Assembly (NCBI RefSeq): GCF_000155595.1
Contig: NZ_DS989905.1
Location: 571,040 to 635,039 of the forward strand
Direction of reading: 5' to 3'
From: Synechococcus sp. PCC 7335
Lineage (GTDB): Bacteria > Cyanobacteriota > Cyanobacteriia > Phormidesmidales > Phormidesmidaceae
DNA: 64,000 nt
The first letter of the stretch is position 1; each line of letters begins with the position of its first letter. Of this stretch, positions 1 to 64,000 are shown piece after piece. Made by a program: the position numbers and the translations under genes. A model generated the notes under the pieces. The model did not search any database and was not told where the DNA came from. It worked only from the letters and a program-made list of their open reading frames with translations.

Positions 1-181
1 CCGCATTTGGTTTCTTCTGTCTGCTTCTTGTTGGCACAAACTGAGCAAAAATTGCGCATAAGACCATTGCTGCTGTAAAGCTTGGCTCTCGGTAGCTTCC
101 CAGTGGGTAAGCATGTTGGTGAGCTTGAGCTGCTTGAGTAGCGTGCTCAACTGTTGATAGGGGCTGCCGTTGGCAGTTGTC
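1..181 (-). pseudogene. istB: IS21 helper ATPase IstB, N-terminal fragment (runs off window)
   Basis: Minus-strand translation from about 181 gives a typical IstB opening with QLSTLLKQLKLTNML, HWEATESQALQQQWSY and FLLSLCQQEADRRNQ. IstB is the AAA+ helper ATPase of IS21 transposition; its Walker motifs would lie beyond the window edge. No ATG precedes the conserved start, so the original initiation region was lost when it was fused to the istA remnant. Whether the rest of istB is intact cannot be seen. Confidence 0.7.
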
Positions 182-198
182 TTCTTCCTCTTCTTTCC

Positions 199-724
199 TC
201 ACCACCCTGGACAATTTGAGCATATTGCCAACCGCTGTAGGCTAAGCGGTAGTGGTAGATTAAGTGCTCGAACGGCTTGCCGTTTACCGTGATCTCCATT
301 CACTTCAGCTTGGTGAAGTCCGAGAGGCCATCACCCCTGGTTCATGACGCAGCATAAACATCACTTCTGGCTCTGGGCCGTGCAGCGCTTTCCACTCTCG
401 CACTCGGCGCTGCAACGTCCGCAGCACTTGTGGATACTTACCCGGATACTGTTCTTCTAGATACTCGAACAACGTGGTTGGCTTCAGTCTTGGCTCTCGG
501 CGCAGCATTGGTTCTAGCTCGCTGCCCCACACCTCGGCTAAGGGGTCTCGGTGTTGCGGCGCTGATACAACGGCTCCTCGGTTGGAACGGTGACGATCTG
601 CATCAATCCGTTGCCCCGTGCGCTCTGATATCTCGGCTATCGACGACGATGCCGACTGGGTCAGCCCCAGCTTTCGCGCGTTCATATAGGCTCTCTTCTG
701 GTATAAGTGAATGGCTTTGGGCAC
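199..724 (-). pseudogene. istA: IS21 transposase IstA, N-terminal part only, frameshifted
   Basis: The first 139 codons (724 to 305) match the DNA-binding N-terminal region of cyanobacterial IS21 transposases: a motif ISERTGQRIDA, then LEPMLRREPRLKPTTLFEYL, then HGPEPEVMFMLRHEPG. After HEPG the family sequence GLSDFTKLK continues in another frame, which shows a one-base deletion near 325. An in-frame TGA then follows near 300, before the family sequence ITVNGKPFEHLIYHYRLAYSGWQY (split over about 293-220). The match ends at the QGGE motif near 200, exactly where the catalytic DDE domain should begin. The gene is dead through frameshift, stop codon and loss of its catalytic domain. The start at 724 is the first ATG and may not be the original start. 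Confidence 0.8.
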
Positions 725-725
725 A

Positions 726-734
726 GGTCATAGG
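726..734. repeat. 9-bp target site duplication, left copy
   Basis: GGTCATAGG lies directly outside the left inverted repeat of the IS4-like element and recurs exactly at 2061-2069 outside the right one. This is the expected footprint of one insertion event. Confidence 0.9.
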
Positions 735-2060
735 CTGATTGGCTGACAAAAGATGCAATAGCCAGGTTGAATCGCTGTCATACAGGGACTTGAGAGCCGC
801 AAAGGTTGCGAGGGGGAGCCAGCGTTCTAAGATTTAGATGCAACTCAAAACCAAAGGAACGCTGTGAAAAAAACTCCCGCCTCTACGATGCCTTGAAAGC
901 CTGGCTGGGTCAAGATTGCCCCTGGGCACATCTATCGCATCTAACGACCTGCTGTTGGATGGTGTTTGCGCTGATTCAAACCGGCAGCGTCAGCCTGACA
1001 AAGTGGACAACCTACTTGCCCTGTCGCGGTCTCTACGCCCAGAGTAAACAAAGACGGGTGCGTCGCTGGTTAGGCAATAGCCGCATCAACATCCACCGAT
1101 TGTACAAACCGCTGATTCAAGCGGCCTTGGCGACCTGGGAAGCCGAGTGCCTTTATCTTTGTTTAGACACCTCGCTGTTTTGGGAGCAGTACTGCTTAAT
1201 TCGGCTAGCCGTGGTGTATCGAGGCCGCTCCATTCCTCTGGCTTGGCGAGTTCTAGAACACAACAGTGCCTCTGTTGCGTTTGAAGCCTATGAAGAACTG
1301 CTCAGGCAGTCTACGCAATACTTGCCTTCAAACGCAAACATGATTCTGTTGGCCGACCGAGGCTTTGTGCATACCCGTGCGATGACGCTGATAAAACAAC
1401 TCGGCTGGCACTACCGCATCCGTATCAAAAGTGACACCTGGATTTGGCGACCCGGTTCCGGCTGGTGTCAACCTAAATCGTTTCACCTAGAACGAGGTCG
1501 GGCACTATGTTTCCACCACATCAGACTCCATCGTCACGAACAGTACGGCCCAGTGCATGTCATCATCGGGCGCAACAACATCAATGGTGAACTTTGGGCC
1601 GTCGTCAGCGACCAGCCCACTAGCCCGCAAACCTTTATGGAATATGCCTTGCGCTTCGATATCGAGGAAGGATTTTTAGACGACCAGTCCGCCGGTTGGA
1701 ATCTACAACGCTCTGAGATTCGAGGCCTCACTGACCTCTCTCGCTTATGGTTTATTCTGGCAGTAGCCACGCTTTACGTCACGGCTCAAGGCGTAGCGGT
1801 TGTGCAATCAGGCCGTAGGCGATGGATTGACACACACTGGGATAGAGGCAACAGCTACTTTCGCATCGGATTGGAGTGGACTAAGGCGGCTCTGCTCAAC
1901 GGTTGGCAGGTGATTAAACAGGCTTGTTTTACCTCTCACATTGATCCGCAACCGGCGATGGCTTCTAGGCCACAACACAACAAGAAGTCCGGGCGCTTGC
2001 TCGATTTCAGCGTGATTACCGTTAAGTTTGTTCCTGATTAAACTTTTGTCAGCCAATCAG
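735..2060 (+). mobile_element. Intact-looking 1326-bp IS4-like insertion sequence
   Basis: The ends are perfect 18-bp inverted repeats: CTGATTGGCTGACAAAAG at 735-752 and its complement at 2043-2060. They are flanked by a 9-bp direct repeat, and the element encodes one transposase. Perfect ends and duplication indicate a recent, probably still mobile, insertion. The DDE protein and a 9-bp duplication fit the IS4 group in the wide sense; the exact subgroup would need an ISfinder comparison. Confidence 0.88.
806..2041 (+). CDS. IS4-like DDE transposase
   Basis: A protein of up to 411 residues fills almost the whole element. Plausible catalytic acidic residues are in LCLDTSLFW (about residue 120), LLADRGF (about 194) and the FDIEEGFLDDQSAG block (about 290). 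The C-terminal part is basic. The frame opens with TTG at 806 and has no good ATG near the conserved region that begins around YDALKAWLG, so the true start is uncertain. A neighbouring ATG at 838 is out of frame and is separated by a run of seven A residues, so programmed frameshifting at the N-terminus is conceivable but unproven. The family match is by general appearance of cyanobacterial IS4-like transposases. Confidence 0.85.
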   Translation: MRGGASVLRFRCNSKPKERCEKNSRLYDALKAWLGQDCPWAHLSHLTTCCWMVFALIQTGSVSLTKWTTYLPCRGLYAQSKQRRVRRWLGNSRINIHRLYKPLIQAALATWEAECLYLCLDTSLFWEQYCLIRLAVVYRGRSIPLAWRVLEHNSASVAFEAYEELLRQSTQYLPSNANMILLADRGFVHTRAMTLIKQLGWHYRIRIKSDTWIWRPGSGWCQPKSFHLERGRALCFHHIRLHRHEQYGPVHVIIGRNNINGELWAVVSDQPTSPQTFMEYALRFDIEEGFLDDQSAGWNLQRSEIRGLTDLSRLWFILAVATLYVTAQGVAVVQSGRRRWIDTHWDRGNSYFRIGLEWTKAALLNGWQVIKQACFTSHIDPQPAMASRPQHNKKSGRLLDFSVITVKFVPD

Positions 2061-2069
2061 GGTCATAGG
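2061..2069. repeat. 9-bp target site duplication, right copy
   Basis: GGTCATAGG follows the right inverted repeat directly and is identical to 726-734. Confidence 0.9.
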
Positions 2070-2141
2070 TCTCTTTCGCATGAGATCTACCTGTGCCCTT
2101 TTCTTTGCTTTTCGGCAAGTCGCTCTGCTGGGCTGTCGATG

Positions 2142-2222
2142 CTAGCCAATCTCACTCCGTTCTGACCAAACACGACAACCTGGTTTTAGAACCCGCCTAC
2201 CTTCACTGTCGCCTAATAGCCC
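2142..2222 (+). pseudogene. IS630-family transposase scrap (copy 1)
   Basis: Translation gives HSVLTKHDNLVLEPAYLHCR, and about 80 bp are almost identical to the reverse complement of 30349-30424. The longer copy there continues into PIEHQWFVLKNRMRK, typical of the C-terminal end of IS630-type DDE transposases. Copy 1 loses the similarity after CRLI. The rest of 2070-2381 holds nothing I can assign. Confidence 0.55.
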
Positions 2223-2381
2223 AGACTGGGCGCTTCCTCACCCACTCACCAATTCCCATCGCGTCTCTCCTAGTCGATGGCCTACCAGTCGGCCCAACGG
2301 CGAAGTTGTGCGGCGGCAGATAACCTTAAACACCCACAGACAAGCTCTGTTCCGTCCGCACCGACGCAGTGTTGGGCCATG

Positions 2382-3182
2382 TTACGCCCATGTCCTCAAC
2401 TCATTTATGCGGAATTCGCTTGCTGCCAAGAGACCAAAAACGGCACCTGTTGGGTCTGCGAGGATGGCTTTCCGCTCACCACTAGGCATGTCGGTTGATT
2501 CCTCACACACGCTCGCACCCAGTGCCATAGCATTTGTGATAGCTGCATCAATATTGTCAGTTACAAGATAGGGTATCCAGACAGCGAATCCTACCGCACC
2601 AAACGATTGATTCGTGGCTCCAACTGCATCAGCATTGCCCATACTTTGCAAGACGGTATAGTGACCAGTCTGAGTTAGGTCGATGTCGTGAAACCTCCAG
2701 CCAAAAAGGTCGCAATAGAATAGCTTCGCTGATTCAACGTCGTCGGTTATGAGTTCATCCCAGAGGAACGTACCACTGGGAGCGGGAAAGGTGTGTGTAG
2801 GAAAGGTCGGACAAATGACTGCACCCTGCAAATCTTGAATTACCGAGCTACGACCAACCCCTGGCGTATCAAAAGGTTCCCGAACAATTGTTAACCCAAG
2901 ACTCTTTGCCTTTGCCGTTACTGCATCAACATCCTGAACCATCACATAGGCAACCCAGCAAGAGAGGACATTCCGTCCAGGATCAACAAAGCCCCCGTGT
3001 GCTTCACCATTGGCAAGAATCAACGGATATGAAGCTTCACCAGGCTTCCAAACAGAGTTAGAGGCGTGTTCAATCTGGTATTTCCAACCAAGTAAGTCGG
3101 CGTAGAAATTTCTTGCTTTGGTAACATCTTGCGTCAGGAGATCGTGCCAGATAACGCGACCAACCTCAGCCTTGATGGACAT
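2382..3182 (-). CDS. Two-domain VOC (glyoxalase/bleomycin-resistance fold) protein
   Basis: The 266-residue protein is two tandem copies of a VOC domain. Domain 1 starts with WHDLLTQDVTKARNFYADLLGW (residues about 12-33) and domain 2 with WDELITDDVESAKLFYCDLFGW (about 141-162). Each contains the W..L...D...A..FY...LGW signature of the family. VOC proteins bind a metal or a small molecule; members with this two-domain layout are often annotated as glyoxalase-like or hydroxylase-like but their substrates are mostly unknown. A good purine-rich leader (GAGGAG) precedes the ATG at 3182. It stands alone between transposon debris. The fold is confident, the function is not. Confidence 0.85.
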   Translation of the reverse strand: MSIKAEVGRVIWHDLLTQDVTKARNFYADLLGWKYQIEHASNSVWKPGEASYPLILANGEAHGGFVDPGRNVLSCWVAYVMVQDVDAVTAKAKSLGLTIVREPFDTPGVGRSSVIQDLQGAVICPTFPTHTFPAPSGTFLWDELITDDVESAKLFYCDLFGWRFHDIDLTQTGHYTVLQSMGNADAVGATNQSFGAVGFAVWIPYLVTDNIDAAITNAMALGASVCEESTDMPSGERKAILADPTGAVFGLLAASEFRINELRTWA

Positions 3183-3344
3183 ATTCTCCTCCTCGAAAAG
3201 CCTTCTCTGCTAAATAATGACTTAACTATTTATTAGAGGAATATTTTCTCCATAATCTGACATATGGGGTGATTAAGGAGATAGGTTTCTGCCTAATCAC
3301 CTTGTGAAACTAGATAAGTTTAATTTCGTCTACTTAGCCCCAGG

Positions 3345-3582
3345 GTAGCGAAGCTGCGAAATGGGGCTACTTACGAGTCAAGCCCTTGCCATGTAGGGGC
3401 TTACGCTAGTACACCCCTTAGCCTAAAAATGGACTGCCTTTGCCAAAAAGTGAGTAGTACAAAGCTATTTTCCAGCCTCAAAAATGGCTGAAACCCCTAT
3501 TCTCTCGTTAAGAAGTTGCCTGTCGCGCAGCTACTCAGTCAGTACAAAAGAACTAAATGGCCCCATTTCGCAGCTTCGCTAC
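3345..3582. repeat. 238-bp segment bounded by perfect 23-bp inverted repeats
   Basis: The 23-bp sequence beginning GTAGCGAAGCTGCGAAATGG at 3345-3367 recurs as its exact reverse complement at 3560-3582. The interior has no convincing gene. It lies between the VOC promoter region and the truncated IS1182 transposase, and may be a small non-autonomous (MITE-like) element or the scar of an inversion. No target duplication was found. The interval 3183-3344 is AT-rich and probably holds the VOC promoter. Confidence 0.55.
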
Positions 3583-3593
3583 TTTGGAGCCAT

Positions 3594-4391
3594 ATAGAAG
3601 CTCGCTACCGTCGTCGATGCGGCACGACTTGGGTAGGCTACATTGCTCACCTGAGCGAAACTTGCGACGACGATAGCGCTCATCTCGTCACCCATGTGGC
3701 GACGACCGATGGGAGCGGCCACGAAGCGCAGTCTATCGAAGGGATTCACGATGCACTCATTGCTAAACAACTACGGCCAGATGAGCACTATGTCGATGCA
3801 GCTTATGTTGATGCGCTATTGCTGGTGAAAGCACAGGAACAAGGTATCGAAACCGTTGGGCCACCGCGTCCAAACTCCAGTTGGCAGACACGAACCGAAG
3901 GCGCATACAACGTAGAGCAGTTCGAGATTGACTGGAAAAGTAAACAAGTCACCTGCCCAGAAGGCAAAACCACTAGGCCGTGGCAGGAACACGTTCGAGC
4001 CTCGGGCGACCCGTACCTATTCGCCAGGTTTCGCAAGCAGGATTGCCTTGACTGCAAGGCCCGTCATCTATGCACTAACGCTGCCGCAGGCCGGACGCTT
4101 CATCTGCTGCCACAAGCAGCTCATGAGGCGCTTGCACGCGCCAGAGCGATACAGGAAACCGATGAGGGGCAGAAGCGCTATCAGCGGAGGGCGGGCATTG
4201 AGAGTGCAATAGCCCAAGGCGTTAAAGGTTTCGGCCTACGGCGTTCCAGGTATATCGGCCTAGCGAAGACGCATCTACAGAACATGGCTATCGGCGCTGC
4301 CATGAATATCGACCGTTTGTTCAACTGGTTTCAGGGCGTTCCGTTAGCTAAAACTAGGGTCTCTCACTTCAAAGCGTTAGAGCCTGCTTAG
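3594..4391 (+). pseudogene. IS1182-family transposase, N-terminally truncated
   Basis: From EARYRRRCGTTWVGYIAHLS onward the translation follows the C-terminal half of IS1182 transposases: HEAQSIEGIHDALI, EHYVDAAYVDA, GPPRPNSSWQTR, the cysteine block CLDCKARHLC, and the final NRRAGIE-like block YQRRAGIESAIAQGVKGFGL followed by AKTHLQN and AAMNIDRL. The protein is about 265 residues where a full one is around 500; the N-terminal DNA-binding half is missing. Codons upstream of 3594 belong to the inverted-repeat segment and are not transposase. The element is therefore dead. Confidence 0.82.
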
Positions 4392-4468
4392 CTATACCAG
4401 TAGGGTCTTTCATAAAAGAACAATATTAGAAAGCAACAATAGAAGCAACAACTTATCGAGGGCCATAA

Positions 4469-4627
4469 GCTATCCTTGAACAGGTTCTGCTGTCTGGAAG
4501 TATTCAACGGTTCGTTGCGGTCGCTATCACAGCGCTTCACGACTACCATTTAATGCCAAACCAGATTTTGGAAAGGGCACAGCAGGAGTTCGCCAACGGT
4601 GTCTTAGAGGTTTTGATACTAGGCTAA
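4469..4627 (+). pseudogene. Unrecognised 52-codon open fragment
   Basis: An open frame follows a TAA at 4466 and ends at TAA 4625-4627. It reads AILEQVLLSGSIQRFVAVAI, then HDYHLMPNQILERAQQEFA, then NGVLEVLILG. It looks like natural coding sequence in composition but has no start codon near its beginning, so it is probably the tail of a lost gene. I do not recognise the family. The remainder of 4392-4716 shows nothing else. Confidence 0.25.
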
Positions 4628-4716
4628 AGGCGTGTCTCAATCTATGTCTCATTTCTTAATTATCAGAAAGCTCTAGAAGTTTCGGGACGATCAATCAGTG
4701 ACGTAGAAAACCAAGC

Positions 4717-5298
4717 CTACGAACCTTCCAACAGAAGTCGCAAAGCTCTGCGGACGTGGGCCTGCCACGATTCGGTATCAGGTTGAAAGATACGTGCATA
4801 GAGCATAATTCCACTCATGGCATCAAACACCAATTCAGCATCTAAATCATTCTTCACTTCGTTTCTAGCTTTGGCCCGCTCTATCATCACTGAAAAAGCT
4901 CGTCTGCGAGGCTGTAGATAGTTTTTCCAATAGAGCTGTGCAAACTGAGGATTGGTCGAGGCACTACTCATAATCATGGCAACGGCCTGTCTTCCTAACG
5001 GGCTGAGTGTGGTCTGTGCAGCATTCTCGATGATCGTATCCAGATCACCCCACAAGCTGCCTGTATCAGCAATCACAACCTCTTCGCGAATGCTTTCAAT
5101 CGCAGCGGCAACCAACTCTTCTTTGCCCGCGTAGCGTCGGTAAATTGTGGTCTTGCCGACACCAGCACGAGAGGCGATCGCTTCAATACTCATCGCATCA
5201 AATCCGACCTCCGCTAGGAGCGACAGCGCAGCTTCCAGAATGGCTCGATGGGATTCAATACTACGGGGACGCCCCCGCCTCGGCTTTCCTTCACTCAT
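4717..5298 (-). CDS. TetR/AcrR-family transcriptional repressor
   Basis: The 193-residue protein has the TetR helix-turn-helix at residues about 13-58: RAILEAALSLLAEVGFDAMS, then IEAIASRAGVGKTTIYRRYAGKEEL (split here only for naming). The remainder is a helical ligand-binding domain of normal length. The gene diverges from the P450 gene with only 52 bp between the two starts, and that gap holds a near-perfect palindrome. By family logic it represses itself and the P450 gene and is released by a small lipophilic ligand, possibly the P450 substrate. The ligand cannot be read from sequence. Confidence 0.9.
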   Translation of the reverse strand: MSEGKPRRGRPRSIESHRAILEAALSLLAEVGFDAMSIEAIASRAGVGKTTIYRRYAGKEELVAAAIESIREEVVIADTGSLWGDLDTIIENAAQTTLSPLGRQAVAMIMSSASTNPQFAQLYWKNYLQPRRRAFSVMIERAKARNEVKNDLDAELVFDAMSGIMLYARIFQPDTESWQAHVRRALRLLLEGS

Positions 5299-5314
5299 AG
5301 CTGTTATTATAAAT

Positions 5315-5331
5315 TACGGTACAGTATCGTA
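5315..5331. promoter_or_regulatory. Palindromic operator candidate for the TetR repressor
   Basis: TACGGTAC-A-GTATCGTA is an inverted repeat of two 8-base arms around one central base, with a single mismatch. It lies midway in the 52-bp gap between the divergent TetR and P450 starts, the standard place for a TetR operator controlling both genes. Confidence 0.65.
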
Positions 5332-5350
5332 TCGTTAATAGATATAGCGG

Positions 5351-6709
5351 ATGAAACGGATGGCTAAACCTTTAGCAGTACCAACGAAGCCTACACCACC
5401 AGGTCGCTTTGGGTTGCCTGTAGTCGGCGAGTCAATCAGTTATTTGAAAGACCCGGAGGAGTTTATTCTTCAGCGGCAGCAGCAGTATGGCAACGTGTTC
5501 AAAACCCATCTTTTCGGCTCTCCGAACGTCGTGCTGATCGGTGCAGATGCTGTACAGTTCTTGTTCTCTCACGATGGCAAGACGCTGGAGATGACAAATA
5601 CACCAAACTTTGAAACGCTGCTAGGTGAAGCGTCGATTGGTGTACAAATAGGCGCAGCTCACCAAGTCCTCCGTCGTCAGCTAGCTCAGGCTTTTCAGCC
5701 TAGAACCCTAGAACGCTATGCAATCGCGATGGAAGCGGTTACTAAGCAATATTTGCAGTCATGGGCAGCAAAGGGCAGTCTGACCTGGTACGACGAGCTA
5801 AAGAAATATACCCTCGACGTTGCTTGCCGCTTGTTTGTAGGCGTGAGTACACAGGCGGACGAGTCGTTGGCAGAAATTTATGAAACTTGGAGTAAGGGAC
5901 TACTAAGCATACCTGTGAGGTTTCCAGGTAGCCCTCTAGACAAAGCTATTCGCGCTAGAGAGTCGCTCCTCGCTCGATTTGATCAACTCATCGAGCAACG
6001 TCAGTACCAGCAAGCGGAAAAGAAAGATGTTTTGAGCATTCTGTTGACTGCAAAAGACGAGTCTGGCCACACGCTCAGCAGAGAAGCGGTTAAGGACAAC
6101 GTTTTAGCCATGCTGATAGCAGGGCACGAAACGCTTACCTCAGCACTAACTTCGCTCTGCCAGCAATTAGCACAGTGCCCTGATGTGCTTAGCAAAGTGA
6201 AAGCAGAACAAGAACAACTTGGGTTTCCAACTCAGATGACACCTGCAGTTTTGAATCAGATGACCTATCTAGAGCAGGTGGTAAAAGAGGTTTTACGCCT
6301 AGTTCCCCCTGTTGTTCGCAGTGGTTCTCGTAAGGTTTTAGAAGACTGTAAGTTTGGTGGTTACTTAGTTCCGAGAGGTTGGGATGTGTACTATCAAATC
6401 CCTGAGACTCATATGGATTCCCGAATTTACGAAAGTCCAGAACAGTTTGACCCAGAACGGTTCTCATCAGAGCGGGCTGAAGATAGACGAAAGCGCTGCG
6501 GCCATATTCCTTTTGGAGGTGGTATTCGTGAATGCTTGGGTAAAGAGTTTGCCAGACTAGAGATGAAGATCTTTGCTGCATTGCTGGTTCGCGACTACCG
6601 CTGGGAGCTAGTTCCTAATCAGAATCTAGAGCGTGTTGTTCTTCCGTTTTCTCGGCCTCAGGATGGCCTGAAGGTGCTATTCAGTGCTAATAGTTCTGAT
6701 TTTGCCTAG
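5351..6709 (+). CDS. Cytochrome P450, CYP120-like
   Basis: This is a full-length 452-residue P450 without an N-terminal membrane anchor. It opens with the proline-rich PPGRFGLPVVGES hinge, has the I-helix oxygen-binding motif AGHET, the K-helix ExxR as EVLR, and the heme-binding loop FGGGIRECLG with the cysteine ligand at about residue 395. The overall sequence resembles cyanobacterial CYP120 enzymes; CYP120A1 of Synechocystis hydroxylates retinoic acid, so a retinoid or apocarotenoid substrate is a reasonable inference. No ferredoxin or reductase gene is adjacent, so electrons must come from elsewhere. ATG at 5351 and an in-frame ATG at 5360 are both possible starts. Confidence 0.92.
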   Translation: MKRMAKPLAVPTKPTPPGRFGLPVVGESISYLKDPEEFILQRQQQYGNVFKTHLFGSPNVVLIGADAVQFLFSHDGKTLEMTNTPNFETLLGEASIGVQIGAAHQVLRRQLAQAFQPRTLERYAIAMEAVTKQYLQSWAAKGSLTWYDELKKYTLDVACRLFVGVSTQADESLAEIYETWSKGLLSIPVRFPGSPLDKAIRARESLLARFDQLIEQRQYQQAEKKDVLSILLTAKDESGHTLSREAVKDNVLAMLIAGHETLTSALTSLCQQLAQCPDVLSKVKAEQEQLGFPTQMTPAVLNQMTYLEQVVKEVLRLVPPVVRSGSRKVLEDCKFGGYLVPRGWDVYYQIPETHMDSRIYESPEQFDPERFSSERAEDRRKRCGHIPFGGGIRECLGKEFARLEMKIFAALLVRDYRWELVPNQNLERVVLPFSRPQDGLKVLFSANSSDFA

Positions 6710-6734
6710 TTGCGCCCTTCGCAACTAGGCAAAA
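6700..6734. terminator. 15-bp perfect hairpin between convergent genes
   Basis: TTTTGCCTAGTTGCG at 6700-6714 pairs with its exact complement at 6720-6734 around a 5-base loop. It overlaps the P450 stop codon and lies tail-to-tail with the SDR remnant. The stem starts with T4 and ends with A4 and lacks a downstream T-run, so termination is plausible but not canonical. Confidence 0.4.
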
Positions 6735-6743
6735 CTTGGCTAG

Positions 6744-7115
6744 CTACGTAAGATTGAGACCACCGTCTGAAATTATGATCTCACCTGTGAGGTAATGACT
6801 TTGAATCAGAGTGGACGCTACCTGGGCTATTTCTTCTGGCTGTGCCCCACGGCCCATAGGAGATCTTTCTTCCCAAAGCTTTCGTGCTGCTGTCCAGTTT
6901 TTGCTCATTGGTGTCGCAACGAGTCCCGGCGCGATCGCATTCACACGGATTGTTGGGGCAAGGTTTAAGGCAAGAAGCTTTGTCATATGATTGAGCGCGG
7001 CTTTGCTGACTGAGTACGGAATTGAAGCGCCTTTCGGACGGATGCCAGCATGTGAGCTGATGTTGAGAATACAACTAGGGCATTCACTACTAGACGCTTG
7101 ACGGAGCGCTGTTTG
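6744..7115 (-). pseudogene. Short-chain dehydrogenase/reductase, N-terminus lost
   Basis: The reading frame from 7115 to 6744 encodes the C-terminal half of an SDR enzyme. The catalytic serine region is LNISSHAG, the active site is YSVSK (YxxxK), then NAIAPGLVATPM (the PG motif) and the family ending GEIIISDGGLNLT. The Rossmann nucleotide-binding TGxxxGIG segment is missing. The break is exact: homology stops at the outer base of the inverted repeat of the next element (7116). The apparent first residues upstream (MCKKP) come from that element. It cannot bind NAD(P) and is inactive. Confidence 0.8.
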
Positions 7116-7837
7116 GGGTTTTTTGCACAACCCCTCGAAAAGGCATAGTCCAGATTGAGATCGTCGAGACTCATTCTTGTGCTGGCCATATTTAGCGAGC
7201 GCAGAGTATAGTCGATACTTTGAATATTAAAGTCTATTCAGTTGTTAGCATTGGCTAATTCCAGCTTTACTACCTAGCTTGACACAGCTACTTTTAGCTA
7301 CCGTCTTTAGTCGCGGTTAATCACTCTTCGATGGTTAACAACTGCATAACGGCGCATTATCTTCTCTGCTTCTAGCAAGTACAACAGCTTCAGTTGAGCG
7401 CCAGAATACCTACTGCTCATTAGTCTAGCAAGCGTTAGGAGAGTTTTTGGGTGCTGGCAGAAAGTTCTGACAACTTGAGGGAAAACACAATGAGAAAAAC
7501 TTTTTGTGGTCGTGCGATCACAAAGCTTAGCTACGTTTACATGCTGAACTACCCAACGAAAGTATTGATAGATAGCAATCAGGTTTTATCAATACTTTGA
7601 AAGGACTTAGTATGTGATCGCTTTGGAAAACGGTGCATGGCCGTGTTAGTTAGCGAGCTATATTCCATACAGCGACTCCATATCGAACGCATTGACACAC
7701 AAGGTACACAGCATTGCGACCGATCAATCAAAAGCCTGAATCTACTGCTGTGAAAGAGATTACGTGGCTATTTCAATAACGAGTCTCAGTCGTCCTATTG
7801 TGGACTTTACCTTTTCGAGGGGTTGTGCAAAAAACCC
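7116..7837. mobile_element. 722-bp segment with 28-bp perfect inverted repeats (IS5-like ends)
   Basis: GGGTTTTTTGCACAACCCCT and the next eight bases at 7116-7143 recur exactly inverted at 7810-7837, and a weaker match continues inward to about 7186 and 7764. The ends read in both copies as part of SRGCAKNPK. The GTTTTTTGCACAA core resembles IS5-type termini, which is an inference. The interior has no transposase; the best open frame is a 36-codon ORF at 7491-7601 with a weak leader. Left flank is the SDR remnant and right flank is the Tn3 tnpA remnant, so the two flanks were not originally contiguous. Confidence 0.5.
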
Positions 7838-8075
7838 AAAATACAACCATCTGGTGGCCAACTGTGTCGTGCTCTACAACGTCTTTGAGATGAGTCGTAT
7901 TCTCAATGAGTTGGCACAGGAAGGTCATCACATTGATCCAGCGGCGGTGGCTGGCATCAATCCCTATGGCACGGATCATCTCATTCGGCTGGGGCAGTAT
8001 CATCTCGACGTCGACCGTCAGCCACCGCCGCTGCACTACGATTTGCCGATCTCGCCACCATCACAAGCAGCCTAA
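7838..8075 (+). pseudogene. tnpA: Tn3-family transposase TnpA, C-terminal fragment
   Basis: Seventy-eight codons read HLVANCVVLYNVFEMSRIL, AVAGINPYGTDHLIRLGQY and HYDLPI before a stop at 8073-8075. This is the end of a Tn3-type TnpA, in which NCLxxxN and LSPYxxEHIxRFGxY are conserved. The rest of the roughly 1000-residue protein, including the DDE residues, is missing. It leads directly into the transposon end described at 8019-8194. Confidence 0.8.
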
Positions 8076-8194
8076 TTTAGTGTCTGTTAGTTACTACTTT
8101 TCTGAGGGCTCTATTTTTTGGAGGCTGTAACCCAGTCGTTACAACGCTTTCAGCATATGGCTGGATTTTGCACGAGTCGGGGCCATACCCCGTG
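8019..8194 (+). repeat. Tn3-type transposon end, copy 1
   Basis: This stretch covers the last codons of tnpA and about 120 bp of non-coding end. Its outer edge, read inward from 8191, begins GGGGTATGGCCCCGACTCGT, as expected for a 38-bp Tn3-family terminal repeat. A second copy in the same orientation lies at 61638-61816; similarity stops at the same base (8194 and 61816). Confidence 0.7.
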
Positions 8195-8328
8195 AGGGGT
8201 TTCGCCTAGCTAACTGCAGTACCCCAGGCCGCTTAAACAAAAAGAGAGGGAGGTGTGGTCGCGTTAATCGCGATACCTCGCAATTTGGCTACTCATTCCT
8301 GACAATTTCGTTGTGTCACCCTTTCAGG

Positions 8329-9078
8329 TCAAAAACAACTTTTGCGTTGCATAGTCATTCTAATTTCTTGCGCCTTGTCAAAGGCTTGTCGTGCAGTTGT
8401 TTCGTTCCCTGTTCTGCCTACAGAAGAGGTCGATTTACGTGCTTGTTCTGCCGCACTGTTGCTAATGGAATTAAGCTTTTGAAACTCGGATTCAAGCTGA
8501 GAACATGATAAAGCAGAAAACCCATCGTTCCTATTGGCTATTGGAATGTCAGAAGAGCCAGACTTTGAATCAGAGATTTTGGTAAATTCATACCTCTTTG
8601 TCTGGCCCGCTATTGTCATGTCCCCTATCATCTTATTCGGAGCGATAACCCTGATTCTATTGTCACTTAACACCATAGTACTACCTTCCCCGAATAAATC
8701 TATGCGGGATAGAAAGTGAAGATTTTCCCCGTCATATGCGTACTGAACGATGTTCATTTGGTTTCGATTTGAGGCATCACCTAAAATAACCCCATTCATT
8801 GCGCTGCCAAGCTCTGTTATCTGAAGGCTGCCCCCTTCTATCTGTATGTCCCACGCAAATGGAGGGTAGCCAAGATCATTAACGTCTTGAATTTCCCACT
8901 GGCCTTCTATCGGCTCACGGTTGCTCGTTGATGGTGGTGAAACAGAAGACGGCTGAGGAGAAATTTGAGAAGACGGTTGTGGGGAATCGTCTTGAATACA
9001 GGCTATGTTGCTTAATGATAGTAAGACAAGAGCTAACCCTAAACTTCCAACCCGTTTGGTCATATAAATTGTATTCAT
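8329..9078 (-). CDS. Putative lipoprotein of unknown function
   Basis: The 249-residue protein starts with a lipoprotein signal peptide: basic start MTKR, hydrophobic LGLALVLLSLS and lipobox SNIAC with the acylated cysteine at about residue 27. A serine/proline-rich linker (about 30-52) follows. The next part, about 55-165, has the look of a lipocalin-like or beta-rich domain (EGQWEIQDV at its start), and the tail is helical with two cysteines (ALSCSQLE and the final RKSCF) that could form a disulfide. It should be anchored in a membrane, facing outside the cytoplasm. I do not recognise the family. It is the last gene of the minus-strand arm and is separated from the preceding gene by about 96 bp. 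Confidence 0.65.
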   Translation of the reverse strand: MNTIYMTKRVGSLGLALVLLSLSNIACIQDDSPQPSSQISPQPSSVSPPSTSNREPIEGQWEIQDVNDLGYPPFAWDIQIEGGSLQITELGSAMNGVILGDASNRNQMNIVQYAYDGENLHFLSRIDLFGEGSTMVLSDNRIRVIAPNKMIGDMTIAGQTKRYEFTKISDSKSGSSDIPIANRNDGFSALSCSQLESEFQKLNSISNSAAEQARKSTSSVGRTGNETTARQAFDKAQEIRMTMQRKSCF

Positions 9079-9174
9079 CTTTTCTACTCTTAAGTTGCTT
9101 GGAATACTTCATCTTCTGAATCTTACCGAAGTAGTATTGAGGATCTTCTCAATTCTCTAACGGAACCTTAGAAG

Positions 9175-9786
9175 CTAGCTTTTCTTCTTGAGGAGATCTC
9201 CAATGTTGTCTCTCAAGTTACTTAGTTCTGACAGAGATTGGCTCAGCATCTGATGATTAGAGGTGATTAATGCATGTTCTACATCGGTCATTACTTTTTG
9301 AATTTTTACTTTGTGAATAAGGATGCCTGATGTAAGCTTCTCTCCTTTGTTCATTAACTCATCCTCGATAACTTTTCCAACGACCGGAATACTTCTTAGC
9401 TTTGGTCGAATAAATTGGAGAACGGATGAGAATTGGTCTGCCTGCTCAAACGCTAATACTTGTAGTTCAGAAGCCAGTTTGGACATTTCTATGGCCGATT
9501 TTTGAACGCCATCGATTAGCTCTTTGTTTTGATTTAGAGATTTTTGAGCATCAGCAAGCGAATTAAATTTATTGAAGTAAATAAAGATTCCAGGAAGTAC
9601 TACGAGGGCGAAGCCCCCGAAGAGAGCTATATAGATTAATGTGCCTATGTTTGCATAAAAAAAGGCTAGTACCATTAAACAGGCGCCTAGTAGCTGTATT
9701 GCGAAGATGGACTTTCCGGTTCTAAAGGCTTCATCTAGGCCGCCAAGAACAACTGCTGATAGGGGCTTGATATCTGAATGAGTCAT
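9175..9786 (-). CDS. Membrane protein with two N-terminal helices and a coiled-coil tail
   Basis: From the ATG at 9786 the protein has 203 residues. A longer frame starting at 9825 would add 13 residues encoded in the foot of the hairpin at 9829-9884 and is less likely. Two adjacent hydrophobic helices lie at about residues 26-70 (IFAIQLLGACLMVLAFFYA and IGTLIYIALFGGFALVVLPG). The remaining 130 residues are predicted helical and polar, with regular spacing suggesting coiled coil, and would lie in the cytoplasm. The family is unknown. It lies in the same orientation as the dynamin/GrpE arm and could serve as its membrane partner, but a 480-bp gap separates it from the GrpE-like gene. Confidence 0.6.
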   Translation of the reverse strand: MTHSDIKPLSAVVLGGLDEAFRTGKSIFAIQLLGACLMVLAFFYANIGTLIYIALFGGFALVVLPGIFIYFNKFNSLADAQKSLNQNKELIDGVQKSAIEMSKLASELQVLAFEQADQFSSVLQFIRPKLRSIPVVGKVIEDELMNKGEKLTSGILIHKVKIQKVMTDVEHALITSNHQMLSQSLSELSNLRDNIGDLLKKKS

Positions 9787-9828
9787 GAAAGATCCACGAA
9801 TGAAAGAAAAAGGGCTCTGTTGCAAAAA

Positions 9829-9884
9829 GTAGCTACATAATCAAGAGGAGAGCAGTAAAGTTCTTCTCTTGATTATGTAGCTAC
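9829..9884. repeat. Perfect 19-bp palindrome with 18-base loop
   Basis: GTAGCTACATAATCAAGAG at 9829-9847 is exactly repeated inverted at 9866-9884, and a few more pairs extend into the loop. No T-run follows. It could be a regulatory hairpin upstream of the 9786 gene or the end of a small transposon. Confidence 0.5.
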
Positions 9885-10307
9885 CCCAAAGATTATGTTG
9901 ATGAAAAGAATGTCTTATGATAGGTTCTTCAACACCTTTAATTTGCTCCTTGAAAATCATGTTTATCACCTCATATACTTTGATCTGAGTGTTCGTCTAG
10001 CGGTAGTAAATGAACTAAATTTCAAACCTAGTCTAGTTCGGCGCTTTAGGAACCACTGGTCTAACTCTAGTAGGGTGTTCAGGTACTTTATCCGCTGAGT
10101 TTCCGTTGTTCCCGGCGCCAACTGGTAATTTGCGAAGCCGAAGCCAAAAGCAAAACACAGCTAGCATCCTTTGTGTAGAATACGTATGGGTGTTTTCAGT
10201 ACATGCATCTTTAATAGACGACTGTAGATAGAAAAGGTTGTCAGATTTTTAAAATTGTGAATCCCAGCAAATGAAGACATGAAGTGGATCCAAAAGACAA
10301 CCTTTCT
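9885..10307. other. Gene-poor 423-bp interval
   Basis: The plus strand has a 67-codon frame at 9895-10098 (MLMKRMSYDRFFNTFNLLLE at its start), but there is no ribosome-binding site and no recognisable family. AT-rich sequence around 10170-10260 may be a promoter. I see no other structure. Confidence 0.4.
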
Positions 10308-10991
10308 TCAGTCAATCATTATGTAGACAGTTACTTCTTGTGGTCGAATAAGTTTACCGTCAAATAGATAGCCTGGCCTAACAGTCGAACAAATTGTCTC
10401 TTCTAGTTCTGGATCATGAGTAACTTTTGTGTCTACAACTTGCTGTTGATCGTAGTTGAATTTCCCAGTCATCTCTAGTGGCGTTATGTCTTCTAGTTCT
10501 AGAGTATGTCCAAGTCTCTTGTAAATTTCTGAAAGAGCCTCTGTTGTAAGAGATGTTGAGCTAGACTGAGCCAGCAAAACCCAGTCTCTGAGCTTGATTA
10601 GCTCCATCGCGGTGGAAGAGGGTTTTGACTCAGGGGTAACAGCAATGCTTGAAGGCGACTTTTGCTTGACCACCGCTTCAGTCATGTGAGCTAGCTTGAT
10701 ATTCTCTTGTGAAGGAGAGATAAAATTCCCTGTACTGCTAGGGGTAGAGGAATTCTCGTCATCCAACTCCGTATCGGAATTCTGACCGACCTCAAGCAAA
10801 CGTTCCATGAGTAAACAAGTAGACTTGAGTACCGCGACTACATCTGTGTCAACTGGGTTCTGGGTCGTGGAGGGTAAGTGGTTGAGCTGATGTGCAAGGG
10901 ATTCTGCCCGGAGGGCCAGTTTTGTTATCTTTAGTCTAAAACCCCGATAGGTAGATCTGGGTCTGAATTTTCGGAGCAGCGACTTAAGCAT
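10308..10991 (-). CDS. GrpE-like nucleotide exchange factor with divergent N-terminus
   Basis: The 227-residue protein ends in a block that matches the GrpE beta-wing domain: DPELEETICSTVRPGYLFDG followed by KLIRPQEVTVYI (residues about 192-225). Before it is a helical region (ELIKLRDWVLLAQ, about 130-170) in place of the GrpE dimer helices. The N-terminal 120 residues are basic and then serine-rich and low in complexity, unlike canonical GrpE. GrpE releases ADP from DnaK; three Hsp70 genes occur in the opposite arm of the cluster, so a dedicated exchange factor is a natural reading. It starts 43 bp after the second dynamin gene stops. A leader AAGGAGATCC precedes the ATG at 10991. Confidence 0.65.
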   Translation of the reverse strand: MLKSLLRKFRPRSTYRGFRLKITKLALRAESLAHQLNHLPSTTQNPVDTDVVAVLKSTCLLMERLLEVGQNSDTELDDENSSTPSSTGNFISPSQENIKLAHMTEAVVKQKSPSSIAVTPESKPSSTAMELIKLRDWVLLAQSSSTSLTTEALSEIYKRLGHTLELEDITPLEMTGKFNYDQQQVVDTKVTHDPELEETICSTVRPGYLFDGKLIRPQEVTVYIMID

Positions 10992-11034
10992 AGGATCTCC
11001 TTAGTCAAGGATAGATGGAATAGTGAGATTTAAC

Positions 11035-12603
11035 TTATGACCAAAAATTGAGATGTTTGTGAGCTTCTTGTAGGTGATAGACAATACGTTCATATGAGTG
11101 AGCCAAGACGGTAGAGGCTTCAATGGTTGACCGAGATGCCCCCATTTGAACAGCGGCCCGTAATCGCCACTTCTGCATACGTTCTTTTGCGGCAGAGAGC
11201 AGTTGATCGATGGAAGCTTGTTCCTTCATACCGAGGCGCTGGAAGCAAGCTGGTCCGTATTCACCAGTCACTTCCAGTAGTTGATGAATCTCTGAGTCGC
11301 TAAATTCCAGTTTGCGATCATAGTAGCTCCTCAAAACATCCAGCTCTCGAAAGTCATGAGAATTGGCTTCTAGGGCTTCGACTTTTCCGGCGACCGCTTC
11401 CACTACCTGTAAATCATCGCCAGACTGCTTCTGTTTTTGCTGAAAACAGAGAGCCTGTAGCCGATCAATAGCAGTGCGGAGTTTAATGAGATAGGCGCGA
11501 TGGCCAAAATGGGACGTAATTAATTCGGATAGATCTGAGACACCGCTGGCTTGCATCAATTCTTGGCTTAGTGATTCGAGATCGTAAGTTCCTGAGCGAA
11601 TTAACTGACATGCTTGCCAAATGCCGTAGCGCTCTAGGCGATGGAGTACTTTCTGACGCTCGGAGACAGTTGGCATTTCCAGTTGATCAGGAAATGCCTT
11701 ATTTTCAAACCGAGCTTTAGACCTAAGCAAGCTCTGCAAGCTTTTTTCGGGAAGTGCTGCAAGCTTTTGCAAAGTCTCAAACTCACTGTCTCTTAGTGTT
11801 TTCGCTCCTAGTGCGAGATAGCCGCTTGCAGGCTTGATGGCGTAGAGTAGACTACGGACCTGAGGAATATTGGAAAGGCGAGTGGCAATTTGTTGACTGT
11901 TTTCAGGAGAAAATTCTGGCCAGTATGTATCAATCCGAGTTAAGACCCCAATAGAGTTAATGGGGGTGGCACGTCCCACAGATGGCCCCTGAAACTCTTC
12001 CATGACAGCTTGGTCGCCAGCACTAAAATTATGGCTGAACAAATATAGAACTGCGTCGGCCTTGTCGGCTTCGGCTTGGGTTAAGGCGGTCAGCTCTTGG
12101 CCACGTAGATTCAGAAAGTCACGGGTGTTTTGCGAGTCATCTTTATAAAATGAATCTAGACCAGGGGTGTCGATGAGGTGGAACGTTTTAAGAATCGGGT
12201 TGGGGTAAAAAACTTCGATGTATTTGATGCTCAGCAAATAGTCCTGATGCTCATCTGCACGTTGCGTGAGGGTTTGCAAATCTTCAAAGGACTTATCTTC
12301 AGATTTACCGTTTTTGTAATGCACCTTGAGCGTGTGGTGGGGACCGTACTTGAGCCAGTTGATATTGAACGTGGCTTCAACAGTCCCCGTAGCGACGATC
12401 TCTTCCCCAAGTAAAGCGTTGAGCATCGTGGACTTACCAGCCTTGATTTTGCCAACGATGGCAACCCGCATGGGCTCCGAGAGCCGCTGTTGGCAATTCA
12501 GTAGCTCTTGATGCAATTCTTGCAAAGATGCGCGATCACGGGTCTTCTCTAGGATAAAGTCAAATAAAGCCTGAGCGCGATCACGTAAGGGTAGATCAGC
12601 CAT
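11035..12603 (-). CDS. Dynamin-like GTPase (second of pair)
   Basis: I place the start at ATG 12603, which overlaps the stop of the upstream gene as ATGGCTGA and has GGAG at the right distance; longer upstream frames are possible but would lie inside the previous gene. The resulting 522-residue protein has G1 GKIKAGKS at residues 51-58, G3 DTPG at 145-148 and G4 TRID at 222-225, so a complete GTPase domain. The C-terminal 200 residues are helical with coiled-coil character (EALEANSHDFRELDVL, MKEQASIDQLLSAAKERMQK). No obvious transmembrane helix is present, unlike its partner. Paired bacterial dynamins often work as heterocomplexes on membranes; here the tight overlap suggests equal production of both. 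Confidence 0.85.
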   Translation of the reverse strand: MADLPLRDRAQALFDFILEKTRDRASLQELHQELLNCQQRLSEPMRVAIVGKIKAGKSTMLNALLGEEIVATGTVEATFNINWLKYGPHHTLKVHYKNGKSEDKSFEDLQTLTQRADEHQDYLLSIKYIEVFYPNPILKTFHLIDTPGLDSFYKDDSQNTRDFLNLRGQELTALTQAEADKADAVLYLFSHNFSAGDQAVMEEFQGPSVGRATPINSIGVLTRIDTYWPEFSPENSQQIATRLSNIPQVRSLLYAIKPASGYLALGAKTLRDSEFETLQKLAALPEKSLQSLLRSKARFENKAFPDQLEMPTVSERQKVLHRLERYGIWQACQLIRSGTYDLESLSQELMQASGVSDLSELITSHFGHRAYLIKLRTAIDRLQALCFQQKQKQSGDDLQVVEAVAGKVEALEANSHDFRELDVLRSYYDRKLEFSDSEIHQLLEVTGEYGPACFQRLGMKEQASIDQLLSAAKERMQKWRLRAAVQMGASRSTIEASTVLAHSYERIVYHLQEAHKHLNFWS

Positions 12604-14647
12604 CTGCCCAATCTCCGTAATCCGCATTAGCGGTAACAGGTTGAGGCGTCGCTGGTGCACTTGATGAAGCGGCATCTGCAGATGATGCGGCTGGAGCAGA
12701 AGTGGAGACAGTAGCAGACTCAGGCTCTTCTAGTGCCTGTATGGCTAATTGCTCTGCTGCATTCTGGAAACTTGTGAGCTGCTGTAAGGGGCCCTTTAAC
12801 TCGGCAATCTTATGAGTCATTTGGTTCTGTGAAAGCTTGATGGTTTTCTGAAAAGAACTTAGGCTGCGATCACAGATCTCTTTCTCTTGTTTTATTTGCT
12901 GGTGTAAGTTACTCCGCATCGTTTTACTCAAGTTGGTGATCATATCTTCTAACGCTGCTTTACATGATGAATGATTGTCAACAATATAGGGATGAATGAT
13001 TCTTGAGATTTCTCGTTTAGTTAATATGTGATCTCGTTCTTTAACGTGACTAAGTGCATCCCTGATACCATCAGTCAAGCCTCTTGCACCGCCGAGGAAG
13101 GCCCCCAAGGCCGCACCAAGTTGCGCTCCAGGCACCGCACCCGCGCCGCCAAATACAAGCCCTGCTATTCCTCCCAGTGTTCCTCCCAAAAGTGAGCCAA
13201 TCGCTACTCCACCCATGGCCTTGAATCTACCTCGCGTAGCCGCTTCAATACTCTTTTTCCACAAGCTAGTCTCTGCTGCTTCGACTTGTGATAAACCCTC
13301 TAAACTTTGAACTTGAGCAGCTCCTTCGCCGAGATTTATCCGAGCTAACGAATCAACCGCTAAAGGATTCATATCTAAGCCTGTTGAATTAACAATTTCA
13401 ATGTGCAAAGTGCCAGCTCGTTGACTCAGTTCTTTGGTAAGTATTGACATCATAGAGTCGAAGTCATTTTCTAAAAGTCCTGCTATCTTAGGGGGGGCAT
13501 CTAGGATTTCGCTATCCTCCATATATTCCTGTGAACGGCGTTTTATCTGCTCAACCTCTCTATTAAACTTTCTAAATATTGCTGTTTTGATATCTTGAAT
13601 ACCATCGTTCAACTGGTATTGCCAAGCTGCACTGTCGGTCTGAAGCTGTTTTAATCGCTTAGATAAGTCTCTCAGATTAGACTCTAATTTTGCTTTTTCT
13701 TCCTGATTAAGGTTTTGGCAAGCTTCCCATTCAGCTTGTAGGGGTGACTTGAGATCAGCAACTAACCTTCCAAACTCTGTCAGCGCTCTAAGGATTAAAA
13801 TTTTTCCCCGCTGCTGACCCAAAAGCAGCCATAGCTCTTGTTCCAAGGCTGCGAAGTTACTGTCCTCCAAATCGTCAGGATCCTCGGTGTCTAGATAGGC
13901 TAGGCTTAAGCTGCTTGAAACCGGAACAATTGGCAACGATTCTCCTATATCGGGGAGAGTTTTGACTAGCTTCTCACGATTGCTATCAATAATCTCCTTA
14001 TAGTTACTGACGGCATCAGCTTTGGTGACAACAAAGATAAAATTCTGGCAATGTTTGCTAATCTGCTGAATAAAATTGAGTTCTTTCGTTGAGAGGGGCG
14101 CATAGACATCACTCACAAATAAAATAGAGTCAGCGCTAGGGACATAGGCATAGGTAATATCTGTGTGTTTGGCATTTAGACTACCGACTCCAGGAGTGTC
14201 CACAAGGAGCAGTCCCTCTTTTAACTGCGGATTGGGGGACTCTATTTCTAGCAAACGAGCTTGTTTGTTATTTTTTTGATTACCTTGTTCTGTCACATAA
14301 TCTGAAATATCAGCTCGGCTGATCTCCTTCCTCTTTTCTTTTCCTTGTTCTCCCAAAGCAACTGTGATTTTTTCAGAGTCGCCATAGGTAATCGTAGACA
14401 CGAGATTTGTAGCAATGTCTACATCGACAGGAAATAGACCAGGTTCACGTAAATAGGCATTTATTAGACTGGACTTGCCTTGCTTAGCTTCACCTGCTAC
14501 AACCACAAGCAGTTTACCTTCCAGTAAATGCTGTTTGATTTCATGAAGACGTTTGACAGCATCTTTATGGCCGCTAGCCTTTGCAAAGTCAATTGCAGAC
14601 TTTAGGAGCAAAAGGGTTTGTTGCTTAGTTGCTTGGAAGTTTGCCAT
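12596..14647 (-). CDS. Dynamin-like GTPase with hydrophobic membrane segment (first of pair)
   Basis: The 683-residue protein has G1 GEAKQGKS at residues 52-59, G3 DTPG at 150-153 and G4 TKAD at 208-211. A long helical stalk follows (about 290-450). Residues about 478-530 are glycine/alanine-rich and hydrophobic (GGVAIGSLLGGTLGGIAGLV, then GGAGAVPGAQLGAALGAFLG), resembling the membrane-inserting paddle of bacterial dynamin-like proteins. The tail is rich in Ala, Ser, Thr and Pro and is probably disordered. A leader AGAGGTCC sits before the ATG. Such GTPases remodel or repair membranes; in other bacteria they have been linked to phage tolerance and to membrane stress. Its place here with Hsp70s and proteases suggests a stress or defence role. 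Confidence 0.88.
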   Translation of the reverse strand: MANFQATKQQTLLLLKSAIDFAKASGHKDAVKRLHEIKQHLLEGKLLVVVAGEAKQGKSSLINAYLREPGLFPVDVDIATNLVSTITYGDSEKITVALGEQGKEKRKEISRADISDYVTEQGNQKNNKQARLLEIESPNPQLKEGLLLVDTPGVGSLNAKHTDITYAYVPSADSILFVSDVYAPLSTKELNFIQQISKHCQNFIFVVTKADAVSNYKEIIDSNREKLVKTLPDIGESLPIVPVSSSLSLAYLDTEDPDDLEDSNFAALEQELWLLLGQQRGKILILRALTEFGRLVADLKSPLQAEWEACQNLNQEEKAKLESNLRDLSKRLKQLQTDSAAWQYQLNDGIQDIKTAIFRKFNREVEQIKRRSQEYMEDSEILDAPPKIAGLLENDFDSMMSILTKELSQRAGTLHIEIVNSTGLDMNPLAVDSLARINLGEGAAQVQSLEGLSQVEAAETSLWKKSIEAATRGRFKAMGGVAIGSLLGGTLGGIAGLVFGGAGAVPGAQLGAALGAFLGGARGLTDGIRDALSHVKERDHILTKREISRIIHPYIVDNHSSCKAALEDMITNLSKTMRSNLHQQIKQEKEICDRSLSSFQKTIKLSQNQMTHKIAELKGPLQQLTSFQNAAEQLAIQALEEPESATVSTSAPAASSADAASSSAPATPQPVTANADYGDWADG

Positions 14648-14670
14648 TATTTGGACCTCTAAGACTATGG

Positions 14671-15204
14671 TTAAGATGAATGGGGTAGAAAAGTCTGGAA
14701 AAATTTAGGTGAAAGGGCACGGTAGTAGGGTTCGAGAGCAGGTTCCATCAAGAGACGCAAGGACTCGGAGAATCGTGCTTTCCACTCAAGACTGAAGGCT
14801 TCACGCTTCGCCAACGAGTTGAGAAGATGGTCATACATGGCCAGTAGCTCTTGACGCTTGCTGACGTACTCGGCCTTGGGGAGCTGGGCAATCTCTGGAT
14901 GGGGGAAAGTTCCTGCCTGGCTGTTCCAGTTTCCTTCTGGCCAGGGATGCTGGAATCGAAGATTGAGGTATTGCACAGGCAAGCCATTCGACCAGTCCAC
15001 GGTGATGAGAGCAAAGGGGGGAAACAGGGCCATGCCCTGCTTTCCGTGCGATTGGTTGGCACCCACGAAAGGAAGATGGACATAGATATTGCTTTCTCGG
15101 CGCAAAGGCATGGGCCAACCTGTTAGGGCTTCCATCGGTATGAGCTGCTGGGCCAGTGGCATAGCGCGAATCAATTTAATCAGTTTCGCAGTTTCACTTT
15201 CCAT
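14671..15204 (-). CDS. Uncharacterised 177-residue protein
   Basis: I chose ATG 15204 because it lies just after the stop of the peptidase gene (15224) and is preceded by GTAGAAGAAA. Upstream in-frame ATGs at 15246 and 15297 would overlap that gene. The protein is soluble, tryptophan- and proline-rich in the middle (HLPFVGANQSHGKQGMALFP, LITVDWSNGLPVQYLNLRFQ) and helical at the end (KRQELLAMYDHLLNSL). No signal peptide, helix-turn-helix or nucleotide-binding motif is seen. I do not recognise the family. It sits between the peptidase and the dynamin pair with 23 bp to the next start, so it is surely in the same operon. Confidence 0.7.
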   Translation of the reverse strand: MESETAKLIKLIRAMPLAQQLIPMEALTGWPMPLRRESNIYVHLPFVGANQSHGKQGMALFPPFALITVDWSNGLPVQYLNLRFQHPWPEGNWNSQAGTFPHPEIAQLPKAEYVSKRQELLAMYDHLLNSLAKREAFSLEWKARFSESLRLLMEPALEPYYRALSPKFFQTFLPHSS

Positions 15205-15223
15205 TGCATTTTCTTCTACAAAA

Positions 15224-16168
15224 TCATTCGTATGCGGAGGGGACATAGTACTCACCGCTGCTGGGCCAGTAGGGGCGTCCATAGCGATCAAGCGCACTAA
15301 AACGAACTTCGCTCATCCCAGCCAGCTCTGTCTGGTTAGTAGTATCAGGCGTGAGTTCAGTTGTGCTGACCATAAATTTCTGACTATCAGCCCAAGCATT
15401 CTCAAACTCACCCGCAGGCACCCTGAAGCCTTGGCCGTCAGCAGTACCTGGATCATTGAGGATAACCATTGGATTGTTTGGATCTGTGGCGTCAATGCCG
15501 ATCACCTGCACTGCATGGTTCGCATCCTGGCCAGGGATATGTCCATAGCCAGCAATGTAATCACCCAGCACATCGTCTTCTAGTGCGTTCTCGCCAGGGG
15601 TCCAGATTTCATCGGCATCAACGCCAACGATGACCTTTTGCCCCTGTTCAAGTTTCTCAGCAATATCCTGCAGAGAACCGCCAAATTCCTGGGTCACGGG
15701 GACACCGTAGGCTTCTAGCAAATTGCCAGTTGCATGCAGCGGAGTACCGCCTCCTGGAGTATACCAACCGTTAGCGGTGGCGACTTCGGTTAATTCTTGC
15801 TCGGTCACATCTCGCCCGAGTACCTCATCTAACACAAATTCTTGGGATGCGATCGCACAGGTATCATCACGGGTTTGCTGATGCCAGTTCTCCATATCCT
15901 CATCAGGTGTGCCGAATACTCCATCGATGGGGTTTGGATCGCAAGAACCAATTTCAAACGGAGTGGCCACAATCCCCGTATCCACAACACCATCACCATC
16001 AGTGTCAATCAAGTTGACGCTTAATATGTCGTCAAGCACGCCATCACCATTCATGTCTGATTGCACCAGGGTGGTATCTAGAATGCCATCGCCATCGGTA
16101 TCAATATCTTGGACGTAGCTTTCTTCCAAGCCATCTCCATCAAGATCTAGCCAGTCCATGCTGAACAT
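15224..16168 (-). CDS. C39-like cysteine peptidase with N-terminal DxDGDG calcium repeats
   Basis: The 314-residue protein begins with five DxDGDG-type loops within residues 8-65 (DLDGDG, DTDGDG, DMNGDG, DTDGDG), as in dockerin or EF-hand-like calcium-binding repeats. The second half reads as a papain-like C39_2 peptidase: cysteine in DDTCAIAS (C104), histidine in NHAVQVIGID (H218) and the third residue in ILNDPG (N238/D239). No signal peptide or membrane helix precedes the repeats. Calcium could therefore gate a cytoplasmic or specially exported protease. It is the first gene of the minus arm, facing the sigma-factor gene across a 254-bp gap. The substrate is unknown; a partner protein within the cluster is one possibility. 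Confidence 0.75.
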   Translation of the reverse strand: MFSMDWLDLDGDGLEESYVQDIDTDGDGILDTTLVQSDMNGDGVLDDILSVNLIDTDGDGVVDTGIVATPFEIGSCDPNPIDGVFGTPDEDMENWHQQTRDDTCAIASQEFVLDEVLGRDVTEQELTEVATANGWYTPGGGTPLHATGNLLEAYGVPVTQEFGGSLQDIAEKLEQGQKVIVGVDADEIWTPGENALEDDVLGDYIAGYGHIPGQDANHAVQVIGIDATDPNNPMVILNDPGTADGQGFRVPAGEFENAWADSQKFMVSTTELTPDTTNQTELAGMSEVRFSALDRYGRPYWPSSGEYYVPSAYE

Positions 16169-16422
16169 TCTGCTTACTCTCTGAACGGAACATTAATGAA
16201 TCTATATGACGCACTGCCCTCTCTTTATGCAGGTAGACGAAATTAATTCACACTGGCTTAATCTAAGTTTACGAAGGGCCAAACGACCAGACAATTTATG
16301 ACGATATGCTTCAGGAGGGGTGGACATGAAGCCGGAGTAGTGCATAAATTGGTTTGTTAGGTGGTTAACGTGCATCTGTAAGAGATAGTCCAGTATTCTT
16401 TGCTGCTAAGCTGCCAGATGTC
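16169..16422. promoter_or_regulatory. Divergent control region of the two-armed cluster
   Basis: This 254-bp gap separates the start of the minus arm (C39 peptidase) from the start of the plus arm (sigma factor), so it must carry promoters for both. I see no clear palindromic operator. Which sigma factor reads it is unknown; autoregulation by the adjacent sigma-like protein is an inference. Confidence 0.45.
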
Positions 16423-17652
16423 ATGTTTCACTCTCGGAAAGCGCTATTAGATGTATTTTCCGCTTTTATTCAATTCAAGGACGGTGATTTTGACGGTTGG
16501 CTTATTGCTCCAGCGTTGAAGCGGAGTATGGCAGTTCAGCTTGCTCAATGCGACAAGACAGATACCTCTAACCACTTTTGGGCCTTGTTTTGGTACGGAC
16601 TGTGGCAACAAGGCTCGCGTTCTTGGTCAGAAGGCCATTTAACCGCTTACCTGCAGGAAACTTGCTATAGAGTCGCTCGGCAGCTCAAACGTCAAGTTCC
16701 CGGAGAACAGTTCTGTTTATCTGACTGCTTTCAGATGGCGATTGCCAAAACCCCTCAGATACTGGCAGGATTTGATCCTAGCCGGGGGTATCACCTGAGT
16801 ACCTATGCGGCGAGAGCCTACAGCACAATTATCAAGGAACAGCTCCGCCGGAGCCAAGAGATTGATTTTTGTAGCAACTGGGCTTTATTACGGAAAATCA
16901 GCCGCAAGCAGCTCACTGAGGCAATTGCACAGGCTGGGTTGGTAGCTCCCGAAGCCAATCTATATCTGCTGGCCTGGCGCTGTTTTAACGCTTTATATAT
17001 TCCACCACGCCCCACGGCGAATCGCGCCTTAAAGGAACCTGATCCTGAAACCTGGACCGCTATCGTTAAACTCTACAACACGGAACGGAACAATCAACCC
17101 TATGGTCTGAGGACAGTCGCTACAGTCTTAGAGTTGCAAGATTTGCTCGACTGCTGCGCGAGCTGGGCGCGAGCCTATTTGAATCCGGCCCAGATTTCGA
17201 TTCATATGGCGCTGGGGGGACCTGAATCACAGGAGCTAGGTGAGGTTTTACCACAGTTACAAGCAGCCTCAGTGCTAGATGACCTGCTCAAGCAGGAGTC
17301 AGAAGGACAGCGAACGGCTCAGCAGCATGCGGTTTATGCTGTGTTGGCAAACGCGATCACAACTCTAGCTCCCACCCGACAACATCTCCTCCAGCTTTAC
17401 TACGGTGAAGGGCTTACGCAACAACGGATTGCAGCTCAAGGTCAGCTCAAGCAGTTCGAAATTTCTCGCTATCTCAGCCGAGCCAGGAAGAGGTTGATTC
17501 AAGCATTAGTCCAGTGGAGTCAAGATCACCTGCATATTTCTATCACGCCCGACATAGTAAACACTATCAGTGATGATCTTGAAATGTGGCTCAGCGCCTT
17601 TTATCAGTCGTCTGAGTCACCAATTCCAACCGTCAATAACCATGAAAGCTGA
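16423..17652 (+). CDS. Sigma-70-like RNA polymerase sigma factor, divergent
   Basis: The 409-residue protein contains a sigma region 2-like stretch, FDPSRGYHLSTYAARAYSTI followed by IKEQLRRSQEID (residues about 117-150), and a C-terminal region 4-like helix-turn-helix, LYYGEGLTQQRIAAQGQLKQ followed by FEISRYLSRARKRLI (about 325-360). Between them lies a long, cyanobacteria-specific insert. The length and spacing differ from group 1-2 sigma factors. Cyanobacterial proteins of this type are commonly followed by a DUF1822 gene, as here, where the stop overlaps the next ATG. It probably directs transcription of this cluster, which is inference. An ATG at 16416 out of frame is ignored. Confidence 0.8.
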   Translation: MFHSRKALLDVFSAFIQFKDGDFDGWLIAPALKRSMAVQLAQCDKTDTSNHFWALFWYGLWQQGSRSWSEGHLTAYLQETCYRVARQLKRQVPGEQFCLSDCFQMAIAKTPQILAGFDPSRGYHLSTYAARAYSTIIKEQLRRSQEIDFCSNWALLRKISRKQLTEAIAQAGLVAPEANLYLLAWRCFNALYIPPRPTANRALKEPDPETWTAIVKLYNTERNNQPYGLRTVATVLELQDLLDCCASWARAYLNPAQISIHMALGGPESQELGEVLPQLQAASVLDDLLKQESEGQRTAQQHAVYAVLANAITTLAPTRQHLLQLYYGEGLTQQRIAAQGQLKQFEISRYLSRARKRLIQALVQWSQDHLHISITPDIVNTISDDLEMWLSAFYQSSESPIPTVNNHES

Positions 17653-18808
17653 CCTAGCAATGCCATCCCTTGCAAATCCTCAACACCTCTGGCTGGAGGT
17701 TGAGAGCGCTATCCGAGAGCAAGCATGGTCTCAAAGCCGAGCCTGTGCAACGCCTTGGGCGAGGTGGAATGCCTATTTGAATCTTGTGTGCCTTGATGTT
17801 TTCTTACCTTGGCTGGATAAAGAGCATGACTTGAAGGGAAAAGTCTGGCCTCATCATGGGTCAGTCCTCAGCTTCAGCGAACTGGTGCAGGGTATCTGCA
17901 TTAGCATTGACGACCTGCGTCTGGTGTTGGTTCCGTCCGATACACTTGACTGGAACAGGATGTATATTGCTCAAGAATGGGTAGATATCCCCAACTGGAT
18001 TGCCAACTACTATTTAGCAGCGAATCTTGACTGCGATGCAGGCTGGCTAGAGGTGATTGGGTTTGCTGCCCACCAAACGGTCAAAGAATACGGCATCTAT
18101 GAGCCTGAAGATCGGCAATATGAGGTAGACATTTCAGCTCTTACCCAAGATCTCAATGCGCTGTGGGTGACCCATCAGTTCTGTGATCGCCTGCAGAAAA
18201 CCTCGGTGGCAACGATGCCCATGTCCCTAACTCAGACTCAAAACCTAATTACGCGATTGGGAAACCCAGCAGTGATTTGGCCTAGACTAAGTGTGCCCTT
18301 CGAGCAATGGCGACAGTTAGTTGAGCATGGTGGATGGCGGCAACAGTTAAGTAATCGGCGGCAGGGCGTTCCCTCTTTGGGATCCATCACTCAATGGCTA
18401 CGCACTCAACTTCCAGAAGCCATTCAAAATATCGGCTGGCAGCTAATTACATTGCCGTTGTTGCCTGAGGGCGCGCGCGGAAAAGATCCTCAACTTCCTG
18501 CTCAGATACTCTCAAGGCAGCTCATCATTACAGGGTTGACCTATGAACTGCGGATTTTCCCTTTGCCTTCAAAAATACATCACTGGCGAGTGGAGCTACG
18601 AAGCACTGGCCCAGGTCGATCTATTCCTAAGGGGATAAAGTTAATTTTACTGACGGAAGATCTGCAACCTTTTGAGAATAATGTGGCTACGGCATCTGTT
18701 CCCACAGAAGTATTAGCGCTTGAGGTGATTGTGGAGCCGGGGGAGGGTTTGGTTTGGCAAACAAGTCCCCTACCAGAGGACTACGATCAGGAAGTTTTGT
18801 ATTTTTAG
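17642..18808 (+). CDS. DUF1822 family protein
   Basis: Start chosen at ATG 17642, which overlaps the sigma-factor stop (ATGAAAGCTGA); an upstream frame from 17570 would be inside that gene. The 388-residue protein shows the family pattern: LVLVPSDTLDW, QEWVDIPNWIANYYLA, a GYxxH-like segment (GFAAHQTVKEYG), the LNALWVTHQFCDRLQ helix, and RLGNPAVIWPRLSVPFEQW followed by HGGWRQQL. The family is almost confined to cyanobacteria and has no proven activity; it is repeatedly found beside sigma-like and caspase/CHASE2 genes. Overlap with the sigma gene suggests it modulates that factor, for example as an anti-sigma or co-activator, but this is unproven. Confidence 0.82.
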   Translation: MKADLAMPSLANPQHLWLEVESAIREQAWSQSRACATPWARWNAYLNLVCLDVFLPWLDKEHDLKGKVWPHHGSVLSFSELVQGICISIDDLRLVLVPSDTLDWNRMYIAQEWVDIPNWIANYYLAANLDCDAGWLEVIGFAAHQTVKEYGIYEPEDRQYEVDISALTQDLNALWVTHQFCDRLQKTSVATMPMSLTQTQNLITRLGNPAVIWPRLSVPFEQWRQLVEHGGWRQQLSNRRQGVPSLGSITQWLRTQLPEAIQNIGWQLITLPLLPEGARGKDPQLPAQILSRQLIITGLTYELRIFPLPSKIHHWRVELRSTGPGRSIPKGIKLILLTEDLQPFENNVATASVPTEVLALEVIVEPGEGLVWQTSPLPEDYDQEVLYF

Positions 18809-18863
18809 CATCACTATAGATTCAGTTATTGTGTGTAGTTGGACACAAAAGGGAGAGTTAGGA

Positions 18864-20666
18864 ATGCATTTAGGAATTGATTTTGGTACCTGCAACACGA
18901 GTGCAGCACTGTTTCTGGATGGGACGCTCAAGCCTGTCAAAGAACCCCTAAAGCAGAGCTATTCTTTTCCCTCTAGTGTATTTGTCACCAAGCAAGGGCA
19001 GCTTGTTGTGGGGCAAGCTGCAGAAAATCAACGGAAGATGAATCCATCTCACTATCGCCGAGAGTTTAAGCGGGAGTTGGGAGCCTCCAACCCCTATAAC
19101 TTGGGAGAACAAGAAATGCTACCGGAAGCGCTAGTCTCTGAGTTGCTTCGCAGCCTCAAGAAAGAAGCAGAGCTAATGGTGAATCAGCAGCTCACTTCAA
19201 CCGTAGTGACGATTCCGGCCAGCTATCAGAGCCACAAACAAACTTTAATGCTCCAGGCCGTAGAGGCAGCGGGCTTTACAGACATTAGGTTGCTCGTGGA
19301 ACCAGTTGCGGCAGCGATTTATTACACCCATCTCGTCGATGGCAGTCAAGCTCTTAAGGAAGGGGAAATTCTACTCGTCTACGATTTAGGCGGAGGCACC
19401 TTTGATGCGGCGCTGGTTCAAAAGCAGGGGCGGAGGTATGAGTTGCTAGCCCAACCCATTGGCGATGATCAGCTTGGTGGAGTGGACTTCGACCGCCAAA
19501 TTTACCAAGACTTACAAGCCAACTGCGGCGATACGCTACAGGCACTCCTAGATCCACAGCGCCTGGACACTGAGGCACTCAGAGCCAAGCTGATTGTAGG
19601 AGACTGGTGCCGCGAGTTTAAGCACCAGCTTAGCGCAGTGAGCGATTATGAAGACTTGCTACCGGTAGGCATGTCTGAGAGCTACTACCTTACTCAGGAT
19701 AGCTTTGCAACAATGATTGCCCCCTTCTTTCAAAAGACCTGTGAACTATGTAGGCAACTGGTCAAGAATGCGGGTTTCGATTGGGACGAAGTGGATCGAA
19801 TCCTAATGGTAGGGGGAAGTTGTCGAATGCCTGCTGTTAGGTCAGCGTTAGAGGATACGTTTGAACGTCCCGTAGTAAACGTTGATGACCCCGAGCTAGC
19901 CGTTGCCTTAGGAGCTGCCCTTTTTGAAGAATCAGAGCATAAAGCACCGAAAGAAGAACATTTGGCATTTGATATTATCGAACAGCCCCCCGATACAGGT
20001 CAAGTGTATTTTGTGCCCGCTGTTGTACCTGGTGGTTTTGAAAAGGAAATTGAGAGTCTGAATAGAGAAGGCAATACATCAAAACAGGATATCAACCTAA
20101 AACAAAACAACTCTAGCCAATTTCAATTCATTAAACAAAGTAAACAACAAATTGGCCTTGACTTTGACCAATATATATCTAATACAGTACAAAAACTAGC
20201 CTTAGCAAGGCTTCAGTACCAGGAAGAGCTTTTTTTAGATGAGAATCGATGCTTCAATTTGGTCGCGTATGGAAACATACCTATCCAAACTGCCAATACA
20301 AATTTCGTATTCTTCGTGTCAAACATTAGTGGTAACAAAGAAGGCCAAAAATTTATGCACTTTTACGAAGACTGCATTCAATATTTTGAAGAAGAGGCTA
20401 GAAAAAATCTTGAACACTTTTTGTGGAAAAATCCTCCATTATGTTGTCCGATTGCCGTATTCACAGGTGTAGATTCTAATCTGATTAAAAGCTTTAATCA
20501 ATTAAAGGTAGAGGTTAGAAATAAAGGGAGATTTTCTGTTTATTCCGTGCTGCCAGCAATAGTTGATTTGCGATCAATGAAACTAATCACTTTGTCTGGA
20601 AAACTTGATTTTCTAAATATGTTTGGCCCTGCCAAGAAACAACTCCAAAGGATTTTTGCGCCCTGA
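18864..20666 (+). CDS. Hsp70 (DnaK-like) ATPase with unique C-terminus, paralogue A
   Basis: Start chosen at ATG 18864 with GGGAGAG upstream, giving MHLGIDFGTCNTSAAL at the N-terminus; the longer frame from 18729 lies inside the DUF1822 gene. Residues 1 to about 370 are an Hsp70 nucleotide-binding domain with DFGTCNTS (phosphate 1), LVYDLGGGTFDAAL (phosphate 2) and MVGGSCRMPAV (adenosine). The usual DnaK substrate-binding beta domain and lid are absent. In their place is a roughly 230-residue C-terminus that is AT-rich and that I do not recognise (QYISNTVQKLALARLQYQEE, CQRF-free core, final MFGPAKKQLQRIF). The first of three paralogues in tandem. Confidence 0.85.
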   Translation: MHLGIDFGTCNTSAALFLDGTLKPVKEPLKQSYSFPSSVFVTKQGQLVVGQAAENQRKMNPSHYRREFKRELGASNPYNLGEQEMLPEALVSELLRSLKKEAELMVNQQLTSTVVTIPASYQSHKQTLMLQAVEAAGFTDIRLLVEPVAAAIYYTHLVDGSQALKEGEILLVYDLGGGTFDAALVQKQGRRYELLAQPIGDDQLGGVDFDRQIYQDLQANCGDTLQALLDPQRLDTEALRAKLIVGDWCREFKHQLSAVSDYEDLLPVGMSESYYLTQDSFATMIAPFFQKTCELCRQLVKNAGFDWDEVDRILMVGGSCRMPAVRSALEDTFERPVVNVDDPELAVALGAALFEESEHKAPKEEHLAFDIIEQPPDTGQVYFVPAVVPGGFEKEIESLNREGNTSKQDINLKQNNSSQFQFIKQSKQQIGLDFDQYISNTVQKLALARLQYQEELFLDENRCFNLVAYGNIPIQTANTNFVFFVSNISGNKEGQKFMHFYEDCIQYFEEEARKNLEHFLWKNPPLCCPIAVFTGVDSNLIKSFNQLKVEVRNKGRFSVYSVLPAIVDLRSMKLITLSGKLDFLNMFGPAKKQLQRIFAP

Positions 20667-20733
20667 AAATGAAGATATATAGATTCTTCTTATGATGTTA
20701 ATGTCCAATTTTTTGTTCGCTTAGGAGTGTCTT

Positions 20734-21462
20734 ATGGATATTGAAAACTACGATATTGAAGACTGCATTGATAACTTGAGTCCAGAAGATGAGCATGAAT
20801 TTGATGATGTTCAGGAGCTTCAGACTTCGGATAATTCAATCGGTAATGATGTTGACATCAACGACAACGACTTGTCATCACTAGGCTCCTCTACTGATGC
20901 CCTAGTGCAAGAAACTCAGAATATTCTGGCTGAAACTCAGCAAGAGCTGAATGTTATCAGGAATGAACAGGGCCAGCCGTCACCCACAGGCGACTCTACG
21001 ACCGACTTTCTAACGCAGCTCCATGAGCAAAATGCCAAGCTCAATGCGGATATCGCAGAAATTGAAGCAGCCTACACCTCTGGAAACGATGCTTGGATCG
21101 CTGATGTGGAAGCCGAGCTGGATCAAAAAGAGCGACAGACCGCTCAACTAGAGATTAAGAATAACGCCTACATTAATGAACAGGAAATTACTCGTGAAAT
21201 TCGTAATGAGCAAGACCAAATGCGCTGGAGTGATGCGGCACAGGAAAATCGCACTTATCAATACCAGGAGGAAATAGCCGCTGAGCACTACGCCGCCAAT
21301 GCCGAAAGTTATGCCGAAGCGGGAGATGTTGCCGCCGCTGCTGATGCTGCTGAACAGGGCATACATCACATCGAGCAAGCCAAAGGTTATCAGGAACGGG
21401 CTAGGCAGTACGAAAGTTGGAAGGAGGAGGCTTCAGCAGCTAGTGATGATGTCGGCATTTAA
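20734..21462 (+). CDS. Acidic coiled-coil protein of unknown function
   Basis: The 242-residue protein has a strongly acidic, disordered-looking N-terminus (about residues 1-55, rich in Asp, Glu and Asn) followed by a long helical coiled-coil (LVQETQNILAETQQELNVIR, DVEAELDQKERQTAQLEIK) and an alanine/glutamate-rich tail (EAGDVAAAADAAEQGIHHIE). No membrane segment or enzyme motif is seen. It lies between two Hsp70 genes, 67 bp after the first and 89 bp before the second. The context suggests a structural partner, scaffold or client of the Hsp70s. GTCTTATGG gives a start at 20734 with GGAG 11 bases upstream. Confidence 0.7.
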   Translation: MDIENYDIEDCIDNLSPEDEHEFDDVQELQTSDNSIGNDVDINDNDLSSLGSSTDALVQETQNILAETQQELNVIRNEQGQPSPTGDSTTDFLTQLHEQNAKLNADIAEIEAAYTSGNDAWIADVEAELDQKERQTAQLEIKNNAYINEQEITREIRNEQDQMRWSDAAQENRTYQYQEEIAAEHYAANAESYAEAGDVAAAADAAEQGIHHIEQAKGYQERARQYESWKEEASAASDDVGI

Positions 21463-21551
21463 GGCAGTTGCAGATTGTGGGAGCGGCTGTAAGGTGAAAG
21501 GATAGAGATAAACAACTGTTTAGTAGATTTAGATTAGATAGGAATACGATA

Positions 21552-22892
21552 ATGCATCTTGGGATTGATTTTGGTACCTGCTATTCCAGTGCTGCCTTGA
21601 TGTTAGATGGCACATTCCAAGCAGTAAAAGAACCATTGAAACATGGCTACTCTTTCCCTTCCAGCGCCTTTTTGACTAAGCAGGGCAATATTGTAGTCGG
21701 CCAAGCTGCAGAGAACCAGTATAAGCTTGCTCCAAACCGCTATTGTCGTGAATTTAAGCGGGATTTTGGATGCACTGTGCCCTATACGCTGGGGGGGCGA
21801 GGATTTCTACCTGAGCAATTGATTTTGGAACTGCTCTGTACCATTAAGGCGGAGGCTGAGCAGATGGTCAACGCTCCCTTATCAACAGCCGTCATCACTG
21901 TTCCAGCCACTTATCAATCCTACAAACGGGAATTGATGGAGCAAGTCGCAACTCAAGCAGGCTTTAAATCTGTCGCTTTACTAGAAGAGCCTGTTGCCGC
22001 TGCTACCTACTACGCTAGAAAACAAGGAGGGAATCAGAGACTTACTAAGGGCAATATCCTTTTGATTTATGACCTGGGTGGGGGTACTTTTGATGCATCG
22101 CTTATTCAAAAGAATAGTAAGGGGTATGATTTACTGGCCCAGCCCGTTGGAGACGAACAACTGGGTGGAGTGGACTTCGACCGCCAGATTTATCAAGATT
22201 TGAAAGCTAATTGTAGCAAGACATTACAGGCCTTACTGAATCCGCGGTGTTCCGATACTGAAGCACTCAGAGCCCAGCTGATTGTGGGTGATTGGTGCAG
22301 AAATTTTAAGCATCAGCTCAGTGTAGTGAGTGAGTATGAGGATTTACTTCCCATAGGTATGTCTGAGACTTATCAGTTGAGTCAAAACGATTTTTCTGAA
22401 ATGATCGCCCCCTTTTTACAAAGAACCTGTCAGCTGAGTAGCCAACTGGTTAAAAATGCTGGATTAGATTGGGACAAAGTAGACCAGATTTTAATGGTGG
22501 GGGGGAGTTGTCGGATTCCTGCTGTCAAAAAAGTTCTGGAAGAGTCTTTTGAACGCCCACTTGTACTTGTTGACGACCCAGAACTGGCAGTCGCCTATGG
22601 ATCTGCGATTTATGAAATTTCTCGTCCAACAAGAAAACCTGAAAGAACACTAGAAAACAATGAAGTTATTACTATTCAACCAGCTGATATTCAATTATCT
22701 AATGAACCCAATCAGAAAAACGTGATTGATGGTGCAAAAAAACAGCAAATGTCTAAAACCAGCGAAGACACGTTAGCTGGTTTAGTAGTTGTAATTATTG
22801 TAGTAGGTATATGTGTTTTTGTCTTTCAATGGCCTATATGGTTAGCAATTATTTTTGTTGTGGTAAGGCTGTTATATGCTTCCAACAAGTAG
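21552..22892 (+). CDS. Hsp70 (DnaK-like) ATPase with C-terminal membrane helices, paralogue B
   Basis: The 446-residue protein is an Hsp70 nucleotide-binding domain (residues 1 to about 365; DFGTCYSS, LIYDLGGGTFDASL, MVGGSCRIPAV), then a short polar linker and two closely spaced hydrophobic helices (about 408-443; GLVVVIIVVGICVFVF and WPIWLAIIFVVVRLLY). The DnaK substrate-binding domain is missing. The ATPase would thus be held on the cytoplasmic face of a membrane. Its first 57 residues are identical to those of paralogue C and the first roughly 100 bases of the two genes are the same, a sign of recent duplication or gene conversion. GGAATACG precedes both start codons. Confidence 0.88.
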   Translation: MHLGIDFGTCYSSAALMLDGTFQAVKEPLKHGYSFPSSAFLTKQGNIVVGQAAENQYKLAPNRYCREFKRDFGCTVPYTLGGRGFLPEQLILELLCTIKAEAEQMVNAPLSTAVITVPATYQSYKRELMEQVATQAGFKSVALLEEPVAAATYYARKQGGNQRLTKGNILLIYDLGGGTFDASLIQKNSKGYDLLAQPVGDEQLGGVDFDRQIYQDLKANCSKTLQALLNPRCSDTEALRAQLIVGDWCRNFKHQLSVVSEYEDLLPIGMSETYQLSQNDFSEMIAPFLQRTCQLSSQLVKNAGLDWDKVDQILMVGGSCRIPAVKKVLEESFERPLVLVDDPELAVAYGSAIYEISRPTRKPERTLENNEVITIQPADIQLSNEPNQKNVIDGAKKQQMSKTSEDTLAGLVVVIIVVGICVFVFQWPIWLAIIFVVVRLLYASNK

Positions 22893-22943
22893 CTAATTCT
22901 ATGCTTGTTTGTACCGTTTAGTCATTTAGAGAGGAATACGAAA

Positions 22944-24851
22944 ATGCATCTTGGGATTGATTTTGGTACCTGCTATTCCAGTGCTGCCTTGATGTTAGAT
23001 GGCACATTCCAAGCAGTAAAAGAACCATTGAAACATGGCTACTCCTTCCCCTCCAGCGCCTTTTTGACCAAGCAGGGCAATATTGTAGTCGGCCAAGCTG
23101 CTGAGAACCAGTATCGACTTGCTCCAGGCCGCTATCGCCGTGAGTTTAAGCGCGATTTAGGCCGTACTGTTCCCTATGTGCTCGGAGAACAAGATTTTTT
23201 ACCCGAGCAATTGATTCTGGAGCTGGTACGCACCATCAAAACTGAGGCCGAGCAGATGGCTAGCGATTCCTTGACGACAGCTATCATCACCATCCCAGCC
23301 ACCTACCAAACCTATAAGCGGCAATTGATGGAGCAAGTGGCTGCTCAAGCAGGCTTTGAAACGGTCACCTTACTAGAAGAGCCAGTCGCCGCCGCTACCT
23401 ACTATGCCAATAAACAGGGAGGGCTTACTGAGGGCGATATTCTTCTAGTCTACGATTTGGGGGGTGGCACTTTTGACGCTGCCCTGATTCAGAAGCAAGG
23501 CAACAGTTTTCAGGTTTTAGCTCAACCTGTGGGTGATGAACAGTGTGGTGGGATTGACTTTGATCGCCAAATCTACGCTGATCTAAACTCCCGCTGTAGT
23601 GACACGCTACAAGATCTTCTAAAGCCAACTAACCAGGATGTCGCAGCAGTTCGAACCAAGCTGATTGTAGGGGATTGGTGTCAGGGCTTTAAGCATCAGC
23701 TCAGCGCAGTACCTGAATATGAAGATCTGTTGCCCGTGGGGATGTCTGAAACCTATGCTCTAACTCGGCAACAGTTTGAAAGCATGATCGAGCCTTTTGT
23801 TACCAGGACTCTTGATCTCTGTACTCAACTGGTCCAAAGTGCGAACTTGAGCTGGGAGGAGATCAGTCGAGTCTTAATGGTGGGAGGGAGCTGTCGGATT
23901 CCCTATGTTAAAGAATCGATAGAAAAAGCCTTTGGTTGTGCTGTTGAAAGGGTAACTGATCCTGAACTTGCGGTATCTTACGGTGCTGCTGCCTATCATG
24001 ACACTTCTCAAGAAGATGTAGTTACGGGTTATCTGAATGAGGGAATAGAAGAAGCGAAAGCAAATCATTACTCTCCTGCAATTTTGAAATTCAATCATGC
24101 ATTGGAACTAAATCCAGATTATTATCCAGCCAAATATAATCGTGGATTAGCTCTATTGAAAATGGGCAAGCTAGATCAAGCTCTTGATGATTTCAATCAG
24201 GTTATAAATTTATCTCCAAGCTATGCAGAAGCCTATGCGAATCGAGGCAATGTTCTCTTCAAGTTAGCAATGCTGGAAGAAGCATTAGAAAGTTATAATC
24301 AGGCTCTAGAGATCAATTCAAAACTTTCATACGTATTAAAAAACAAAAGGAAAGTTCAAGACAGGTTAAAAGAAAAACAAAACAAAACAAAAGCACAGTA
24401 CTATGCTGTCTCTAGCGCAGAGGAGTCATCTGAGAAGAAACTGAATAGGCAAAATCTGAAGCGTCTTATGTGGCAATTTGAGAATGAAAGAGTTTACTTG
24501 TCTCCTGACATACCTGAAGAAAAATTGGATAATGCTATAAATATATACAAAAGTGAGCTAAAGAGAATATATAAGATTGGAAAAACAAGTGTGAAAGTCC
24601 TTTTGTTGTACGATGATACTTTCTGGGGTGGTGCTCGTGAGGGGTTGTTACTTCTAGAAGACTGTGCATGCTTCAGTAACTATAATGATGATCCTCCAAT
24701 ATGTCTTCGGTATAGTGAAATTCATAGAGTAGAATGTTCAGATGAAAAGATTTTCATAAACGGGGCAAGAGTAGATCTAACCATGGCAGATGATAAGAAA
24801 CTTCTTGCTCAAATGATTGCGAAGGTTTTAAGAAATACAGCATGCTGCTGA
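22944..24851 (+). CDS. Hsp70 (DnaK-like) ATPase with TPR repeats, paralogue C
   Basis: Start chosen at ATG 22944 (MHLGIDFGTCYSSAAL), after GAGAGGAATACG; the in-frame codons from 22905 are untranslated leader. Residues 1 to about 350 are the Hsp70 nucleotide-binding domain (DFGTCYSS, LVYDLGGGTFDAAL, MVGGSCRIPYV). Residues about 358-470 are three TPR units (NHALELNPDYYPAKYNRGLA, LDQALDDFNQVINLSPSYAE, EALESYNQALEINSK), for binding protein partners. The last 150 residues form an AT-rich domain I do not recognise (SPDIPEEKLDNAINIYKSEL, LLLYDDTFWGGAREGLLLLE). The substrate-binding domain of DnaK is again absent, so TPR may replace it in choosing clients. Confidence 0.87.
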   Translation: MHLGIDFGTCYSSAALMLDGTFQAVKEPLKHGYSFPSSAFLTKQGNIVVGQAAENQYRLAPGRYRREFKRDLGRTVPYVLGEQDFLPEQLILELVRTIKTEAEQMASDSLTTAIITIPATYQTYKRQLMEQVAAQAGFETVTLLEEPVAAATYYANKQGGLTEGDILLVYDLGGGTFDAALIQKQGNSFQVLAQPVGDEQCGGIDFDRQIYADLNSRCSDTLQDLLKPTNQDVAAVRTKLIVGDWCQGFKHQLSAVPEYEDLLPVGMSETYALTRQQFESMIEPFVTRTLDLCTQLVQSANLSWEEISRVLMVGGSCRIPYVKESIEKAFGCAVERVTDPELAVSYGAAAYHDTSQEDVVTGYLNEGIEEAKANHYSPAILKFNHALELNPDYYPAKYNRGLALLKMGKLDQALDDFNQVINLSPSYAEAYANRGNVLFKLAMLEEALESYNQALEINSKLSYVLKNKRKVQDRLKEKQNKTKAQYYAVSSAEESSEKKLNRQNLKRLMWQFENERVYLSPDIPEEKLDNAINIYKSELKRIYKIGKTSVKVLLLYDDTFWGGAREGLLLLEDCACFSNYNDDPPICLRYSEIHRVECSDEKIFINGARVDLTMADDKKLLAQMIAKVLRNTACC

Positions 24852-25003
24852 CCGTGAATATTGCAGATATTTTAGATAGAGAACAGCTAGATAAGGGACT
24901 GCGATGAGAGATATAGGTTTTCTTAGGTAGGAAATCTAAAGTTTCTGCTGTATCGAACCTGATACCGATAGGATTTGCATAAGTCAAAAGAGAAAGTCCA
25001 GCA

Positions 25004-28000
25004 ATGCCACCTGTCGGGGGTCAGATTACCCAACCATCTCAAAACTCAGTCTCCACCCCAGTGCTCTGGATACTTGCCATTGGGGTCAACCAGACTCAAG
25101 TCTTGAGCCTGCCAGAACTTCACTTTGCTGCTGCAGATTGCCAAGATTTCGTCAGCGCCTTAACTACCGCCACCCAGCCATTGACCCGAACGCATTGGAG
25201 CATTCACCATGACGGCTCAACGTCAACACCCAACCTAACTGTAGTTCAAGACAGTATCGCAGCAATTATTAACCAGGCTCAAGCCCAGGACTCAGTTCTG
25301 GGCTACTTCTCCGGGCACGCCCTCCTCGATCCTGATACCAAACAGCCCTTTCTCTGCCTTGCTGATACTGACAGCCAAGCGTTACGCCACACCGGATTGA
25401 GCTTGGTGGGATCACTACAGCAGCTTAGACATTGTCAAGCCCATCGCCAGCTCGTGATTCTGGATGCCTGTCGCAGCGGCAGCCTGAGCCTACAGGATGT
25501 TAACTCAGCCCCCAACCCAAAATCTGCAAGTGCAAGTCCGGCCCATCAGCTCACAGGCATCCTCAGACAACACGCTAGCCAAACCCAAGGCTTCTACGCT
25601 CTGCTCTCCTGCGATCAGAACCAATATTCCTGGGAGCGCTCCGATTTGGGGCATGGCATCTTTACCCACTATCTAATCCAGGGCTTGGAAGGAGAAGCCG
25701 CCGACACCCAGGGCAATATCACCGTCAGTCAGCTCTATCGCTACGTCTACTACCAAACCCTGAAACATATCGACAAAACCAATCAACAGATTGAGTTGCT
25801 CAATCAGCAAAAACGAGGTCGCGGCGAAGTCGAACTCCTGCCCACCTATCCTGCCCAAACGCCCAAATGGATTGTAGAAGACATCGGTGAGTGGGTCATT
25901 GGCCATATCCCCAGACAAGCCGCTAAAACCCAGCCTCGTTTGGCCCTGGTGGTAGATGGACTTAGCCCTAATCACACCTCCCTTGCTATCAGCCGCATCC
26001 TCCAAAGCACAGGTCAGTTTGAACTCGAATACTGGCCCCAGCCCCGGCAAACCTGGTCTCACGTTCAGACTGCCATCGACAAATGGTTTAAGGCGCAGTT
26101 AGCTACAGCCAGCCAGCACCCCCCTAATAACCACAACTCACCCACTCGCCTGCTCTATCTGCGGGGCACTCTCCAAACCACCACCGATGGTGAGGACTGG
26201 CTAGTCCTGGGTAATATTCGATACAGCCGGTCTTGGCTGCGCCAAAAGCTCCGCCAGCTTAGTTCCTTCCAGCAAATCTTGATTTTAGATTGCCCTGGCT
26301 CCGATACGCTCACAGACTGGATCGAAGACCTCCACCTTGGCCCAGAGCAAAGTCAATGCATCATTACGGCGACAACGCCAAGAGAACAAACCGAGCAATT
26401 TTCTCAGGCGCTTTTATCCACGCTAGAAGCTGTCGCACCAGCTCAAGGGTTGCCAGTAGCAGGGTGGATTACCCACTTGCAACAGGCTCTAGCAGACACA
26501 GACATCCAGCTCCATACCTGGCTGTCGGGCGCTCAAGGCATCATCGAAGTGATCCCAGAACAGCGCGAAACCTCAAATACCGATGCAGATTTAAAAATTT
26601 GCCCCTACATGGGCCTTAGCGCTTTCACTGAACAGGATGCAGATTATTTCTTTGGTCGCGAACAGCTCACGCAGACCTTGATTAACGCTCTTCGATATCA
26701 ACCTTTCCTGGCACTGGTAGGGGCCTCCGGCAGCGGTAAATCCTCGCTGGTGCAGGCAGGGATGATGGCCCAACTCCGACGAGGCAACCAAATTCCTGGC
26801 AGTGAGCAGTGGTGGCTAGGCTGTTTCCGCCCTGGTTCCCAGCCCCTTGTAGCCTTGCATGAATGTTTGATCCATTCACCAACCCAGGACATACCTGAGC
26901 AGGCACTATCTCTAGATGAACTTCTGCAAGCGGGAGCGCTTGGCTTTGTGCAATGGCTGCGAAGCCGCTTGGAACCGATGGTGGTGCTGATTATTGATCA
27001 GTTTGAAGAGCTATTCACCTTAACTCCTGAAACAGCGCGGCAGTCGTTCTTTAATCTGCTATTGGGTGCTCTTGAGCAGGCAGGCGATCGCTTTAAGCTA
27101 GTCATCACTCTCCGTGCCGACTTTATTGCTGCTGGCCTAGAAGTGCCAGCCCTTGCTGCTCAGCTACGCCAATCTACGGTTCTTGTTCCTCCTCAGCTTG
27201 CCATAGCTGAGGAGGAACGAGCCATTATTCAACCTGCTCAAAAAGTAGGGTTAACCGTTGAGCCAGAGCTAGTTGAAATTCTTTTGCAGGAACTGCAGGA
27301 CGCTGCTGGAGGATTACCCCTCTTAGAGTTTGTTCTGGAACAACTATGGGACCACCGACAAGGGGGAAAGCTGAAACTGCAGGCCTATCAGCGGCAAATT
27401 GGCGGCATTAGAGGTGCTTTAGAGCGCAAAGCTCAGGCTGTTTATGACAATTTCACCCCGGAGGAAAAAGACTGTGCGCGCTGGATCTTCACCTCCCTAG
27501 CTCAGCTAGGCGAAGGTACTGAAGACACTCGACGTAGAACTCGCAAGGCGGATCTCATGGTCCCCAGATATTCAACATTGGTCGTTGAACGTACCCTCCA
27601 AGCTCTTACTACTGCCAAGCTGATTATCGTTAATGCCACCAGAGAGCTGAACCTTGATCAGCCCGACTCTTCTTCCCTGTATGGGAAGTCCGAGGTTACA
27701 ACCGTCGAAATCGCCCATGAGGTACTAATTCGATACTGGCCCACACTTCAGCAGTGGCTAGAAGCTAATCGTACCCGTCTACGCCTGCAGCGGCAGATTG
27801 AGCAGCTTGCAGCTAAATGGCGACTTCAGGGAGAACCAGCTGATGATTTACTTAGAGGGATTCGGCTAGAAGAAGCTGAGGAGATTTGCAGCGGTGGTGA
27901 GATATCCAAGGTCTGTCAAGATTTTATTCAAGCCAGCGCGATCGCCCGCGAGATTCAACGCCAACAAGAACATCAAGCGAAGGAAGATGGTGTCAAAGCC

Positions 28001-29986
28001 TTAAATCTCATTGCTGAAGCTCACCTCAACGCCGACCGTCAACTAGAGGCTTTGATCAGCAGCACTAAAGCAGGTCACAAACTACAACAACTTCCGACGG
28101 TATCTCAACACCTGAGAACTGAGACTATTCAAGTACTTCACCACGTTTGTACCAACGTGCAGGAACTAAATCGTCTATACGGCCACGAAGATGTTGTTAC
28201 TTGCGTGAGCATCAGTCCAAACGGTGAGCTGATTGTTTCCGGCGACTTAACCGGGACAATCAAACTGTGGCAAACAACCGGAACCCTGCTGAATACGATC
28301 GCTGGCCATTCAGAGGCAGTCGTTAATGTCGCCTTCAGTGCTGATGGTCAGCAATTTGTTTCGGCTAGTAAAAATACAACGCTGAAAATTTGGGGAATAG
28401 AGGGGGAGCTTACTCACCTACTTACTTGCCCAGATGCAGTGAATAGCCTCAGTCTAAATACTGATCGACAGATAATTGCTGCCTCAGACAGTTCAGGCCA
28501 TCTCAGCCTCTGGCGATGGGATGGCTCACAAATCAATCTTTTCCAGGCCCACGAGGACACAGCCCACCGTGTTGCCATCAGCCCTGATACCCAGTACTTA
28601 GCCTCAGCCAGTGCCGATGGTTCCATTAAGCTTTGGCAACTTGATGGAACCTTGGACAACAACTGGTCGGGGCATGATGGTCTCATTACCAGTCTCTGCT
28701 TCAGCCCAGATGGTCAAACGCTGGCTTCCGCAGGCGCCGATCAAACCATTAAGCATTGGCACCTTGATGGAACTTTAATCACTGCACTCAACGGCCACAG
28801 CAACAGCATAACAGCAGCAATTTTCCACACAGAGAGACCGGTGATCGTTTCCAGCAGCTTCGATAGCACTATCAAAATCTGGGGCATGGACGGGACACTA
28901 CACTCAACAATTGCTGGTCATCGTGAAACAGTTTCTGAGATCACACTTAGTGCAGACAATACATTGCTGGCATCAGCCGGTGCAGACCGAGTTATCAAAC
29001 TTTGGTACTGGCAAAACCCCCTACACACAGTTCTTAAGGGCCATCAGGGTTACATCAATAGCTTACGTTTTGATGCTGCAGGAGAAACGCTAGTCTCAGC
29101 CGGTCAGGATGGTTCCATCAGGCTATGGAACCCTGATGGAAGGCAAATTCATGAATATCCAGCCCACGAAGACCTAATCACAGCCGTTAACTTTAGCCCT
29201 GATCGGCAGCTCATCGCCTCAACGAGCTTTGACAAAACTGTTAAGCTTTGGCACACCAACGGCTCGTTATCCCAGATTATTAGGGGGCACAGCGGGAGGG
29301 TCTACGGCTCAGCCTTCAGCCCAAGTGATGACATGATTGTTTCGGCCAGTGCCGATGGAACGGCAAAGCTGTGGTCTACAGAAGGCAGCTTACTGGTAAC
29401 ACTCCCTCACCCCGGCAATGAAGTAGTGTGCGTTACCTTCGCGCAAGAGGGTAAAACCATTGTTTCCGGCACATCTAATGGCTCCCTATATTTTTGGCAG
29501 CCAGATGGAACTTTAGTTCGAGTCGTCAAAGCTCATGGCAATATGATTCTTGCTTTCAGCTTGAGTCCTGATGGGAGCAAGCTAGCAACAGCAAGCCAGG
29601 ACCGAACAATTAAGGTTTGGGACATTGATGGCGAACCACTCAACGCCCTGCCGGAGCAAAGTGGCCCTGCCTATAATGTCAGTTTTAGTCCAGATGGTTC
29701 TAGCCTCGCCTTTGCAAGTTCATCAAATGTTATCCAAACTTGGTCTCTAGAGGGCATCTTGACTCAGTCATTGATATGCAGTCAGAATCCGTGTGTGTCA
29801 GTTTGTTTTCATCCTCAATGCAACCTCCTCGCCGTAGGAGACACCGACGGATTGATACACCTGATGTCTTGGCCGCTCAATCTCAACGATTTGGTTACTC
29901 ACGGTGATAACTGGCTGCAAGACTACTACAGTGCCAATGAAGTTGGCGAACAGCCTTACAGTCAGTCATCACAAAGGGTGTTGTAA
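25004..29986 (+). CDS. Caspase-like protease fused to a STAND ATPase and 14 WD40 repeats
   Basis: This 1660-residue protein has three parts. Residues about 20-290 are a caspase-like (C14, metacaspase/EAD-type) protease with histidine in YFSGHALLD (H105) and cysteine in ILDACRSGS (C156), both in the right place. A linker domain of unknown kind follows (about 300-530). Residues about 545-950 are a STAND ATPase with the entry motif YMGLSAFTEQDADYFFGRE, Walker A GASGSGKSS near 573-581 and Walker B LIIDQFEELF. From about 1050 there are 14 WD40 repeats (GTIKLWQ, STIKIWG, KTVKLWH, GLIHLMS and others), enough for two seven-bladed propellers. STAND proteins of this build oligomerise after sensing a trigger and activate the effector, here a suicide protease. 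It closes the plus arm, 152 bp after paralogue C. Confidence 0.92.
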   Translation: MPPVGGQITQPSQNSVSTPVLWILAIGVNQTQVLSLPELHFAAADCQDFVSALTTATQPLTRTHWSIHHDGSTSTPNLTVVQDSIAAIINQAQAQDSVLGYFSGHALLDPDTKQPFLCLADTDSQALRHTGLSLVGSLQQLRHCQAHRQLVILDACRSGSLSLQDVNSAPNPKSASASPAHQLTGILRQHASQTQGFYALLSCDQNQYSWERSDLGHGIFTHYLIQGLEGEAADTQGNITVSQLYRYVYYQTLKHIDKTNQQIELLNQQKRGRGEVELLPTYPAQTPKWIVEDIGEWVIGHIPRQAAKTQPRLALVVDGLSPNHTSLAISRILQSTGQFELEYWPQPRQTWSHVQTAIDKWFKAQLATASQHPPNNHNSPTRLLYLRGTLQTTTDGEDWLVLGNIRYSRSWLRQKLRQLSSFQQILILDCPGSDTLTDWIEDLHLGPEQSQCIITATTPREQTEQFSQALLSTLEAVAPAQGLPVAGWITHLQQALADTDIQLHTWLSGAQGIIEVIPEQRETSNTDADLKICPYMGLSAFTEQDADYFFGREQLTQTLINALRYQPFLALVGASGSGKSSLVQAGMMAQLRRGNQIPGSEQWWLGCFRPGSQPLVALHECLIHSPTQDIPEQALSLDELLQAGALGFVQWLRSRLEPMVVLIIDQFEELFTLTPETARQSFFNLLLGALEQAGDRFKLVITLRADFIAAGLEVPALAAQLRQSTVLVPPQLAIAEEERAIIQPAQKVGLTVEPELVEILLQELQDAAGGLPLLEFVLEQLWDHRQGGKLKLQAYQRQIGGIRGALERKAQAVYDNFTPEEKDCARWIFTSLAQLGEGTEDTRRRTRKADLMVPRYSTLVVERTLQALTTAKLIIVNATRELNLDQPDSSSLYGKSEVTTVEIAHEVLIRYWPTLQQWLEANRTRLRLQRQIEQLAAKWRLQGEPADDLLRGIRLEEAEEICSGGEISKVCQDFIQASAIAREIQRQQEHQAKEDGVKALNLIAEAHLNADRQLEALISSTKAGHKLQQLPTVSQHLRTETIQVLHHVCTNVQELNRLYGHEDVVTCVSISPNGELIVSGDLTGTIKLWQTTGTLLNTIAGHSEAVVNVAFSADGQQFVSASKNTTLKIWGIEGELTHLLTCPDAVNSLSLNTDRQIIAASDSSGHLSLWRWDGSQINLFQAHEDTAHRVAISPDTQYLASASADGSIKLWQLDGTLDNNWSGHDGLITSLCFSPDGQTLASAGADQTIKHWHLDGTLITALNGHSNSITAAIFHTERPVIVSSSFDSTIKIWGMDGTLHSTIAGHRETVSEITLSADNTLLASAGADRVIKLWYWQNPLHTVLKGHQGYINSLRFDAAGETLVSAGQDGSIRLWNPDGRQIHEYPAHEDLITAVNFSPDRQLIASTSFDKTVKLWHTNGSLSQIIRGHSGRVYGSAFSPSDDMIVSASADGTAKLWSTEGSLLVTLPHPGNEVVCVTFAQEGKTIVSGTSNGSLYFWQPDGTLVRVVKAHGNMILAFSLSPDGSKLATASQDRTIKVWDIDGEPLNALPEQSGPAYNVSFSPDGSSLAFASSSNVIQTWSLEGILTQSLICSQNPCVSVCFHPQCNLLAVGDTDGLIHLMSWPLNLNDLVTHGDNWLQDYYSANEVGEQPYSQSSQRVL

Positions 29987-30213
29987 TAACAAATCGCTCT
30001 TTAGTGACTAAGGGAAGAGACAAACAAGAAAGAGAGCTCGTCGGCAGAGTAGACAGGGCAAACGCATACTCGAAAAAGGTAGGATACTGAATAATTAGCG
30101 CATTATTCTGTCTTGCCAATGAGTCAGTCAGCTAGTCCATCGGGTTCACTGTTAACGCACTTTGAAAGGCTAGAAGACCGTGATAGTGCCAGTTATAGCA
30201 ATCCGCTGAAAGG
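29987..30213. other. Gene-poor interval after the caspase gene
   Basis: No gene is supported here. The first 130 bases follow the stop of the caspase gene, and I see no strong terminator hairpin. The rest leads into the IS630 scrap. Confidence 0.4.
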
Positions 30214-30424
30214 TTAGGACGCATTGCAAAAAGCCTCGTCAACGACTTCGCGAAAGTCTCTGCCTGACTGAATCTGCTTTCGCATTCGGTTCTTCAGCAC
30301 AAACCACTGATGTTCGATAGGGTATCAAACGTCAAGGGCATCGGGTATTAGGCGACAGTGAAGGTAGGCGGGTTCTAAAACCAGGTTGTCGTGTTTGGTC
30401 AGAACGGAGTGAGACTGGCTAGCA
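30214..30424 (-). pseudogene. IS630-family transposase C-terminal scrap (copy 2)
   Basis: Minus-strand translation gives HSVLTKHDNLVLEPAYLHCR, then after a stop codon PIEHQWFVLKNRMRKQIQSG and a final VVDEAFCNAS with stop at 30214-30216. PIEHxWxxLKxRxRK is the typical end of the IS630/DDE_3 catalytic domain. An in-frame TGA and loss of the N-terminal part make it inactive. It matches copy 1 (2142-2222) in inverted orientation up to GCTAGCA, which is exactly where the next element starts. Confidence 0.6.
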
Positions 30425-30717
30425 CGGCGTTGTCAAGTTGAGCTTGATGAGCCAATTTCAGGACAGCTTTATTCAGGGAATATCATCTGATTGGACTATG
30501 CGATTCTCTGATCGAGAGGCTGCGCCAACGCGCCTACTCCTGTCATCGACCGCCAACTTTCGATCCGCTGGCGCATCGTTTCTCGATAGTCTGAAGCGGT
30601 TTGTTTGTGTTGATGGGGATGAAAATGACCGCGTATCGGTTCAAAGGCTGTTCCGACAATACTCACTTAACAAAACTGTCCTAAAATTGGCTAATTGAGC
30701 TCAACTTGACAACGCCG
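30425..30717. mobile_element. 293-bp MITE-like element with long inverted repeats
   Basis: The ends are GGCGTTGTCAAGTTGAGC and its complement. The inverted match continues imperfectly for about 55 bases on each side (GCCAATTT-AGGACAG and TTGTTAAG-like segments). An 86-codon frame at 30438-30698 uses both repeats, so it is probably a by-product of the symmetry and not a gene. It could be a non-autonomous derivative of a larger IS. The left edge coincides with the point where the two IS630 scraps diverge. I found no clear target duplication. Confidence 0.6.
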
Positions 30718-30883
30718 CGCTGAATGCTACTTGCCTATATTGTGACTTATCAGCCGGATTTCATATAAAAGCCCGAAACCGAGTCTCGAACATCCTCTCG
30801 GGGGGTGCTCGCAATGGCGACTGGCATAGAGGGGAACGCAGCTCTTATCGCTTTTCCAGTTGACATGCTCTCCTGCTCAGGCG

Positions 30884-31546
30884 TCAACTACCCCTACTAA
30901 CCCAAACTTCCTGCGTTTGATAAAAACTACCGCGTTGTTCCATTGGAAACCCGCCGAGCAACGCGGCAATCCACACCTCTATCAGCGGCATCTCTAGTTG
31001 CTTTTGCAGATCAACCAATCGCTGCGGTGTGTTTGTCTGTTCATTTGCCAACGCCTTCACCCAGTCAGACACATGCTCAGCATGCGAGACGGCCAGCGCC
31101 TGACTCTTGAGCCCAGCATCCTCCAACGCTTCGAGCATGTCCAAGACCGACAGTTTCTCTACATCACCTGCAACAGAATCCTCATCAGTTTTATCTTCAT
31201 TGGCTAGCTCACTAGTCGTGCGATAGAAACGATTCACTAATTCTGAGAAGTCTAGCTCCTGGGTCTGTCTAGTCACTCCCTGAAGCCAGTCGCCATCCAT
31301 AACTGGCCCTTCTGCGTTGTTCGCATCCTGCCAATCTTCCCAGAGTACTTCTGACTTGGTTTCACACAGTCCAGCTAGCTGCATCAGAACATCGCCAGCG
31401 ACTCGAAGGCGATCGCGCTGCTTTAGCTCAGATAGTTCTTCTTCAAACTGCTTCCACAAACCAAGAACATCCGCTGTCTCTGGAACCGTAGCCGCTTCCT
31501 CAATCGCAACCTCTAAGTTCAGTTCTAGCTGCCGCACACTAACCAT
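30884..31546 (-). CDS. Uncharacterised acidic protein (second of a pair)
   Basis: The 220-residue protein is acidic and mostly helical, with LGLWKQFEEELSELKQRDRL near residue 30 and an ending in IEVWIAALLGGFPMEQRGSF and YQTQEVWVSRGS. No enzyme motif, membrane segment or DNA-binding motif is apparent. Its ATG overlaps the last codons of the preceding gene (8 bases), so both are made from one transcript. I do not recognise the family. Position beside a recombinase and a toxin-antitoxin pair suggests an accessory plasmid or island function. Confidence 0.65.
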   Translation of the reverse strand: MVSVRQLELNLEVAIEEAATVPETADVLGLWKQFEEELSELKQRDRLRVAGDVLMQLAGLCETKSEVLWEDWQDANNAEGPVMDGDWLQGVTRQTQELDFSELVNRFYRTTSELANEDKTDEDSVAGDVEKLSVLDMLEALEDAGLKSQALAVSHAEHVSDWVKALANEQTNTPQRLVDLQKQLEMPLIEVWIAALLGGFPMEQRGSFYQTQEVWVSRGS

Positions 31547-32087
31547 TAGCTATCTCCGACTGACTTAAGCGATCGCTCCACGGACACCCCGCAATCGGAC
31601 ACTCGATTGGCTCTAACCGAATCTCCTCAGCAAAGTAGGCGATACCAAACCGCGCATTCAGATAGCCCATCACCTCTTGTTGAACATAGCGTTCTAACTG
31701 TCGCTTCCGATAGCCAGCACAGTGAATCGGGGCTACTTCCAACACTTTGGCACCATCTTGGAACACAGAAGCAGCGATCGCATGGACGGGTGCATCCTTG
31801 CGTTTCTCTCGCCAGATATACAGGTTGGCATAAGGCATCGACCCCTCGGCCACCGACAGCGATACTTCTTCTACCTGTCCCTTATTGGAAGCAGCACCGG
31901 AAACCTGTTGCTGATACTGCAACCGCCGCTGCTCATTCAACCGCTGGCGATTGCGATAGTAAGAACGCTTGCTAGGACAGCGCTTGTCATGCCAACAGCC
32001 ATCGCCTTTCTTCCCATGTAGCTGCCGCGCCTGGCTCGCACTAAGCGGTGCACACTCCACACATTTCTTGGGAACTCGACGGGCCAT
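31539..32087 (-). CDS. Uncharacterised cysteine-containing basic protein (first of a pair)
   Basis: I choose ATG 32087; GTG 32093 would add two residues. The 182-residue protein starts with a basic region holding cysteines that could bind zinc (VPKKCVECAPL, GDGCWHDKRCPSKRSYYRNR), followed by a glutamine/arginine-rich helix (LNEQRRLQYQQQ). The second half is a separate domain (ANLYIWREKRKDAPVHAIAA, RYVQQEVMGYLNARFGIAYF) with another cysteine pair at the end (IECPIAGCPW). The Cys-rich basic N-terminus suggests nucleic-acid binding, which is inference. The family is unknown to me; the tight overlap with the next gene shows an operon. Confidence 0.65.
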   Translation of the reverse strand: MARRVPKKCVECAPLSASQARQLHGKKGDGCWHDKRCPSKRSYYRNRQRLNEQRRLQYQQQVSGAASNKGQVEEVSLSVAEGSMPYANLYIWREKRKDAPVHAIAASVFQDGAKVLEVAPIHCAGYRKRQLERYVQQEVMGYLNARFGIAYFAEEIRLEPIECPIAGCPWSDRLSQSEIANG

Positions 32088-32122
32088 ATTCACGAAATAG
32101 AGTACGAGCTGTTTGAAGGCAG

Positions 32123-32542
32123 CTAAACAGAAGGAAAGATCAGTGGGATTGGTATATCCCGATACTTGCGATAGATCTGAAAGTCGCTATCTAAGGTGAA
32201 TACTGAACTCCGAGGATATAGCTCAGCCATTCGTACTAGCTCCGCATCTGCAAGTGAAGCCGGAACTGACTCGTAGCGCTTCATGAGAGCGAGAACAGAA
32301 GCAATCTCAGACTCTAAAGAGAACACGACTTGAAGCTGTTCCTGTTCTAAGTAAGGTAGAAACGCTTCACGAGCGCCTCTCACACGGCCTAGAAGAAACC
32401 ACGTTTCAGAGATAACCGCTTCACAAGTCAGTAGCGGCGGCTCCATCTGCTCCAACTGCTGCACCACCCACGTATGATGACGTTCGCTCTGGTCAATCGA
32501 AGCAACTAAAACACTGGTGTCAACGATGACCTTCTGAAGCAT
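32123..32542 (-). CDS. PIN-domain toxin (VapC-like)
   Basis: The 139-residue protein has the PIN acidic residues: DTSVLVA (Asp near residue 8), CEAVISETW (Glu near 45), SLADAELVRMAE (Asp near 99) and FTLDSDF (Asp near 117). PIN toxins are Mg-dependent ribonucleases that usually cut tRNA or rRNA. The start ATG overlaps the stop of the preceding small gene by one base (TAATG), the classic antitoxin-toxin arrangement. Normal length for the family. Confidence 0.85.
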   Translation of the reverse strand: MLQKVIVDTSVLVASIDQSERHHTWVVQQLEQMEPPLLTCEAVISETWFLLGRVRGAREAFLPYLEQEQLQVVFSLESEIASVLALMKRYESVPASLADAELVRMAELYPRSSVFTLDSDFQIYRKYRDIPIPLIFPSV

Positions 32543-32778
32543 TACTGGCCGTATCCTTCCATGTAGGCTGGATTAGTTGCAAGATCGCCAGGGCCGTTCA
32601 CTGCACCGATAGAAGCGCGAGCAACCTCCGCGAAGGACTTAGGTTCTTCACTATATGATTGCGTTTCGGCCTGCTGGCGTTTGGCCTTGAGGAACTTAAC
32701 GAAATCGAGGATCTGCTTTTGATCTACTTCGGGTAGCGCTTCGATTTCTTCCACGACTTGTTGAGCGAGCGGTGACAT
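32542..32778 (-). CDS. Antitoxin, DUF2281-like
   Basis: The 78-residue protein has the LPEVDQKQILDFVKFLKAKR helix typical of DUF2281 antitoxins, which pair with PIN toxins in cyanobacteria, and an extended polar C-terminus ending in AYMEGYGQ that would wrap the toxin. It lies directly upstream of the PIN gene with a one-base overlap. The 259-bp gap on its other side (32779-33037) is shared with the divergent recombinase gene and probably holds both promoters. Confidence 0.8.
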   Translation of the reverse strand: MSPLAQQVVEEIEALPEVDQKQILDFVKFLKAKRQQAETQSYSEEPKSFAEVARASIGAVNGPGDLATNPAYMEGYGQ

Positions 32779-33037
32779 CGTTAGTAGCTCCTGAAATACA
32801 AATGGCTCAACTGAGACTAACTGGCGCTAGAGCAGGCTATCCACTTCGTAGCCTGAACCACCTGCCGTACATAGCTTTATCATACCGCACCTCGTCAGTT
32901 TATGGTTTTAGTCTGATTTTTAGTGTAATGCATATAAGTACAGTTATTTGAGGTAAGATTTAGGTAAATAAGGGGTGGTCAGGTACGATGAGGCTTTACC
33001 GCTCGCTTAGATTTCAAAAATAGGGAGTGCTTTTTCG

Positions 33038-34096
33038 ATGCTTCGTGAGATGCCTCAGCCTAAATTCATCGAGGTCGGTCAGCCCGCGGTGCCGCCGTCC
33101 GCGCCGCCAGCTGACTTGAACTGGCAGCGGGTAGAAGAGTTCTTGCGGGTGCGTGAGCTGGCTGAGAATACGCGCAAAGTATACGAGCGGCAGCTGCGGC
33201 AGTTTTATGAGTGGGCGCAAAAGCCCTGGCAGCAGGTGACTCACCGCGATATCGACCGCTATAAGCAGCATCTGAAGGCGCTACCGAGTAAGCAGGGTGG
33301 TTCGCTGTCGCCTGCGACTATCAATCAGTCGATTAACTCGCTGAAGAGCTTCTTCAAGTGGCTGACGGTGAAAGACTATATTTCACGCAATTCTACACTA
33401 ACCATTGAGCAGTTGAAGGATGCACCGAAGCCACCGAAGGACTTAGATGAAGCTGAGGTCGATGCGCTGTTCGATGGACTGAACTACAGAGGGGAGTCTG
33501 AGGTTCGAGATCTCGCTATCTTGCAGCTACTCAGTCATGGGCTTAGGGCTGGCGAGGTGAGTGCGCTCAATATTGAAGACTACGATGGAAAACGAGTCCA
33601 TGTACTAGGTGCGAAGTGGGGTAGTGACGGCAAGGTGCCTCTGAAGCCGGAGGCGATCATGGCTTTAGATAGCTACTTAGGCTGGCTGGTAAGACAGGGC
33701 ATGGCCACGACGCCTGAGTCTCCTTTATTGGTTAGCTTGTCTAGGAACAGCAGAGGCAAGCGACTGGGTTACCGTGGCATCTATGACTTGGTTAAGGAGT
33801 TGGCTGCGGCCAGTGAGCTAGAAGATGTTCATCCCCATCGTCTCAGACATACCTGTGCAACGTCTTTGGTGGCGCAGGGGATGGATAGCATTTTGGCGAA
33901 GCGATTGGTCAGGATTAAGTCGGATCGCGTCTTTGCTCGGTATAGCGATCGCGCTCTCGATATCAAGATGGAGGAAGCGTTTGATGAGCTGTATGGGCTA
34001 TCGAGCAGGGATAGTGATGGGGAGCAGGTTGCTGATCTCAGCGTTGCATCTGATTTAGCGCTCAGCCAAACGACGGTAACTGAGGAAGTTAAATAG
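33038..34096 (+). CDS. Tyrosine recombinase/integrase
   Basis: The 352-residue protein has an N-terminal SAM-like core-binding domain (residues about 27-120; ENTRKVYERQLRQFYEW) and a C-terminal catalytic domain. Catalytic residues visible are Arg in HGLRAGE, the His-x-x-Arg of HPHRLRHT, and the tyrosine in ARYSDRALD near residue 305. It is the length of plasmid or genomic-island integrases of cyanobacteria. Two partial relatives lie nearby: one at 34895-35305 and a roughly 60-bp scrap at 57087-57147. It may have moved the defence island that follows. ATG at 33038 has no strong leader. Confidence 0.88.
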   Translation: MLREMPQPKFIEVGQPAVPPSAPPADLNWQRVEEFLRVRELAENTRKVYERQLRQFYEWAQKPWQQVTHRDIDRYKQHLKALPSKQGGSLSPATINQSINSLKSFFKWLTVKDYISRNSTLTIEQLKDAPKPPKDLDEAEVDALFDGLNYRGESEVRDLAILQLLSHGLRAGEVSALNIEDYDGKRVHVLGAKWGSDGKVPLKPEAIMALDSYLGWLVRQGMATTPESPLLVSLSRNSRGKRLGYRGIYDLVKELAAASELEDVHPHRLRHTCATSLVAQGMDSILAKRLVRIKSDRVFARYSDRALDIKMEEAFDELYGLSSRDSDGEQVADLSVASDLALSQTTVTEEVK

Positions 34097-34223
34097 GAAC
34101 TGCTAACTCGCCCTAGATTGCATCTCTCAGACGTGTGTAAAGGCAAATTCTCAACCAGAAGCCCAGACTGTTTACCAGCTCAAGATCACACTCAAAGGCA
34201 TTCGTCCCGTAATTTGGCGACGA

Positions 34224-34748
34224 GTGCAGGTGCGAGGTGACAGTACGTTAGGAGATCTGCACTGGGCGATTCAATTTGCCATGGGCTGGACGGGGGCTCA
34301 TCTACACTCGTTTTCAATTCAGGGGACGGCGCATTCTATGCGCAGGCCTGGTCTGGGCCTCGATGAGTTGGATAGGCGTGACGAATCGTCGCTCATGTTG
34401 AGCGAGGTCGTGACAGGAGAGAAGGTTACGTTTTTCTACCTCTATGACTTCGGCGATGCTTGGGCGCATGAAGTCTTGGTCGAGAAGGCGCTTACGGCCA
34501 AGCGTGATACTCACTATCCTGTCTGCATTAAGGCTAAGAGGGCTTGCCCACCTGAGGATTGTGGGGGGACGTGGGGGTATCAGGCGTTGCTAAAAGCCAT
34601 CAAAGACCCCAAGCATCCTGAACATGCATTGAGGCTCGAATGGTTAGGCACTCCCTTTGACCCAGAGGACGCTGACCTCGACGAGATCAATGATCGGCTC
34701 AAGACAATTCCTCGTGATACGGCTGAGTTTAATGGCTATATCTTTTGA
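34224..34748 (+). CDS. Plasmid pRiA4b ORF-3 family protein
   Basis: The protein contains LGDLHWAIQFAMGWTGAHLH, LYDFGDAWAHEVLVEK, CIKAKRACPPEDCGGTWGYQ and the final ALRLEWLGTPFDPEDAD, which are the signature blocks of this family (function unknown; common on plasmids and beside integrases). I list the start as GTG 34224, but homology begins upstream: codons from about 34137 read YQLKITLKGIRPVIWRRV in the same frame. No ATG, GTG or TTG precedes that part before a stop, so the gene either uses a rare start codon or has lost its initiation site. Confidence 0.75.
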   Translation: MQVRGDSTLGDLHWAIQFAMGWTGAHLHSFSIQGTAHSMRRPGLGLDELDRRDESSLMLSEVVTGEKVTFFYLYDFGDAWAHEVLVEKALTAKRDTHYPVCIKAKRACPPEDCGGTWGYQALLKAIKDPKHPEHALRLEWLGTPFDPEDADLDEINDRLKTIPRDTAEFNGYIF

Positions 34749-34894
34749 TAGGAAAGGAATGCAGCCTTCACGTAGGTTTCTCTTCCATCCCTTCTTTGAA
34801 CTGCTTAAGTGTAGACTGAGCGCCACGGAAGTTAGCAAAACTGAATATAGGAGAATACAACGGTTAGACAGTACAAATAAGTGAAGCGAAGTAG

Positions 34895-35305
34895 CGTAGC
34901 AATGGGACAGTACCGTTAGCGCCGAACGCTCGTCAGGCGCTAGGCAGCTATCTGGGTTGGTGCGTACGCAAAGGGTTTGATACTGGCTCAGGTGAGCCAC
35001 TCTTTAGAAGCCTATCGAGGAACGGCTATGGGAAGTGGCTGGGCTACTGGGGCATCTACGAGATGGTGAAGGATTTGGGAGCGATTGCTGAGTCAACTGA
35101 GAACGTACATCCGCATCGATTGCGTCATACGTTTGGTACGCAGCTCGTGATGAATGACATGTCGCCGGATTATGTGCGGAAGTTGATGCGGATCAAGTCG
35201 CCAGTGACTTCTGAACGGTACACAAAAAGAGCGCTGGAGAAGAAGGCTAAAGATACGTTCAACGACTTGATTGAGCCCTCTGAATCAGGTAGTGGTTTGT
35301 TTTAG
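34895..35305 (+). pseudogene. Tyrosine recombinase, C-terminal remnant
   Basis: The frame is open from 34895 and reads NGTVPLAPNARQALGSYLGW, FRSLSRNGYGKWLGYWGIYE, VHPHRLRHTFG and ERYTKRALEKKAKDTFNDLI. This is the catalytic half of an integrase related to the intact one at 33038. The His-x-x-Arg and tyrosine motifs are present, but the core-binding domain and first catalytic arginine are missing. A conservative in-frame start at 35063 would not restore function. The gap before it (34749-34894) has no gene. Confidence 0.8.
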
Positions 35306-35458
35306 GAGAACATGGGATTTACAACATATGATTGCTCATAGTGTTTCGACCTCTGGCTTCACCACTGCTCATAAGTGGGGTACTGCAAGCGTTACAGTCG
35401 AAAAATTACTATGGCGCTTAGGCTATAATCCTCTGGCTGTATCTAATTTGTGCTTTTT

Positions 35459-37561
35459 ATGGCTGTTCTAATCGATCAGGCGCTTCCTAGCGCAGTTTCT
35501 AGACTAGCAGCCAAAGAAGCGAAGCGTGTCTGGACGTTTTTGACTAAGTTTCTAGAAAATCCGGCTCACCCGAGCTTGAGCCTTGAACGTATTACGAAGA
35601 CGAACAACAAAAACCTTTGGTCAGCAAGAATTTCACAGGAGCTAAGGGCCGTCATTTACAAAGATGGTGAAACTTGGACGGTTCTACATGCTGACCATCA
35701 CGATGCGGCCTATCACTGGGCTGAAACGAAGCAGATAGCGCGGCATTCTAAGACAGGAGCGTTGCAAATTATTGCATCCCCTGAGGTTGTGGAGCAGCAA
35801 ATTCAGAGCTACGACCAGAGATATGACTGGAGCAAGACTGATAATGCTTCCTCAGGTATCTTTGACGAGCATAAGGATGATTATCTACTGAGCTTGGGCG
35901 TACCCGCAAAGTGGGTACCCACTTTGCGCAAGATAAAACTGGAAGAGGTGCTGATAGATGCCGTTTTAGATTTACCAAATGATGTGGGAGAGCGCCTTCT
36001 CTGTTTAGCGGCAGGTGAGTTTGTGACACCACCTACCGCTATTCCAGCTGAGCAGCCGCTAATAGAGCAACAGGATGTGAAACGTCGTTTCTTTGTCTTG
36101 AAGGACAGTGACGATTTGCTGAGAATGCTAGAGGCTCCCTTAGAGACTTGGATTGCTTTTTTGCATCCCTCTCAAGAGCAGCTAGCGACTGGGGATTTTT
36201 CTGGCCCAGTAAAAGTAACTGGAAGCGCTGGTACAGGTAAGACTGTAGTGGCAATGCATCGAGCAAGGCATTTAGCTAGACAAGGCAAGAAGGTGCTGCT
36301 GACAAGCTATGTGAAGACGCTCTGCGAGAATATTGAGCGCAATCTGGACTTGCTTTGTACGTCTGAGGAAAAAGCGTTAATTACGGTCAGTACTGTCCAT
36401 AAGCAAGCGCTTAGGTTGGCGACGAGCAAGGGACAGAAGCTACAACCCGTAGAGAAGTCATATATCAAGTCTCTGATTGAAACAGCTCATTTTCCTAGCT
36501 GTCCGCTAGATCCGGTGATGCTGCTAACAGAGTGGGAAACGGTTATTCAAGACCAGGGAATCACTCGCTGGGAGCAGTACAAGAGCGCTAACCGAGCAGG
36601 GAGAGGGTTTCCTTTGTCGGCTAAGGGTAGAGAGCAGATTTGGCCAATCTTTGAGCGGATGATTAAGACGCTAGAAGCCGAAGGGAAGGCGGAATGGTCA
36701 AGTATTTGTCGGCAGGCTAGGGAATTTGTTGTTTCAGGTGTCGTCGAAAGTCCCTTTGACGCAGTGGTTGTCGATGAACTGCAAGATTTACAGCCTCAGG
36801 AGATTCAGCTGCTGGGAGCGTTAGCTGGAAAGGGAAGAAATACGCTGATGCTGGTAGGCGACGGGGGGCAGCGAATCTATGGCGGCAGGTTTAGTCTTAA
36901 GGGATTAGGCGTGAATGTGCAGGGGCGATCGCACATCCTGCGAATCAATTACCGCACCACCGAGCAAATCAGACGCTTTGCAGACAAGCTGGTTGGGGAG
37001 AGCGGCGATGATTTAGATGGTGGGTTAGAGAAGCGAAAAGGAACGGTGAGCTTGCTTAAAGGGCCGCAGCCAGTACTACATCCGGCCAAAACGCAGGCTC
37101 AGCAGTGGAAGTATGTCGCTGGCGAGATTAAGCGAATGAAGAAAGAAGGGCTGGATTTGGCTGAAATGGCTATTTTCAGCCGAACCAATGCCGACTTACA
37201 GACGATTCAGGCAGCGCTGACACGCAATAAAGTAAAAAGCCAAATCATTGCGCGCGAAGGGGCTAATGGCGACGGTGTGCGGTTGGGAACACTGCATAGA
37301 GCGAAGGGGCTTGAGTTTAAGTCTGTGTTTGTGGTGAATGTATCAGACGAGCAGGTGCCGCAGCGATCGCTACTACAAGATGTGCAAGACCAGCAGCTAC
37401 GGTCGGACTTGCTAGAGCGGGAGCGGCAGCTGTTGTATGTCGGGTTAACGCGAGCAAGAGACGAGGCTATTTTGACCTGGGTAGGCTATCCAAGCCGGTT
37501 TTTAGAAGATATCTTGACTGATCCTGAATTAGAAGCGCTAGAAGAGTCGGCGGAGAAGTAG
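35459..37561 (+). CDS. RelE-like domain fused to a UvrD-type superfamily 1 helicase
   Basis: ATG 35459 is preferred over GTG 35450. Residues 1 to about 95 resemble a RelE/ParE toxin fold (FLTKFLENPAHPSLSLERIT, NLWSARISQELRAVIYKDGE, HHDAAYHWAE). The rest is a UvrD-like helicase: Walker A TGSAGTGKTVVA near residue 258, DExQ box VVDELQDLQ near 437, RINYRTTEQIR, GLEFKSVFVVN, and LLYVGLTRARDEAIL at motif VI. Total length 700. Only 7 bp separate its stop from the drmD start, so both belong to one operon. It is not part of the textbook DISARM set and may be an accessory nuclease-recruiting or autotoxic component. Confidence 0.85.
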   Translation: MAVLIDQALPSAVSRLAAKEAKRVWTFLTKFLENPAHPSLSLERITKTNNKNLWSARISQELRAVIYKDGETWTVLHADHHDAAYHWAETKQIARHSKTGALQIIASPEVVEQQIQSYDQRYDWSKTDNASSGIFDEHKDDYLLSLGVPAKWVPTLRKIKLEEVLIDAVLDLPNDVGERLLCLAAGEFVTPPTAIPAEQPLIEQQDVKRRFFVLKDSDDLLRMLEAPLETWIAFLHPSQEQLATGDFSGPVKVTGSAGTGKTVVAMHRARHLARQGKKVLLTSYVKTLCENIERNLDLLCTSEEKALITVSTVHKQALRLATSKGQKLQPVEKSYIKSLIETAHFPSCPLDPVMLLTEWETVIQDQGITRWEQYKSANRAGRGFPLSAKGREQIWPIFERMIKTLEAEGKAEWSSICRQAREFVVSGVVESPFDAVVVDELQDLQPQEIQLLGALAGKGRNTLMLVGDGGQRIYGGRFSLKGLGVNVQGRSHILRINYRTTEQIRRFADKLVGESGDDLDGGLEKRKGTVSLLKGPQPVLHPAKTQAQQWKYVAGEIKRMKKEGLDLAEMAIFSRTNADLQTIQAALTRNKVKSQIIAREGANGDGVRLGTLHRAKGLEFKSVFVVNVSDEQVPQRSLLQDVQDQQLRSDLLERERQLLYVGLTRARDEAILTWVGYPSRFLEDILTDPELEALEESAEK

Positions 37562-37568
37562 AAGCACT

Positions 37569-40500
37569 ATGGCAAATGCAGCTAGCGAAAGATTGAAAGA
37601 TACATTAACGACCGGGCTCACAAAGGCCAACTCTTCAGTGCCTGGACAGTTAGCACCTGGGCAACTAGCCAGAGTGCGATCGCGTCAATACCTGATTGAA
37701 GAAGTCATTGTGCCGACAGATGAGAAGGGAGATACGCTGGTACGTCTTTCTTGTGTTGAAGATGACGCGCAAGGCGAGCCGCTAGAGGTATTTTGGGAAC
37801 GAGAGATTGATGCCAAGCTGATTGGAGCCGCGACTTGGGATGCGGTCGTGAGCCAAGGCTTTGACAATCCGCGCTATTTTTCAGCTTACTTTCACACGCT
37901 ACGCTGGAACTGCGTGACTTCGACTGATCCTAGATTATTCCAAGCGCCGTACCGAGCTGGCATTGAGGTAAATGCCTATCAGCTAGAGCCGCTGCGCAAG
38001 GCGCTGCGGATGCCAAGAGTCAATCTGTTTATTGCCGATGATGTGGGTTTGGGCAAGACCATTGAAGCAGGTTTAATCCTGCGAGAGATGCTGCTGCGTC
38101 AAAAGATTAAGCGAGTGGTTATTTCCGCACCGCCTTCGGTTGTACAGCAGTGGAAGGAGGAAATGGAGAGCCGCTTTGGTCTGACGTTTACGATTTACGA
38201 TCGGGCGTATGTTGCGAGAATGCGGCGATCGCGTGGCTACGCCATTAACCCTTGGACAACGCACAACCGATTCATCATTTCTCATGCACTATTGCGGAAT
38301 GAGACTTATGCAGCACCTTTGAGAGATTGGTTAGGGGAGTTTTCGGCTGGCTCGATGTTTATCCTAGATGAGGCCCACAACGCAGCGCCAGCGAGCAGCT
38401 CTAAGTATGCAGTAGACTCACAGCTCACTAAAACGGTGCGAAATCTAGCGCCTCGGTTTGAGCATCGATTATTTTTATCAGCCACGCCGCATAACGGACA
38501 CTCAAACAGCTTTGCGGCCCTGCTAGAGATTTTAGATCCACAGCGATTTTGTCGGGGAGTGCCCGTGCGCAGCAAAGCGCTGCTAGATGCAGTCATGGTG
38601 CGGCGGCTAAAGCAAGATTTAAGAGAGATTAAAAATGGAGACTTTCCAGAACGTCAGGTGATTGCACTGCGAGTAGACGGGTTGCCAGAAGAGGCACCGG
38701 AGCTAGTGCTATCGCAGCTGTTGCAGCAGTACAGAGACTGCCGAGAAGAGCGGCTAAGAGAAGCAACAAAATCTTCACGAGCAGCGGCAATGCTGGTAAT
38801 TACTTCTTTGCAGAAACGGCTGCTATCTTCGATTGAAGCATTTTCTCGAACTTTAAGCGTGCATTGCAAGTCCGTGGAAAAGCTAGCAAAAGAGACCGCT
38901 GGTGTGTCTGATCGGCTTTTGAATGGCATGAGCTTATCTCTGCTGGAAGAAGCGCCCGGCAATGACGATGAACGAGCGGATTTGGATGAAGCGGAGGTGG
39001 CACTAGAAGAAGACAATCAGATGGTGATCGCAACTCAAGCGTCTATGGCAACTTCTGGGCCAAATTCTGGACAAACCTCTGGCGGCGGGGTAACTGCTAG
39101 AGAACTAGAGCTGTTGGAGCAGATGAGCGATATTGCTGCAAAGGCTCGCTATCTGCCCGACGGACGCATTGAGCAGCTAGCGGTATGGCTAAACGAGAAT
39201 CTGTGCCCGCAGCTGGGTGAAAAAGGAGCGCAGTGGAATAACCACCGAGTTCTTATTTTTACGGAGTATACAGATACTAAGCGGTATCTAGAGCAGCAGC
39301 TAGGGGCAATTATTGCTGAGTCCGACCGGGCGCAGAAGCGGATTGAGACATTTCATGGGGGCATCGGTGATGAAAGGCGCGAGCAAGTGAAGGCGGCGTT
39401 TAATGCTGACCCGGCGGCGCATCCGCTGCGAATTTTGATTGCGACGGATGCGGCGAGAGAAGGGGTGAATTTACAGAATTACTGCGCGAATTTGTTCCAC
39501 TTTGATGTGCCTTGGAACCCGAGCCGGATGGAGCAACGGAACGGGCGGATTGACCGGAAGTTGCAGAAGGCTGATTTAGTGCGCTGCTATTACTTCGTGT
39601 ATTCGCAGCGAGCAGAGGATCGGGTGCTAGACGTGCTGGTGCAAAAGACGAAGCGGATTCAAGAAGAGCTAGGTAGTCTATCACCTGTGGTTGAGAAGAA
39701 CGTTTCTAAACTGCTAAAGCAAGGCATTCGCACAAGTGAGGAAGCTGCACTAACTAAAGCAATTGACGAGTCTGATACAGCAGATTCTGAATCGGTAGAA
39801 AAGGGCAAAGTCATCAGTGAGGAGCTAGAAGCCATCAGAGACAAGCGACAGGCGCTATTAGATCAAGAAAAGCAGCTTCAGAATATTTTGGATGCATCCT
39901 ATAAGTGGCTAGGCTTTGAGGACAGACATTTCCGCGATGCGATTTCGGCGTCGTTGGAGCTGCTAGGGGCGAGGTCTTTGACGCCGCTGTCTGAAAAGGA
40001 GGCGAGAGAAAATCCTGATCAGGCGCAGTGGGAGATTCTGGCTTTGGACGAAAAGCTAGGGACAGATCCGACTTGGGCAGCGACCTTGGATACGTTGCGA
40101 TCGCCTAGAAAGCGCGGTCAAAAACTATGGGAATGGCGCAACGAGTCACCGATTTTGCCAGTCATTTTTCGCGACTCGGGCTCTTTAGATTCACAGTCGG
40201 TGCATCTGCATTTAGAGCAGCGACTGGTACAGCGGCTGCTGGGTCGGTTTTTATCTCAAGGGTTCGTTCATGATGACCTGACGCGGGCCTGCGTGTGCCT
40301 AACGGATACGGCGATTCCGAGGGTGATTATGCTAGGGCGGCTGTCGCTGTATGGGCAGGGGGCGGCGCGGCTGCATGATGAGATTGTGCCGGTGGTGGCC
40401 AGGTGGAAAGATCCTGACGACAGAGAGGGATTACAGGTACTGGGCGATCGCACCACCAGAGAAGTCCTGCAAACCTTAGAAGATTCTTTGGCTAATCCGC

Positions 40501-40922
40501 GTCTGAGAGAGGTACCAGAGCTGGTAAGGCAGCGATTGCAGGCGAGTGCGCCACAGGACGTGGCTGATTTGAGCGAGCATTTAGATGAGTTGGTGCAAAG
40601 ACTGATTGAGGCGGCTGAGGCAAAGCTGGCGGAAAGGGGCGCTAGGGAGGCAAAGGAAATGAAAACGCTGCTGGAGGCTCAGCGCGATCGCATTTCTCGG
40701 CGGCAGCGAGAAACAGATCGTGATGCCACGCAGCTCACTTTTGATTTTGCGGTAGCGGAGAAACGGCAGCTAGATGCAGACAGAAGGCATTGGGAACATC
40801 GATTAAAAATGCTGGAGGCCGAAATTGAGACGGAGCCTGCGCGGATTGAGGCGGGGTATCGGGTAAAAGTTTCGCGGATTGAACCAGTAGGGTTAGTGTA
40901 TTTGTGGCCCGTGACAGGTTAA
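37569..40922 (+). CDS. drmD: DISARM helicase DrmD (SNF2 family)
   Basis: The 1117-residue protein is a SNF2-type helicase: N-terminal region, Walker A IADDVGLGKTIEAGL near residue 158, DEAH box ILDEAHNAAPA near 268, motif III LSATPHNGH, then the second RecA lobe with VLIFTEYTDTKRYL, IATDAAREGVNLQ and RMEQRNGRIDRKLQ (motif VI). The C-terminal 350 residues are helical and charged. This is the signature helicase of class 1 DISARM, a phage-restriction system combining methylation with DNA helicases and a PLD nuclease. It is followed after 64 bp by a toxin-antitoxin pair and then by drmMI. Full length, no visible defect. Confidence 0.88.
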   Translation: MANAASERLKDTLTTGLTKANSSVPGQLAPGQLARVRSRQYLIEEVIVPTDEKGDTLVRLSCVEDDAQGEPLEVFWEREIDAKLIGAATWDAVVSQGFDNPRYFSAYFHTLRWNCVTSTDPRLFQAPYRAGIEVNAYQLEPLRKALRMPRVNLFIADDVGLGKTIEAGLILREMLLRQKIKRVVISAPPSVVQQWKEEMESRFGLTFTIYDRAYVARMRRSRGYAINPWTTHNRFIISHALLRNETYAAPLRDWLGEFSAGSMFILDEAHNAAPASSSKYAVDSQLTKTVRNLAPRFEHRLFLSATPHNGHSNSFAALLEILDPQRFCRGVPVRSKALLDAVMVRRLKQDLREIKNGDFPERQVIALRVDGLPEEAPELVLSQLLQQYRDCREERLREATKSSRAAAMLVITSLQKRLLSSIEAFSRTLSVHCKSVEKLAKETAGVSDRLLNGMSLSLLEEAPGNDDERADLDEAEVALEEDNQMVIATQASMATSGPNSGQTSGGGVTARELELLEQMSDIAAKARYLPDGRIEQLAVWLNENLCPQLGEKGAQWNNHRVLIFTEYTDTKRYLEQQLGAIIAESDRAQKRIETFHGGIGDERREQVKAAFNADPAAHPLRILIATDAAREGVNLQNYCANLFHFDVPWNPSRMEQRNGRIDRKLQKADLVRCYYFVYSQRAEDRVLDVLVQKTKRIQEELGSLSPVVEKNVSKLLKQGIRTSEEAALTKAIDESDTADSESVEKGKVISEELEAIRDKRQALLDQEKQLQNILDASYKWLGFEDRHFRDAISASLELLGARSLTPLSEKEARENPDQAQWEILALDEKLGTDPTWAATLDTLRSPRKRGQKLWEWRNESPILPVIFRDSGSLDSQSVHLHLEQRLVQRLLGRFLSQGFVHDDLTRACVCLTDTAIPRVIMLGRLSLYGQGAARLHDEIVPVVARWKDPDDREGLQVLGDRTTREVLQTLEDSLANPRLREVPELVRQRLQASAPQDVADLSEHLDELVQRLIEAAEAKLAERGAREAKEMKTLLEAQRDRISRRQRETDRDATQLTFDFAVAEKRQLDADRRHWEHRLKMLEAEIETEPARIEAGYRVKVSRIEPVGLVYLWPVTG

Positions 40923-40986
40923 AGGTTCTCTACCATCTGATTAGTAAACTGGCATAATTTAAGCAAGAAGGCAGGAATATCGTTTT

Positions 40987-41241
40987 ATGGCAAGTTCGGC
41001 AATTGAAGTGAAAGTTGGGGACAGTGGACGGCTCGTTATTCCAGCTGAATTGCGGCATCAGATGGATCTCCATCCAGGAGATCGTCTAGTTGCGCAGATT
41101 GACGATGAGGGGCGACTAACTTTTGAAAAGGCAGAAACGATTAAGCAGCGTCTCAAACAGCAGTTTGCTCATTTGAAAGGGCAAGGTGTGATTGATGATT
41201 TGATTGATGAGCGGCGAGCAGCGGCGCGGATGGAGACGTGA
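40987..41241 (+). CDS. AbrB/MazE-type antitoxin (VapB-like)
   Basis: The 84-residue protein begins with a swapped-hairpin AbrB fold: EVKVGDSGRLVIPAELRHQM, LHPGDRLVAQID, EGRLTFEK. The C-terminal helix (KQRLKQQFAHLKGQGVIDDL) would bind the toxin. Its TGA overlaps the toxin ATG by one base (TGATG). As a DNA-binding autorepressor it would control the pair, and might also affect drmMI immediately downstream. Confidence 0.82.
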   Translation: MASSAIEVKVGDSGRLVIPAELRHQMDLHPGDRLVAQIDDEGRLTFEKAETIKQRLKQQFAHLKGQGVIDDLIDERRAAARMET

Positions 41242-41651
41242 TGTCAGCCAATAAAACGGATAAACAGTCGCAAACAGTGGTACTAGATGCTTCCGCTCTG
41301 TTGGCATTTTTATTAGATGAGGCAGGGCACAAGCAGGTAGATGCAGTAATCGCTGAATCTGTCATGTCGAGCGTGAACTGGTGTGAGGTCGTGCAGCAGA
41401 TGGTAAAGCGAGAAACCGATATGTTGGGCTGTCGGGAGAGTTTAGAAGTTTTGGGTATGTCAATTATTCCTTTTGATGCGATCGCGGCTGAGCAAACGGC
41501 TGAACTTTGGCCAGGGTCTCGTGCCTATGGATTGTCGCTAGGCGATCGCGCTTGCATTGCGCTGGGGATGGCAATGAAGGTTCCTGTTTTGACGGGCGAT
41601 CGCGTTTGGGCCGATGCCTATCCCAACTCTCTTGTTCAACTCATTCGTTAA
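41241..41651 (+). CDS. PIN-domain toxin (VapC-like)
   Basis: ATG 41241 is preferred to the overlapping GTG at 41238. The 136-residue protein has VVLDASALLAFL (Asp), NWCEVVQQ (Glu), LSLGDRACIALG (Asp) and VLTGDRVWAD (Asp), the four PIN acidic residues. Its stop is only 2 bp before the drmMI start, so the pair is built into the DISARM operon between drmD and drmMI. The toxin would be released if the operon is lost or shut down, tending to keep DISARM in the host. Confidence 0.85.
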   Translation: MSANKTDKQSQTVVLDASALLAFLLDEAGHKQVDAVIAESVMSSVNWCEVVQQMVKRETDMLGCRESLEVLGMSIIPFDAIAAEQTAELWPGSRAYGLSLGDRACIALGMAMKVPVLTGDRVWADAYPNSLVQLIR

Positions 41652-41653
41652 TC

Positions 41654-44600
41654 ATGGCGCAAGACTACGATCAGTATCTACACAAGGAATGGCTAGGGCT
41701 TCTACAACCAGAGGGACTAGTCGTATCGCCGCCTGCTTTGGTAGATGCGCAGGCGTTTGTGGATAAGTCGAAGGCGCTGACGCTTCAACCGGTATTGCAG
41801 GCGATCGCACAGCCGGTACTACCCAATGGAAAAGCACAGACCCATGTGCAGCAGTTTGAACCACTTGCACAGCAGATTTTGGAATGGGAGCCAGAAGACT
41901 TTGAAGAACAGGCCCAGTTGCCAGAATCTCTATCTGTGCCGCTGCCGGATTATGGTGAAACGCTGCGGCCTGACTATGCAGTCGTCGATCCAGATAGTGA
42001 TGGTTGGCTGCTACTGGTGCAGTGTGTTCCGTTAGCAGCAGATTTAGACGATGACGATACGGAAGAGACTGGTTGGAAGGCAACCTACCAGCAGAAGTTC
42101 GAGCGGCTACTCAAGGGCACCCAGATTCCTATCGGAGTGCTGTGGAACGGGACGAGTTTGCGGCTGGTGTATGCGCCGAGCGGGGAATCAAGCGGGCATG
42201 TAACCTTTCCGATTGAGGCGATGACGGAGGTGCCAGGGCGAACGATTCTAGGTGCGCTGGAGATGCTGCTGGGGGCAGATCGGCTATTTAATTCGCCGAC
42301 AGGTAAGACGTTGCCGAAGCTGTTGGAGGCAAGTCGAAATTATCAGGCGATGGTTTCGACCCAGCTAGCAGAGCAGGTATTGGATGCGCTGTGGGAGTTG
42401 TTGCGAGGCTTTCAGGCAGCGGATGCGCAGAGAGAAGATGGCCCGAGTGGTGGTTTGCAATCCCTTGTAGAAGAGGATTCTCAGCATGTGTACGGCGGGC
42501 TGCTGACGACACTGATGCGGTTGGTGTTTTTGCTGTATGCCGAAAATCAAGGATTGATGCCAGATGATGAGATCTACCAGGGCAATTATTCGGTGTCTGG
42601 GCTGTATGAAAAGCTGCGGGAGGATGCGGTTCACTATCCGGACACAATGGATCAGCGGTATGGAGCTTGGGCATGGCTGCTGAGTTTGTTTCGGTTAGTG
42701 TACGAGGGGGGTGGGGCTTATGAGGCGTATCTTCCAGCTCGGCATGGACAGTTGTTTGACCCGAAGGAATATGTGTTTTTAGAAGGGGAGCAAGAGATTC
42801 CTCGGGTTGCCGATGGGGTGATCTATCGAATGCTTCAGAAGCTGTTGATTTTGAACGGGGAACGGCTGAGCTATCGGGCACTGGATGTGGAGCAGATCGG
42901 CTCGGTGTATGAGGCGATTATGGGCTATGAGGTGGAGATTGCTGAAAGCCAGTCCATTGCGGTACGACCGAAAGATGTGGTGATCAATCTGGAGGCGCTG
43001 CTAGAGGCGAAGCCGAAAGATCGGGCAAAGCTATTGAAGGCAGAAGGGGAGCTGAAGCTGTCGGGAAAAGCGGCGACGGCGTTGAAGACGGCAGGGAGTG
43101 TACCGGAGTTGTTGGCAGCACTGGAGCGGCGAGTGTCGAGGCGGACTACGCAAGTATTGATGCCGGGAGCGTTGTATTTGCAGCCGGGAGAGGAGCGCAG
43201 GCGGACGGGGTCGCACTATACGCCGAGGAAGTTGACACAGCCGATTGTAGAGACGACGCTGCGGCCTATTTTTGAGCGGTTGGGCTCGCAGCCAACGGCG
43301 GAGCAGATTTTAGAGCTGAAGGTGTGTGATTTGGCTATGGGGTCGGCGGCCTTTTTGGTGGAGGTATGTCGGCAGTTGGCGGAGCGGCTGGTAGCTGCTT
43401 GGGATTATTACGGGATGCCGGAGGATGTGCCGGATGCGGTGGAGCCGTTGTTGTATGCGAGGCGGCTAGTGGCGCAGCGGTGTTTGTATGGGGTGGATAA
43501 GAATCCCTTTGCAGTGAATTTGGCGAAGCTATCGCTGTGGCTGGTGACGTTGGCACGAGATTTGCCGTTTACGTTTGTGGATCATGCGCTGAAGTGTGGG
43601 GACTCGTTAGTGGGTCTGACACGTAAGGAGATTATTGCTTTTGGCCGCGACCCGGTGCAAGATTTGCCGTTAATGAAGTACGGGCAAGAGCAGATTTTGG
43701 CCGCGACGGTGTTGAGGTCTCAGATTCAGGCAGGGGATACGTTGTCGGATGGAGATGCGGCGTTGAAGTATCAACAGTGGCAGGGTGCGGAGGCGAAGTT
43801 GTTGCAGGTGCGGATGCTGGGAGATGTGGCAGTTGCAGCATTTTTTGATGGCTGTGGTAAGAGTAAAAAAGATAAGGCGGTCTTAGTGCAGGAGTATGGG
43901 GCGATAGTGCGAGCCCAGCCAGAGCAAGTAGTGGAGATTTCTCGGAAGCTACGTGAAAGAGAGAATTCTGTGGCTCCATTAAATTGGGATATAGAGTTTC
44001 CTGAGGTGTTTGACCGAGAGAATCCGGGCTTTGACGTGATCGTCGGAAATCCACCTTTTTTGGGTGGCACAAAAATTTCAACCTCTTACGGAAAAGACTA
44101 TCTGTATTGGTTGCTAGATTCCTATGATTTCTCTGGTAATCGAATGGATCTTGTAGCATATCTCTTCCGCAGAGGATTCGCATTATTAAGGGAATCAGGA
44201 TGCTTGGGGTTGATTGCAACTAACACTATTGGACAAGGAGACACTCGTTCAGGTGGCCTTGCTCAAATCAGAAAACAAGGAGGTTGGATTTACAATGTTA
44301 GCAGACGCTGTAGATGGCCTGGATTAGCCGCTGTAGTTGTAAGTATTATTCATATTCAAAAAGGTAATAGAAGTCTTGCCCCCATAAAAGATCGTCAATG
44401 TGTTCAAGAGATAAACTCTTATCTGTTTCATACAAGCAATGATGAAGAACCTGCCACTCTGAAAGCCAATTCTGAAAAGTGCTTTGAAGGAAGTAAGCCA
44501 TACGGACAAGGATTTTTATTTGATGATTCTGACCATAAGGCAAACTCTATTACCGAAATGAATAGACTAATAGAGAAGAATCCTAAAAATGCAGAGCGGA

Positions 44601-45643
44601 TTTTTCCATATATAGGTGGAGAAGAGGTAAATAATAGCCCAACCCATTCTTCTCATCGATTTACGATTGACTTTGGTGAAATGACCGAGGATGAAGCATC
44701 TCATTGGCCTGATTTAGTTGCAGTTTTGCGGGAAAAGGTTAAGCCTGAACGTTCTCGAAAAGCAAAGGATGTCGCTGCTTGGCCGTGGTGGAGATATTGG
44801 CGAAGTCGCCCAAAACTATATACAGCAGCTAGAAAACTTGAACATGTTTTAGTAGTTTCTCGAATTTCGACACAGTATGTAATTGCTGTGATGCAATCCA
44901 ACATGGTGTTTTCAGAGCGACTTGATGTCTTTGCTCTGTCATGGTCTGCCGGATTGAGTGTTCTTCAAAGCAGAATTCATGAGATTTGGGCAAGGTTTTT
45001 CGGATCGTCAATGAAGGACGATCTTCTCTATACTCCAACGACTTGCTTCGAAACCTTCCCCTTTCCGGAAAATTGGGAATCTGTCCCCATCCTCCAGAAC
45101 ATCGGTCAAACCTACTATCGATTCCGTGCCGACCTCATGGTCCGTAACAACCAGGGCCTCACTGACACCTACAATCGCTTCCACGATCCTCAAGAAACCG
45201 ACTCCGAAATCCTCAAACTCCGCGGCCTTCACAACCAAATGGATCGCGCCGTCCTTAACGCCTATGGCTGGCCCGACATCGATACCACCTGTGGCTTCGC
45301 CCTCGATTACCTCGACATCGACGAAACCAATCTCCCTCCCGAAGCCCAAGATCGCATTGCCAGCGGCGACCTCCACTTCTCCGATACTGCTGAAGCTGCC
45401 GCCTTTGATAACCTCATCCAAGCCAGCCAAAAACGCCGTAAAAAACTTCCCTGGCGTTACCGTTGGCCCGAAAGTACCCACGATGAAGTCCTCGCTCGCT
45501 TACTAGACCTCAATCAGCAGCGCTACGAAGAAGAAGTAAAAGCAGGGCTGCACAGTAAGAAAAAAGGCAACAAGAGGGCTAAGACAAAGCGTAAGAAGAA
45601 ATTGGCAAACGCAAGTGACCAGCTTTCTCTCATACAGGAATAG
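41654..45643 (+). CDS. drmMI: DISARM DNA adenine methyltransferase DrmMI
   Basis: Start chosen at ATG 41654 (MAQDYDQYLHKEWLGL); an upstream extension would overlap the toxin gene. The 1329-residue protein is an Eco57I/PglX-like N6-adenine methyltransferase: SAM-binding motif DLAMGSAAFLVEV near residue 559 and catalytic NPPF in VIVGNPPFLGG near 798. The N-terminal 500 residues resemble a type IIG-like helical/endonuclease-like region. The C-terminal part holds the target recognition domain and a lysine-rich tail. Base usage changes twice inside the gene: G-rich codons to about 44040, AT-rich from about 44050 to 45050, and C-rich ending codons from about 45060, suggesting recombination of the recognition domain. 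It would methylate self DNA for DISARM. Confidence 0.87.
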   Translation: MAQDYDQYLHKEWLGLLQPEGLVVSPPALVDAQAFVDKSKALTLQPVLQAIAQPVLPNGKAQTHVQQFEPLAQQILEWEPEDFEEQAQLPESLSVPLPDYGETLRPDYAVVDPDSDGWLLLVQCVPLAADLDDDDTEETGWKATYQQKFERLLKGTQIPIGVLWNGTSLRLVYAPSGESSGHVTFPIEAMTEVPGRTILGALEMLLGADRLFNSPTGKTLPKLLEASRNYQAMVSTQLAEQVLDALWELLRGFQAADAQREDGPSGGLQSLVEEDSQHVYGGLLTTLMRLVFLLYAENQGLMPDDEIYQGNYSVSGLYEKLREDAVHYPDTMDQRYGAWAWLLSLFRLVYEGGGAYEAYLPARHGQLFDPKEYVFLEGEQEIPRVADGVIYRMLQKLLILNGERLSYRALDVEQIGSVYEAIMGYEVEIAESQSIAVRPKDVVINLEALLEAKPKDRAKLLKAEGELKLSGKAATALKTAGSVPELLAALERRVSRRTTQVLMPGALYLQPGEERRRTGSHYTPRKLTQPIVETTLRPIFERLGSQPTAEQILELKVCDLAMGSAAFLVEVCRQLAERLVAAWDYYGMPEDVPDAVEPLLYARRLVAQRCLYGVDKNPFAVNLAKLSLWLVTLARDLPFTFVDHALKCGDSLVGLTRKEIIAFGRDPVQDLPLMKYGQEQILAATVLRSQIQAGDTLSDGDAALKYQQWQGAEAKLLQVRMLGDVAVAAFFDGCGKSKKDKAVLVQEYGAIVRAQPEQVVEISRKLRERENSVAPLNWDIEFPEVFDRENPGFDVIVGNPPFLGGTKISTSYGKDYLYWLLDSYDFSGNRMDLVAYLFRRGFALLRESGCLGLIATNTIGQGDTRSGGLAQIRKQGGWIYNVSRRCRWPGLAAVVVSIIHIQKGNRSLAPIKDRQCVQEINSYLFHTSNDEEPATLKANSEKCFEGSKPYGQGFLFDDSDHKANSITEMNRLIEKNPKNAERIFPYIGGEEVNNSPTHSSHRFTIDFGEMTEDEASHWPDLVAVLREKVKPERSRKAKDVAAWPWWRYWRSRPKLYTAARKLEHVLVVSRISTQYVIAVMQSNMVFSERLDVFALSWSAGLSVLQSRIHEIWARFFGSSMKDDLLYTPTTCFETFPFPENWESVPILQNIGQTYYRFRADLMVRNNQGLTDTYNRFHDPQETDSEILKLRGLHNQMDRAVLNAYGWPDIDTTCGFALDYLDIDETNLPPEAQDRIASGDLHFSDTAEAAAFDNLIQASQKRRKKLPWRYRWPESTHDEVLARLLDLNQQRYEEEVKAGLHSKKKGNKRAKTKRKKKLANASDQLSLIQE

Positions 45644-45651
45644 GGCTTTCT

Positions 45652-48120
45652 CTATCTAATACGTGCTCTTGGGATAATTGGAGAAACTTGAGTTTTCAAT
45701 TTAAGTTGGTTGTACACATCCACCTCAGGATCAGAATGATAGACAGACACCACTAGCGCATATCTTTGGCTTTCGATTTCTTCTGGCTTTGCCCATTTTC
45801 GAGAGCAACTGAGTACGAGATATAGCGGCTGCTCTCCGAATCCCTTGGCTCTATCGGAGATGTTAATCTGACCCTTCTGAAGACATCCTTTTTTCCTGAG
45901 GTTGCTCCCAGGATAAAGCCCTACAGCAATCCCCTTGCCAGGATTGTTCTTCTTCAGTGTTGATAAAGATATCTCCGTAAAATCCTCTGGGGAGTCAGTT
46001 CTACTAGCATTTACAAACGCTTGTACAATACTGTCTTTGCTGACATCCTTGAAAAGATTGAATTCCATCGTGATTCCGAGGTATGAATCTCCCCGAGTTG
46101 GTCGAGTAGGTGGATCAAACGCCAGTGCGACAGACAGTATTCGAGTGCCCGGAGTGCTCAGATATTGCTCAGGAAGCGGCGGAATTTCAAATATTTGAAA
46201 GCTACCTACTGGGATCTGCCTGTCGTCTTCTAACAGAACCGCATAGTTTTCTGCGGAGTATTTAGCTCTAGTCACATCAGGATGACCGTAGCCAAAGACT
46301 TGTAGCTGTTTTGCTAACTGTTTAGTGTCATTTCTTTTTTGCTCTTGTAGAACACTTGGTAGCTCACCAGGTAATTCTGCTGAACTGGCGATAAGTGCCC
46401 TAATCAAGTTTGATGTGGCATTGGGAAACAGCGTAAAAAGCTGAGCTGCTATATTAGCCACACGCGGAGCCGCAAAGCTCGTTCCGCAATAGGCACGAAA
46501 CATAGAACCTGTGAAGTCCCTTGCGAACGTCATGATAGAAGCACCTGGCTCGTTAGGAATGATCCGGGTTCTATCAATGACCAAATCACCACCAAAATCT
46601 ATGAGGTCAGGCTTAATCATGCCGTCAACTCCAAATCCGCGCCGTGTGAAGGGGGAAGGATATCCCTGCACTCGTGCAATCGCAGTTCTTTGAGCATCGT
46701 TACTGTACTGAAGACTTCCTGTCCCTAATGAAATTGAGCCGACAGAAAGCGCGATCGCCGCTGTTGCGGGTTCAATAATTTTCGCACTCTCCTCAAACAG
46801 GTAATTGGGGTAGTCTATCCGCATTTGTTCGCCCGTACCCATCTCGTAAGGCAAGTTCCCAGCCGAGATCACGAATACCAAGTTCTTATGCCGAAGCTCA
46901 TAGGCCAATTCGTCAATCTTCGCTGCTAGCCGAAACTGCTTTTGACCATCCTTGAAAGATAATCGAGCATCGCCTAAGGAAATATTGATGATCTTGCAAT
47001 TCGCATAGTTTTGCGTGAAATATCGAACCGCATCGTCAAGCTGATTCTCCAGTAATGAGTCAGGATCATACTCATTGTTCTGATTCGTAACGCGGGCAGA
47101 AAATAGCCAAACATCCGGCTGAAAAGCATTTTCCTCGATGCCCTTACCGATATCACCATAAATGGCAATTCCAGATACGCCTGTGCCATGTCCACCCGTC
47201 AACTCATCCCCATCATCCGGCCCACCCACAATGAATTCCCTAGCTGTATCCGGAAAAACTTCAGCCTCACCCAACGCGGGTGCGATTAGTGGATGTCCTC
47301 GCGTCACTCCAGAATCAACTACCAAAACGCCGCAGTTCTGTTCACTTGGCGAGTTCACTTCTGGCAAATCTGATAGGGAAATATTGTATTCGGCAGGCGT
47401 TTCAAAGTTGGGTTTTGGTCTACGGTCGATTTCCTTGACAAAGTCCTCTTCTAGTAAGAGATTGAGGACGTCTGACGTAACTTTGATTCGGGCAATACAT
47501 AGATAGCTTCCTACATAGCGATCGCTCACTCGCATCTCAGAATTATCCGACAAGCCTCTCAAGACATCGTCCAGCTCGTCTATGTACTGCCTCATTTCTG
47601 TGTTGTCACCCGTGTGCCACAGCTCTAAATCTAGTGCAGCAGTTTCTCCCGGTTCAATAGGCTCAAGTTCTAGCAATCGGCCTGTTCGATCTGCGGGTTC
47701 TAGAGCGACCAGCTCTGTAATGGCGTCTAGGTGGCCGTATTCATAAGGTGATTCAACAAGTCCGCTATACACTTCTAAACGGAACTGAAACTGAGTGAGA
47801 TCTTCATCTGTTGCGAAAACGACAATCGCCTTATTCACTCTAGGTTCTTGAGCTAGTAGCGTTAGGCCAAGCGGTGAGAGTGCGCTTTCCTGTAGAGATC
47901 CGTCTGGACTTAGCTTGATCTTAAAGATCAGCTTTGGATTCAGATGAAACTGTGAAGTGTTTTGCTTTGAGCGTTGAGTTAACCCTGATATCTGAGTCAG
48001 TAACTGCTGACCGTGACTACTGCGATCGCTCCTAGATGTCCCCCCACCGCCACCGCCCCGTGATCTCCTCGGTAGTTCAATACTGGTTTTGGGTAATTCT
48101 AAATGCTCGAACTGACTCAC
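45652..48120 (-). CDS. Subtilisin-like serine protease (IetS-like)
   Basis: The 822-residue protein is an S8 peptidase with catalytic Asp in VLVVDSGVTRGHP (about residue 269), His in TGGHGTGVSG (about 310) and Ser in CGTSFAAPRVAN (about 546). No signal peptide is present, so it works in the cytoplasm. A 230-residue N-terminal domain and a 200-residue C-terminal domain flank the protease core. It starts with GTG, overlapping the stop of the AAA gene by one base (TAGTG). AAA-ATPase plus S8 protease is the composition of ietAS, known first from plasmid stability and later as an anti-phage system. Its stop faces the end of drmMI at 8 bp. Confidence 0.85.
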   Translation of the reverse strand: MSQFEHLELPKTSIELPRRSRGGGGGGTSRSDRSSHGQQLLTQISGLTQRSKQNTSQFHLNPKLIFKIKLSPDGSLQESALSPLGLTLLAQEPRVNKAIVVFATDEDLTQFQFRLEVYSGLVESPYEYGHLDAITELVALEPADRTGRLLELEPIEPGETAALDLELWHTGDNTEMRQYIDELDDVLRGLSDNSEMRVSDRYVGSYLCIARIKVTSDVLNLLLEEDFVKEIDRRPKPNFETPAEYNISLSDLPEVNSPSEQNCGVLVVDSGVTRGHPLIAPALGEAEVFPDTAREFIVGGPDDGDELTGGHGTGVSGIAIYGDIGKGIEENAFQPDVWLFSARVTNQNNEYDPDSLLENQLDDAVRYFTQNYANCKIINISLGDARLSFKDGQKQFRLAAKIDELAYELRHKNLVFVISAGNLPYEMGTGEQMRIDYPNYLFEESAKIIEPATAAIALSVGSISLGTGSLQYSNDAQRTAIARVQGYPSPFTRRGFGVDGMIKPDLIDFGGDLVIDRTRIIPNEPGASIMTFARDFTGSMFRAYCGTSFAAPRVANIAAQLFTLFPNATSNLIRALIASSAELPGELPSVLQEQKRNDTKQLAKQLQVFGYGHPDVTRAKYSAENYAVLLEDDRQIPVGSFQIFEIPPLPEQYLSTPGTRILSVALAFDPPTRPTRGDSYLGITMEFNLFKDVSKDSIVQAFVNASRTDSPEDFTEISLSTLKKNNPGKGIAVGLYPGSNLRKKGCLQKGQINISDRAKGFGEQPLYLVLSCSRKWAKPEEIESQRYALVVSVYHSDPEVDVYNQLKLKTQVSPIIPRARIR

Positions 48121-49145
48121 TATACTTCTGAAGCTAAGGCTTTCTCTGATTTTTCTACGATCCGATGTCTTTCAAAATGATGCGCTACAGCGGTCTCTAA
48201 ATCGGCACTCTTTATCTTCCTATCGCCACGAAGAATAACAGTTTTGATTGCGTCCGTACAGATACGCTCAATATCGGCACCAGTCGCTTGATCTAGATCA
48301 GTCGCAAAAATTTTGATGTCTACATCATTATGTTTGAGCTTGGAAAGATAACGCTTCAAAAGCGCTTCTCTAAGCTCTACGCTAGGAACCTCAAATAAGA
48401 CAACCTCATCAAACCGTCTCCAGATAGCGCTGTCTAACAAAGATTCGTGATTCGTAGCTGCTACAAATAAGCTATTGCTAGTGGAGCTATCAATAAGCTG
48501 AAGTAGACTGTTGACGAGTCGTTTAATTTCGCCATGTTCGTTGAGCGTGTTTCGATCTTTAGCGATCGCATCAAACTCATCGAAGAGAACAACCCATTCG
48601 CCCCTTTCAACATAGTCAAATATTTTTTTGAGGTTGGTTGCTGTTTCTCCTAGATAAGAGGAAAACAAGGCTGATAAGTTGACGTAAACAAGCGGTATCC
48701 CTAAAACGCCTGACAGCACGTTCGCCGTTAGCGTCTTACCGCACCCTGGTGGCCCACAAAATAAAAGTTTTGACTTCGGTTGTAATCCATAGGCTGCCAA
48801 AGTCTCTTGCTTTCTATTCTCTAAAGCTACTCGCTCTAAAGTAGCCAAATTACCCTGGCTCAAGATAACGTCGTTCCAAGTTAGATGAGATTGCTTGACA
48901 TCAACAAGTGCCAAACCTGTTTCTTTATCTTTCGGAGCTTCTGGATAGCCACTACTGAGATGATTGCTTGCAGGTAAAGACTTTGACTGTCCATTTTGTA
49001 GGATTCGCTCTAAGTCTCTAGCGAGCAAGTTATGATTCTTGCTTTTTTCCTCTTGAATAAGTTCCATCGCAGCAGCATAAAATACCTCCCTCTCGTTGCG
49101 AGAGAAGCTTTGAAAAAGCTTTCTTATGATTTCCCCTCTCGCCAT
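48120..49145 (-). CDS. AAA ATPase (IetA-like)
   Basis: The 341-residue protein is a single AAA module: Walker A CGPPGCGKTLTA near residues 130-141, Walker B VVLFDEFDAIAKD near 183-195, sensor 1 LFVAATNHESLL, and RRFDEVVLFEVP with the arginine-finger region. A small helical N-terminal domain precedes it. It is translationally coupled to the protease gene downstream. In ietAS the ATPase and the protease act together; one is thought to control the other. It diverges from drmA across a 258-bp gap (49146-49403) that must contain both promoters. Confidence 0.85.
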   Translation of the reverse strand: MARGEIIRKLFQSFSRNEREVFYAAAMELIQEEKSKNHNLLARDLERILQNGQSKSLPASNHLSSGYPEAPKDKETGLALVDVKQSHLTWNDVILSQGNLATLERVALENRKQETLAAYGLQPKSKLLFCGPPGCGKTLTANVLSGVLGIPLVYVNLSALFSSYLGETATNLKKIFDYVERGEWVVLFDEFDAIAKDRNTLNEHGEIKRLVNSLLQLIDSSTSNSLFVAATNHESLLDSAIWRRFDEVVLFEVPSVELREALLKRYLSKLKHNDVDIKIFATDLDQATGADIERICTDAIKTVILRGDRKIKSADLETAVAHHFERHRIVEKSEKALASEV

Positions 49146-49403
49146 TTTCCTAAGCTGCGCCTAACTCACCCCTGGTACCTATGGCAGTCAAGGATTTTGT
49201 TACTAAATCATATATCATTCTAAGTTGAGAGCTGAGCCATTCTGAATTCAGCTCAATGCTCAGTTATTAGTCATGTATTTGTTTTCGCTAAATAGGCCGT
49301 AATCTTACGGATTTTATGTGAAAAAGGCTTAAAGCGCTTATGAACTACGTCAAATCAACTTTTCTCCGGCTATGCTGAGAGCAGCTATTTTGATTTTGCA
49401 TAC

Positions 49404-52400
49404 ATGGCGCTACAGACCTCCGCAGCAGTAAGAGCCTCTTTAATTAATGCCCTTCGACTAGACCTGATCGGTCCTGGCCCCGACGATGCCGCTCATGCCT
49501 CGGAAGTTATTCCTCAAGCGCCCTCCCGTTGGTATCTATCTGGATTCTTGGTGCCCTACGAAGCCAAATTGAGTGATCGCTCTGACCCAGATAGCGACGA
49601 TAGCTTCGAGAGCGAAATTACCAAAGGCGCTAGCAATAGCGACGACGAAAAGCCCCCCGAGACAGCCTCTGCCCGCAAGGGTCACTTCCCCTCATCCATG
49701 GGATTGAGTTTTCTGTTCGCACCTGAAACTAAAGTAATAGACGTGACCGTTAGCTGGGGCGACTATGAGCCGACCGAAGCGGATGAAGCTGAGACAGAAG
49801 CTGAAACAGGTCTTCAAGTGACGACCAGCCGCGATTGGCAACGTCAGCCTCGGCTGGCTCACATCACAATTCCTCTCGACCTAGAAGAAAAATCTACTGT
49901 GGTACCCGTGACCAACAGCCAAGGCCTGGAGCTTGTGCTTTCAGTGCGGCCTATTACCCGGCAGTGCGGACTGCCTGACAACACTTACTCCGCGTCACTT
50001 TTCTTAGTCAACAAGCGATCGCCCAATAGCGAACGTGGCAAACGCGACTGCGCCTACATCTTTCAGTCTCAGCTCACAGTCAAGACCGCTATCCCTTTCA
50101 TCCCGCGCCCAGACCTGCGCAATCAGGCTTTAGATGATAAAGACGAACGGCTCGCTGATCTGCAATATCGCCATGACGTAGAGTTCGTCGTAGGTCATAA
50201 CGTCTCGGCAACCGCCAAGCTTTGCAAAGAGCCGAGCGATAATTCAGGTCGCCCTAAGTGCAGCGAAATCTATACAAACTGGATGCCTCAGGCCGATGTT
50301 GAAAAGGTCATTCCCGCTGAGATCGAAGGCATCAATTTAGAAATCGAAGCGCTCGGCAATGCTCCTGATGCCCAAACGATTCGTGGCATGGTGGGTGGCA
50401 TGGTAACTGCTTACATAAGTTGGATCGCACAGCAAAGGGCTGCTGCCCCGACTACCCCTGAGCAACGCAAGCAGGTTGCCAGCGAGCTGCTAGACGGTGC
50501 TGAACGTGTGAATCAGCGCATTGAAGCGGGACTCAATGCGCTAGATAATCCCGATGTACTGGAGGTATTTAAGACGGCCAATCGTGCGATCGCTCGCGCC
50601 ATCCGTCAGCGCTCTACTCATGGCAAAGAAAATGCTCTCCCAAAAGACATGTCACCGCCTCAGTGGAGACCCTTCCAGCTTGCCTTTTTGCTGATGAACA
50701 TCGTCGGCATGGATAACCCAGAAGATCCAGACCGCGAGATTGTAGATTTGTTGTTCTTCCCTACCGGCGGCGGCAAAACAGAAGCCTATTTGGGCCTTGC
50801 TGCCTTTACCCTGGTACTTCGCCGCCTGCGCAATCCGGGTATAGAATCTGCGGGCCTCAGCGTCCTTATGCGCTACACGCTGCGCCTGCTAACGCTCGAC
50901 CAGTTAGGCCGCGCCTCTACGCTGATTTGCGCATTAGAACTAGAGCGCCAGCAAAATGTAGAAAAGCTTGGCCCCTGGCCCTTTGAAATTGGTCTTTGGG
51001 TCGGGCAAGCTGCCACTGCTAATCGTATGGGCAGTAGTAAAGCTAAAGATCGCAATAGTGCCCGTGCTCGCACGCTGGCCTATCAAAACGGTAGCTCCAG
51101 TGAAGTGCCGATCCCACTGGATAACTGTCCATGGTGTGGTGAGAGATTCAGCGCTAAATCTTTTCAGCTTCTGCCGACACCGGATAGACCCACCGATCTG
51201 CGCATCACCTGCGTCAATCGGAAGAAACGTCCGGATGGCAAACCCAAATGCGTCTTTCGCCGCGATCAGTCGCTGCCCATTGTCACCGTCGATGAACCAA
51301 TCTATCGTCGCCTGCCCTGCTTTCTCATTGCCACTGTCGATAAGTTTGCAAACCTGCCCTGGGTCGGTGAAACGGCTGGTTTGTTTGGCAAAGTAGAACG
51401 CTACGACACTCAAGGATTTTACAGTCCTGCTCAGCCAAACTTAGGCGCGAGCTTGAACAAACCGCTACTGCCACCTGACCTGATCATCCAAGACGAGCTG
51501 CACCTGATTTCCGGCCCGCTAGGGACGATGGTAGGCCTGTATGAAACAGCAATCGATGCCCTCTCGACAACCGAACGCAACGGTAAAACAATTCGGCCTA
51601 AGATTGTTGCTTCTACGGCAACCGTTCGCCGTGCCAATAGTCAAATCCTGGCGCTCTTTGGCCGCAATACTGTAGAAGTCTTTCCCTCTCCTGGCCCCGA
51701 CCGTCGCGATTCCTTTTTTGCAAAAACGGTTCCTGTTGAAGAGAGAAATGGCCGTAGCTATCTTGGTGTGGCAGCGCAAGGACGGAGTTTGAAAGTTGTT
51801 TTACTACGAACGTATTTGGCTCTCTTAGGGGCTAGTCGGAAGGCATGGGAAGAAGCAGGCGGCGCACGTAATAAGAATAACCCTGCAGATCCTTACATGA
51901 CGCTGATGGGCTATTTCAACAGTTTGAGAGAGCTAGGCGGCAGTCGTCGAATTGTAGAAGATGAAGTGCGATCGCGGCTGGAGGTGTATGGCGATCGCAA
52001 GCGAGAAGGCGAAGAAATAAGCCTATTTGCCAATCGTAAAATCAAAGAGCCACTAGAGCTGACTTCAAGGGTCAATACCAGTCAGGTGGCCGAAGCCAAA
52101 AGCCGGTTGGAAACTACCTTTCATCACGAAGATGCCAAAAAAGCTGTAGATGTGGCGCTGGCTACCAATATGATTTCTGTGGGACTCGATATCTCAAGAC
52201 TAGGCACGATGGTTGTTCTCGGTCAGCCTAAAACGGCGTCAGAATATATTCAAACCACCAGCCGAGTCGGGCGAGATGACAAACGCCCTGGGTTAGTCGT
52301 CACCCTGCTAAACCTCCATAGACCGCGCGATAGATCTCACTACGAACGCTTTCAGTCATGGCATAGAACTTTCTACCGGGCGGTGGAAGCCACCAGCGTG

Positions 52401-52868
52401 ACGCCCTTCTCTCCTCGCGCGCTCGACAGAGGGCTACCTGGGGTTACTGTTGCACTTGCTCGCTTAGGCCATAGCGAACTCACACACCCAGAAGGCGCAG
52501 GTCAGATGACACAGCATCGCCAAGAACTGGATTTTGTAGTTGAGGTGCTTTCCAAACGCGCTGAAGCACATAACGTAAATATGGATAATCAGCAAACAGA
52601 AGCACTCAGGCTCAAAGTGCGCGGCTATGTAAAAGATCTGCTAGACAGTTGGTCGAATGTGGCAACAGATCTCTCTGAAAACTTGCAGTACCAAAAGGAA
52701 GTCGGAAAAGCCCCTCCGCTGCTATTTACCCCGCTTGATCCCAACTTGAAGAAGCAAAACAAAGATGCCCGCAAATTCAAAGCTCAGCGCAGTCTTCGAG
52801 ATGTGGAACCTACCGTCAACCTTTGGCTACACGATCCTAATGGTGAGGAGATAGAGAGCGATCTCTAA
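49404..52868 (+). CDS. drmA: DISARM helicase DrmA
   Basis: The 1154-residue protein has Walker A FPTGGGKTEAYLG near residue 450, DExH box IQDELHLISG near 696, KIVASTATVRRA, and the second lobe with TNMISVGLDISRLG and QTTSRVGRD (motif VI). This is the DrmA-type helicase of all DISARM systems, which binds DNA and works with DrmB. A run of acidic residues near 60-85 and 130-140 marks the N-terminal domain. A four-cysteine zinc-binding-like block is seen in NCPWCGERF with ITCVNRKKRPDGKPKCVFRR. The gene starts after a 258-bp gap, so it has its own promoter. It ends in TAA that is part of the target duplication of the IS982 element. Confidence 0.9.
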   Translation: MALQTSAAVRASLINALRLDLIGPGPDDAAHASEVIPQAPSRWYLSGFLVPYEAKLSDRSDPDSDDSFESEITKGASNSDDEKPPETASARKGHFPSSMGLSFLFAPETKVIDVTVSWGDYEPTEADEAETEAETGLQVTTSRDWQRQPRLAHITIPLDLEEKSTVVPVTNSQGLELVLSVRPITRQCGLPDNTYSASLFLVNKRSPNSERGKRDCAYIFQSQLTVKTAIPFIPRPDLRNQALDDKDERLADLQYRHDVEFVVGHNVSATAKLCKEPSDNSGRPKCSEIYTNWMPQADVEKVIPAEIEGINLEIEALGNAPDAQTIRGMVGGMVTAYISWIAQQRAAAPTTPEQRKQVASELLDGAERVNQRIEAGLNALDNPDVLEVFKTANRAIARAIRQRSTHGKENALPKDMSPPQWRPFQLAFLLMNIVGMDNPEDPDREIVDLLFFPTGGGKTEAYLGLAAFTLVLRRLRNPGIESAGLSVLMRYTLRLLTLDQLGRASTLICALELERQQNVEKLGPWPFEIGLWVGQAATANRMGSSKAKDRNSARARTLAYQNGSSSEVPIPLDNCPWCGERFSAKSFQLLPTPDRPTDLRITCVNRKKRPDGKPKCVFRRDQSLPIVTVDEPIYRRLPCFLIATVDKFANLPWVGETAGLFGKVERYDTQGFYSPAQPNLGASLNKPLLPPDLIIQDELHLISGPLGTMVGLYETAIDALSTTERNGKTIRPKIVASTATVRRANSQILALFGRNTVEVFPSPGPDRRDSFFAKTVPVEERNGRSYLGVAAQGRSLKVVLLRTYLALLGASRKAWEEAGGARNKNNPADPYMTLMGYFNSLRELGGSRRIVEDEVRSRLEVYGDRKREGEEISLFANRKIKEPLELTSRVNTSQVAEAKSRLETTFHHEDAKKAVDVALATNMISVGLDISRLGTMVVLGQPKTASEYIQTTSRVGRDDKRPGLVVTLLNLHRPRDRSHYERFQSWHRTFYRAVEATSVTPFSPRALDRGLPGVTVALARLGHSELTHPEGAGQMTQHRQELDFVVEVLSKRAEAHNVNMDNQQTEALRLKVRGYVKDLLDSWSNVATDLSENLQYQKEVGKAPPLLFTPLDPNLKKQNKDARKFKAQRSLRDVEPTVNLWLHDPNGEEIESDL

Positions 52869-52871
52869 GTA
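52866..52871. repeat. 6-bp target site duplication, left copy
   Basis: TAAGTA here, containing the drmA stop codon, is repeated exactly at 53847-53852 beyond the IS982 element. Confidence 0.8.
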
Positions 52872-53846
52872 ACGTCAGTTCGGTTTAAGCAGCAGGGGGA
52901 AGTTCCCACTCCATATGGAGAGAAGGCTTCTTCGGTTGGTGGCAATAAGCAATCAGTCCACAGAGGATGTTGACCCAGCAGTTGACCGGACTACGGTGAC
53001 GAGAATGCTCTATCTGCGAAATGTTCTTCAGTTGGTCGATAATCGTTTCGATGATGGAACGTTTGCGCGAGAGCAGCTTGTCAGTAAGCCGCACTAGCTG
53101 GTTCTTCATATTGCGCCGAGGCTTAGCAAAGAACTCGATGTTGAACACCTCGAGTAGTTGCTTAGCCAGCTGCTTCGATACATAGCCTTTGTCTGCGAAG
53201 ACTTTTCCCCATAGTCCAGTGAGTAAGTCAAAGGCGGGCTCACGGTCGTCCGTATTGCCCGGGGTCAGGGTGAGGTTGAGCAGTTCACCGCACTCGTTCA
53301 CCACCAGATGTAGTTTGAAGCCATAGAACCAGCCGACAGAGGTTTTGCCCCTAGCCGCCGTATCTTTGCAGACCTTATGCTGCCAGATCCGACGGTTGTG
53401 GCAGACCGATAGACTGGTCGCATCGATAAAACTAATGCCTGTACAACGGCCGAAGCAGCGCTTTAGATAACAGCACAGCGGGAACAAACAAGAGGGCGTC
53501 CATTCGACAAAGCGGTTATAGCTGACTAGCGTTGGAAACGCTTGCTTCCAGTACTGGCATACATGATGAACGTAGTAGTGTTTGAAGGTGCGGTAGTGGC
53601 TTTGGTGAAAGCCGATGAGTATCGTCATGATTTCGCTCAAGCTCAGTGAGCGAGCGCGTTGTCGCGTCTTCAGATGGTGGCTTAGCAGCTGACGCTGCCA
53701 GAGGGGTTCAAACACTTGGCAAAAGTCATCGACGTGGCAGAACAGTTCTTCTAAGCTGAACATAGTGGAGGATAGGGCTGATGGGTTTTACAACTTCAGC
53801 TTACCTATCCTCCTTTCTTCAAGCTTTCCTTATCCCGAACTGACGT
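52872..53846 (-). mobile_element. 975-bp IS982-family insertion sequence between drmA and drmB
   Basis: Ends ACGTCAGTTCGG (52872-52883) and its complement (53835-53846) are perfect 12-bp inverted repeats, flanked by a 6-bp duplication TAAGTA. One complete transposase lies inside, opposite to the DISARM genes. Removing the element restores a drmA stop followed after 9 bases by the drmB ATG, so the ancestral genes were directly joined. Confidence 0.88.
52885..53763 (-). CDS. IS982-family transposase
   Basis: The 292-residue protein follows IS982 transposases: [20 protein letters not shown] and [13 protein letters not shown] in the N-terminal part, then the catalytic domain with [14 protein letters not shown] (Asp), [39 protein letters not shown] (Asp) and the final [20 protein letters not shown] (Glu). 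It is intact, so the element may still move. Confidence 0.92.
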
Positions 53847-53852
53847 TAAGTA
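53847..53852. repeat. 6-bp target site duplication, right copy
   Basis: TAAGTA matches 52866-52871. Confidence 0.8.
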
Positions 53853-53858
53853 AGCAGT

Positions 53859-55745
53859 ATGCGTAAGAAAACCCGACAAGTTCCCCCTGAAGGTGAAATC
53901 CGCCAGAGTCAAGTTCTCTCTAGCTTTGGCCCTGGCTCAATGGTCGATTTGCCCAACCATTCCATCATTATGGGTGGCCTCAACCACTGGAAGTTTGGTA
54001 ACGAGCCTAACCCTATTGTAGAGCCTCGCTTAGAACAGTTTCTTCAGCAAAAGCTAGGCGTTTCAAAGATTGCGCTGTATGAACCCCCTGCGAACAACTA
54101 AGATCCAACAGCGCCTAGAACAGGCATTCAAAGCTTCATGTTCCCCGGTTGGTTTGTTGCTCAATTAGACAGCAGCTTTCAAGGCCCTAGCGGAAAAATC
54201 TACCGGACTCGCCCACTGGTTCCCTGGCGTGCTATCTCACCTTTGGGCGGAAAATATTTAGATGAAAATAGAAAGAAGAAGCCAGTTGTTCCGGTTCGAT
54301 TTGTCCAAGCTTGCGTCTATGGCCACATTGGTGATATCGATTGGCGCGGCTATGTGCATAAGGGAACCGCTTGTACCGGTAACCTTTGGCTAGATGAAGG
54401 CGGTACTGGCAGCGACTTTGCCGATATCTTTGTGCGCTGTGAGTCCTGCAAAGCTCGCCGCGCCCTCTCAGACGCAACCTTGCCAGGATTAAATGCATTA
54501 GGCAGCTGCCGAGGCGATCGCCCTTGGCTTGGAAAACACGCCCGTCAAGAATGCGTCGATGAAGATGGGAAAAGAACACCCAACCGACTGCTAGTACGCT
54601 CGGCGAGTAACGCATACTTTTCGCAAACTCAGAGTGTGATTTCGCTGCCCAGCGCCGACGATAATATCAAAAAAGCAGTCGGTCAGTTTTACGAAAACGA
54701 TTTGCAGTATTTAGAAGATATCAGCGAGCTAAGGTTTGCTCGCCGAAAGCCTCAAATTTCCAATCCCTTAGAAGGCTTCTCAGACGAAGCTGTGTGGCAA
54801 GAGATTCAGCGGCGAAAAAGCGGCAAACCCACAGAACAGAAAAAGATTAAACAAGTAGAAATAGAGACACTTCTTTCTCAGCCTGACGAGATTGGAGAAG
54901 ACTTGCCAGACAGAGACTTCTACGCTCGCAACCTTTCTCTAGACCATCTTTCACTCTCTCTTAAAACGTACATCGATCGAATTGTTCTGGTGCATCGGCT
55001 CAGAGAAGTTCGCGCTCAAGTGAGCTTTACTCGCTTCGAGCCGCCTTTTTCTGATATTGACGGAGAATTAGACCTTAGCTTAGGGGTTCGCACAGCCGCT
55101 TTAGGTCTCGATACCGATTGGTTTCCAGCTATTGAGGTTAAAGGTGAAGGCGTCTTTGTTTCATTTAAACCAGAGACTATCGACGCATGGCGACAAAAAG
55201 AGACAGTCAAAAAGCGAGAGCAAGAACTAAAAAAAGGGTTCAATCGGTGGCTCAGCCGTAAGGAGATAAAGTTAAATAACTCAGATGATAAACCGCAGTA
55301 CACCTTTCCGGGTTTACCTTATATCATGCTGCATACCCTATCGCATCTGCTGATTACCTCTATTTCCTTAGAGTGTGGTTACTCTGCTAGCGCCATTCGA
55401 GAGCGTGTCTACGCAGGCACTTCAGGCTACGGCATTCTACTTTACACCGGCTCATCTGGTTCTGAAGGAACACTGGGCGGCCTAATTCAAATTGGGCGAA
55501 AACTAGAGCACCACTTGCTAACCGCTTTAGAATCTGGTCGCCTTTGCTCTAATGATCCGGTCTGCGCACAGCACACGCCGGACGAACTTTATGAAGAGCG
55601 CTTTCGTCACGGTGCGGCTTGCCACGGCTGCGTACTCATCTCCGAAACTTCTTGCGAACAAGGCAATGAGTTTTTAGACAGGGCATTGGTAGTCGATACG
55701 GTAGAAACGACGGGCGCTGCCTTCTTTCCAGCGTCGATGAGTTAA
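53859..55745 (+). pseudogene. drmB: DISARM DrmB (DUF1998), interrupted by an in-frame stop
   Basis: One frame runs from ATG 53859 to 55745 but is broken by TAA at 54099-54101. Before it are 80 codons with RQSQVLSSFGPGSMVDLPNH, the typical DrmB start; after it, without a frame change, PRTGIQSFMFPGWFVAQLDS and the rest follow. Features of the family are CVYGHIGDIDWRGYVH, the cysteine pair in FVRCESCKARRALSDA, and the DUF1998 end with HTLSHLLITSISLECGYSAS, GYGILLYTGSSGSEGTLGGL and cysteines in CHGCVLISETSCEQ. TAA may derive from CAA by a single change. Reinitiation at ATG 54138 would give a 535-residue protein lacking the N-terminus. Either DISARM is impaired, or this is a sequencing error or suppressed stop. 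Confidence 0.82.
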
Positions 55746-55761
55746 TCTACAGTTTTGAGAC

Positions 55762-56568
55762 ATGGCCTCAGTATTTCATCAGCTTAGTCGGCCTGCTATG
55801 GAAGGATTGATGGATGCGATCGCTCGTAATCGCATTCGCTTGCCTTGCCATCCTTCAGCATTGGCGAATATAGTGCCAAATGCGCTGATGAGTGACGTTG
55901 CGATCGTAATCAATCAGCTCAGTGAGCAGGGAATGCAGGGTCAGCATTTGGCTTATATGCTCAAACTGTTGGCTGAAGAAAGAGTGCGATCTCAGCAAAA
56001 ACGCAATGACATTGACTTGGTTTGGACAGGCGAAGAAGTACAGGGTACGGAGAGTCGCGACACGCGCGTTGTTGTAAAAGAACTTTTTGACAGCGTAAAC
56101 AAGAGCGTTCTGATTTCTAGCTATGCCTTAGATACCGGACATAAGGCAAAAGCGCTATTTCAGCCCCTTGCTCAAAGGATGAGCGATAAGCCGGACTTGC
56201 AAGTTCGGTTATTTGTGAATATTAATCGTCCCTACGGCAAGAATAGTCAGTCAGATGCTGTGTTACTACGCGAGTTCTCTGAAACCTTTCGCCGTAGCAC
56301 TTGGCCAGGGAGTCGGATGCCTGAGGTGTTCTACGATCCGAGATCTTTATCCAAGGAGAAAGCACCCCGTGCTTGTCTCCATGCTAAGTGCGTAGTGATT
56401 GACGATGAGCGACTTCTGGTGACCTCTGCTAACTTTACAGAAGCTGCCCATCAAAGAAATATCGAGGCAGGTGTCTTGTTGTGGGATATCACAGCAGCAA
56501 AAGCGATGCGATCTCAGTTTGAGAGGCTAGTCGCTCGAAAGAGGCTTTGTCGTTTACCTGGAATTTGA
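55762..56568 (+). CDS. drmC: DISARM phospholipase D-like nuclease DrmC
   Basis: The 268-residue protein has a PLD domain in its second half with the HxK motif in CLHAKCVVIDDERLLVTSAN (residues about 213-232) and FTEAAHQRNIEAGVLL after it, plus helical N-terminal sequence. DrmC is the accessory PLD protein of DISARM and is reported not to be essential in at least one class 2 system. The gene starts 16 bp after drmB and is the last of the operon. Confidence 0.88.
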   Translation: MASVFHQLSRPAMEGLMDAIARNRIRLPCHPSALANIVPNALMSDVAIVINQLSEQGMQGQHLAYMLKLLAEERVRSQQKRNDIDLVWTGEEVQGTESRDTRVVVKELFDSVNKSVLISSYALDTGHKAKALFQPLAQRMSDKPDLQVRLFVNINRPYGKNSQSDAVLLREFSETFRRSTWPGSRMPEVFYDPRSLSKEKAPRACLHAKCVVIDDERLLVTSANFTEAAHQRNIEAGVLLWDITAAKAMRSQFERLVARKRLCRLPGI

Positions 56569-57267
56569 CTGTGCGGTCGCCTTGGCTCCGAACACTGTTA
56601 CTGTTAGCTACTCGTGGTTACTTCTTAAACGGCTTATAAAAGTAACACGAATAGCCAATCTGAATTACTCAGTAACGGCATTCACGCCCTAGGTATCGCT
56701 CTTCAATGACCCTAGGTAAGGAAATATACTGTAGGAGTTGTTGATGAGGTCAGTGTGATGATAGCGCCGTGCACTGCTAAGCCTACGGTTCGCTTTGTCC
56801 GATGAGTACTGCGAGAGCTCCCGAAATTTGTTCGCTTGTGTCGGGCTGTCGTAAAAGAAACTATGAAAATACAACATGCTTCCTTCTTTTATCGCCTAGT
56901 TAGAGCTGTTGATTGCCCAGATTAGAGCCTCCGGCCCAATTGCTGATGCTAATGCACGGCTGGGTATCTCAACACATTCTAAGTCAGGCTGTGAGTATGC
57001 TCGTCTGCACAACGGTACTGAGCTGAGCGCATGCGGTCGAGTCGGCAGTGAGAAATATCTTGAGGTGCTGGCCACCCTTCAAGGGGTCGCGCTCTCGACA
57101 TCAAGATGGAAGCAGCATTTGATGAGCTGTGCGTAGCTACCGAGCAAGCAGTCGAAGAACCAGGTGAGCAAGCGATTCATGAGGCTTGCCATCGCCGAGC
57201 GCAGCAAACTAATCGGGTGGTTGAGGTGATATGGTTCTGGGCTCGTCCGCCTGCCAGCTCATTTAAA
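56569..57267. other. Gene-poor interval with a recombinase scrap
   Basis: No complete gene is supported. At about 57087-57147 the plus strand reads RALDIKMEAAFDELC in one frame and is about 80 percent identical to bases 33949-34010, the end of the intact integrase gene. An imperfect hairpin (GCTACTCGTGGTTACTT against AAAGTAACACGAATAGC) lies at about 56617-56670 and may end drmC transcription. Short frames such as 56909-57136 look like noise. Confidence 0.5.
57087..57147 (+). pseudogene. Tyrosine recombinase 3'-end scrap
   Basis: CGCGCTCTCGACATCAAGAT and the following bases closely match the sequence around the catalytic tyrosine of the intact integrase (bases 33949-34010). It carries only about 20 codons. 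It bounds the right side of the defence island. Confidence 0.6.
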
Positions 57268-57289
57268 AAGCTTGCAATATTGCAGACTT
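57268..57289. promoter_or_regulatory. ParB-type site 1, imperfect palindrome
   Basis: AAGCTTGCAATATTGCAGAC followed by TT. The core TGCAATATTGCA is a perfect palindrome shared by the sites around parAB. Confidence 0.6.
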
Positions 57290-57461
57290 AATTTAGATAA
57301 ATAGAAAGCACTACTCTTTCTAAATGAGCGCTCACGGCAGCGTACATCCCAAACTGTTTCGCTGTGCTTGCTTGTGCAGTAGGCTTCAAGCAGCCACTGT
57401 GCGAGTTTGACCCATAGTCATTGCACTAAGTATGCAACTATTGCTGAATCAATCAGAAATT

Positions 57462-57483
57462 AAGCTTGCAAATATAGCAGACT
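57462..57483. promoter_or_regulatory. ParB-type site 2, degenerate
   Basis: AAGCTTGCAAATATAGCAGA followed by CT. Same arms as the other sites, but the core is one base longer and imperfect. Confidence 0.45.
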
Positions 57484-57507
57484 AGATATAGTATCTGGCC
57501 AAATAGA

Positions 57508-57529
57508 AAGTCTGCAATATTGCAGACTT
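57508..57529. promoter_or_regulatory. ParB-type site 3, perfect 22-bp palindrome
   Basis: AAGTCTGCAATATTGCAGAC followed by TT is fully self-complementary. It ends 17 bases before the parA ATG, where it could act both as centromere and as operator for the parAB promoter. Confidence 0.7.
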
Positions 57530-57546
57530 ATTTAATAGGCTACCTT

Positions 57547-58179
57547 ATGAAACGCTTTCAAGTTGCGATTGCCTCTAGCAAAGGAGGCGTAGGAAAAAGC
57601 GCCGTATCTATCCACATTTGCTATGCACTCTCCCAGAAAGGCTTTGAAGTTGTCTTGGCAGATGCAGATAGCAACCAAAGCTCAACCTACTGGGCCGAAC
57701 GAGCCGAGCAGAATGGACACAGCCTTGGCTTTTCTGTGATCGATGGCATTCAGGGTCAGGTTCCTAAAAACTGTGAAATTCTATGGATTGATACACAAGG
57801 GAATCCAGACTTACAGGAGTTAGAGAAGCTATCTCAGAATATGGACTTAGTGATTCTGCCCTGTGGTGTTGACGCTGGGGAGGTCACCGCTACACTTCGT
57901 TCTATCAACCAGGCAAAGCTATCGGTCGACAAGTACAAAATCCTGTTAGCCCGCGTCCCACCCAAACCTAATAAGCGAGGAGAGCGACTGCATGAGCAGT
58001 TCCAGAAAGCAGGTCTACCTATCCTCGACCAATCTATACAAAACCGTGTTTGTCACTATGATGCGAATGAAAGTGGTTTAACACTGGGTCAGATGAAAGG
58101 TAGAGCCGCCAGTGCAGGCGCAAGAGAGTATGCAAGGTTAGCAGACGAGATTCTAGAGATTCTAGGAGTTGAGTTATGA
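57547..58179 (+). CDS. parA: ParA-family partition ATPase
   Basis: ATG 57547 (MKRFQVAIASSKGG) is preferred; codons upstream overlap the palindrome. The 210-residue protein has the deviant Walker A KGGVGKSAVS at residues 11-20, Walker A-prime ADADSNQSSTYWAERA, and WIDTQGNPDLQEL as the Walker B-like region. It is the short ParA type without an N-terminal helix-turn-helix, typical of plasmid type Ib partition. Such ParA moves DNA by nucleoid gradient when activated by its ParB. The last codons overlap the parB start by four bases (ATGA). Confidence 0.9.
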   Translation: MKRFQVAIASSKGGVGKSAVSIHICYALSQKGFEVVLADADSNQSSTYWAERAEQNGHSLGFSVIDGIQGQVPKNCEILWIDTQGNPDLQELEKLSQNMDLVILPCGVDAGEVTATLRSINQAKLSVDKYKILLARVPPKPNKRGERLHEQFQKAGLPILDQSIQNRVCHYDANESGLTLGQMKGRAASAGAREYARLADEILEILGVEL

Positions 58180-58904
58180 ATTTAGATAATCTGATTGCTC
58201 AGACTAACGCTGGGAGTGAGAGTAGAATCGCTCAGCATCAGAACCTGACGTCCGTGGAGATTAAGGGCTCTCTTCCCTTTGAAGACATTAAAGACAGAGC
58301 TAACCCAGATTCTCGCCCCATTGACTCTGCTCACGTTGCTGAGCTAGCAGACTCGATCGCCGCCATCGGACTGATCACCCCGATCGCAGTCGATAAGAAT
58401 GGTTGCCTGCTAGCAGGCGGACACCGACGAGCAGCGCTAGCTTTAATAAAGGCGTCAAATTTCAAAGCCTGGAACCAGCATTTTCCTAGTTCTCGGGTTG
58501 AGGTCAGAGTGTTCGATTTTGACTCTGCTGCTGAGCCATCACGGGCATTGGATATAGAAGTAGAAGAAAACCAACAGCGTAAGAACTATAGTCCGAAAGA
58601 AATTCGAGCATTGGCAGACCGACTGAAGAATGCTGGCTATCAGGACTATCCTGGTAGACCACCAAAAGGTGTGAAAACACTTACGAAGGCGTTGACAGAG
58701 CTGACTGGCAAATCTACGCGCACAGTGAAGGGGCATCTAGCGAAGGAAACTAATGCTAAGCGGATAGCTGCGATACAGCTAGAGACTCTAGTGAATAGAG
58801 CTATTAAAGCAGTTGAGTTAGTGGGGAAGCATTCGGACTTCTCGGAAGCAGAGCAGAAGTATTTGCAGACCGCAATCAAACAGCTTTCAAAGATCAGCCT
58901 CTAA
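58176..58904 (+). CDS. parB: ParB-family partition protein
   Basis: The 242-residue protein has a ParB/Srx nuclease-like N-terminal domain with HVAELADSIAAIGLITPIAV and GGHRRAALALI (residues about 48-95), then VEENQQRKNYSPKEIRALAD and a helix-turn-helix region near SYxxRPPKGVKTLTKALTEL-TGKSTRTVKGHL. Its sequence after 200 is a helical dimerisation end. It would bind the palindromes around the operon. Longer than the small CHB-type partners often seen with type Ib ParA. Confidence 0.85.
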   Translation: MNLDNLIAQTNAGSESRIAQHQNLTSVEIKGSLPFEDIKDRANPDSRPIDSAHVAELADSIAAIGLITPIAVDKNGCLLAGGHRRAALALIKASNFKAWNQHFPSSRVEVRVFDFDSAAEPSRALDIEVEENQQRKNYSPKEIRALADRLKNAGYQDYPGRPPKGVKTLTKALTELTGKSTRTVKGHLAKETNAKRIAAIQLETLVNRAIKAVELVGKHSDFSEAEQKYLQTAIKQLSKISL

Positions 58905-58905
58905 A

Positions 58906-58927
58906 AAGTCTGCAATATTGCAAGCTT
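58906..58927. promoter_or_regulatory. ParB-type site 4, imperfect palindrome
   Basis: AAGTCTGCAATATTGCAAGC followed by TT begins one base after the parB stop. Together with sites 1-3 it brackets the parAB operon. Confidence 0.6.
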
Positions 58928-59035
58928 TTCGGAGGCTTAGTACTTTACCTACTTTGGTGGGCACAAGGACCGACAAATAACTGAACGATGGCGTCAGGTA
59001 TTTTTATAGGTATCTAATAACCAGGAGATAGAGCT

Positions 59036-59158
59036 TTGTCAAATAAGATAAGCCGCAGCGAATTCCTACAAGAAATAGTAGAAACTATAGTAGAAACCAC
59101 AGATACAAGCGCCTTGTCATCATCTGATAACTACCATTATTTAGCCAGAGAAGTATGA
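59036..59158 (+). CDS. Tiny polar protein, 40 residues
   Basis: A TTG start with AGGAGA 8 bases upstream opens a 40-codon frame (SRSEFLQEIVETIVETTDTS in the middle) ending ATGA with the next small gene's ATG inside. The leader and the overlap argue for a real, coupled gene. No family is recognised. Confidence 0.45.
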   Translation: MSNKISRSEFLQEIVETIVETTDTSALSSSDNYHYLAREV

Positions 59159-59361
59159 CAAAGATTCCAGATCTAAGAGAGAAATCCGATCTTATCAAAG
59201 GGTTTGAACAAGGGAGTAAAGTTACTGTGCTATGTGCTTTATATCTCGCCGCTGCCTTAGTTTTTCTCCTTTTGATTAGTTCCTTATGGACATCAACTGA
59301 AGCAGAGAAATCTACTCCAGCACAGCAAACCTTATTCAAGGTAATCAGTCCTGAGAACTGA
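59155..59361 (+). CDS. Small single-pass membrane protein
   Basis: The 68-residue protein has a polar N-terminus, one membrane helix at about residues 24-46 (VLCALYLAAALVFLLLISSL) and a short polar C-terminal tail. Its ATG overlaps the end of the preceding tiny gene. It lies downstream of parAB on what may be a plasmid maintenance region. Function unknown. Confidence 0.5.
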   Translation: MTKIPDLREKSDLIKGFEQGSKVTVLCALYLAAALVFLLLISSLWTSTEAEKSTPAQQTLFKVISPEN

Positions 59362-59478
59362 CTGAACTTTGCTCAGCTATCTTCCCCGTAACCCTACGCT
59401 GGATAGCCTGTATTCTTTGGGCTCTTTCGATGACCAACGTTGACTGAGCAATCGTAGTTGTACATTTTGGTATCCTTA

Positions 59479-59664
59479 ATGACTAATCTTTGCGTTGAAA
59501 ACACCACAGCGGTATTTGGCCTCATGCTCACTATTATTGGTCTGTGCATATTCATTTCCGCCGTCGCCATCTTCATCAGCGAGAAAGACAAGGCAGCAGC
59601 ACGCAAATACATGAGCGACTATAGTAACGAGGGCATTTCTCCAAAAGAAGTCAACACTCCATAA
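59479..59664 (+). CDS. Small single-pass membrane protein
   Basis: ATG 59479 gives a 61-residue protein with one long hydrophobic helix at about residues 10-38 (FGLMLTIIGLCIFISAVAIF) followed by a charged tail. A TTG at 59458 would add seven residues. No clear ribosome-binding site is seen. Function unknown. Confidence 0.4.
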   Translation: MTNLCVENTTAVFGLMLTIIGLCIFISAVAIFISEKDKAAARKYMSDYSNEGISPKEVNTP

Positions 59665-59711
59665 CACCTTCTGATGGCTCCGGCCAAAGTAACTAATTAG
59701 AGACTCTACTT

Positions 59712-59816
59712 ATGTCTATTTTCTGCGACCAAAAGCTACTCTTCTTGTTTGGCACGATCACAATTTTAATTACTCTCCTTTTCATGCTATATGACCTTAC
59801 TGTAGTCTCTTGCTGA
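59712..59816 (+). CDS. Tiny hydrophobic peptide, 34 residues
   Basis: ATG 59712 opens a frame with a single hydrophobic helix (LLFLFGTITILITLLFML) and stop at 59814-59816, overlapping the tail of the convergent OLD-like gene by 20 bases. It looks like type I toxin peptides or small stress peptides, but evidence is only composition and position. Confidence 0.3.
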   Translation: MSIFCDQKLLFLFGTITILITLLFMLYDLTVVSC

Positions 59817-61643
59817 TGATATGGTTTATCGTCTTCCAAAAGGTTCTTTCGTCACTGACTTGCGAGTTAGCAAGCATCTTTAGTGCTTCTACTATCCACT
59901 GCCTTTTATCAGTTGTATATCTCAATCCAAAGTCAGTTAGCGATGACTCTAACTCGCCTAGCGGATATATGCAAAGACCATGATCTAATAGCAGACTATA
60001 CAAATCGTCAAATTTCTCCTGAGCTAAGGGAGAAAGGCCTGCTCTGCCTTTTTCCTTTAGCTCTTTCCAGGGCTTCGTGAGATTAGCGGCTTCATTAGCT
60101 CTTTTCTGCAAAAATTTAAGCGCTTTGCCAACCTCTTCTTCTGATGCGTCATCATCAATTTCAGTAACTTTAGTGTTTATGCGAGCTAGTATATCTCTGA
60201 AATTTTCTAACCTAGTTTTTGCTGGTACTTGATTCGCTTCTTGCGCTATTAGGCTTCGGATTTCCAGAACTGTATTTTGTTGGGCTTGTGGAATACCTAA
60301 CTGAACCATTGCTTGAGATATCTCTGTCTCTACTCTAAGCATATCGAAGTCCACAATGCCAGCGTGCTTAACGCCCATCATTGAATAGAGTTGAAGGACT
60401 TTTGCAACAGTCTGCTTATTCTCAGCAGCAACGAAGTGTGCTTCCAGTTCTTTATTAACGTGATTGAACGCTGAAGCAAAGAATTTGGCATCGGCATCGG
60501 ATTCAGTAACGATGACAGATGAGTAGAATAAGCCATCTAAAACACGTGCAGAGCTTAGTAAAGGATTTGAAGTGATTTGGTTTAATGCTTCTGAATCTAT
60601 TTCACAAAATGAATTTTTGTTTTCTGTGCGATCAATACGGATAATCGTTACATTCTCCACAGTACTTAGAATTCCTCGCAGCACGTCTGAGCTGTGGGTA
60701 GCAACAAAACAATAAGCTGTCGATCATCCGAGGCGGCATTTCCAATTATTCTTCCAATATGAAACGCCTGTGGCGGATGCAGGAATGCTTCTGGTTCGTC
60801 AATCGCAACGACAGAGCGCTGAACTGCTTTCAGTGCAGTGATGATCGTTGTGAAGCTTCGAACACCATCACCTTGTTCCTCTAATCGCTCACGTCTCGAC
60901 ATTGGTTTTAGTGCGTCGCGAGGATCAGATGGCACGTCATCAAAATCTGATGAAAATCTTATACGGAGATGTTGAATGTCCGAATAGTCAAGTCGAATTT
61001 GTTTTCCGAAGTATCTATATACAGTCTCAGAAATTTCATTTTCTACAGCGCTTCCTGCACTGTATAGGTACTGCATTAGATTTCCAGGTCTTTGGGCTGA
61101 CTGTGGTGTGGATGAGTCAGCAAGCAGGGAAAGGCGAGTGTCTGTTTTGAGATGGACAATCGCTCCACCCATAAACTGCCTTAGTCTATTTTGTCTATCA
61201 TTTCCTGAGATTATGTCAGTTATCGCTTCCTCTGCACTAGCACCACTTGCTCCCCAAGTTGTTTGAGATCCGTCAGCTTCCTGCAAATCGCTCTTTAATG
61301 ATTCGATTTTGTACGAGCTTAGTTCAAGGATAGGCGGATCGGGCAAAACCTTAGTCATCTCTTGCCAAGAGCTTGGTCCATCTATATCGACTTTTGAGAC
61401 AATAACTGGTTTAGGCCGAGTTGGTAGACCTTCCGATTGAGAAAAAGCGATTGACTCGCTAAGCGCTCTGCTCTTCCCAACATTATTAGGCCCGACAAAG
61501 ACGGTCATATTCGATAGAGAGACTGTACTTCCATCGTTGAATGTAATCTTTTTTATTTGGAATGGTGTTGCTGGGTTCACTGAGTGCTTTTTCTTCAATA
61601 TCTGCTCCCTATATCTTGCCTTGAACTCTACAAACCGCGTCAA
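59797..61643 (-). pseudogene. OLD-family ATPase/TOPRIM nuclease, frameshifted
   Basis: Two overlapping frames together make one OLD-like protein. The first (61643 to 60666, TTG start) has an ABC-type ATPase: Walker A VFVGPNNVGKSRAL, signature-like MSRRERLEEQGDGVRSF and Walker B VVAIDEPEAFLHPP. The second (60684 to 59797) begins at the lost junction, where family sequence ATHSSDVLRGIL should follow the ATPase end QLIV, and carries a TOPRIM-like start VIVTESDADAKFFASAF and GIVDFDMLR. The break is a tandem duplication of a 5-base unit at 60703-60712 (AACAA twice on the plus strand), which shifts the frame just before the H-loop ATHSS. OLD nucleases act in phage defence, alone or in Gabija-like systems. 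Confidence 0.8.
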
Positions 61644-61816
61644 CCGCCACCGCTACATTACGATCTGCCGATCTCGCCACCGTCAGAAGCGGCCTGATTT
61701 GATGTCTGTTAGTTAGTACTTTTCTGAGAAGTCAATTTTTTGGGGGCTGTAACTCAGTGTTCACAGCGCTTTCAGCATATGGCTGGATTTTCCACGAGTC
61801 GGGGCCATACCCCGTG
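61638..61816 (+). repeat. Tn3-type transposon end, copy 2
   Basis: The stretch includes the last codons of a TnpA-like gene (PPPLHYDLPISPPSEAA-like in frame, ending TGA near 61697) and the same 120-bp end as copy 1 at 8019-8194, in the same orientation. The outer edge at 61813-61816 again reads GGGGTATGGCCCCGACTCGT inward. It starts right at the beginning of the OLD-like gene and ends inside an IS5-family transposase gene. Confidence 0.7.
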
Positions 61817-62034
61817 TAGGTTGCCGTTGCCCCTGGCTTGCCTGTCTTTTCCTTTACTTCCCAATTAGCCAAGACATCGGGCGAAATCCAAAATGTTAGA
61901 CTGCTTCTCTGTTTCAGACCCTTGTTATACTCGGACCAGTTGCGAACGCGGTAGCTCATGAGGTTGCGGTTTTTGGTGGTACTTAAACCTTACTTCACTG
62001 CCCCGTCCGCAACCCCTATTCGTGCAACAACGCC
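61817..62034 (-). pseudogene. IS5-family transposase, N-terminal scrap
   Basis: From ATG 61959 on the minus strand the sequence reads SYRVRNWSEYNKGLKQRSSL, TFWISPDVLANWEVKEKTGK and then TATYTG, the opening of IS5-type transposases. The similarity stops at the Tn3 end (61816). Upstream, GGCGTTGTTGCACGAATAGG near 62034 looks like the outer terminal repeat. It was truncated when the Tn3-type end arrived. Confidence 0.65.
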
Positions 62035-62526
62035 ACTCATTACAGCAAATATCTCGAAGATAGGATAGGGTGATCGCGCTAATTGAACAACAGCGGGCAT
62101 CTCCCTCGACTTCATGCTCCGTCCCACTCTTACCGCTTCCACACTCCCAGCAGTAATCGCGCTCTGTTACACAGACCAATAATACGAGCGATCGCTCTGC
62201 TAGAGATAGAGAAAGAGGGGCAATCAGGGGATGAAGTTGTAGTAATGTCAGCTCAACTGTGATTCTGTCAGCCAAAGCACGTAGTTTTATTAATAACCTA
62301 TGTAACTGAAAAACAAAGAAAATCCGTAATAATTTCCTATGACTGAAAACTCGGAAGATAGTGTTCAACATTCAGGACGTGCAAATTAGCTAAAAAAGGA
62401 CGAGTCAGGATTGGGGCTGCTAACGGCTACCAAATCAGTCTCTATGAGCTTGGTAGATAGGTAAAGCGTTCGACGGCTCCCTTTGGCAATTAAATTTAAG
62501 CTCCCCTTTAGTCCAGTAAGCATGTC
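62035..62526. other. Gene-poor interval before the NB-ARC gene
   Basis: The minus strand stays open from 62371 to 61925 (148 codons, cysteine-rich, with CWECGSG), but it runs through the IS5 terminal region and its leader, has no recognised family and poor start context, so I do not call it. AT-rich sequence at 62290-62400 may contain the promoter of the next gene. Confidence 0.35.
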
Positions 62527-63867
62527 ATGAATCGTCAGGTAACAGTTGATGAAGCCTTGGAGCGTCTAGAAGACCTCTTAGAGTCAGATTACTGCAATCA
62601 AATTCAAGCTTCTATCTTCCGTAGTATTTGGGACGGTCAGTCCTACATAGAGATTGCCAATAGCACAGAATATGACTATGGCCATTCGAAAGATATTAAC
62701 GCACAGCTTTGGCGATGTCTCTTGGAGACTTTAGGGAAAAAGGTTACTAAAAGCTACGTTCGTAACACGTTGTGCAAAATAAGTAGGAATAACCTTCAGG
62801 TAGGTGAGCCACCTGTTGCGAACTTAAACACACTCAAGGTAAAGCAAAGCTGGGAAGGAAGGATTGATGTTGAAAGGCTCTACGGTCGCTGCGAAGAACG
62901 CCGTATCCTAATAGATTGGATCATTCAAGACTGCTGTCGTTTAGTGTCTATCTTGGGTATAGGAGGTATAGGTAAAACAGCTCTTATCTTCAAACTAGCC
63001 GCAAATATTCAAGCGCATTTCGACTACGTCATTTGGCGGTCTCTTCAACGTGATTTCCCAATAGAAGAGCTACTATCTGACATCATCCGGTTTCTATCAG
63101 ACCAACAAGATACGTCAGTACCTAACCTAGATGATCGAACAATCAGCTACCTGCTGATACACCTACGACAGAATCGTTGCCTCCTAGTACTCGACAACGC
63201 AGAGTCTGTTCTGCGAAAGGATACAGGTGCTGACTGTTATCAAGAAGCCTATCAAGCATACGGTTCTCTGTTTAGAAGAATCGCGGATGCATCTTATCAA
63301 AGTTGCTTGCTGATAACGAACCGGGAAAACCCACTGGGCATATCGCGTAGGGATAGGACACATTCGCTCGTTAATAGCCTACGCATTAATGGGCTTGACC
63401 CTACTACTAACAATAAGATTTTTCAGACAAGATTATCTATTGTGGAGAACGAATACGAACAACTATATAACCACTATCGCGGTAATCTACTAACTCTCAA
63501 GATAGTGGCTGCAACGGTTAAGTCAGTGTTTGATGGAAGGGTTGCTGAGTTCTCTAATTGTGACACCTTACTTTTTAGGAAACTGTGGGATGTACTAGAA
63601 CGGCAGTTTGCTCGGTTGACTGAGTTAAAGAAGCGAGTGATGTACTGGCTAGCTGTCAATCGAGACTGGGTGAAACTGCCTGATCTCAGAGAAGAGCTAC
63701 TGTCAACGGTATCTTATCGAGCGCTACTAGAAGCGACAAAATTACTAAAAGTTCGTTTTCTAATTGAAACAGGTATAGAAGGCATCACGCAGCAGCCTAT
63801 TGTCATGAAATATACATATGCCAGAGCGATTGATTATTCAGTTCTATGGAGGAGTAAATCAATGTAA
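62527..63867 (+). CDS. vMAP-type N-terminal domain plus NB-ARC ATPase
   Basis: The 446-residue protein opens with the small helical domain typical of cyanobacterial vWA/MoxR-associated (vMAP) NB-ARC proteins: VDEALERLEDLLES, IFRSIWDGQSYIEIANSTEY, DINAQLWRCLLETLGKKVTK. Next is an NB-ARC ATPase with Walker A LGIGGIGKTAL near residue 148, Walker B CLLVLDNAESVL near 224, and the GNLLTLKIVAATVK (GLPL-like) motif near 320, then a winged-helix region. Relatives usually continue into WD40 or other repeats; here the protein ends after the winged helix, so it may be truncated or may work with a separate sensor. The start ATG 62527 has AGTAAGCATGTC before it. Confidence 0.82.
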   Translation: MNRQVTVDEALERLEDLLESDYCNQIQASIFRSIWDGQSYIEIANSTEYDYGHSKDINAQLWRCLLETLGKKVTKSYVRNTLCKISRNNLQVGEPPVANLNTLKVKQSWEGRIDVERLYGRCEERRILIDWIIQDCCRLVSILGIGGIGKTALIFKLAANIQAHFDYVIWRSLQRDFPIEELLSDIIRFLSDQQDTSVPNLDDRTISYLLIHLRQNRCLLVLDNAESVLRKDTGADCYQEAYQAYGSLFRRIADASYQSCLLITNRENPLGISRRDRTHSLVNSLRINGLDPTTNNKIFQTRLSIVENEYEQLYNHYRGNLLTLKIVAATVKSVFDGRVAEFSNCDTLLFRKLWDVLERQFARLTELKKRVMYWLAVNRDWVKLPDLREELLSTVSYRALLEATKLLKVRFLIETGIEGITQQPIVMKYTYARAIDYSVLWRSKSM

Positions 63868-63932
63868 CGATGGACTCTTCTGTTCACACTTAAACAATAA
63901 TTAGATTGTCTAATCCGAAATGGGGAAGTTCT

Positions 63933-64000
63933 ATGAAAGCTGTTATTTCTTCTGATAAGCACTCTTTAGATTTGGTCCTAAGCGAGGCCCAGAGATTATC
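63933..64000 (+). CDS. Start of a further gene, cut by the window edge
   Basis: An ATG follows GGGGAAG at a good distance and opens MKAVISSDKHSLDLVLSEAQ. Only 22 codons are visible, so no family can be assigned. It may be the partner of the NB-ARC gene 65 bp upstream. Confidence 0.4.
   Translation, partial: MKAVISSDKHSLDLVLSEAQRL

What the first reader, a model, noticed from the sequence alone, without database searches (positions are those of the whole stretch)
8329..29986. Two-armed Hsp70/GrpE/dynamin/protease cluster: candidate undescribed system
Seen: fourteen genes diverge from one 254-bp region. The minus arm has a C39-like peptidase with calcium repeats, two dynamin-like GTPases and a GrpE-like factor, plus membrane and lipoproteins. 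The plus arm has a sigma-like factor, DUF1822, three Hsp70s with different C-termini, a coiled-coil protein and a caspase-STAND-WD40 protein. Known: Hsp70 works with GrpE, dynamins remodel membranes, STAND-caspases are triggered death effectors. Inference: one machine senses stress or infection (STAND/WD40, TPR, calcium), remodels proteins or membranes and ends in proteolysis. Strict gene packing and overlaps inside both arms support co-function.
Basis: partly seen in the sequence, partly recalled or inferred. Interest (0 to 1): 0.88.

Follow-up and report, generated by a model that had tools for sequence, protein, structure and literature searches.

The report
Hsp70-coupled dynamin-pair and peptidase cluster
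A cyanobacterial gene cluster joins two membrane-remodelling dynamins to three cut-down Hsp70 switches, their GrpE-type partner and a peptidase, and related sets recur in four bacterial phyla, which points to one undescribed envelope-protection or anti-phage machine.

Summary
In detail: fourteen ORFs diverge from a 254-bp gap, with the families named. Comparative genomics supports much of the "one system" inference. A core of C39 peptidase, a novel ~180-aa protein (here U208), an IniA-type dynamin, a second dynamin and usually a GrpE-like factor travels with SBD-less Hsp70s in other cyanobacteria, tubeworm gammaproteobacterial endosymbionts and a Chloroflexota MAG. Rhodococcus plasmids carry C39, dynamin, GrpE-like, dynamin, Hsp70, Hsp70. 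Wherever the flanks are long enough, Hsp70 lies beside the dynamins, usually in the same operon; the one exception keeps an Hsp70 remnant. So the two arms are linked at least through Hsp70. Corrections: the last two minus-strand genes (TM216, lipoprotein) lie outside the unit. The calcium repeats are not conserved. The sigma/DUF1822/caspase-STAND genes look like an accessory module of an already predicted kind. The DynA profile matches mycobacterial IniA end to end (E=1e-61). The nearest described logic is the GTPase/HSP70/GrpE conflict systems of Kaur et al. 2020. Best reading: a membrane-associated dynamin pair gated by an Hsp70/GrpE ATP switch, licensed by proteolysis, protecting the envelope against phage or damage. 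Function is inferred, not shown.

The parts
15224..16168 (-). C39-like cysteine peptidase (314 aa), catalytic C104/H218/ND238-239 retained, with lineage-specific DxDGDG repeats at the N-terminus
   Evidence: Pfam PF13529 9.7e-8; alignment of 14 relatives
14671..15204 (-). U208: protein of unknown fold found only in this cluster (annotated ORF start 15297 is probably too early; orthologs start at M32)
   Evidence: no family in Pfam, NCBIfam or PDB; orthologs 40-88% identical in 7 loci
12596..14647 (-). DynA: IniA-type dynamin with Gly-zipper membrane segment at aa ~480-525 and conserved C-terminal tail GDWADG
11035..12603 (-). DynB: partner dynamin, no hydrophobic segment; starts inside the last codons of DynA
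   Evidence: Dynamin_N 1.5e-20; best PDB match is the small subunit of the C. jejuni DLP pair; junction sequence
10308..10991 (-). GrpE-like nucleotide exchange factor; beta-domain (NBD-binding part) conserved, N-terminus divergent
   Evidence: PF01025 1.1e-7; PDB 4ani GrpE 6e-5
16169..16422 (.). 254-bp divergent intergenic region; no promoter-like site above chance
16423..17652 (+). sigma-70-like factor (409 aa); accessory signalling module
   Evidence: sigma70-ECF 3.7e-23; Pfam region 4
17642..18808 (+). DUF1822 protein; accessory signalling module (start estimated)
   Evidence: PF08852 4.3e-84
18864..20666 (+). Hsp70a: NBD only plus variable C-terminus
   Evidence: PF00012 positions 2-370 of 599; NBD 87% and C-term 50% identical to Acaryochloris ortholog
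20734..21462 (+). CC242: acidic, Gln/Glu-rich protein, probably coiled coil, no known family; present only in this lineage
21552..22892 (+). Hsp70b: NBD plus C-terminal transmembrane segment (aa ~407-440)
22944..24851 (+). Hsp70c: NBD plus TPRs plus C-terminal domain with weak similarity to the Bunzi defence protein BnzA
25004..29986 (+). caspase-like / nSTAND1 / WD40 protein (1660 aa); accessory signalling or effector module

Best explanation
It is a mobile, membrane-associated system in which an IniA-type dynamin (DynA, membrane-inserting) and its partner dynamin (DynB) form the working pair. SBD-less Hsp70s act as ATP-driven conformational switches rather than as general chaperones. Their variable C-termini (TM, TPR, beta-helix) bring the input or target, and the GrpE-like protein is the dedicated exchange factor that resets the NBDs. 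The C39 peptidase, with U208 as likely adaptor, licenses or terminates assembly by cleaving one member of the complex. When the envelope is breached or remodelled by a phage or other stress, the switch releases the dynamins onto the membrane, where they tether, seal or pinch it. In this lineage the unit is wired to a sigma/DUF1822/caspase-STAND-WD40 module that probably couples it to transcription and a suicide option. Shown: the gene families, intact ATP and peptidase motifs, cross-phylum linkage, variable Hsp70 C-termini, membrane segments, the IniA relationship. Inferred: the order of events, the C39 substrate, the trigger, and protection against phage or damage as the purpose.
For: Linkage: Hsp70, C39, U208, DynA, DynB and usually GrpE-like are contiguous or divergent neighbours in Acaryochloris, Anabaena/Dolichospermum, Phormidium, gamma endosymbionts and Sphaerobacteraceae. 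Rhodococcus plasmids carry DynA, GrpE-like, DynB, Hsp70, Hsp70 plus C39. All 27 plasmid records with this C39 also carry the dynamins within ~12 kb. Pairwise distances of DynA, DynB, Hsp70 and GrpE correlate (r 0.77-0.94 without the closest pair). DynA matches IniA end to end and structurally; IniA mediates membrane fission (PMC6715688). DynB resembles a subunit of a DLP pair that tethers membranes (PMC6104087). The GrpE-like protein keeps the DnaK-NBD-binding beta-domain. Membrane anchors: Hsp70b and the Rhodococcus Hsp70s, GrpE-like of Rhodococcus and Phormidium, the DynA paddle. Constant NBD with fast C-termini. Defence setting: class 1 DISARM plus IetAS 5-26 kb downstream, plasmid carriage, presence in 1 of 386 cyanobacterial genomes, DO-GTPases in the Anabaena operon.
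Against: No functional data. IniA-like dynamins usually occur without a linked Hsp70 in Actinobacteria (7 of 32 sites have a non-DnaK Hsp70 within 5 kb), so Hsp70 is not needed for dynamin function in general. C39 was not found beside chromosomal actinobacterial pairs, and GrpE-like was not found in Anabaena or the gamma loci. Co-localisation with DISARM is a single case, with an integrase between them. U208 and C39 distances fit each other poorly across the distant loci.
Confidence: 0.45

Rival explanations
1. Envelope-stress or membrane-maintenance system without an immune role: like iniBAC, it is induced by wall or membrane stress and repairs or vesiculates the membrane, with Hsp70/GrpE controlling dynamin disassembly, as Hsc70 does for clathrin.
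For: DynA is an IniA homolog and iniBAC is an envelope-stress operon (PMC5760070). Membrane-anchored Hsp70 and GrpE-like proteins. Presence in tubeworm endosymbionts, where phage pressure may be low.
Against: Patchy cross-phylum distribution, plasmid carriage and diversified Hsp70 tails fit conflict better than housekeeping. Neighbours in the window and in Anabaena are conflict-type genes.
Confidence: 0.3
2. Plasmid- or transfer-associated function: the module helps plasmids transfer, or modifies the recipient envelope during transfer.
For: Many carriers are plasmids (Anabaena pANA01, large Rhodococcus plasmids).
Against: Also on larger chromosomal-type contigs of Phormidium, Actinomycetospora and endosymbionts; a number of carrier plasmids are typed non-mobilizable; no transfer genes in the units.
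Confidence: 0.1
3. Chance or loose juxtaposition: a dynamin/C39/GrpE operon next to an unrelated sigma-DUF1822-Hsp70-caspase operon.
For: In the window the arms are divergent and could be independently regulated; the sigma/DUF1822/caspase part occurs alone elsewhere (PMC8195603).
Against: Hsp70 sits in the same operon or directly adjacent in every other adequately flanked lineage. The one exception, the Escarpia MAG, carries the first 15 Hsp70 residues fused to the next gene.
Confidence: 0.1

Closest known systems
Mycobacterial IniBAC (IniA/IniC dynamins)
   Same: DynA matches IniA along its length (12-628 of the profile against 5-598, E 1.2e-61) and is its top structural match; dynamins in a pair.
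   Different: Adds dedicated SBD-less Hsp70s, a GrpE-like factor, a C39 peptidase and U208; the Hsp70/IniA linkage was not found described in the searched library.
DO-GTPase/GAP1-N2 conflict systems with HSP70 and GrpE (Kaur et al. 2020, PMC7159879)
   Same: Paired GTPases with HSP70, GrpE and an HSP70 lacking its peptide-binding domain; membrane components; variable parts.
   Different: The window has dynamins instead of DO-GTPases and no GAP1; the Anabaena relative has both GTPase kinds in one operon. The paper does not mention dynamins.
ECF sigma / DUF1822 / EACC2-caspase systems (Kaur et al. 2021, PMC8195603)
   Same: The sigma and DUF1822 genes and the caspase gene with variable C-terminus are all in the plus arm.
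   Different: Three Hsp70s and CC242 are inserted between them; the EACC2 domain was not tested.
Eleos (LeoA/LeoBC) anti-phage dynamins
   Same: Dynamin pair; DynA has a PADLOC LeoA hit (5e-25).
   Different: IniA is by far the nearer relative (E 1e-61, against 5e-4 for the LeoA structure); Hsp70/C39 partners are not known for Eleos (own knowledge).
DnaK/GrpE/DnaJ chaperone
   Same: Actin-like NBD and GrpE beta-domain.
   Different: No substrate-binding domain, no J-protein in the cluster; true DnaKs are elsewhere in the genome.

Membership tests
IniA-type bacterial dynamin (DynA only) | full-length homology and fold match to IniA | tested here: met
   6j72 E 1.2e-61; Foldseek top hit 1.7e-21, TM 0.50 on a moderate model, pLDDT 64
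iniBAC operon | iniB next to iniA and iniC | not tested
   no IniB profile search was made; none of the neighbours was named so by Pfam or NCBIfam
iniBAC operon | induction by cell-wall inhibitors | not testable with these tools
   needs expression data
DO-GTPase/GAP1 conflict system | DO-GTPase gene(s) | tested here: not met
   absent from the window cluster; met in the Anabaena relative (PF19975 and PF19993 about 3e-15)
DO-GTPase/GAP1 conflict system | GAP1 protein | tested here: not met
   no GAP1 family among Pfam hits in the window or the Anabaena operon
DO-GTPase/GAP1 conflict system, HSP70 theme | HSP70 plus GrpE, with an SBD-less HSP70 | tested here: met
sigma/DUF1822/EACC2-caspase system (plus-arm ends) | sigma factor and DUF1822 | tested here: met
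sigma/DUF1822/EACC2-caspase system | caspase domain with EACC2 | tested here: inconclusive
   caspase domain with FSGHA and DACRSG; no EACC2 model was tested
DnaK-type Hsp70 chaperone | substrate-binding domain | tested here: not met
   Pfam match ends at ~371 of 599 in all three
GrpE | beta-domain that contacts the Hsp70 NBD | tested here: met
   PF01025 positions 89-163 above cut-off; 4ani E 6e-5
Eleos | LeoA/LeoBC-type dynamins as closest relatives | tested here: not met
   IniA is much closer despite PADLOC hits
C39-like peptidase family (PF13529) | Cys-His-Asp catalytic residues | tested here: met
   a catalytically dead paralog precedes the active one in the gamma loci

The most novel reading that the evidence does not exclude
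An undescribed cross-phylum immune or membrane-guard system in which an Hsp70/GrpE ATP switch gates a dynamin pair: Hsp70 NBDs with interchangeable sensor tails control IniA-type dynamins, with a C39 peptidase as trigger. It would also suggest why IniA/IniC-type dynamins exist.
Probability: 0.4. Interest if true: 0.82.

Novelty: new variant of a known kind. Interest (0 to 1): 0.66.

Why it matters
Bacterial dynamin pairs have known structures, but their regulation and purpose are poorly understood. A conserved set in which they travel with stripped-down Hsp70 switches, a matched exchange factor and a peptidase gives a concrete, testable regulator, and links a tuberculosis-drug-response dynamin family to conflict-system logic. 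It would be a prokaryotic parallel to Hsc70 control of membrane-coat machines, and a candidate defence family absent from the PADLOC models searched.

Tried and rejected
(1) U208 fold: PDB profile search gave nothing; the AF2 model was poor (pLDDT 54), so no fold search was run. (2) Viral contigs: no relatives of U208 or DynB; phage records gave one partial dynamin hit only, so the unit does not look phage-encoded. (3) Calcium sensing as a core feature: rejected, repeats not conserved. (4) TM216 and lipo249 as parts: rejected, outside the homology block. (5) Shared C-terminal peptides: DynA orthologs end in [D/G/S]WA[D/E], and four Anabaena operon proteins end in WF. The DynA tail overlaps the DynB ribosome-binding site and start in most loci, so nucleotide constraint could contribute; gamma loci keep the tail without that start. 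Left open. (6) Promoter scan of the divergent region: no better than shuffles. (7) Four cyanobacterial C39 loci (L047-L050) have C39 among three dynamin-like GTPases and no Hsp70: a second architecture, kept apart. (8) nSTAND1 rarity as an argument: three strong domains besides weaker hits in this genome, so one beside the cluster is suggestive only. (9) Literature: no paper found that describes the Hsp70/dynamin-pair linkage; the library is open-access only.
Full report
What is there. The window is part of a 775-kb contig of a 6-Mb cyanobacterial genome. The fourteen ORFs and the 254-bp divergent gap are as described. Families were confirmed with Pfam, NCBIfam and PADLOC. The Hsp70s carry intact phosphate loops (GIDFGT, DLGGGTFD) but no substrate-binding domain. 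The C39 peptidase keeps its catalytic residues. The caspase-like domain keeps FSGHA and DACRSG.

Boundaries. The nearest relative, an Acaryochloris MAG (L029, L077), has the same divergent layout. DNA homology runs from window 10322 to at least 25198, the end of that contig. It stops at the 3' end of the GrpE-like gene, so TM216 (9175-9825) and lipo249 (8329-9078) are not part of the unit. What follows the GrpE-like gene in Acaryochloris is different.

Is it one system? DynB was used as bait in the GTDB contigs, and the neighbourhoods were mapped. Phormidium LEGE 05292: C39, 510-aa protein, two further GTPases, Hsp70-TPR, C39, U208, DynA, DynB, GrpE-like, all on one strand. Anabaena sp. 90 plasmid pANA01 and Dolichospermum: Hsp70, unknown, two DO-GTPases, unknown, C39, U208, DynA, DynB, downstream of DUF1822-CHAT in Anabaena. 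Tubeworm gammaproteobacterial endosymbionts: Hsp70 fused to a right-handed beta-helix, a catalytically dead C39, an active C39, U208, DynA, DynB. A Sphaerobacteraceae MAG: U208, DynA, DynB, GrpE-like, Hsp70, with the contig ending there. Chamaesiphon: DynA, DynB, GrpE-like on a 6.5-kb contig. The Escarpia symbiont MAG lacks Hsp70, but the first 15 Hsp70 residues are fused to the next C39, which reads as a deletion.

Beyond cyanobacteria the link is older. Rhodococcus plasmids carry DynA, a 160-aa TM-anchored GrpE-like protein (annotated hypothetical; Pfam GrpE 1e-4, just under its cut-off; profile of this family 1e-7), DynB and two Hsp70s, with C39 and a sigma factor a few kb upstream. R. opacus has DynA, DynB, Hsp70, one gene, C39. 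All 27 plasmid records found with the C39 relative also hold the dynamins within about 12 kb, 23 by coordinates and 4 by annotation. Among 199 actinobacterial genomes there were 32 IniA-like sites; 7 have a non-DnaK Hsp70 within 5 kb. Hsp70-coupled pairs are therefore a subset of the IniA family. Distances of DynA, DynB, Hsp70 and GrpE-like correlate across loci; U208 and C39 less so. Numbers of loci are small and related records are not independent.

Rarity. U208 is in 1 of 386 sampled cyanobacterial genomes. The C39 profile hit 8 of 339, four of the other seven beside dynamin-like GTPases in a second, Hsp70-free arrangement (L047-L050). The distribution is sparse and crosses phyla, which implies horizontal transfer.

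What the parts resemble. DynA matches IniA over its length (1.2e-61), and its AF2 model (pLDDT 64) finds IniA first. DynB is nearest to the smaller C. jejuni DLP of the tethering pair. The GrpE-like protein aligns with the GrpE of PDB entry 4ani (6e-5), which to my knowledge is a GrpE-DnaK complex. Hsp70 C-termini diverge much faster than the NBDs: 46-76% against 79-90% between orthologs, 11-25% against 61-72% between paralogs. The first 180 bases of Hsp70b and Hsp70c are nearly identical (173 of 180), as after gene conversion. This constant-head, variable-tail pattern is familiar from sensor or effector proteins of conflict systems (inference).

Mechanism. Best reading, part shown and part inferred: a membrane-bound dynamin pair gated by an Hsp70/GrpE switch and licensed by C39. 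DynA has the hydrophobic paddle and DynB does not. Hsp70b, the Rhodococcus Hsp70s and some GrpE-like proteins are membrane-anchored. Precedents: IniA in membrane fission (PMC6715688), the DLP pair in tethering (PMC6104087), an Hsp70 co-chaperone as a phage-sensing partner of a bacterial NLR (PMC12169576). For the purpose I favour protection against phage or acute envelope damage over housekeeping. The neighbouring class 1 DISARM and IetAS, plasmid carriage, the DO-GTPase link and the caspase-STAND partner favour conflict; the IniA kinship favours envelope stress. The two are not exclusive.

What is known. GTPase pairs with HSP70, GrpE and an SBD-less HSP70 were described for DO-GTPase/GAP1-N2 systems, said to be nearly absent from cyanobacteria (PMC7159879). 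Sigma plus DUF1822 plus caspase systems were described in PMC8195603, and the outer plus-arm genes fit them. The dynamin/Hsp70/GrpE/C39/U208 set was not found in the searched open-access library. I therefore call it a new variant of a known kind.

Noticed in passing
window 35450-55745: Class 1 DISARM (DrmD 37569-40922, DrmMI 41507-45643, DrmA 49404-52868, DrmB 54138-55745) with an IetAS pair (45652-49145, minus) and a transposase (52885-53763) lodged between its genes; a UvrD-like helicase at 35450-37561 precedes it.
   Followed up: partly
L078 (G000:C2:555000-572000), about 9-11 kb upstream of the window: Genes that look like contractile-injection-system baseplate or spike components (4739-5224 and 5348-7357 of L078); judged by eye from the N-terminal sequence only.
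   Followed up: no
window 12596-12620 and orthologs: DynA orthologs across phyla end in a conserved GDWADG-like tail after a low-complexity linker; four proteins of the Anabaena operon (L026) end in WF. Possible docking peptides.
   Followed up: partly
L033 5442-6251 against L034 2002-6248: In the Escarpia endosymbiont MAG the Hsp70 gene is gone except for its first 15 codons, fused in frame to the dead C39 paralog.
   Followed up: partly
L047, L048, L049, L050: Second arrangement in cyanobacteria: C39 lies among dynamin-like GTPases (usually dynamin-like, C39, ~800-aa dynamin-like, ~670-aa dynamin-like), without Hsp70 or U208.
   Followed up: partly
window 21552-21731 and 22944-23123: First 180 bases of Hsp70b and Hsp70c are 96% identical (173/180), dropping to about 75% afterwards: recent gene conversion or duplication of the NBD start.
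   Followed up: partly
L083 14215-15474, L080 5353-6621, L028 5349-6656: A lipoprotein-like DUF7373 gene is divergent from the dynamin pair on Rhodococcus and Gordonia plasmids.
   Followed up: no
window 30884-34096: PIN-domain protein (32123-32542) and tyrosine recombinase (33038-34096) between this cluster and DISARM: possible mobile-island boundary.
   Followed up: no

Follow-up and report, generated by a model that had tools for sequence, protein, structure and literature searches.

Organization of the Hsp70 locus

The window analysed here is a 64,000-nucleotide stretch of the Synechococcus sp. PCC 7335 genome (contig NZ_DS989905.1, positions 571,040 to 635,039), and coordinates below are positions within it. 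It contains three Hsp70 genes (A, B and C) that have a nucleotide-binding domain (NBD) and no substrate-binding domain (SBD), embedded in the following arrangement.

10308..10991, minus strand: GrpE-like protein, in which only the GrpE C-terminal beta-domain is matched (E 1e-7); it has a counterpart in Rhodococcus
11035..12675, minus strand: dynamin 2, an IniC-like partner GTPase (Dynamin_N, E 1.5e-20)
12596..14647, minus strand: dynamin 1, IniA-like (PDB 6j72, E 1e-37; PADLOC LeoA, E 1e-24), ending ...DWADG
14671..15297, minus strand: orphan protein seen solely with this module (88% in Acaryochloris L014, 51% in Dolichospermum)
15224..16168, minus strand: C39-like cysteine peptidase; carries calcium-loop-like DxDGDG repeats and conserved Cys, His, Asp and Gln
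16423..17652, plus strand: sigma-70-like factor
17570..18808, plus strand: DUF1822 protein (E 3e-84)
18864..20666, plus strand: Hsp70-A, 600 aa; SBD-less NBD (1–355), linker and orphan C-terminal domain (~432–600)
20734..21462, plus strand: acidic 242-aa protein between A and B, of no family (69% in L014)
21552..22892, plus strand: Hsp70-B, 446 aa; SBD-less NBD and two C-terminal membrane helices
Initial ~180 nt of 21552..22892, plus strand: tract of Hsp70-B converted by C
22944..24851, plus strand: Hsp70-C, 635 aa; SBD-less NBD, TPRs (~395–460) and BnzA-like domain (~502–606)
25004..29986, plus strand: caspase-like, nSTAND1 NTPase and WD40 protein

The minus-strand set, from the GrpE-like protein to the C39-like peptidase, is divergent from the plus-strand set, in which the module is joined to the sigma factor, the DUF1822 protein and the caspase–nSTAND1–WD40 protein. 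The two dynamin-like GTPases are adjacent and form a pair of the type of mycobacterial IniA/IniC and of E. coli LeoA/LeoBC (Eleos in PADLOC); the PDB entry nearest to dynamin 1 is IniA (6j72), an isoniazid-inducible protein. We know of no description of an IniA/IniC or LeoA/LeoBC pair with SBD-less Hsp70, GrpE-like or C39 partners.

The region from 33 kb on is a defence island. Class 1 DISARM (DrmD, DrmMI, DrmA, DrmB and DrmC) and Iet genes lie at 37.6–56.6 kb of the window, starting ~7 kb downstream of the module; the Iet pair separates drmMI from drmA, and a transposase gene separates drmA from drmB. A gene assigned by eye as tyrosine-recombinase-like lies in the same region, ahead of the DISARM set.

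Three Hsp70 ATPases without a substrate-binding domain

To our knowledge, Hsp70 is known almost solely as a chaperone whose ATPase drives the SBD. An earlier note on this DNA described three Hsp70 ATPases here, each with a full NBD and none with a DnaK SBD, that share the ATPase and swap the C-terminal module. The open reading frames are exact and all on the plus strand, and a search of the strain's own genome returns three full-length DnaKs together with A, B and C as truncated matches. There are several distinctive features. First, the Pfam HSP70 profile covers the three proteins only at positions ~2–371 of 599 (E 3e-49, 4e-49 and 8e-52), and the Pfam scan detects nothing SBD-like after the NBD in any of them. 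Second, the NBDs are related but distinct, with identities of 67% (A/B), 62% (A/C) and 72% (B/C). Third, the ATP motifs DFGTC, FKR, EPVAAA, DLGGGTFD and VGGSCR are retained in all three; the description of the NBD as full needs one small qualification, as alignment with DnaK shows that the GPKHLE hairpin and the insert that follows the KR..G motif are missing. Fourth, the DnaK interdomain linker (LLLDV-type, ILLLDVTPLSLG) is absent from A, B and C in the alignment. As a control, the same BLAST comparison was applied to the nearest SBD-bearing Hsp70s of relatives, where it finds the SBD with E 1e-29 or better; the absence of an SBD from the trio is therefore real at the sequence level. The trio thus has the NBD and ATP motifs of the Hsp70/DnaK chaperones, without their SBD or linker.

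The C-terminal modules are indeed swapped. The A tail (~432–600) matches no family; it is conserved in the Acaryochloris orthologue (57%), and beyond these two genomes no copy was found in 373 cyanobacterial genomes, plasmids or the PDB. In B, two transmembrane-like stretches starting at residues ~403 and ~418 form a membrane hairpin. The C tail consists of TPRs followed by a domain without a Pfam match, which resembles residues ~9–110, the N-terminus, of BnzA, a protein of anti-phage defence (PADLOC, E 2e-11), and the tail of the Acaryochloris L014 C orthologue matches BnzA independently (E 1e-8). Elsewhere among cyanobacteria, three membrane proteins rich in glycine end in weak relatives of this domain, which is therefore mobile and not the remnant of an SBD; a PH-like fold, considered from the sequence pattern, is an unproven possibility. 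PDB profile searches with the tails returned no match, and AlphaFold2 models of them are weak (pLDDT 53 for the A tail and 39 for the C tail). The weak A model is alpha/beta, unlike the SBD beta-sandwich, and Foldseek found nothing significant with it, the best of its scattered endonuclease-like matches having E 0.05 and probability 0.16.

Gene conversion at the start of Hsp70-B

The first 57 residues of B and C had been noted as identical, with near-identical DNA and divergence thereafter, and codon-wise comparison bears this out: DNA identity is 100% over codons 1–20, 97% over codons 21–40, 92% over codons 41–60 and ~75% beyond. A repeat finder reports 300 nt at 89%, beginning 18 nt 5′ of the ATGs. 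This 5′ identity is far beyond chance. Among informative sites in nucleotides 1–90, 16 place the window's B with the C genes and none with the Acaryochloris B; past nucleotide 500 the signal flips (44:5, then 76:21), and the switch is significant by permutation (p = 2e-4). Likewise, over the first 30 codons the window's B is 90% identical to the Acaryochloris C and 78% to the Acaryochloris B. Functional constraint on these residues is ruled out, because the Acaryochloris B and C lack the 57-residue identity, being only 73% identical over their first 30 residues, and because sites 1–90 favour C by 16:0. These comparisons show that B was converted by C within the Synechococcus sp. PCC 7335 genome.

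The module in other genomes

The entire divergent arrangement is syntenic in Acaryochloris MAG L014 as far as the contig end, with 69–87% identity for complete genes (71% for the Hsp70-A orthologue). Triplicated Hsp70s are known from only these two cyanobacteria, and among 64–65 genomes of the taxonomic order to which Synechococcus sp. PCC 7335 belongs, the module occurs in this strain only. A form with a single Hsp70, the C39-like peptidase, the orphan protein and both dynamins, all on one strand, is present in Dolichospermum UHCC 0259 and on plasmid pANA01 of Anabaena sp. 90; on pANA01 it is preceded by a DUF1822 gene and a CHAT/nSTAND gene. The Gln, Cys, His and Asp of the C39-like peptidase are kept in all three cyanobacterial forms. 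The A/B/C triplication predates the split from Acaryochloris and postdates that from the Anabaena/Dolichospermum form.

Actinobacterial plasmids carry related arrangements. The Rhodococcus qingshengii genes run IniA-like, GrpE-beta protein, IniC-like, Hsp70, Hsp70, and genes for C39, a sigma factor and a DGDG-repeat protein lie nearby; R. opacus and Gordonia show the order IniA–IniC–Hsp70. The Hsp70s of the Rhodococcus and Gordonia plasmids have the composition NBD, transmembrane segment and outer domain, without an SBD, and are sometimes in tandem; on a Rhodococcus plasmid two tandem SBD-less Hsp70s have different tails, so that the combination of a shared NBD with differing tails recurs. An IniC-like GTPase is encoded in 32 of the 39 plasmid records with a close SBD-less Hsp70, always within ~3.3 kb, but many of these records are near copies and should be counted as about five lineages. 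The other seven have the SBD-less Hsp70 without a dynamin, and no dynamin lies within ~10 kb of three chromosomal actinobacterial relatives. In a tree of NBDs the cyanobacterial and actinobacterial SBD-less groups both fall outside the SBD-bearing group, on branches so long that the tree is compatible with either one or two losses of the SBD. An Hsp70 with GrpE, DnaJ and TPR genes on a plasmid of Nostoc UHCC 0302 was considered as a relative and rejected; it retains its SBD and is thus of a different kind from the trio.

Relationship to described systems

No paper with this gene combination was found in the open-access literature. Previous work has reported DnaK genes linked to dynamins and, in GTPase conflict systems, Hsp70s without an SBD. 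Among cyanobacterial dynamins, a 'chaperone clade' has a DnaK-domain gene beside the dynamin, and a functional link has been proposed (PMC5827413, 2018). The adjacency of a DnaK-domain gene and a cyanobacterial dynamin is common to that clade and this locus; the parts of that account considered here, which we compare by their description, mention neither SBD loss, GrpE, C39 and paired IniA/IniC-like dynamins, nor tandem tail-swapped Hsp70s and actinobacterial counterparts.

GAP1-N2 double-GTPase conflict systems include an Hsp70 with GrpE and a second Hsp70 without a peptide-binding domain, a theme that adjoins GTPases and TPR or transmembrane effectors, and they are reported to be nearly absent from cyanobacteria (Kaur et al. 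2020, PMC7159879). An SBD-less Hsp70 and a GrpE-like gene are common to these systems and the window. However, the window's GTPases match Dynamin_N and not the DO-GTPase of GAP1-N2 systems, and no GAP1 or FNIII-DnaJ was seen in the window. The Anabaena 90 locus is closer in this regard, as two DO-GTPase-like genes accompany the SBD-less Hsp70 in the Dolichospermum UHCC 0259/pANA01 form.

EACC2-caspase systems, in which sigma factor, DUF1822 and caspase genes are neighbours, have been described, and a function in immunity or cell death has been proposed for them (Kaur et al. 2021, PMC8195603). Those three gene types flank the Hsp70s here, and the likeness rests on them; the window differs in having the Hsp70s between the DUF1822 gene and the caspase gene. 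Finally, the PADLOC matches to LeoA (Eleos) and BnzA (Bunzi) are at the level of single proteins and domains and not of systems: BnzA shares residues ~9–110 and no further part with the Hsp70-C tail, and no TerB family, the Bunzi partner, occurs among the scanned neighbours of the Hsp70 locus.

Possible roles of the Hsp70 trio

The SBD-less tails, the gene set of dynamins, GrpE-like protein and protease, and the adjacent defence island suggest a membrane-stress or immune device over ordinary chaperones. The most economical interpretation is that the Hsp70 heads have a nucleotide-switch role in a membrane-directed stress or immune module, and we infer that each head is a switch tied to client or location modules. 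Taken as a whole, we regard it as somewhat probable that the trio are non-chaperone Hsp70 ATPases within a module of dynamin pair, GrpE-like protein, C39-like peptidase and orphan protein, whose heads gate the dynamins and a protease/caspase arm.

Under this proposal the heads would bind and hydrolyse ATP and be reset by the GrpE-like protein acting as nucleotide-exchange factor. The ATP cycle would alter the hold on the attached modules, namely the membrane for B, the TPRs and BnzA-like domain for C and the orphan domain for A, with the tails selecting the membrane or partner. The state of the Hsp70s could then gate assembly of the dynamins at a damaged or phage-attacked membrane and the protease/caspase arm as well. 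More speculatively, the DxDGDG repeats raise the idea that calcium entering through a breached membrane triggers the C39 protease. We tentatively propose, as a possibility short of probable, that this is an undescribed anti-phage or membrane-damage system of cyanobacteria and actinobacterial plasmids, in which SBD-less Hsp70 switches, reset by the GrpE-like protein, would govern both a dynamin pair and a C39 peptidase responsive to calcium, and interchangeable tails would choose the place or partner.

The immune part of this interpretation has a competitor. Cell-wall drugs elicit a response from IniA, as membrane pores do from DynA, and envelope-stress repair or housekeeping remodelling of membranes is also compatible with the presence of the dynamin, sigma, caspase and C39 genes. 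The dynamin pair may accordingly seal or trim the membrane, with the Hsp70s and GrpE-like protein regulating dynamin oligomers, in envelope stress and not in immunity. The resemblance of dynamin 1 to isoniazid-inducible IniA, the membrane anchoring of B and the Rhodococcus Hsp70s, and a proposed role of DynA in membrane protection, as put forward in the parts of PMC5827413 considered here, all favour such repair; many non-defence genes, too, lie close to defence islands, which counts against the immune reading. Nonetheless, we judge repair alone rather unlikely, as the module is joined to sigma/DUF1822/caspase–nSTAND1 genes of the type for which an immune or cell-death function has been proposed (PMC8195603), adjoins DISARM and Iet, and is patchy and plasmid-borne.

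It is improbable that the locus consists of two independent adjoining units, a plus-strand sigma–DUF1822–Hsp70–caspase immune operon and a minus-strand dynamin/GrpE/C39 unit. The divergent transcription and the presence of DUF1822 genes elsewhere in the genome favour this, but the single-strand order in Anabaena 90 and Dolichospermum unites the Hsp70 with the genes of the second unit, and the Rhodococcus Hsp70 immediately follows the IniC-like gene. That the trio are divergent chaperones doing ordinary Hsp70 work with an SBD fold hidden in their tails is very improbable indeed: the poor tail models are formally compatible with any fold, but the B tail of ~90 aa, including two transmembrane helices, has almost no space for one, the C tail is TPRs and a BnzA-like domain, the weak A model is alpha/beta, and both SBD and linker are absent at the sequence level where the controls are positive.

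If the switch interpretation is correct, this would be a conserved and mobile module in which the Hsp70 ATPase, freed from its SBD and present in several copies, has acquired membrane, TPR and defence-type domains next to dynamins and serves as a generic switch. It would also offer a testable handle on the regulation of bacterial dynamin pairs such as IniA/IniC.

Comparison of the Hsp70 module with its relatives

The intergenic gap between Hsp70-B and Hsp70-C is 51 nt in the window (22892-22944), versus about 550 nt in the syntenic module of an Acaryochloris metagenome-assembled contig (L014 14158-14710), and this loss of spacer may be tied to the gene conversion in which the 5′ end of B was overwritten by C.

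The cyanobacterial C39 peptidase has DxDGDG repeats fused to the same protein (window 15224-16168), whereas in Rhodococcus (R. opacus, L042 11510-12379; R. qingshengii, L043 10151-10786) the repeats form their own gene, adjoining the C39 peptidase gene. Also kept in both species, next to the actinobacterial dynamin gene, is a divergent lipoprotein-like gene of about 420 aa:

L042 18286-19554, R. opacus, divergent lipoprotein-like gene
L043 15105-16364, R. qingshengii, divergent lipoprotein-like gene

Several proteins of the Anabaena/Dolichospermum module (L035 8202-19552; L015) share a short C-terminal tag (...NDWF, ...DNWF, ...FNWF, ...PEWF), and one full-length DnaK from the window genome itself (L003) ends in ...DDWF. 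Dynamin 1 terminates in ...SWADD in the Anabaena/Dolichospermum module versus ...DWADG in the window.

DISARM genes in the window

A class 1 DISARM set (DrmD, DrmMI, DrmA, DrmB and DrmC) occupies window 37569-56568, with two interruptions:

45652-49145, IetS/IetA pair, inserted between drmMI and drmA
52885-53763, transposase, between drmA and drmB

A distinct cyanobacterial Hsp70 subfamily

The genomes of relatives (L072-L082) encode a distinct cyanobacterial Hsp70 subfamily in which the beta half of the substrate-binding domain is present; at only about 520-620 aa, these proteins are therefore probably lidless. Their kin include a plasmid Hsp70 of Nostoc UHCC 0302, encoded with GrpE, DnaJ and TPR genes.
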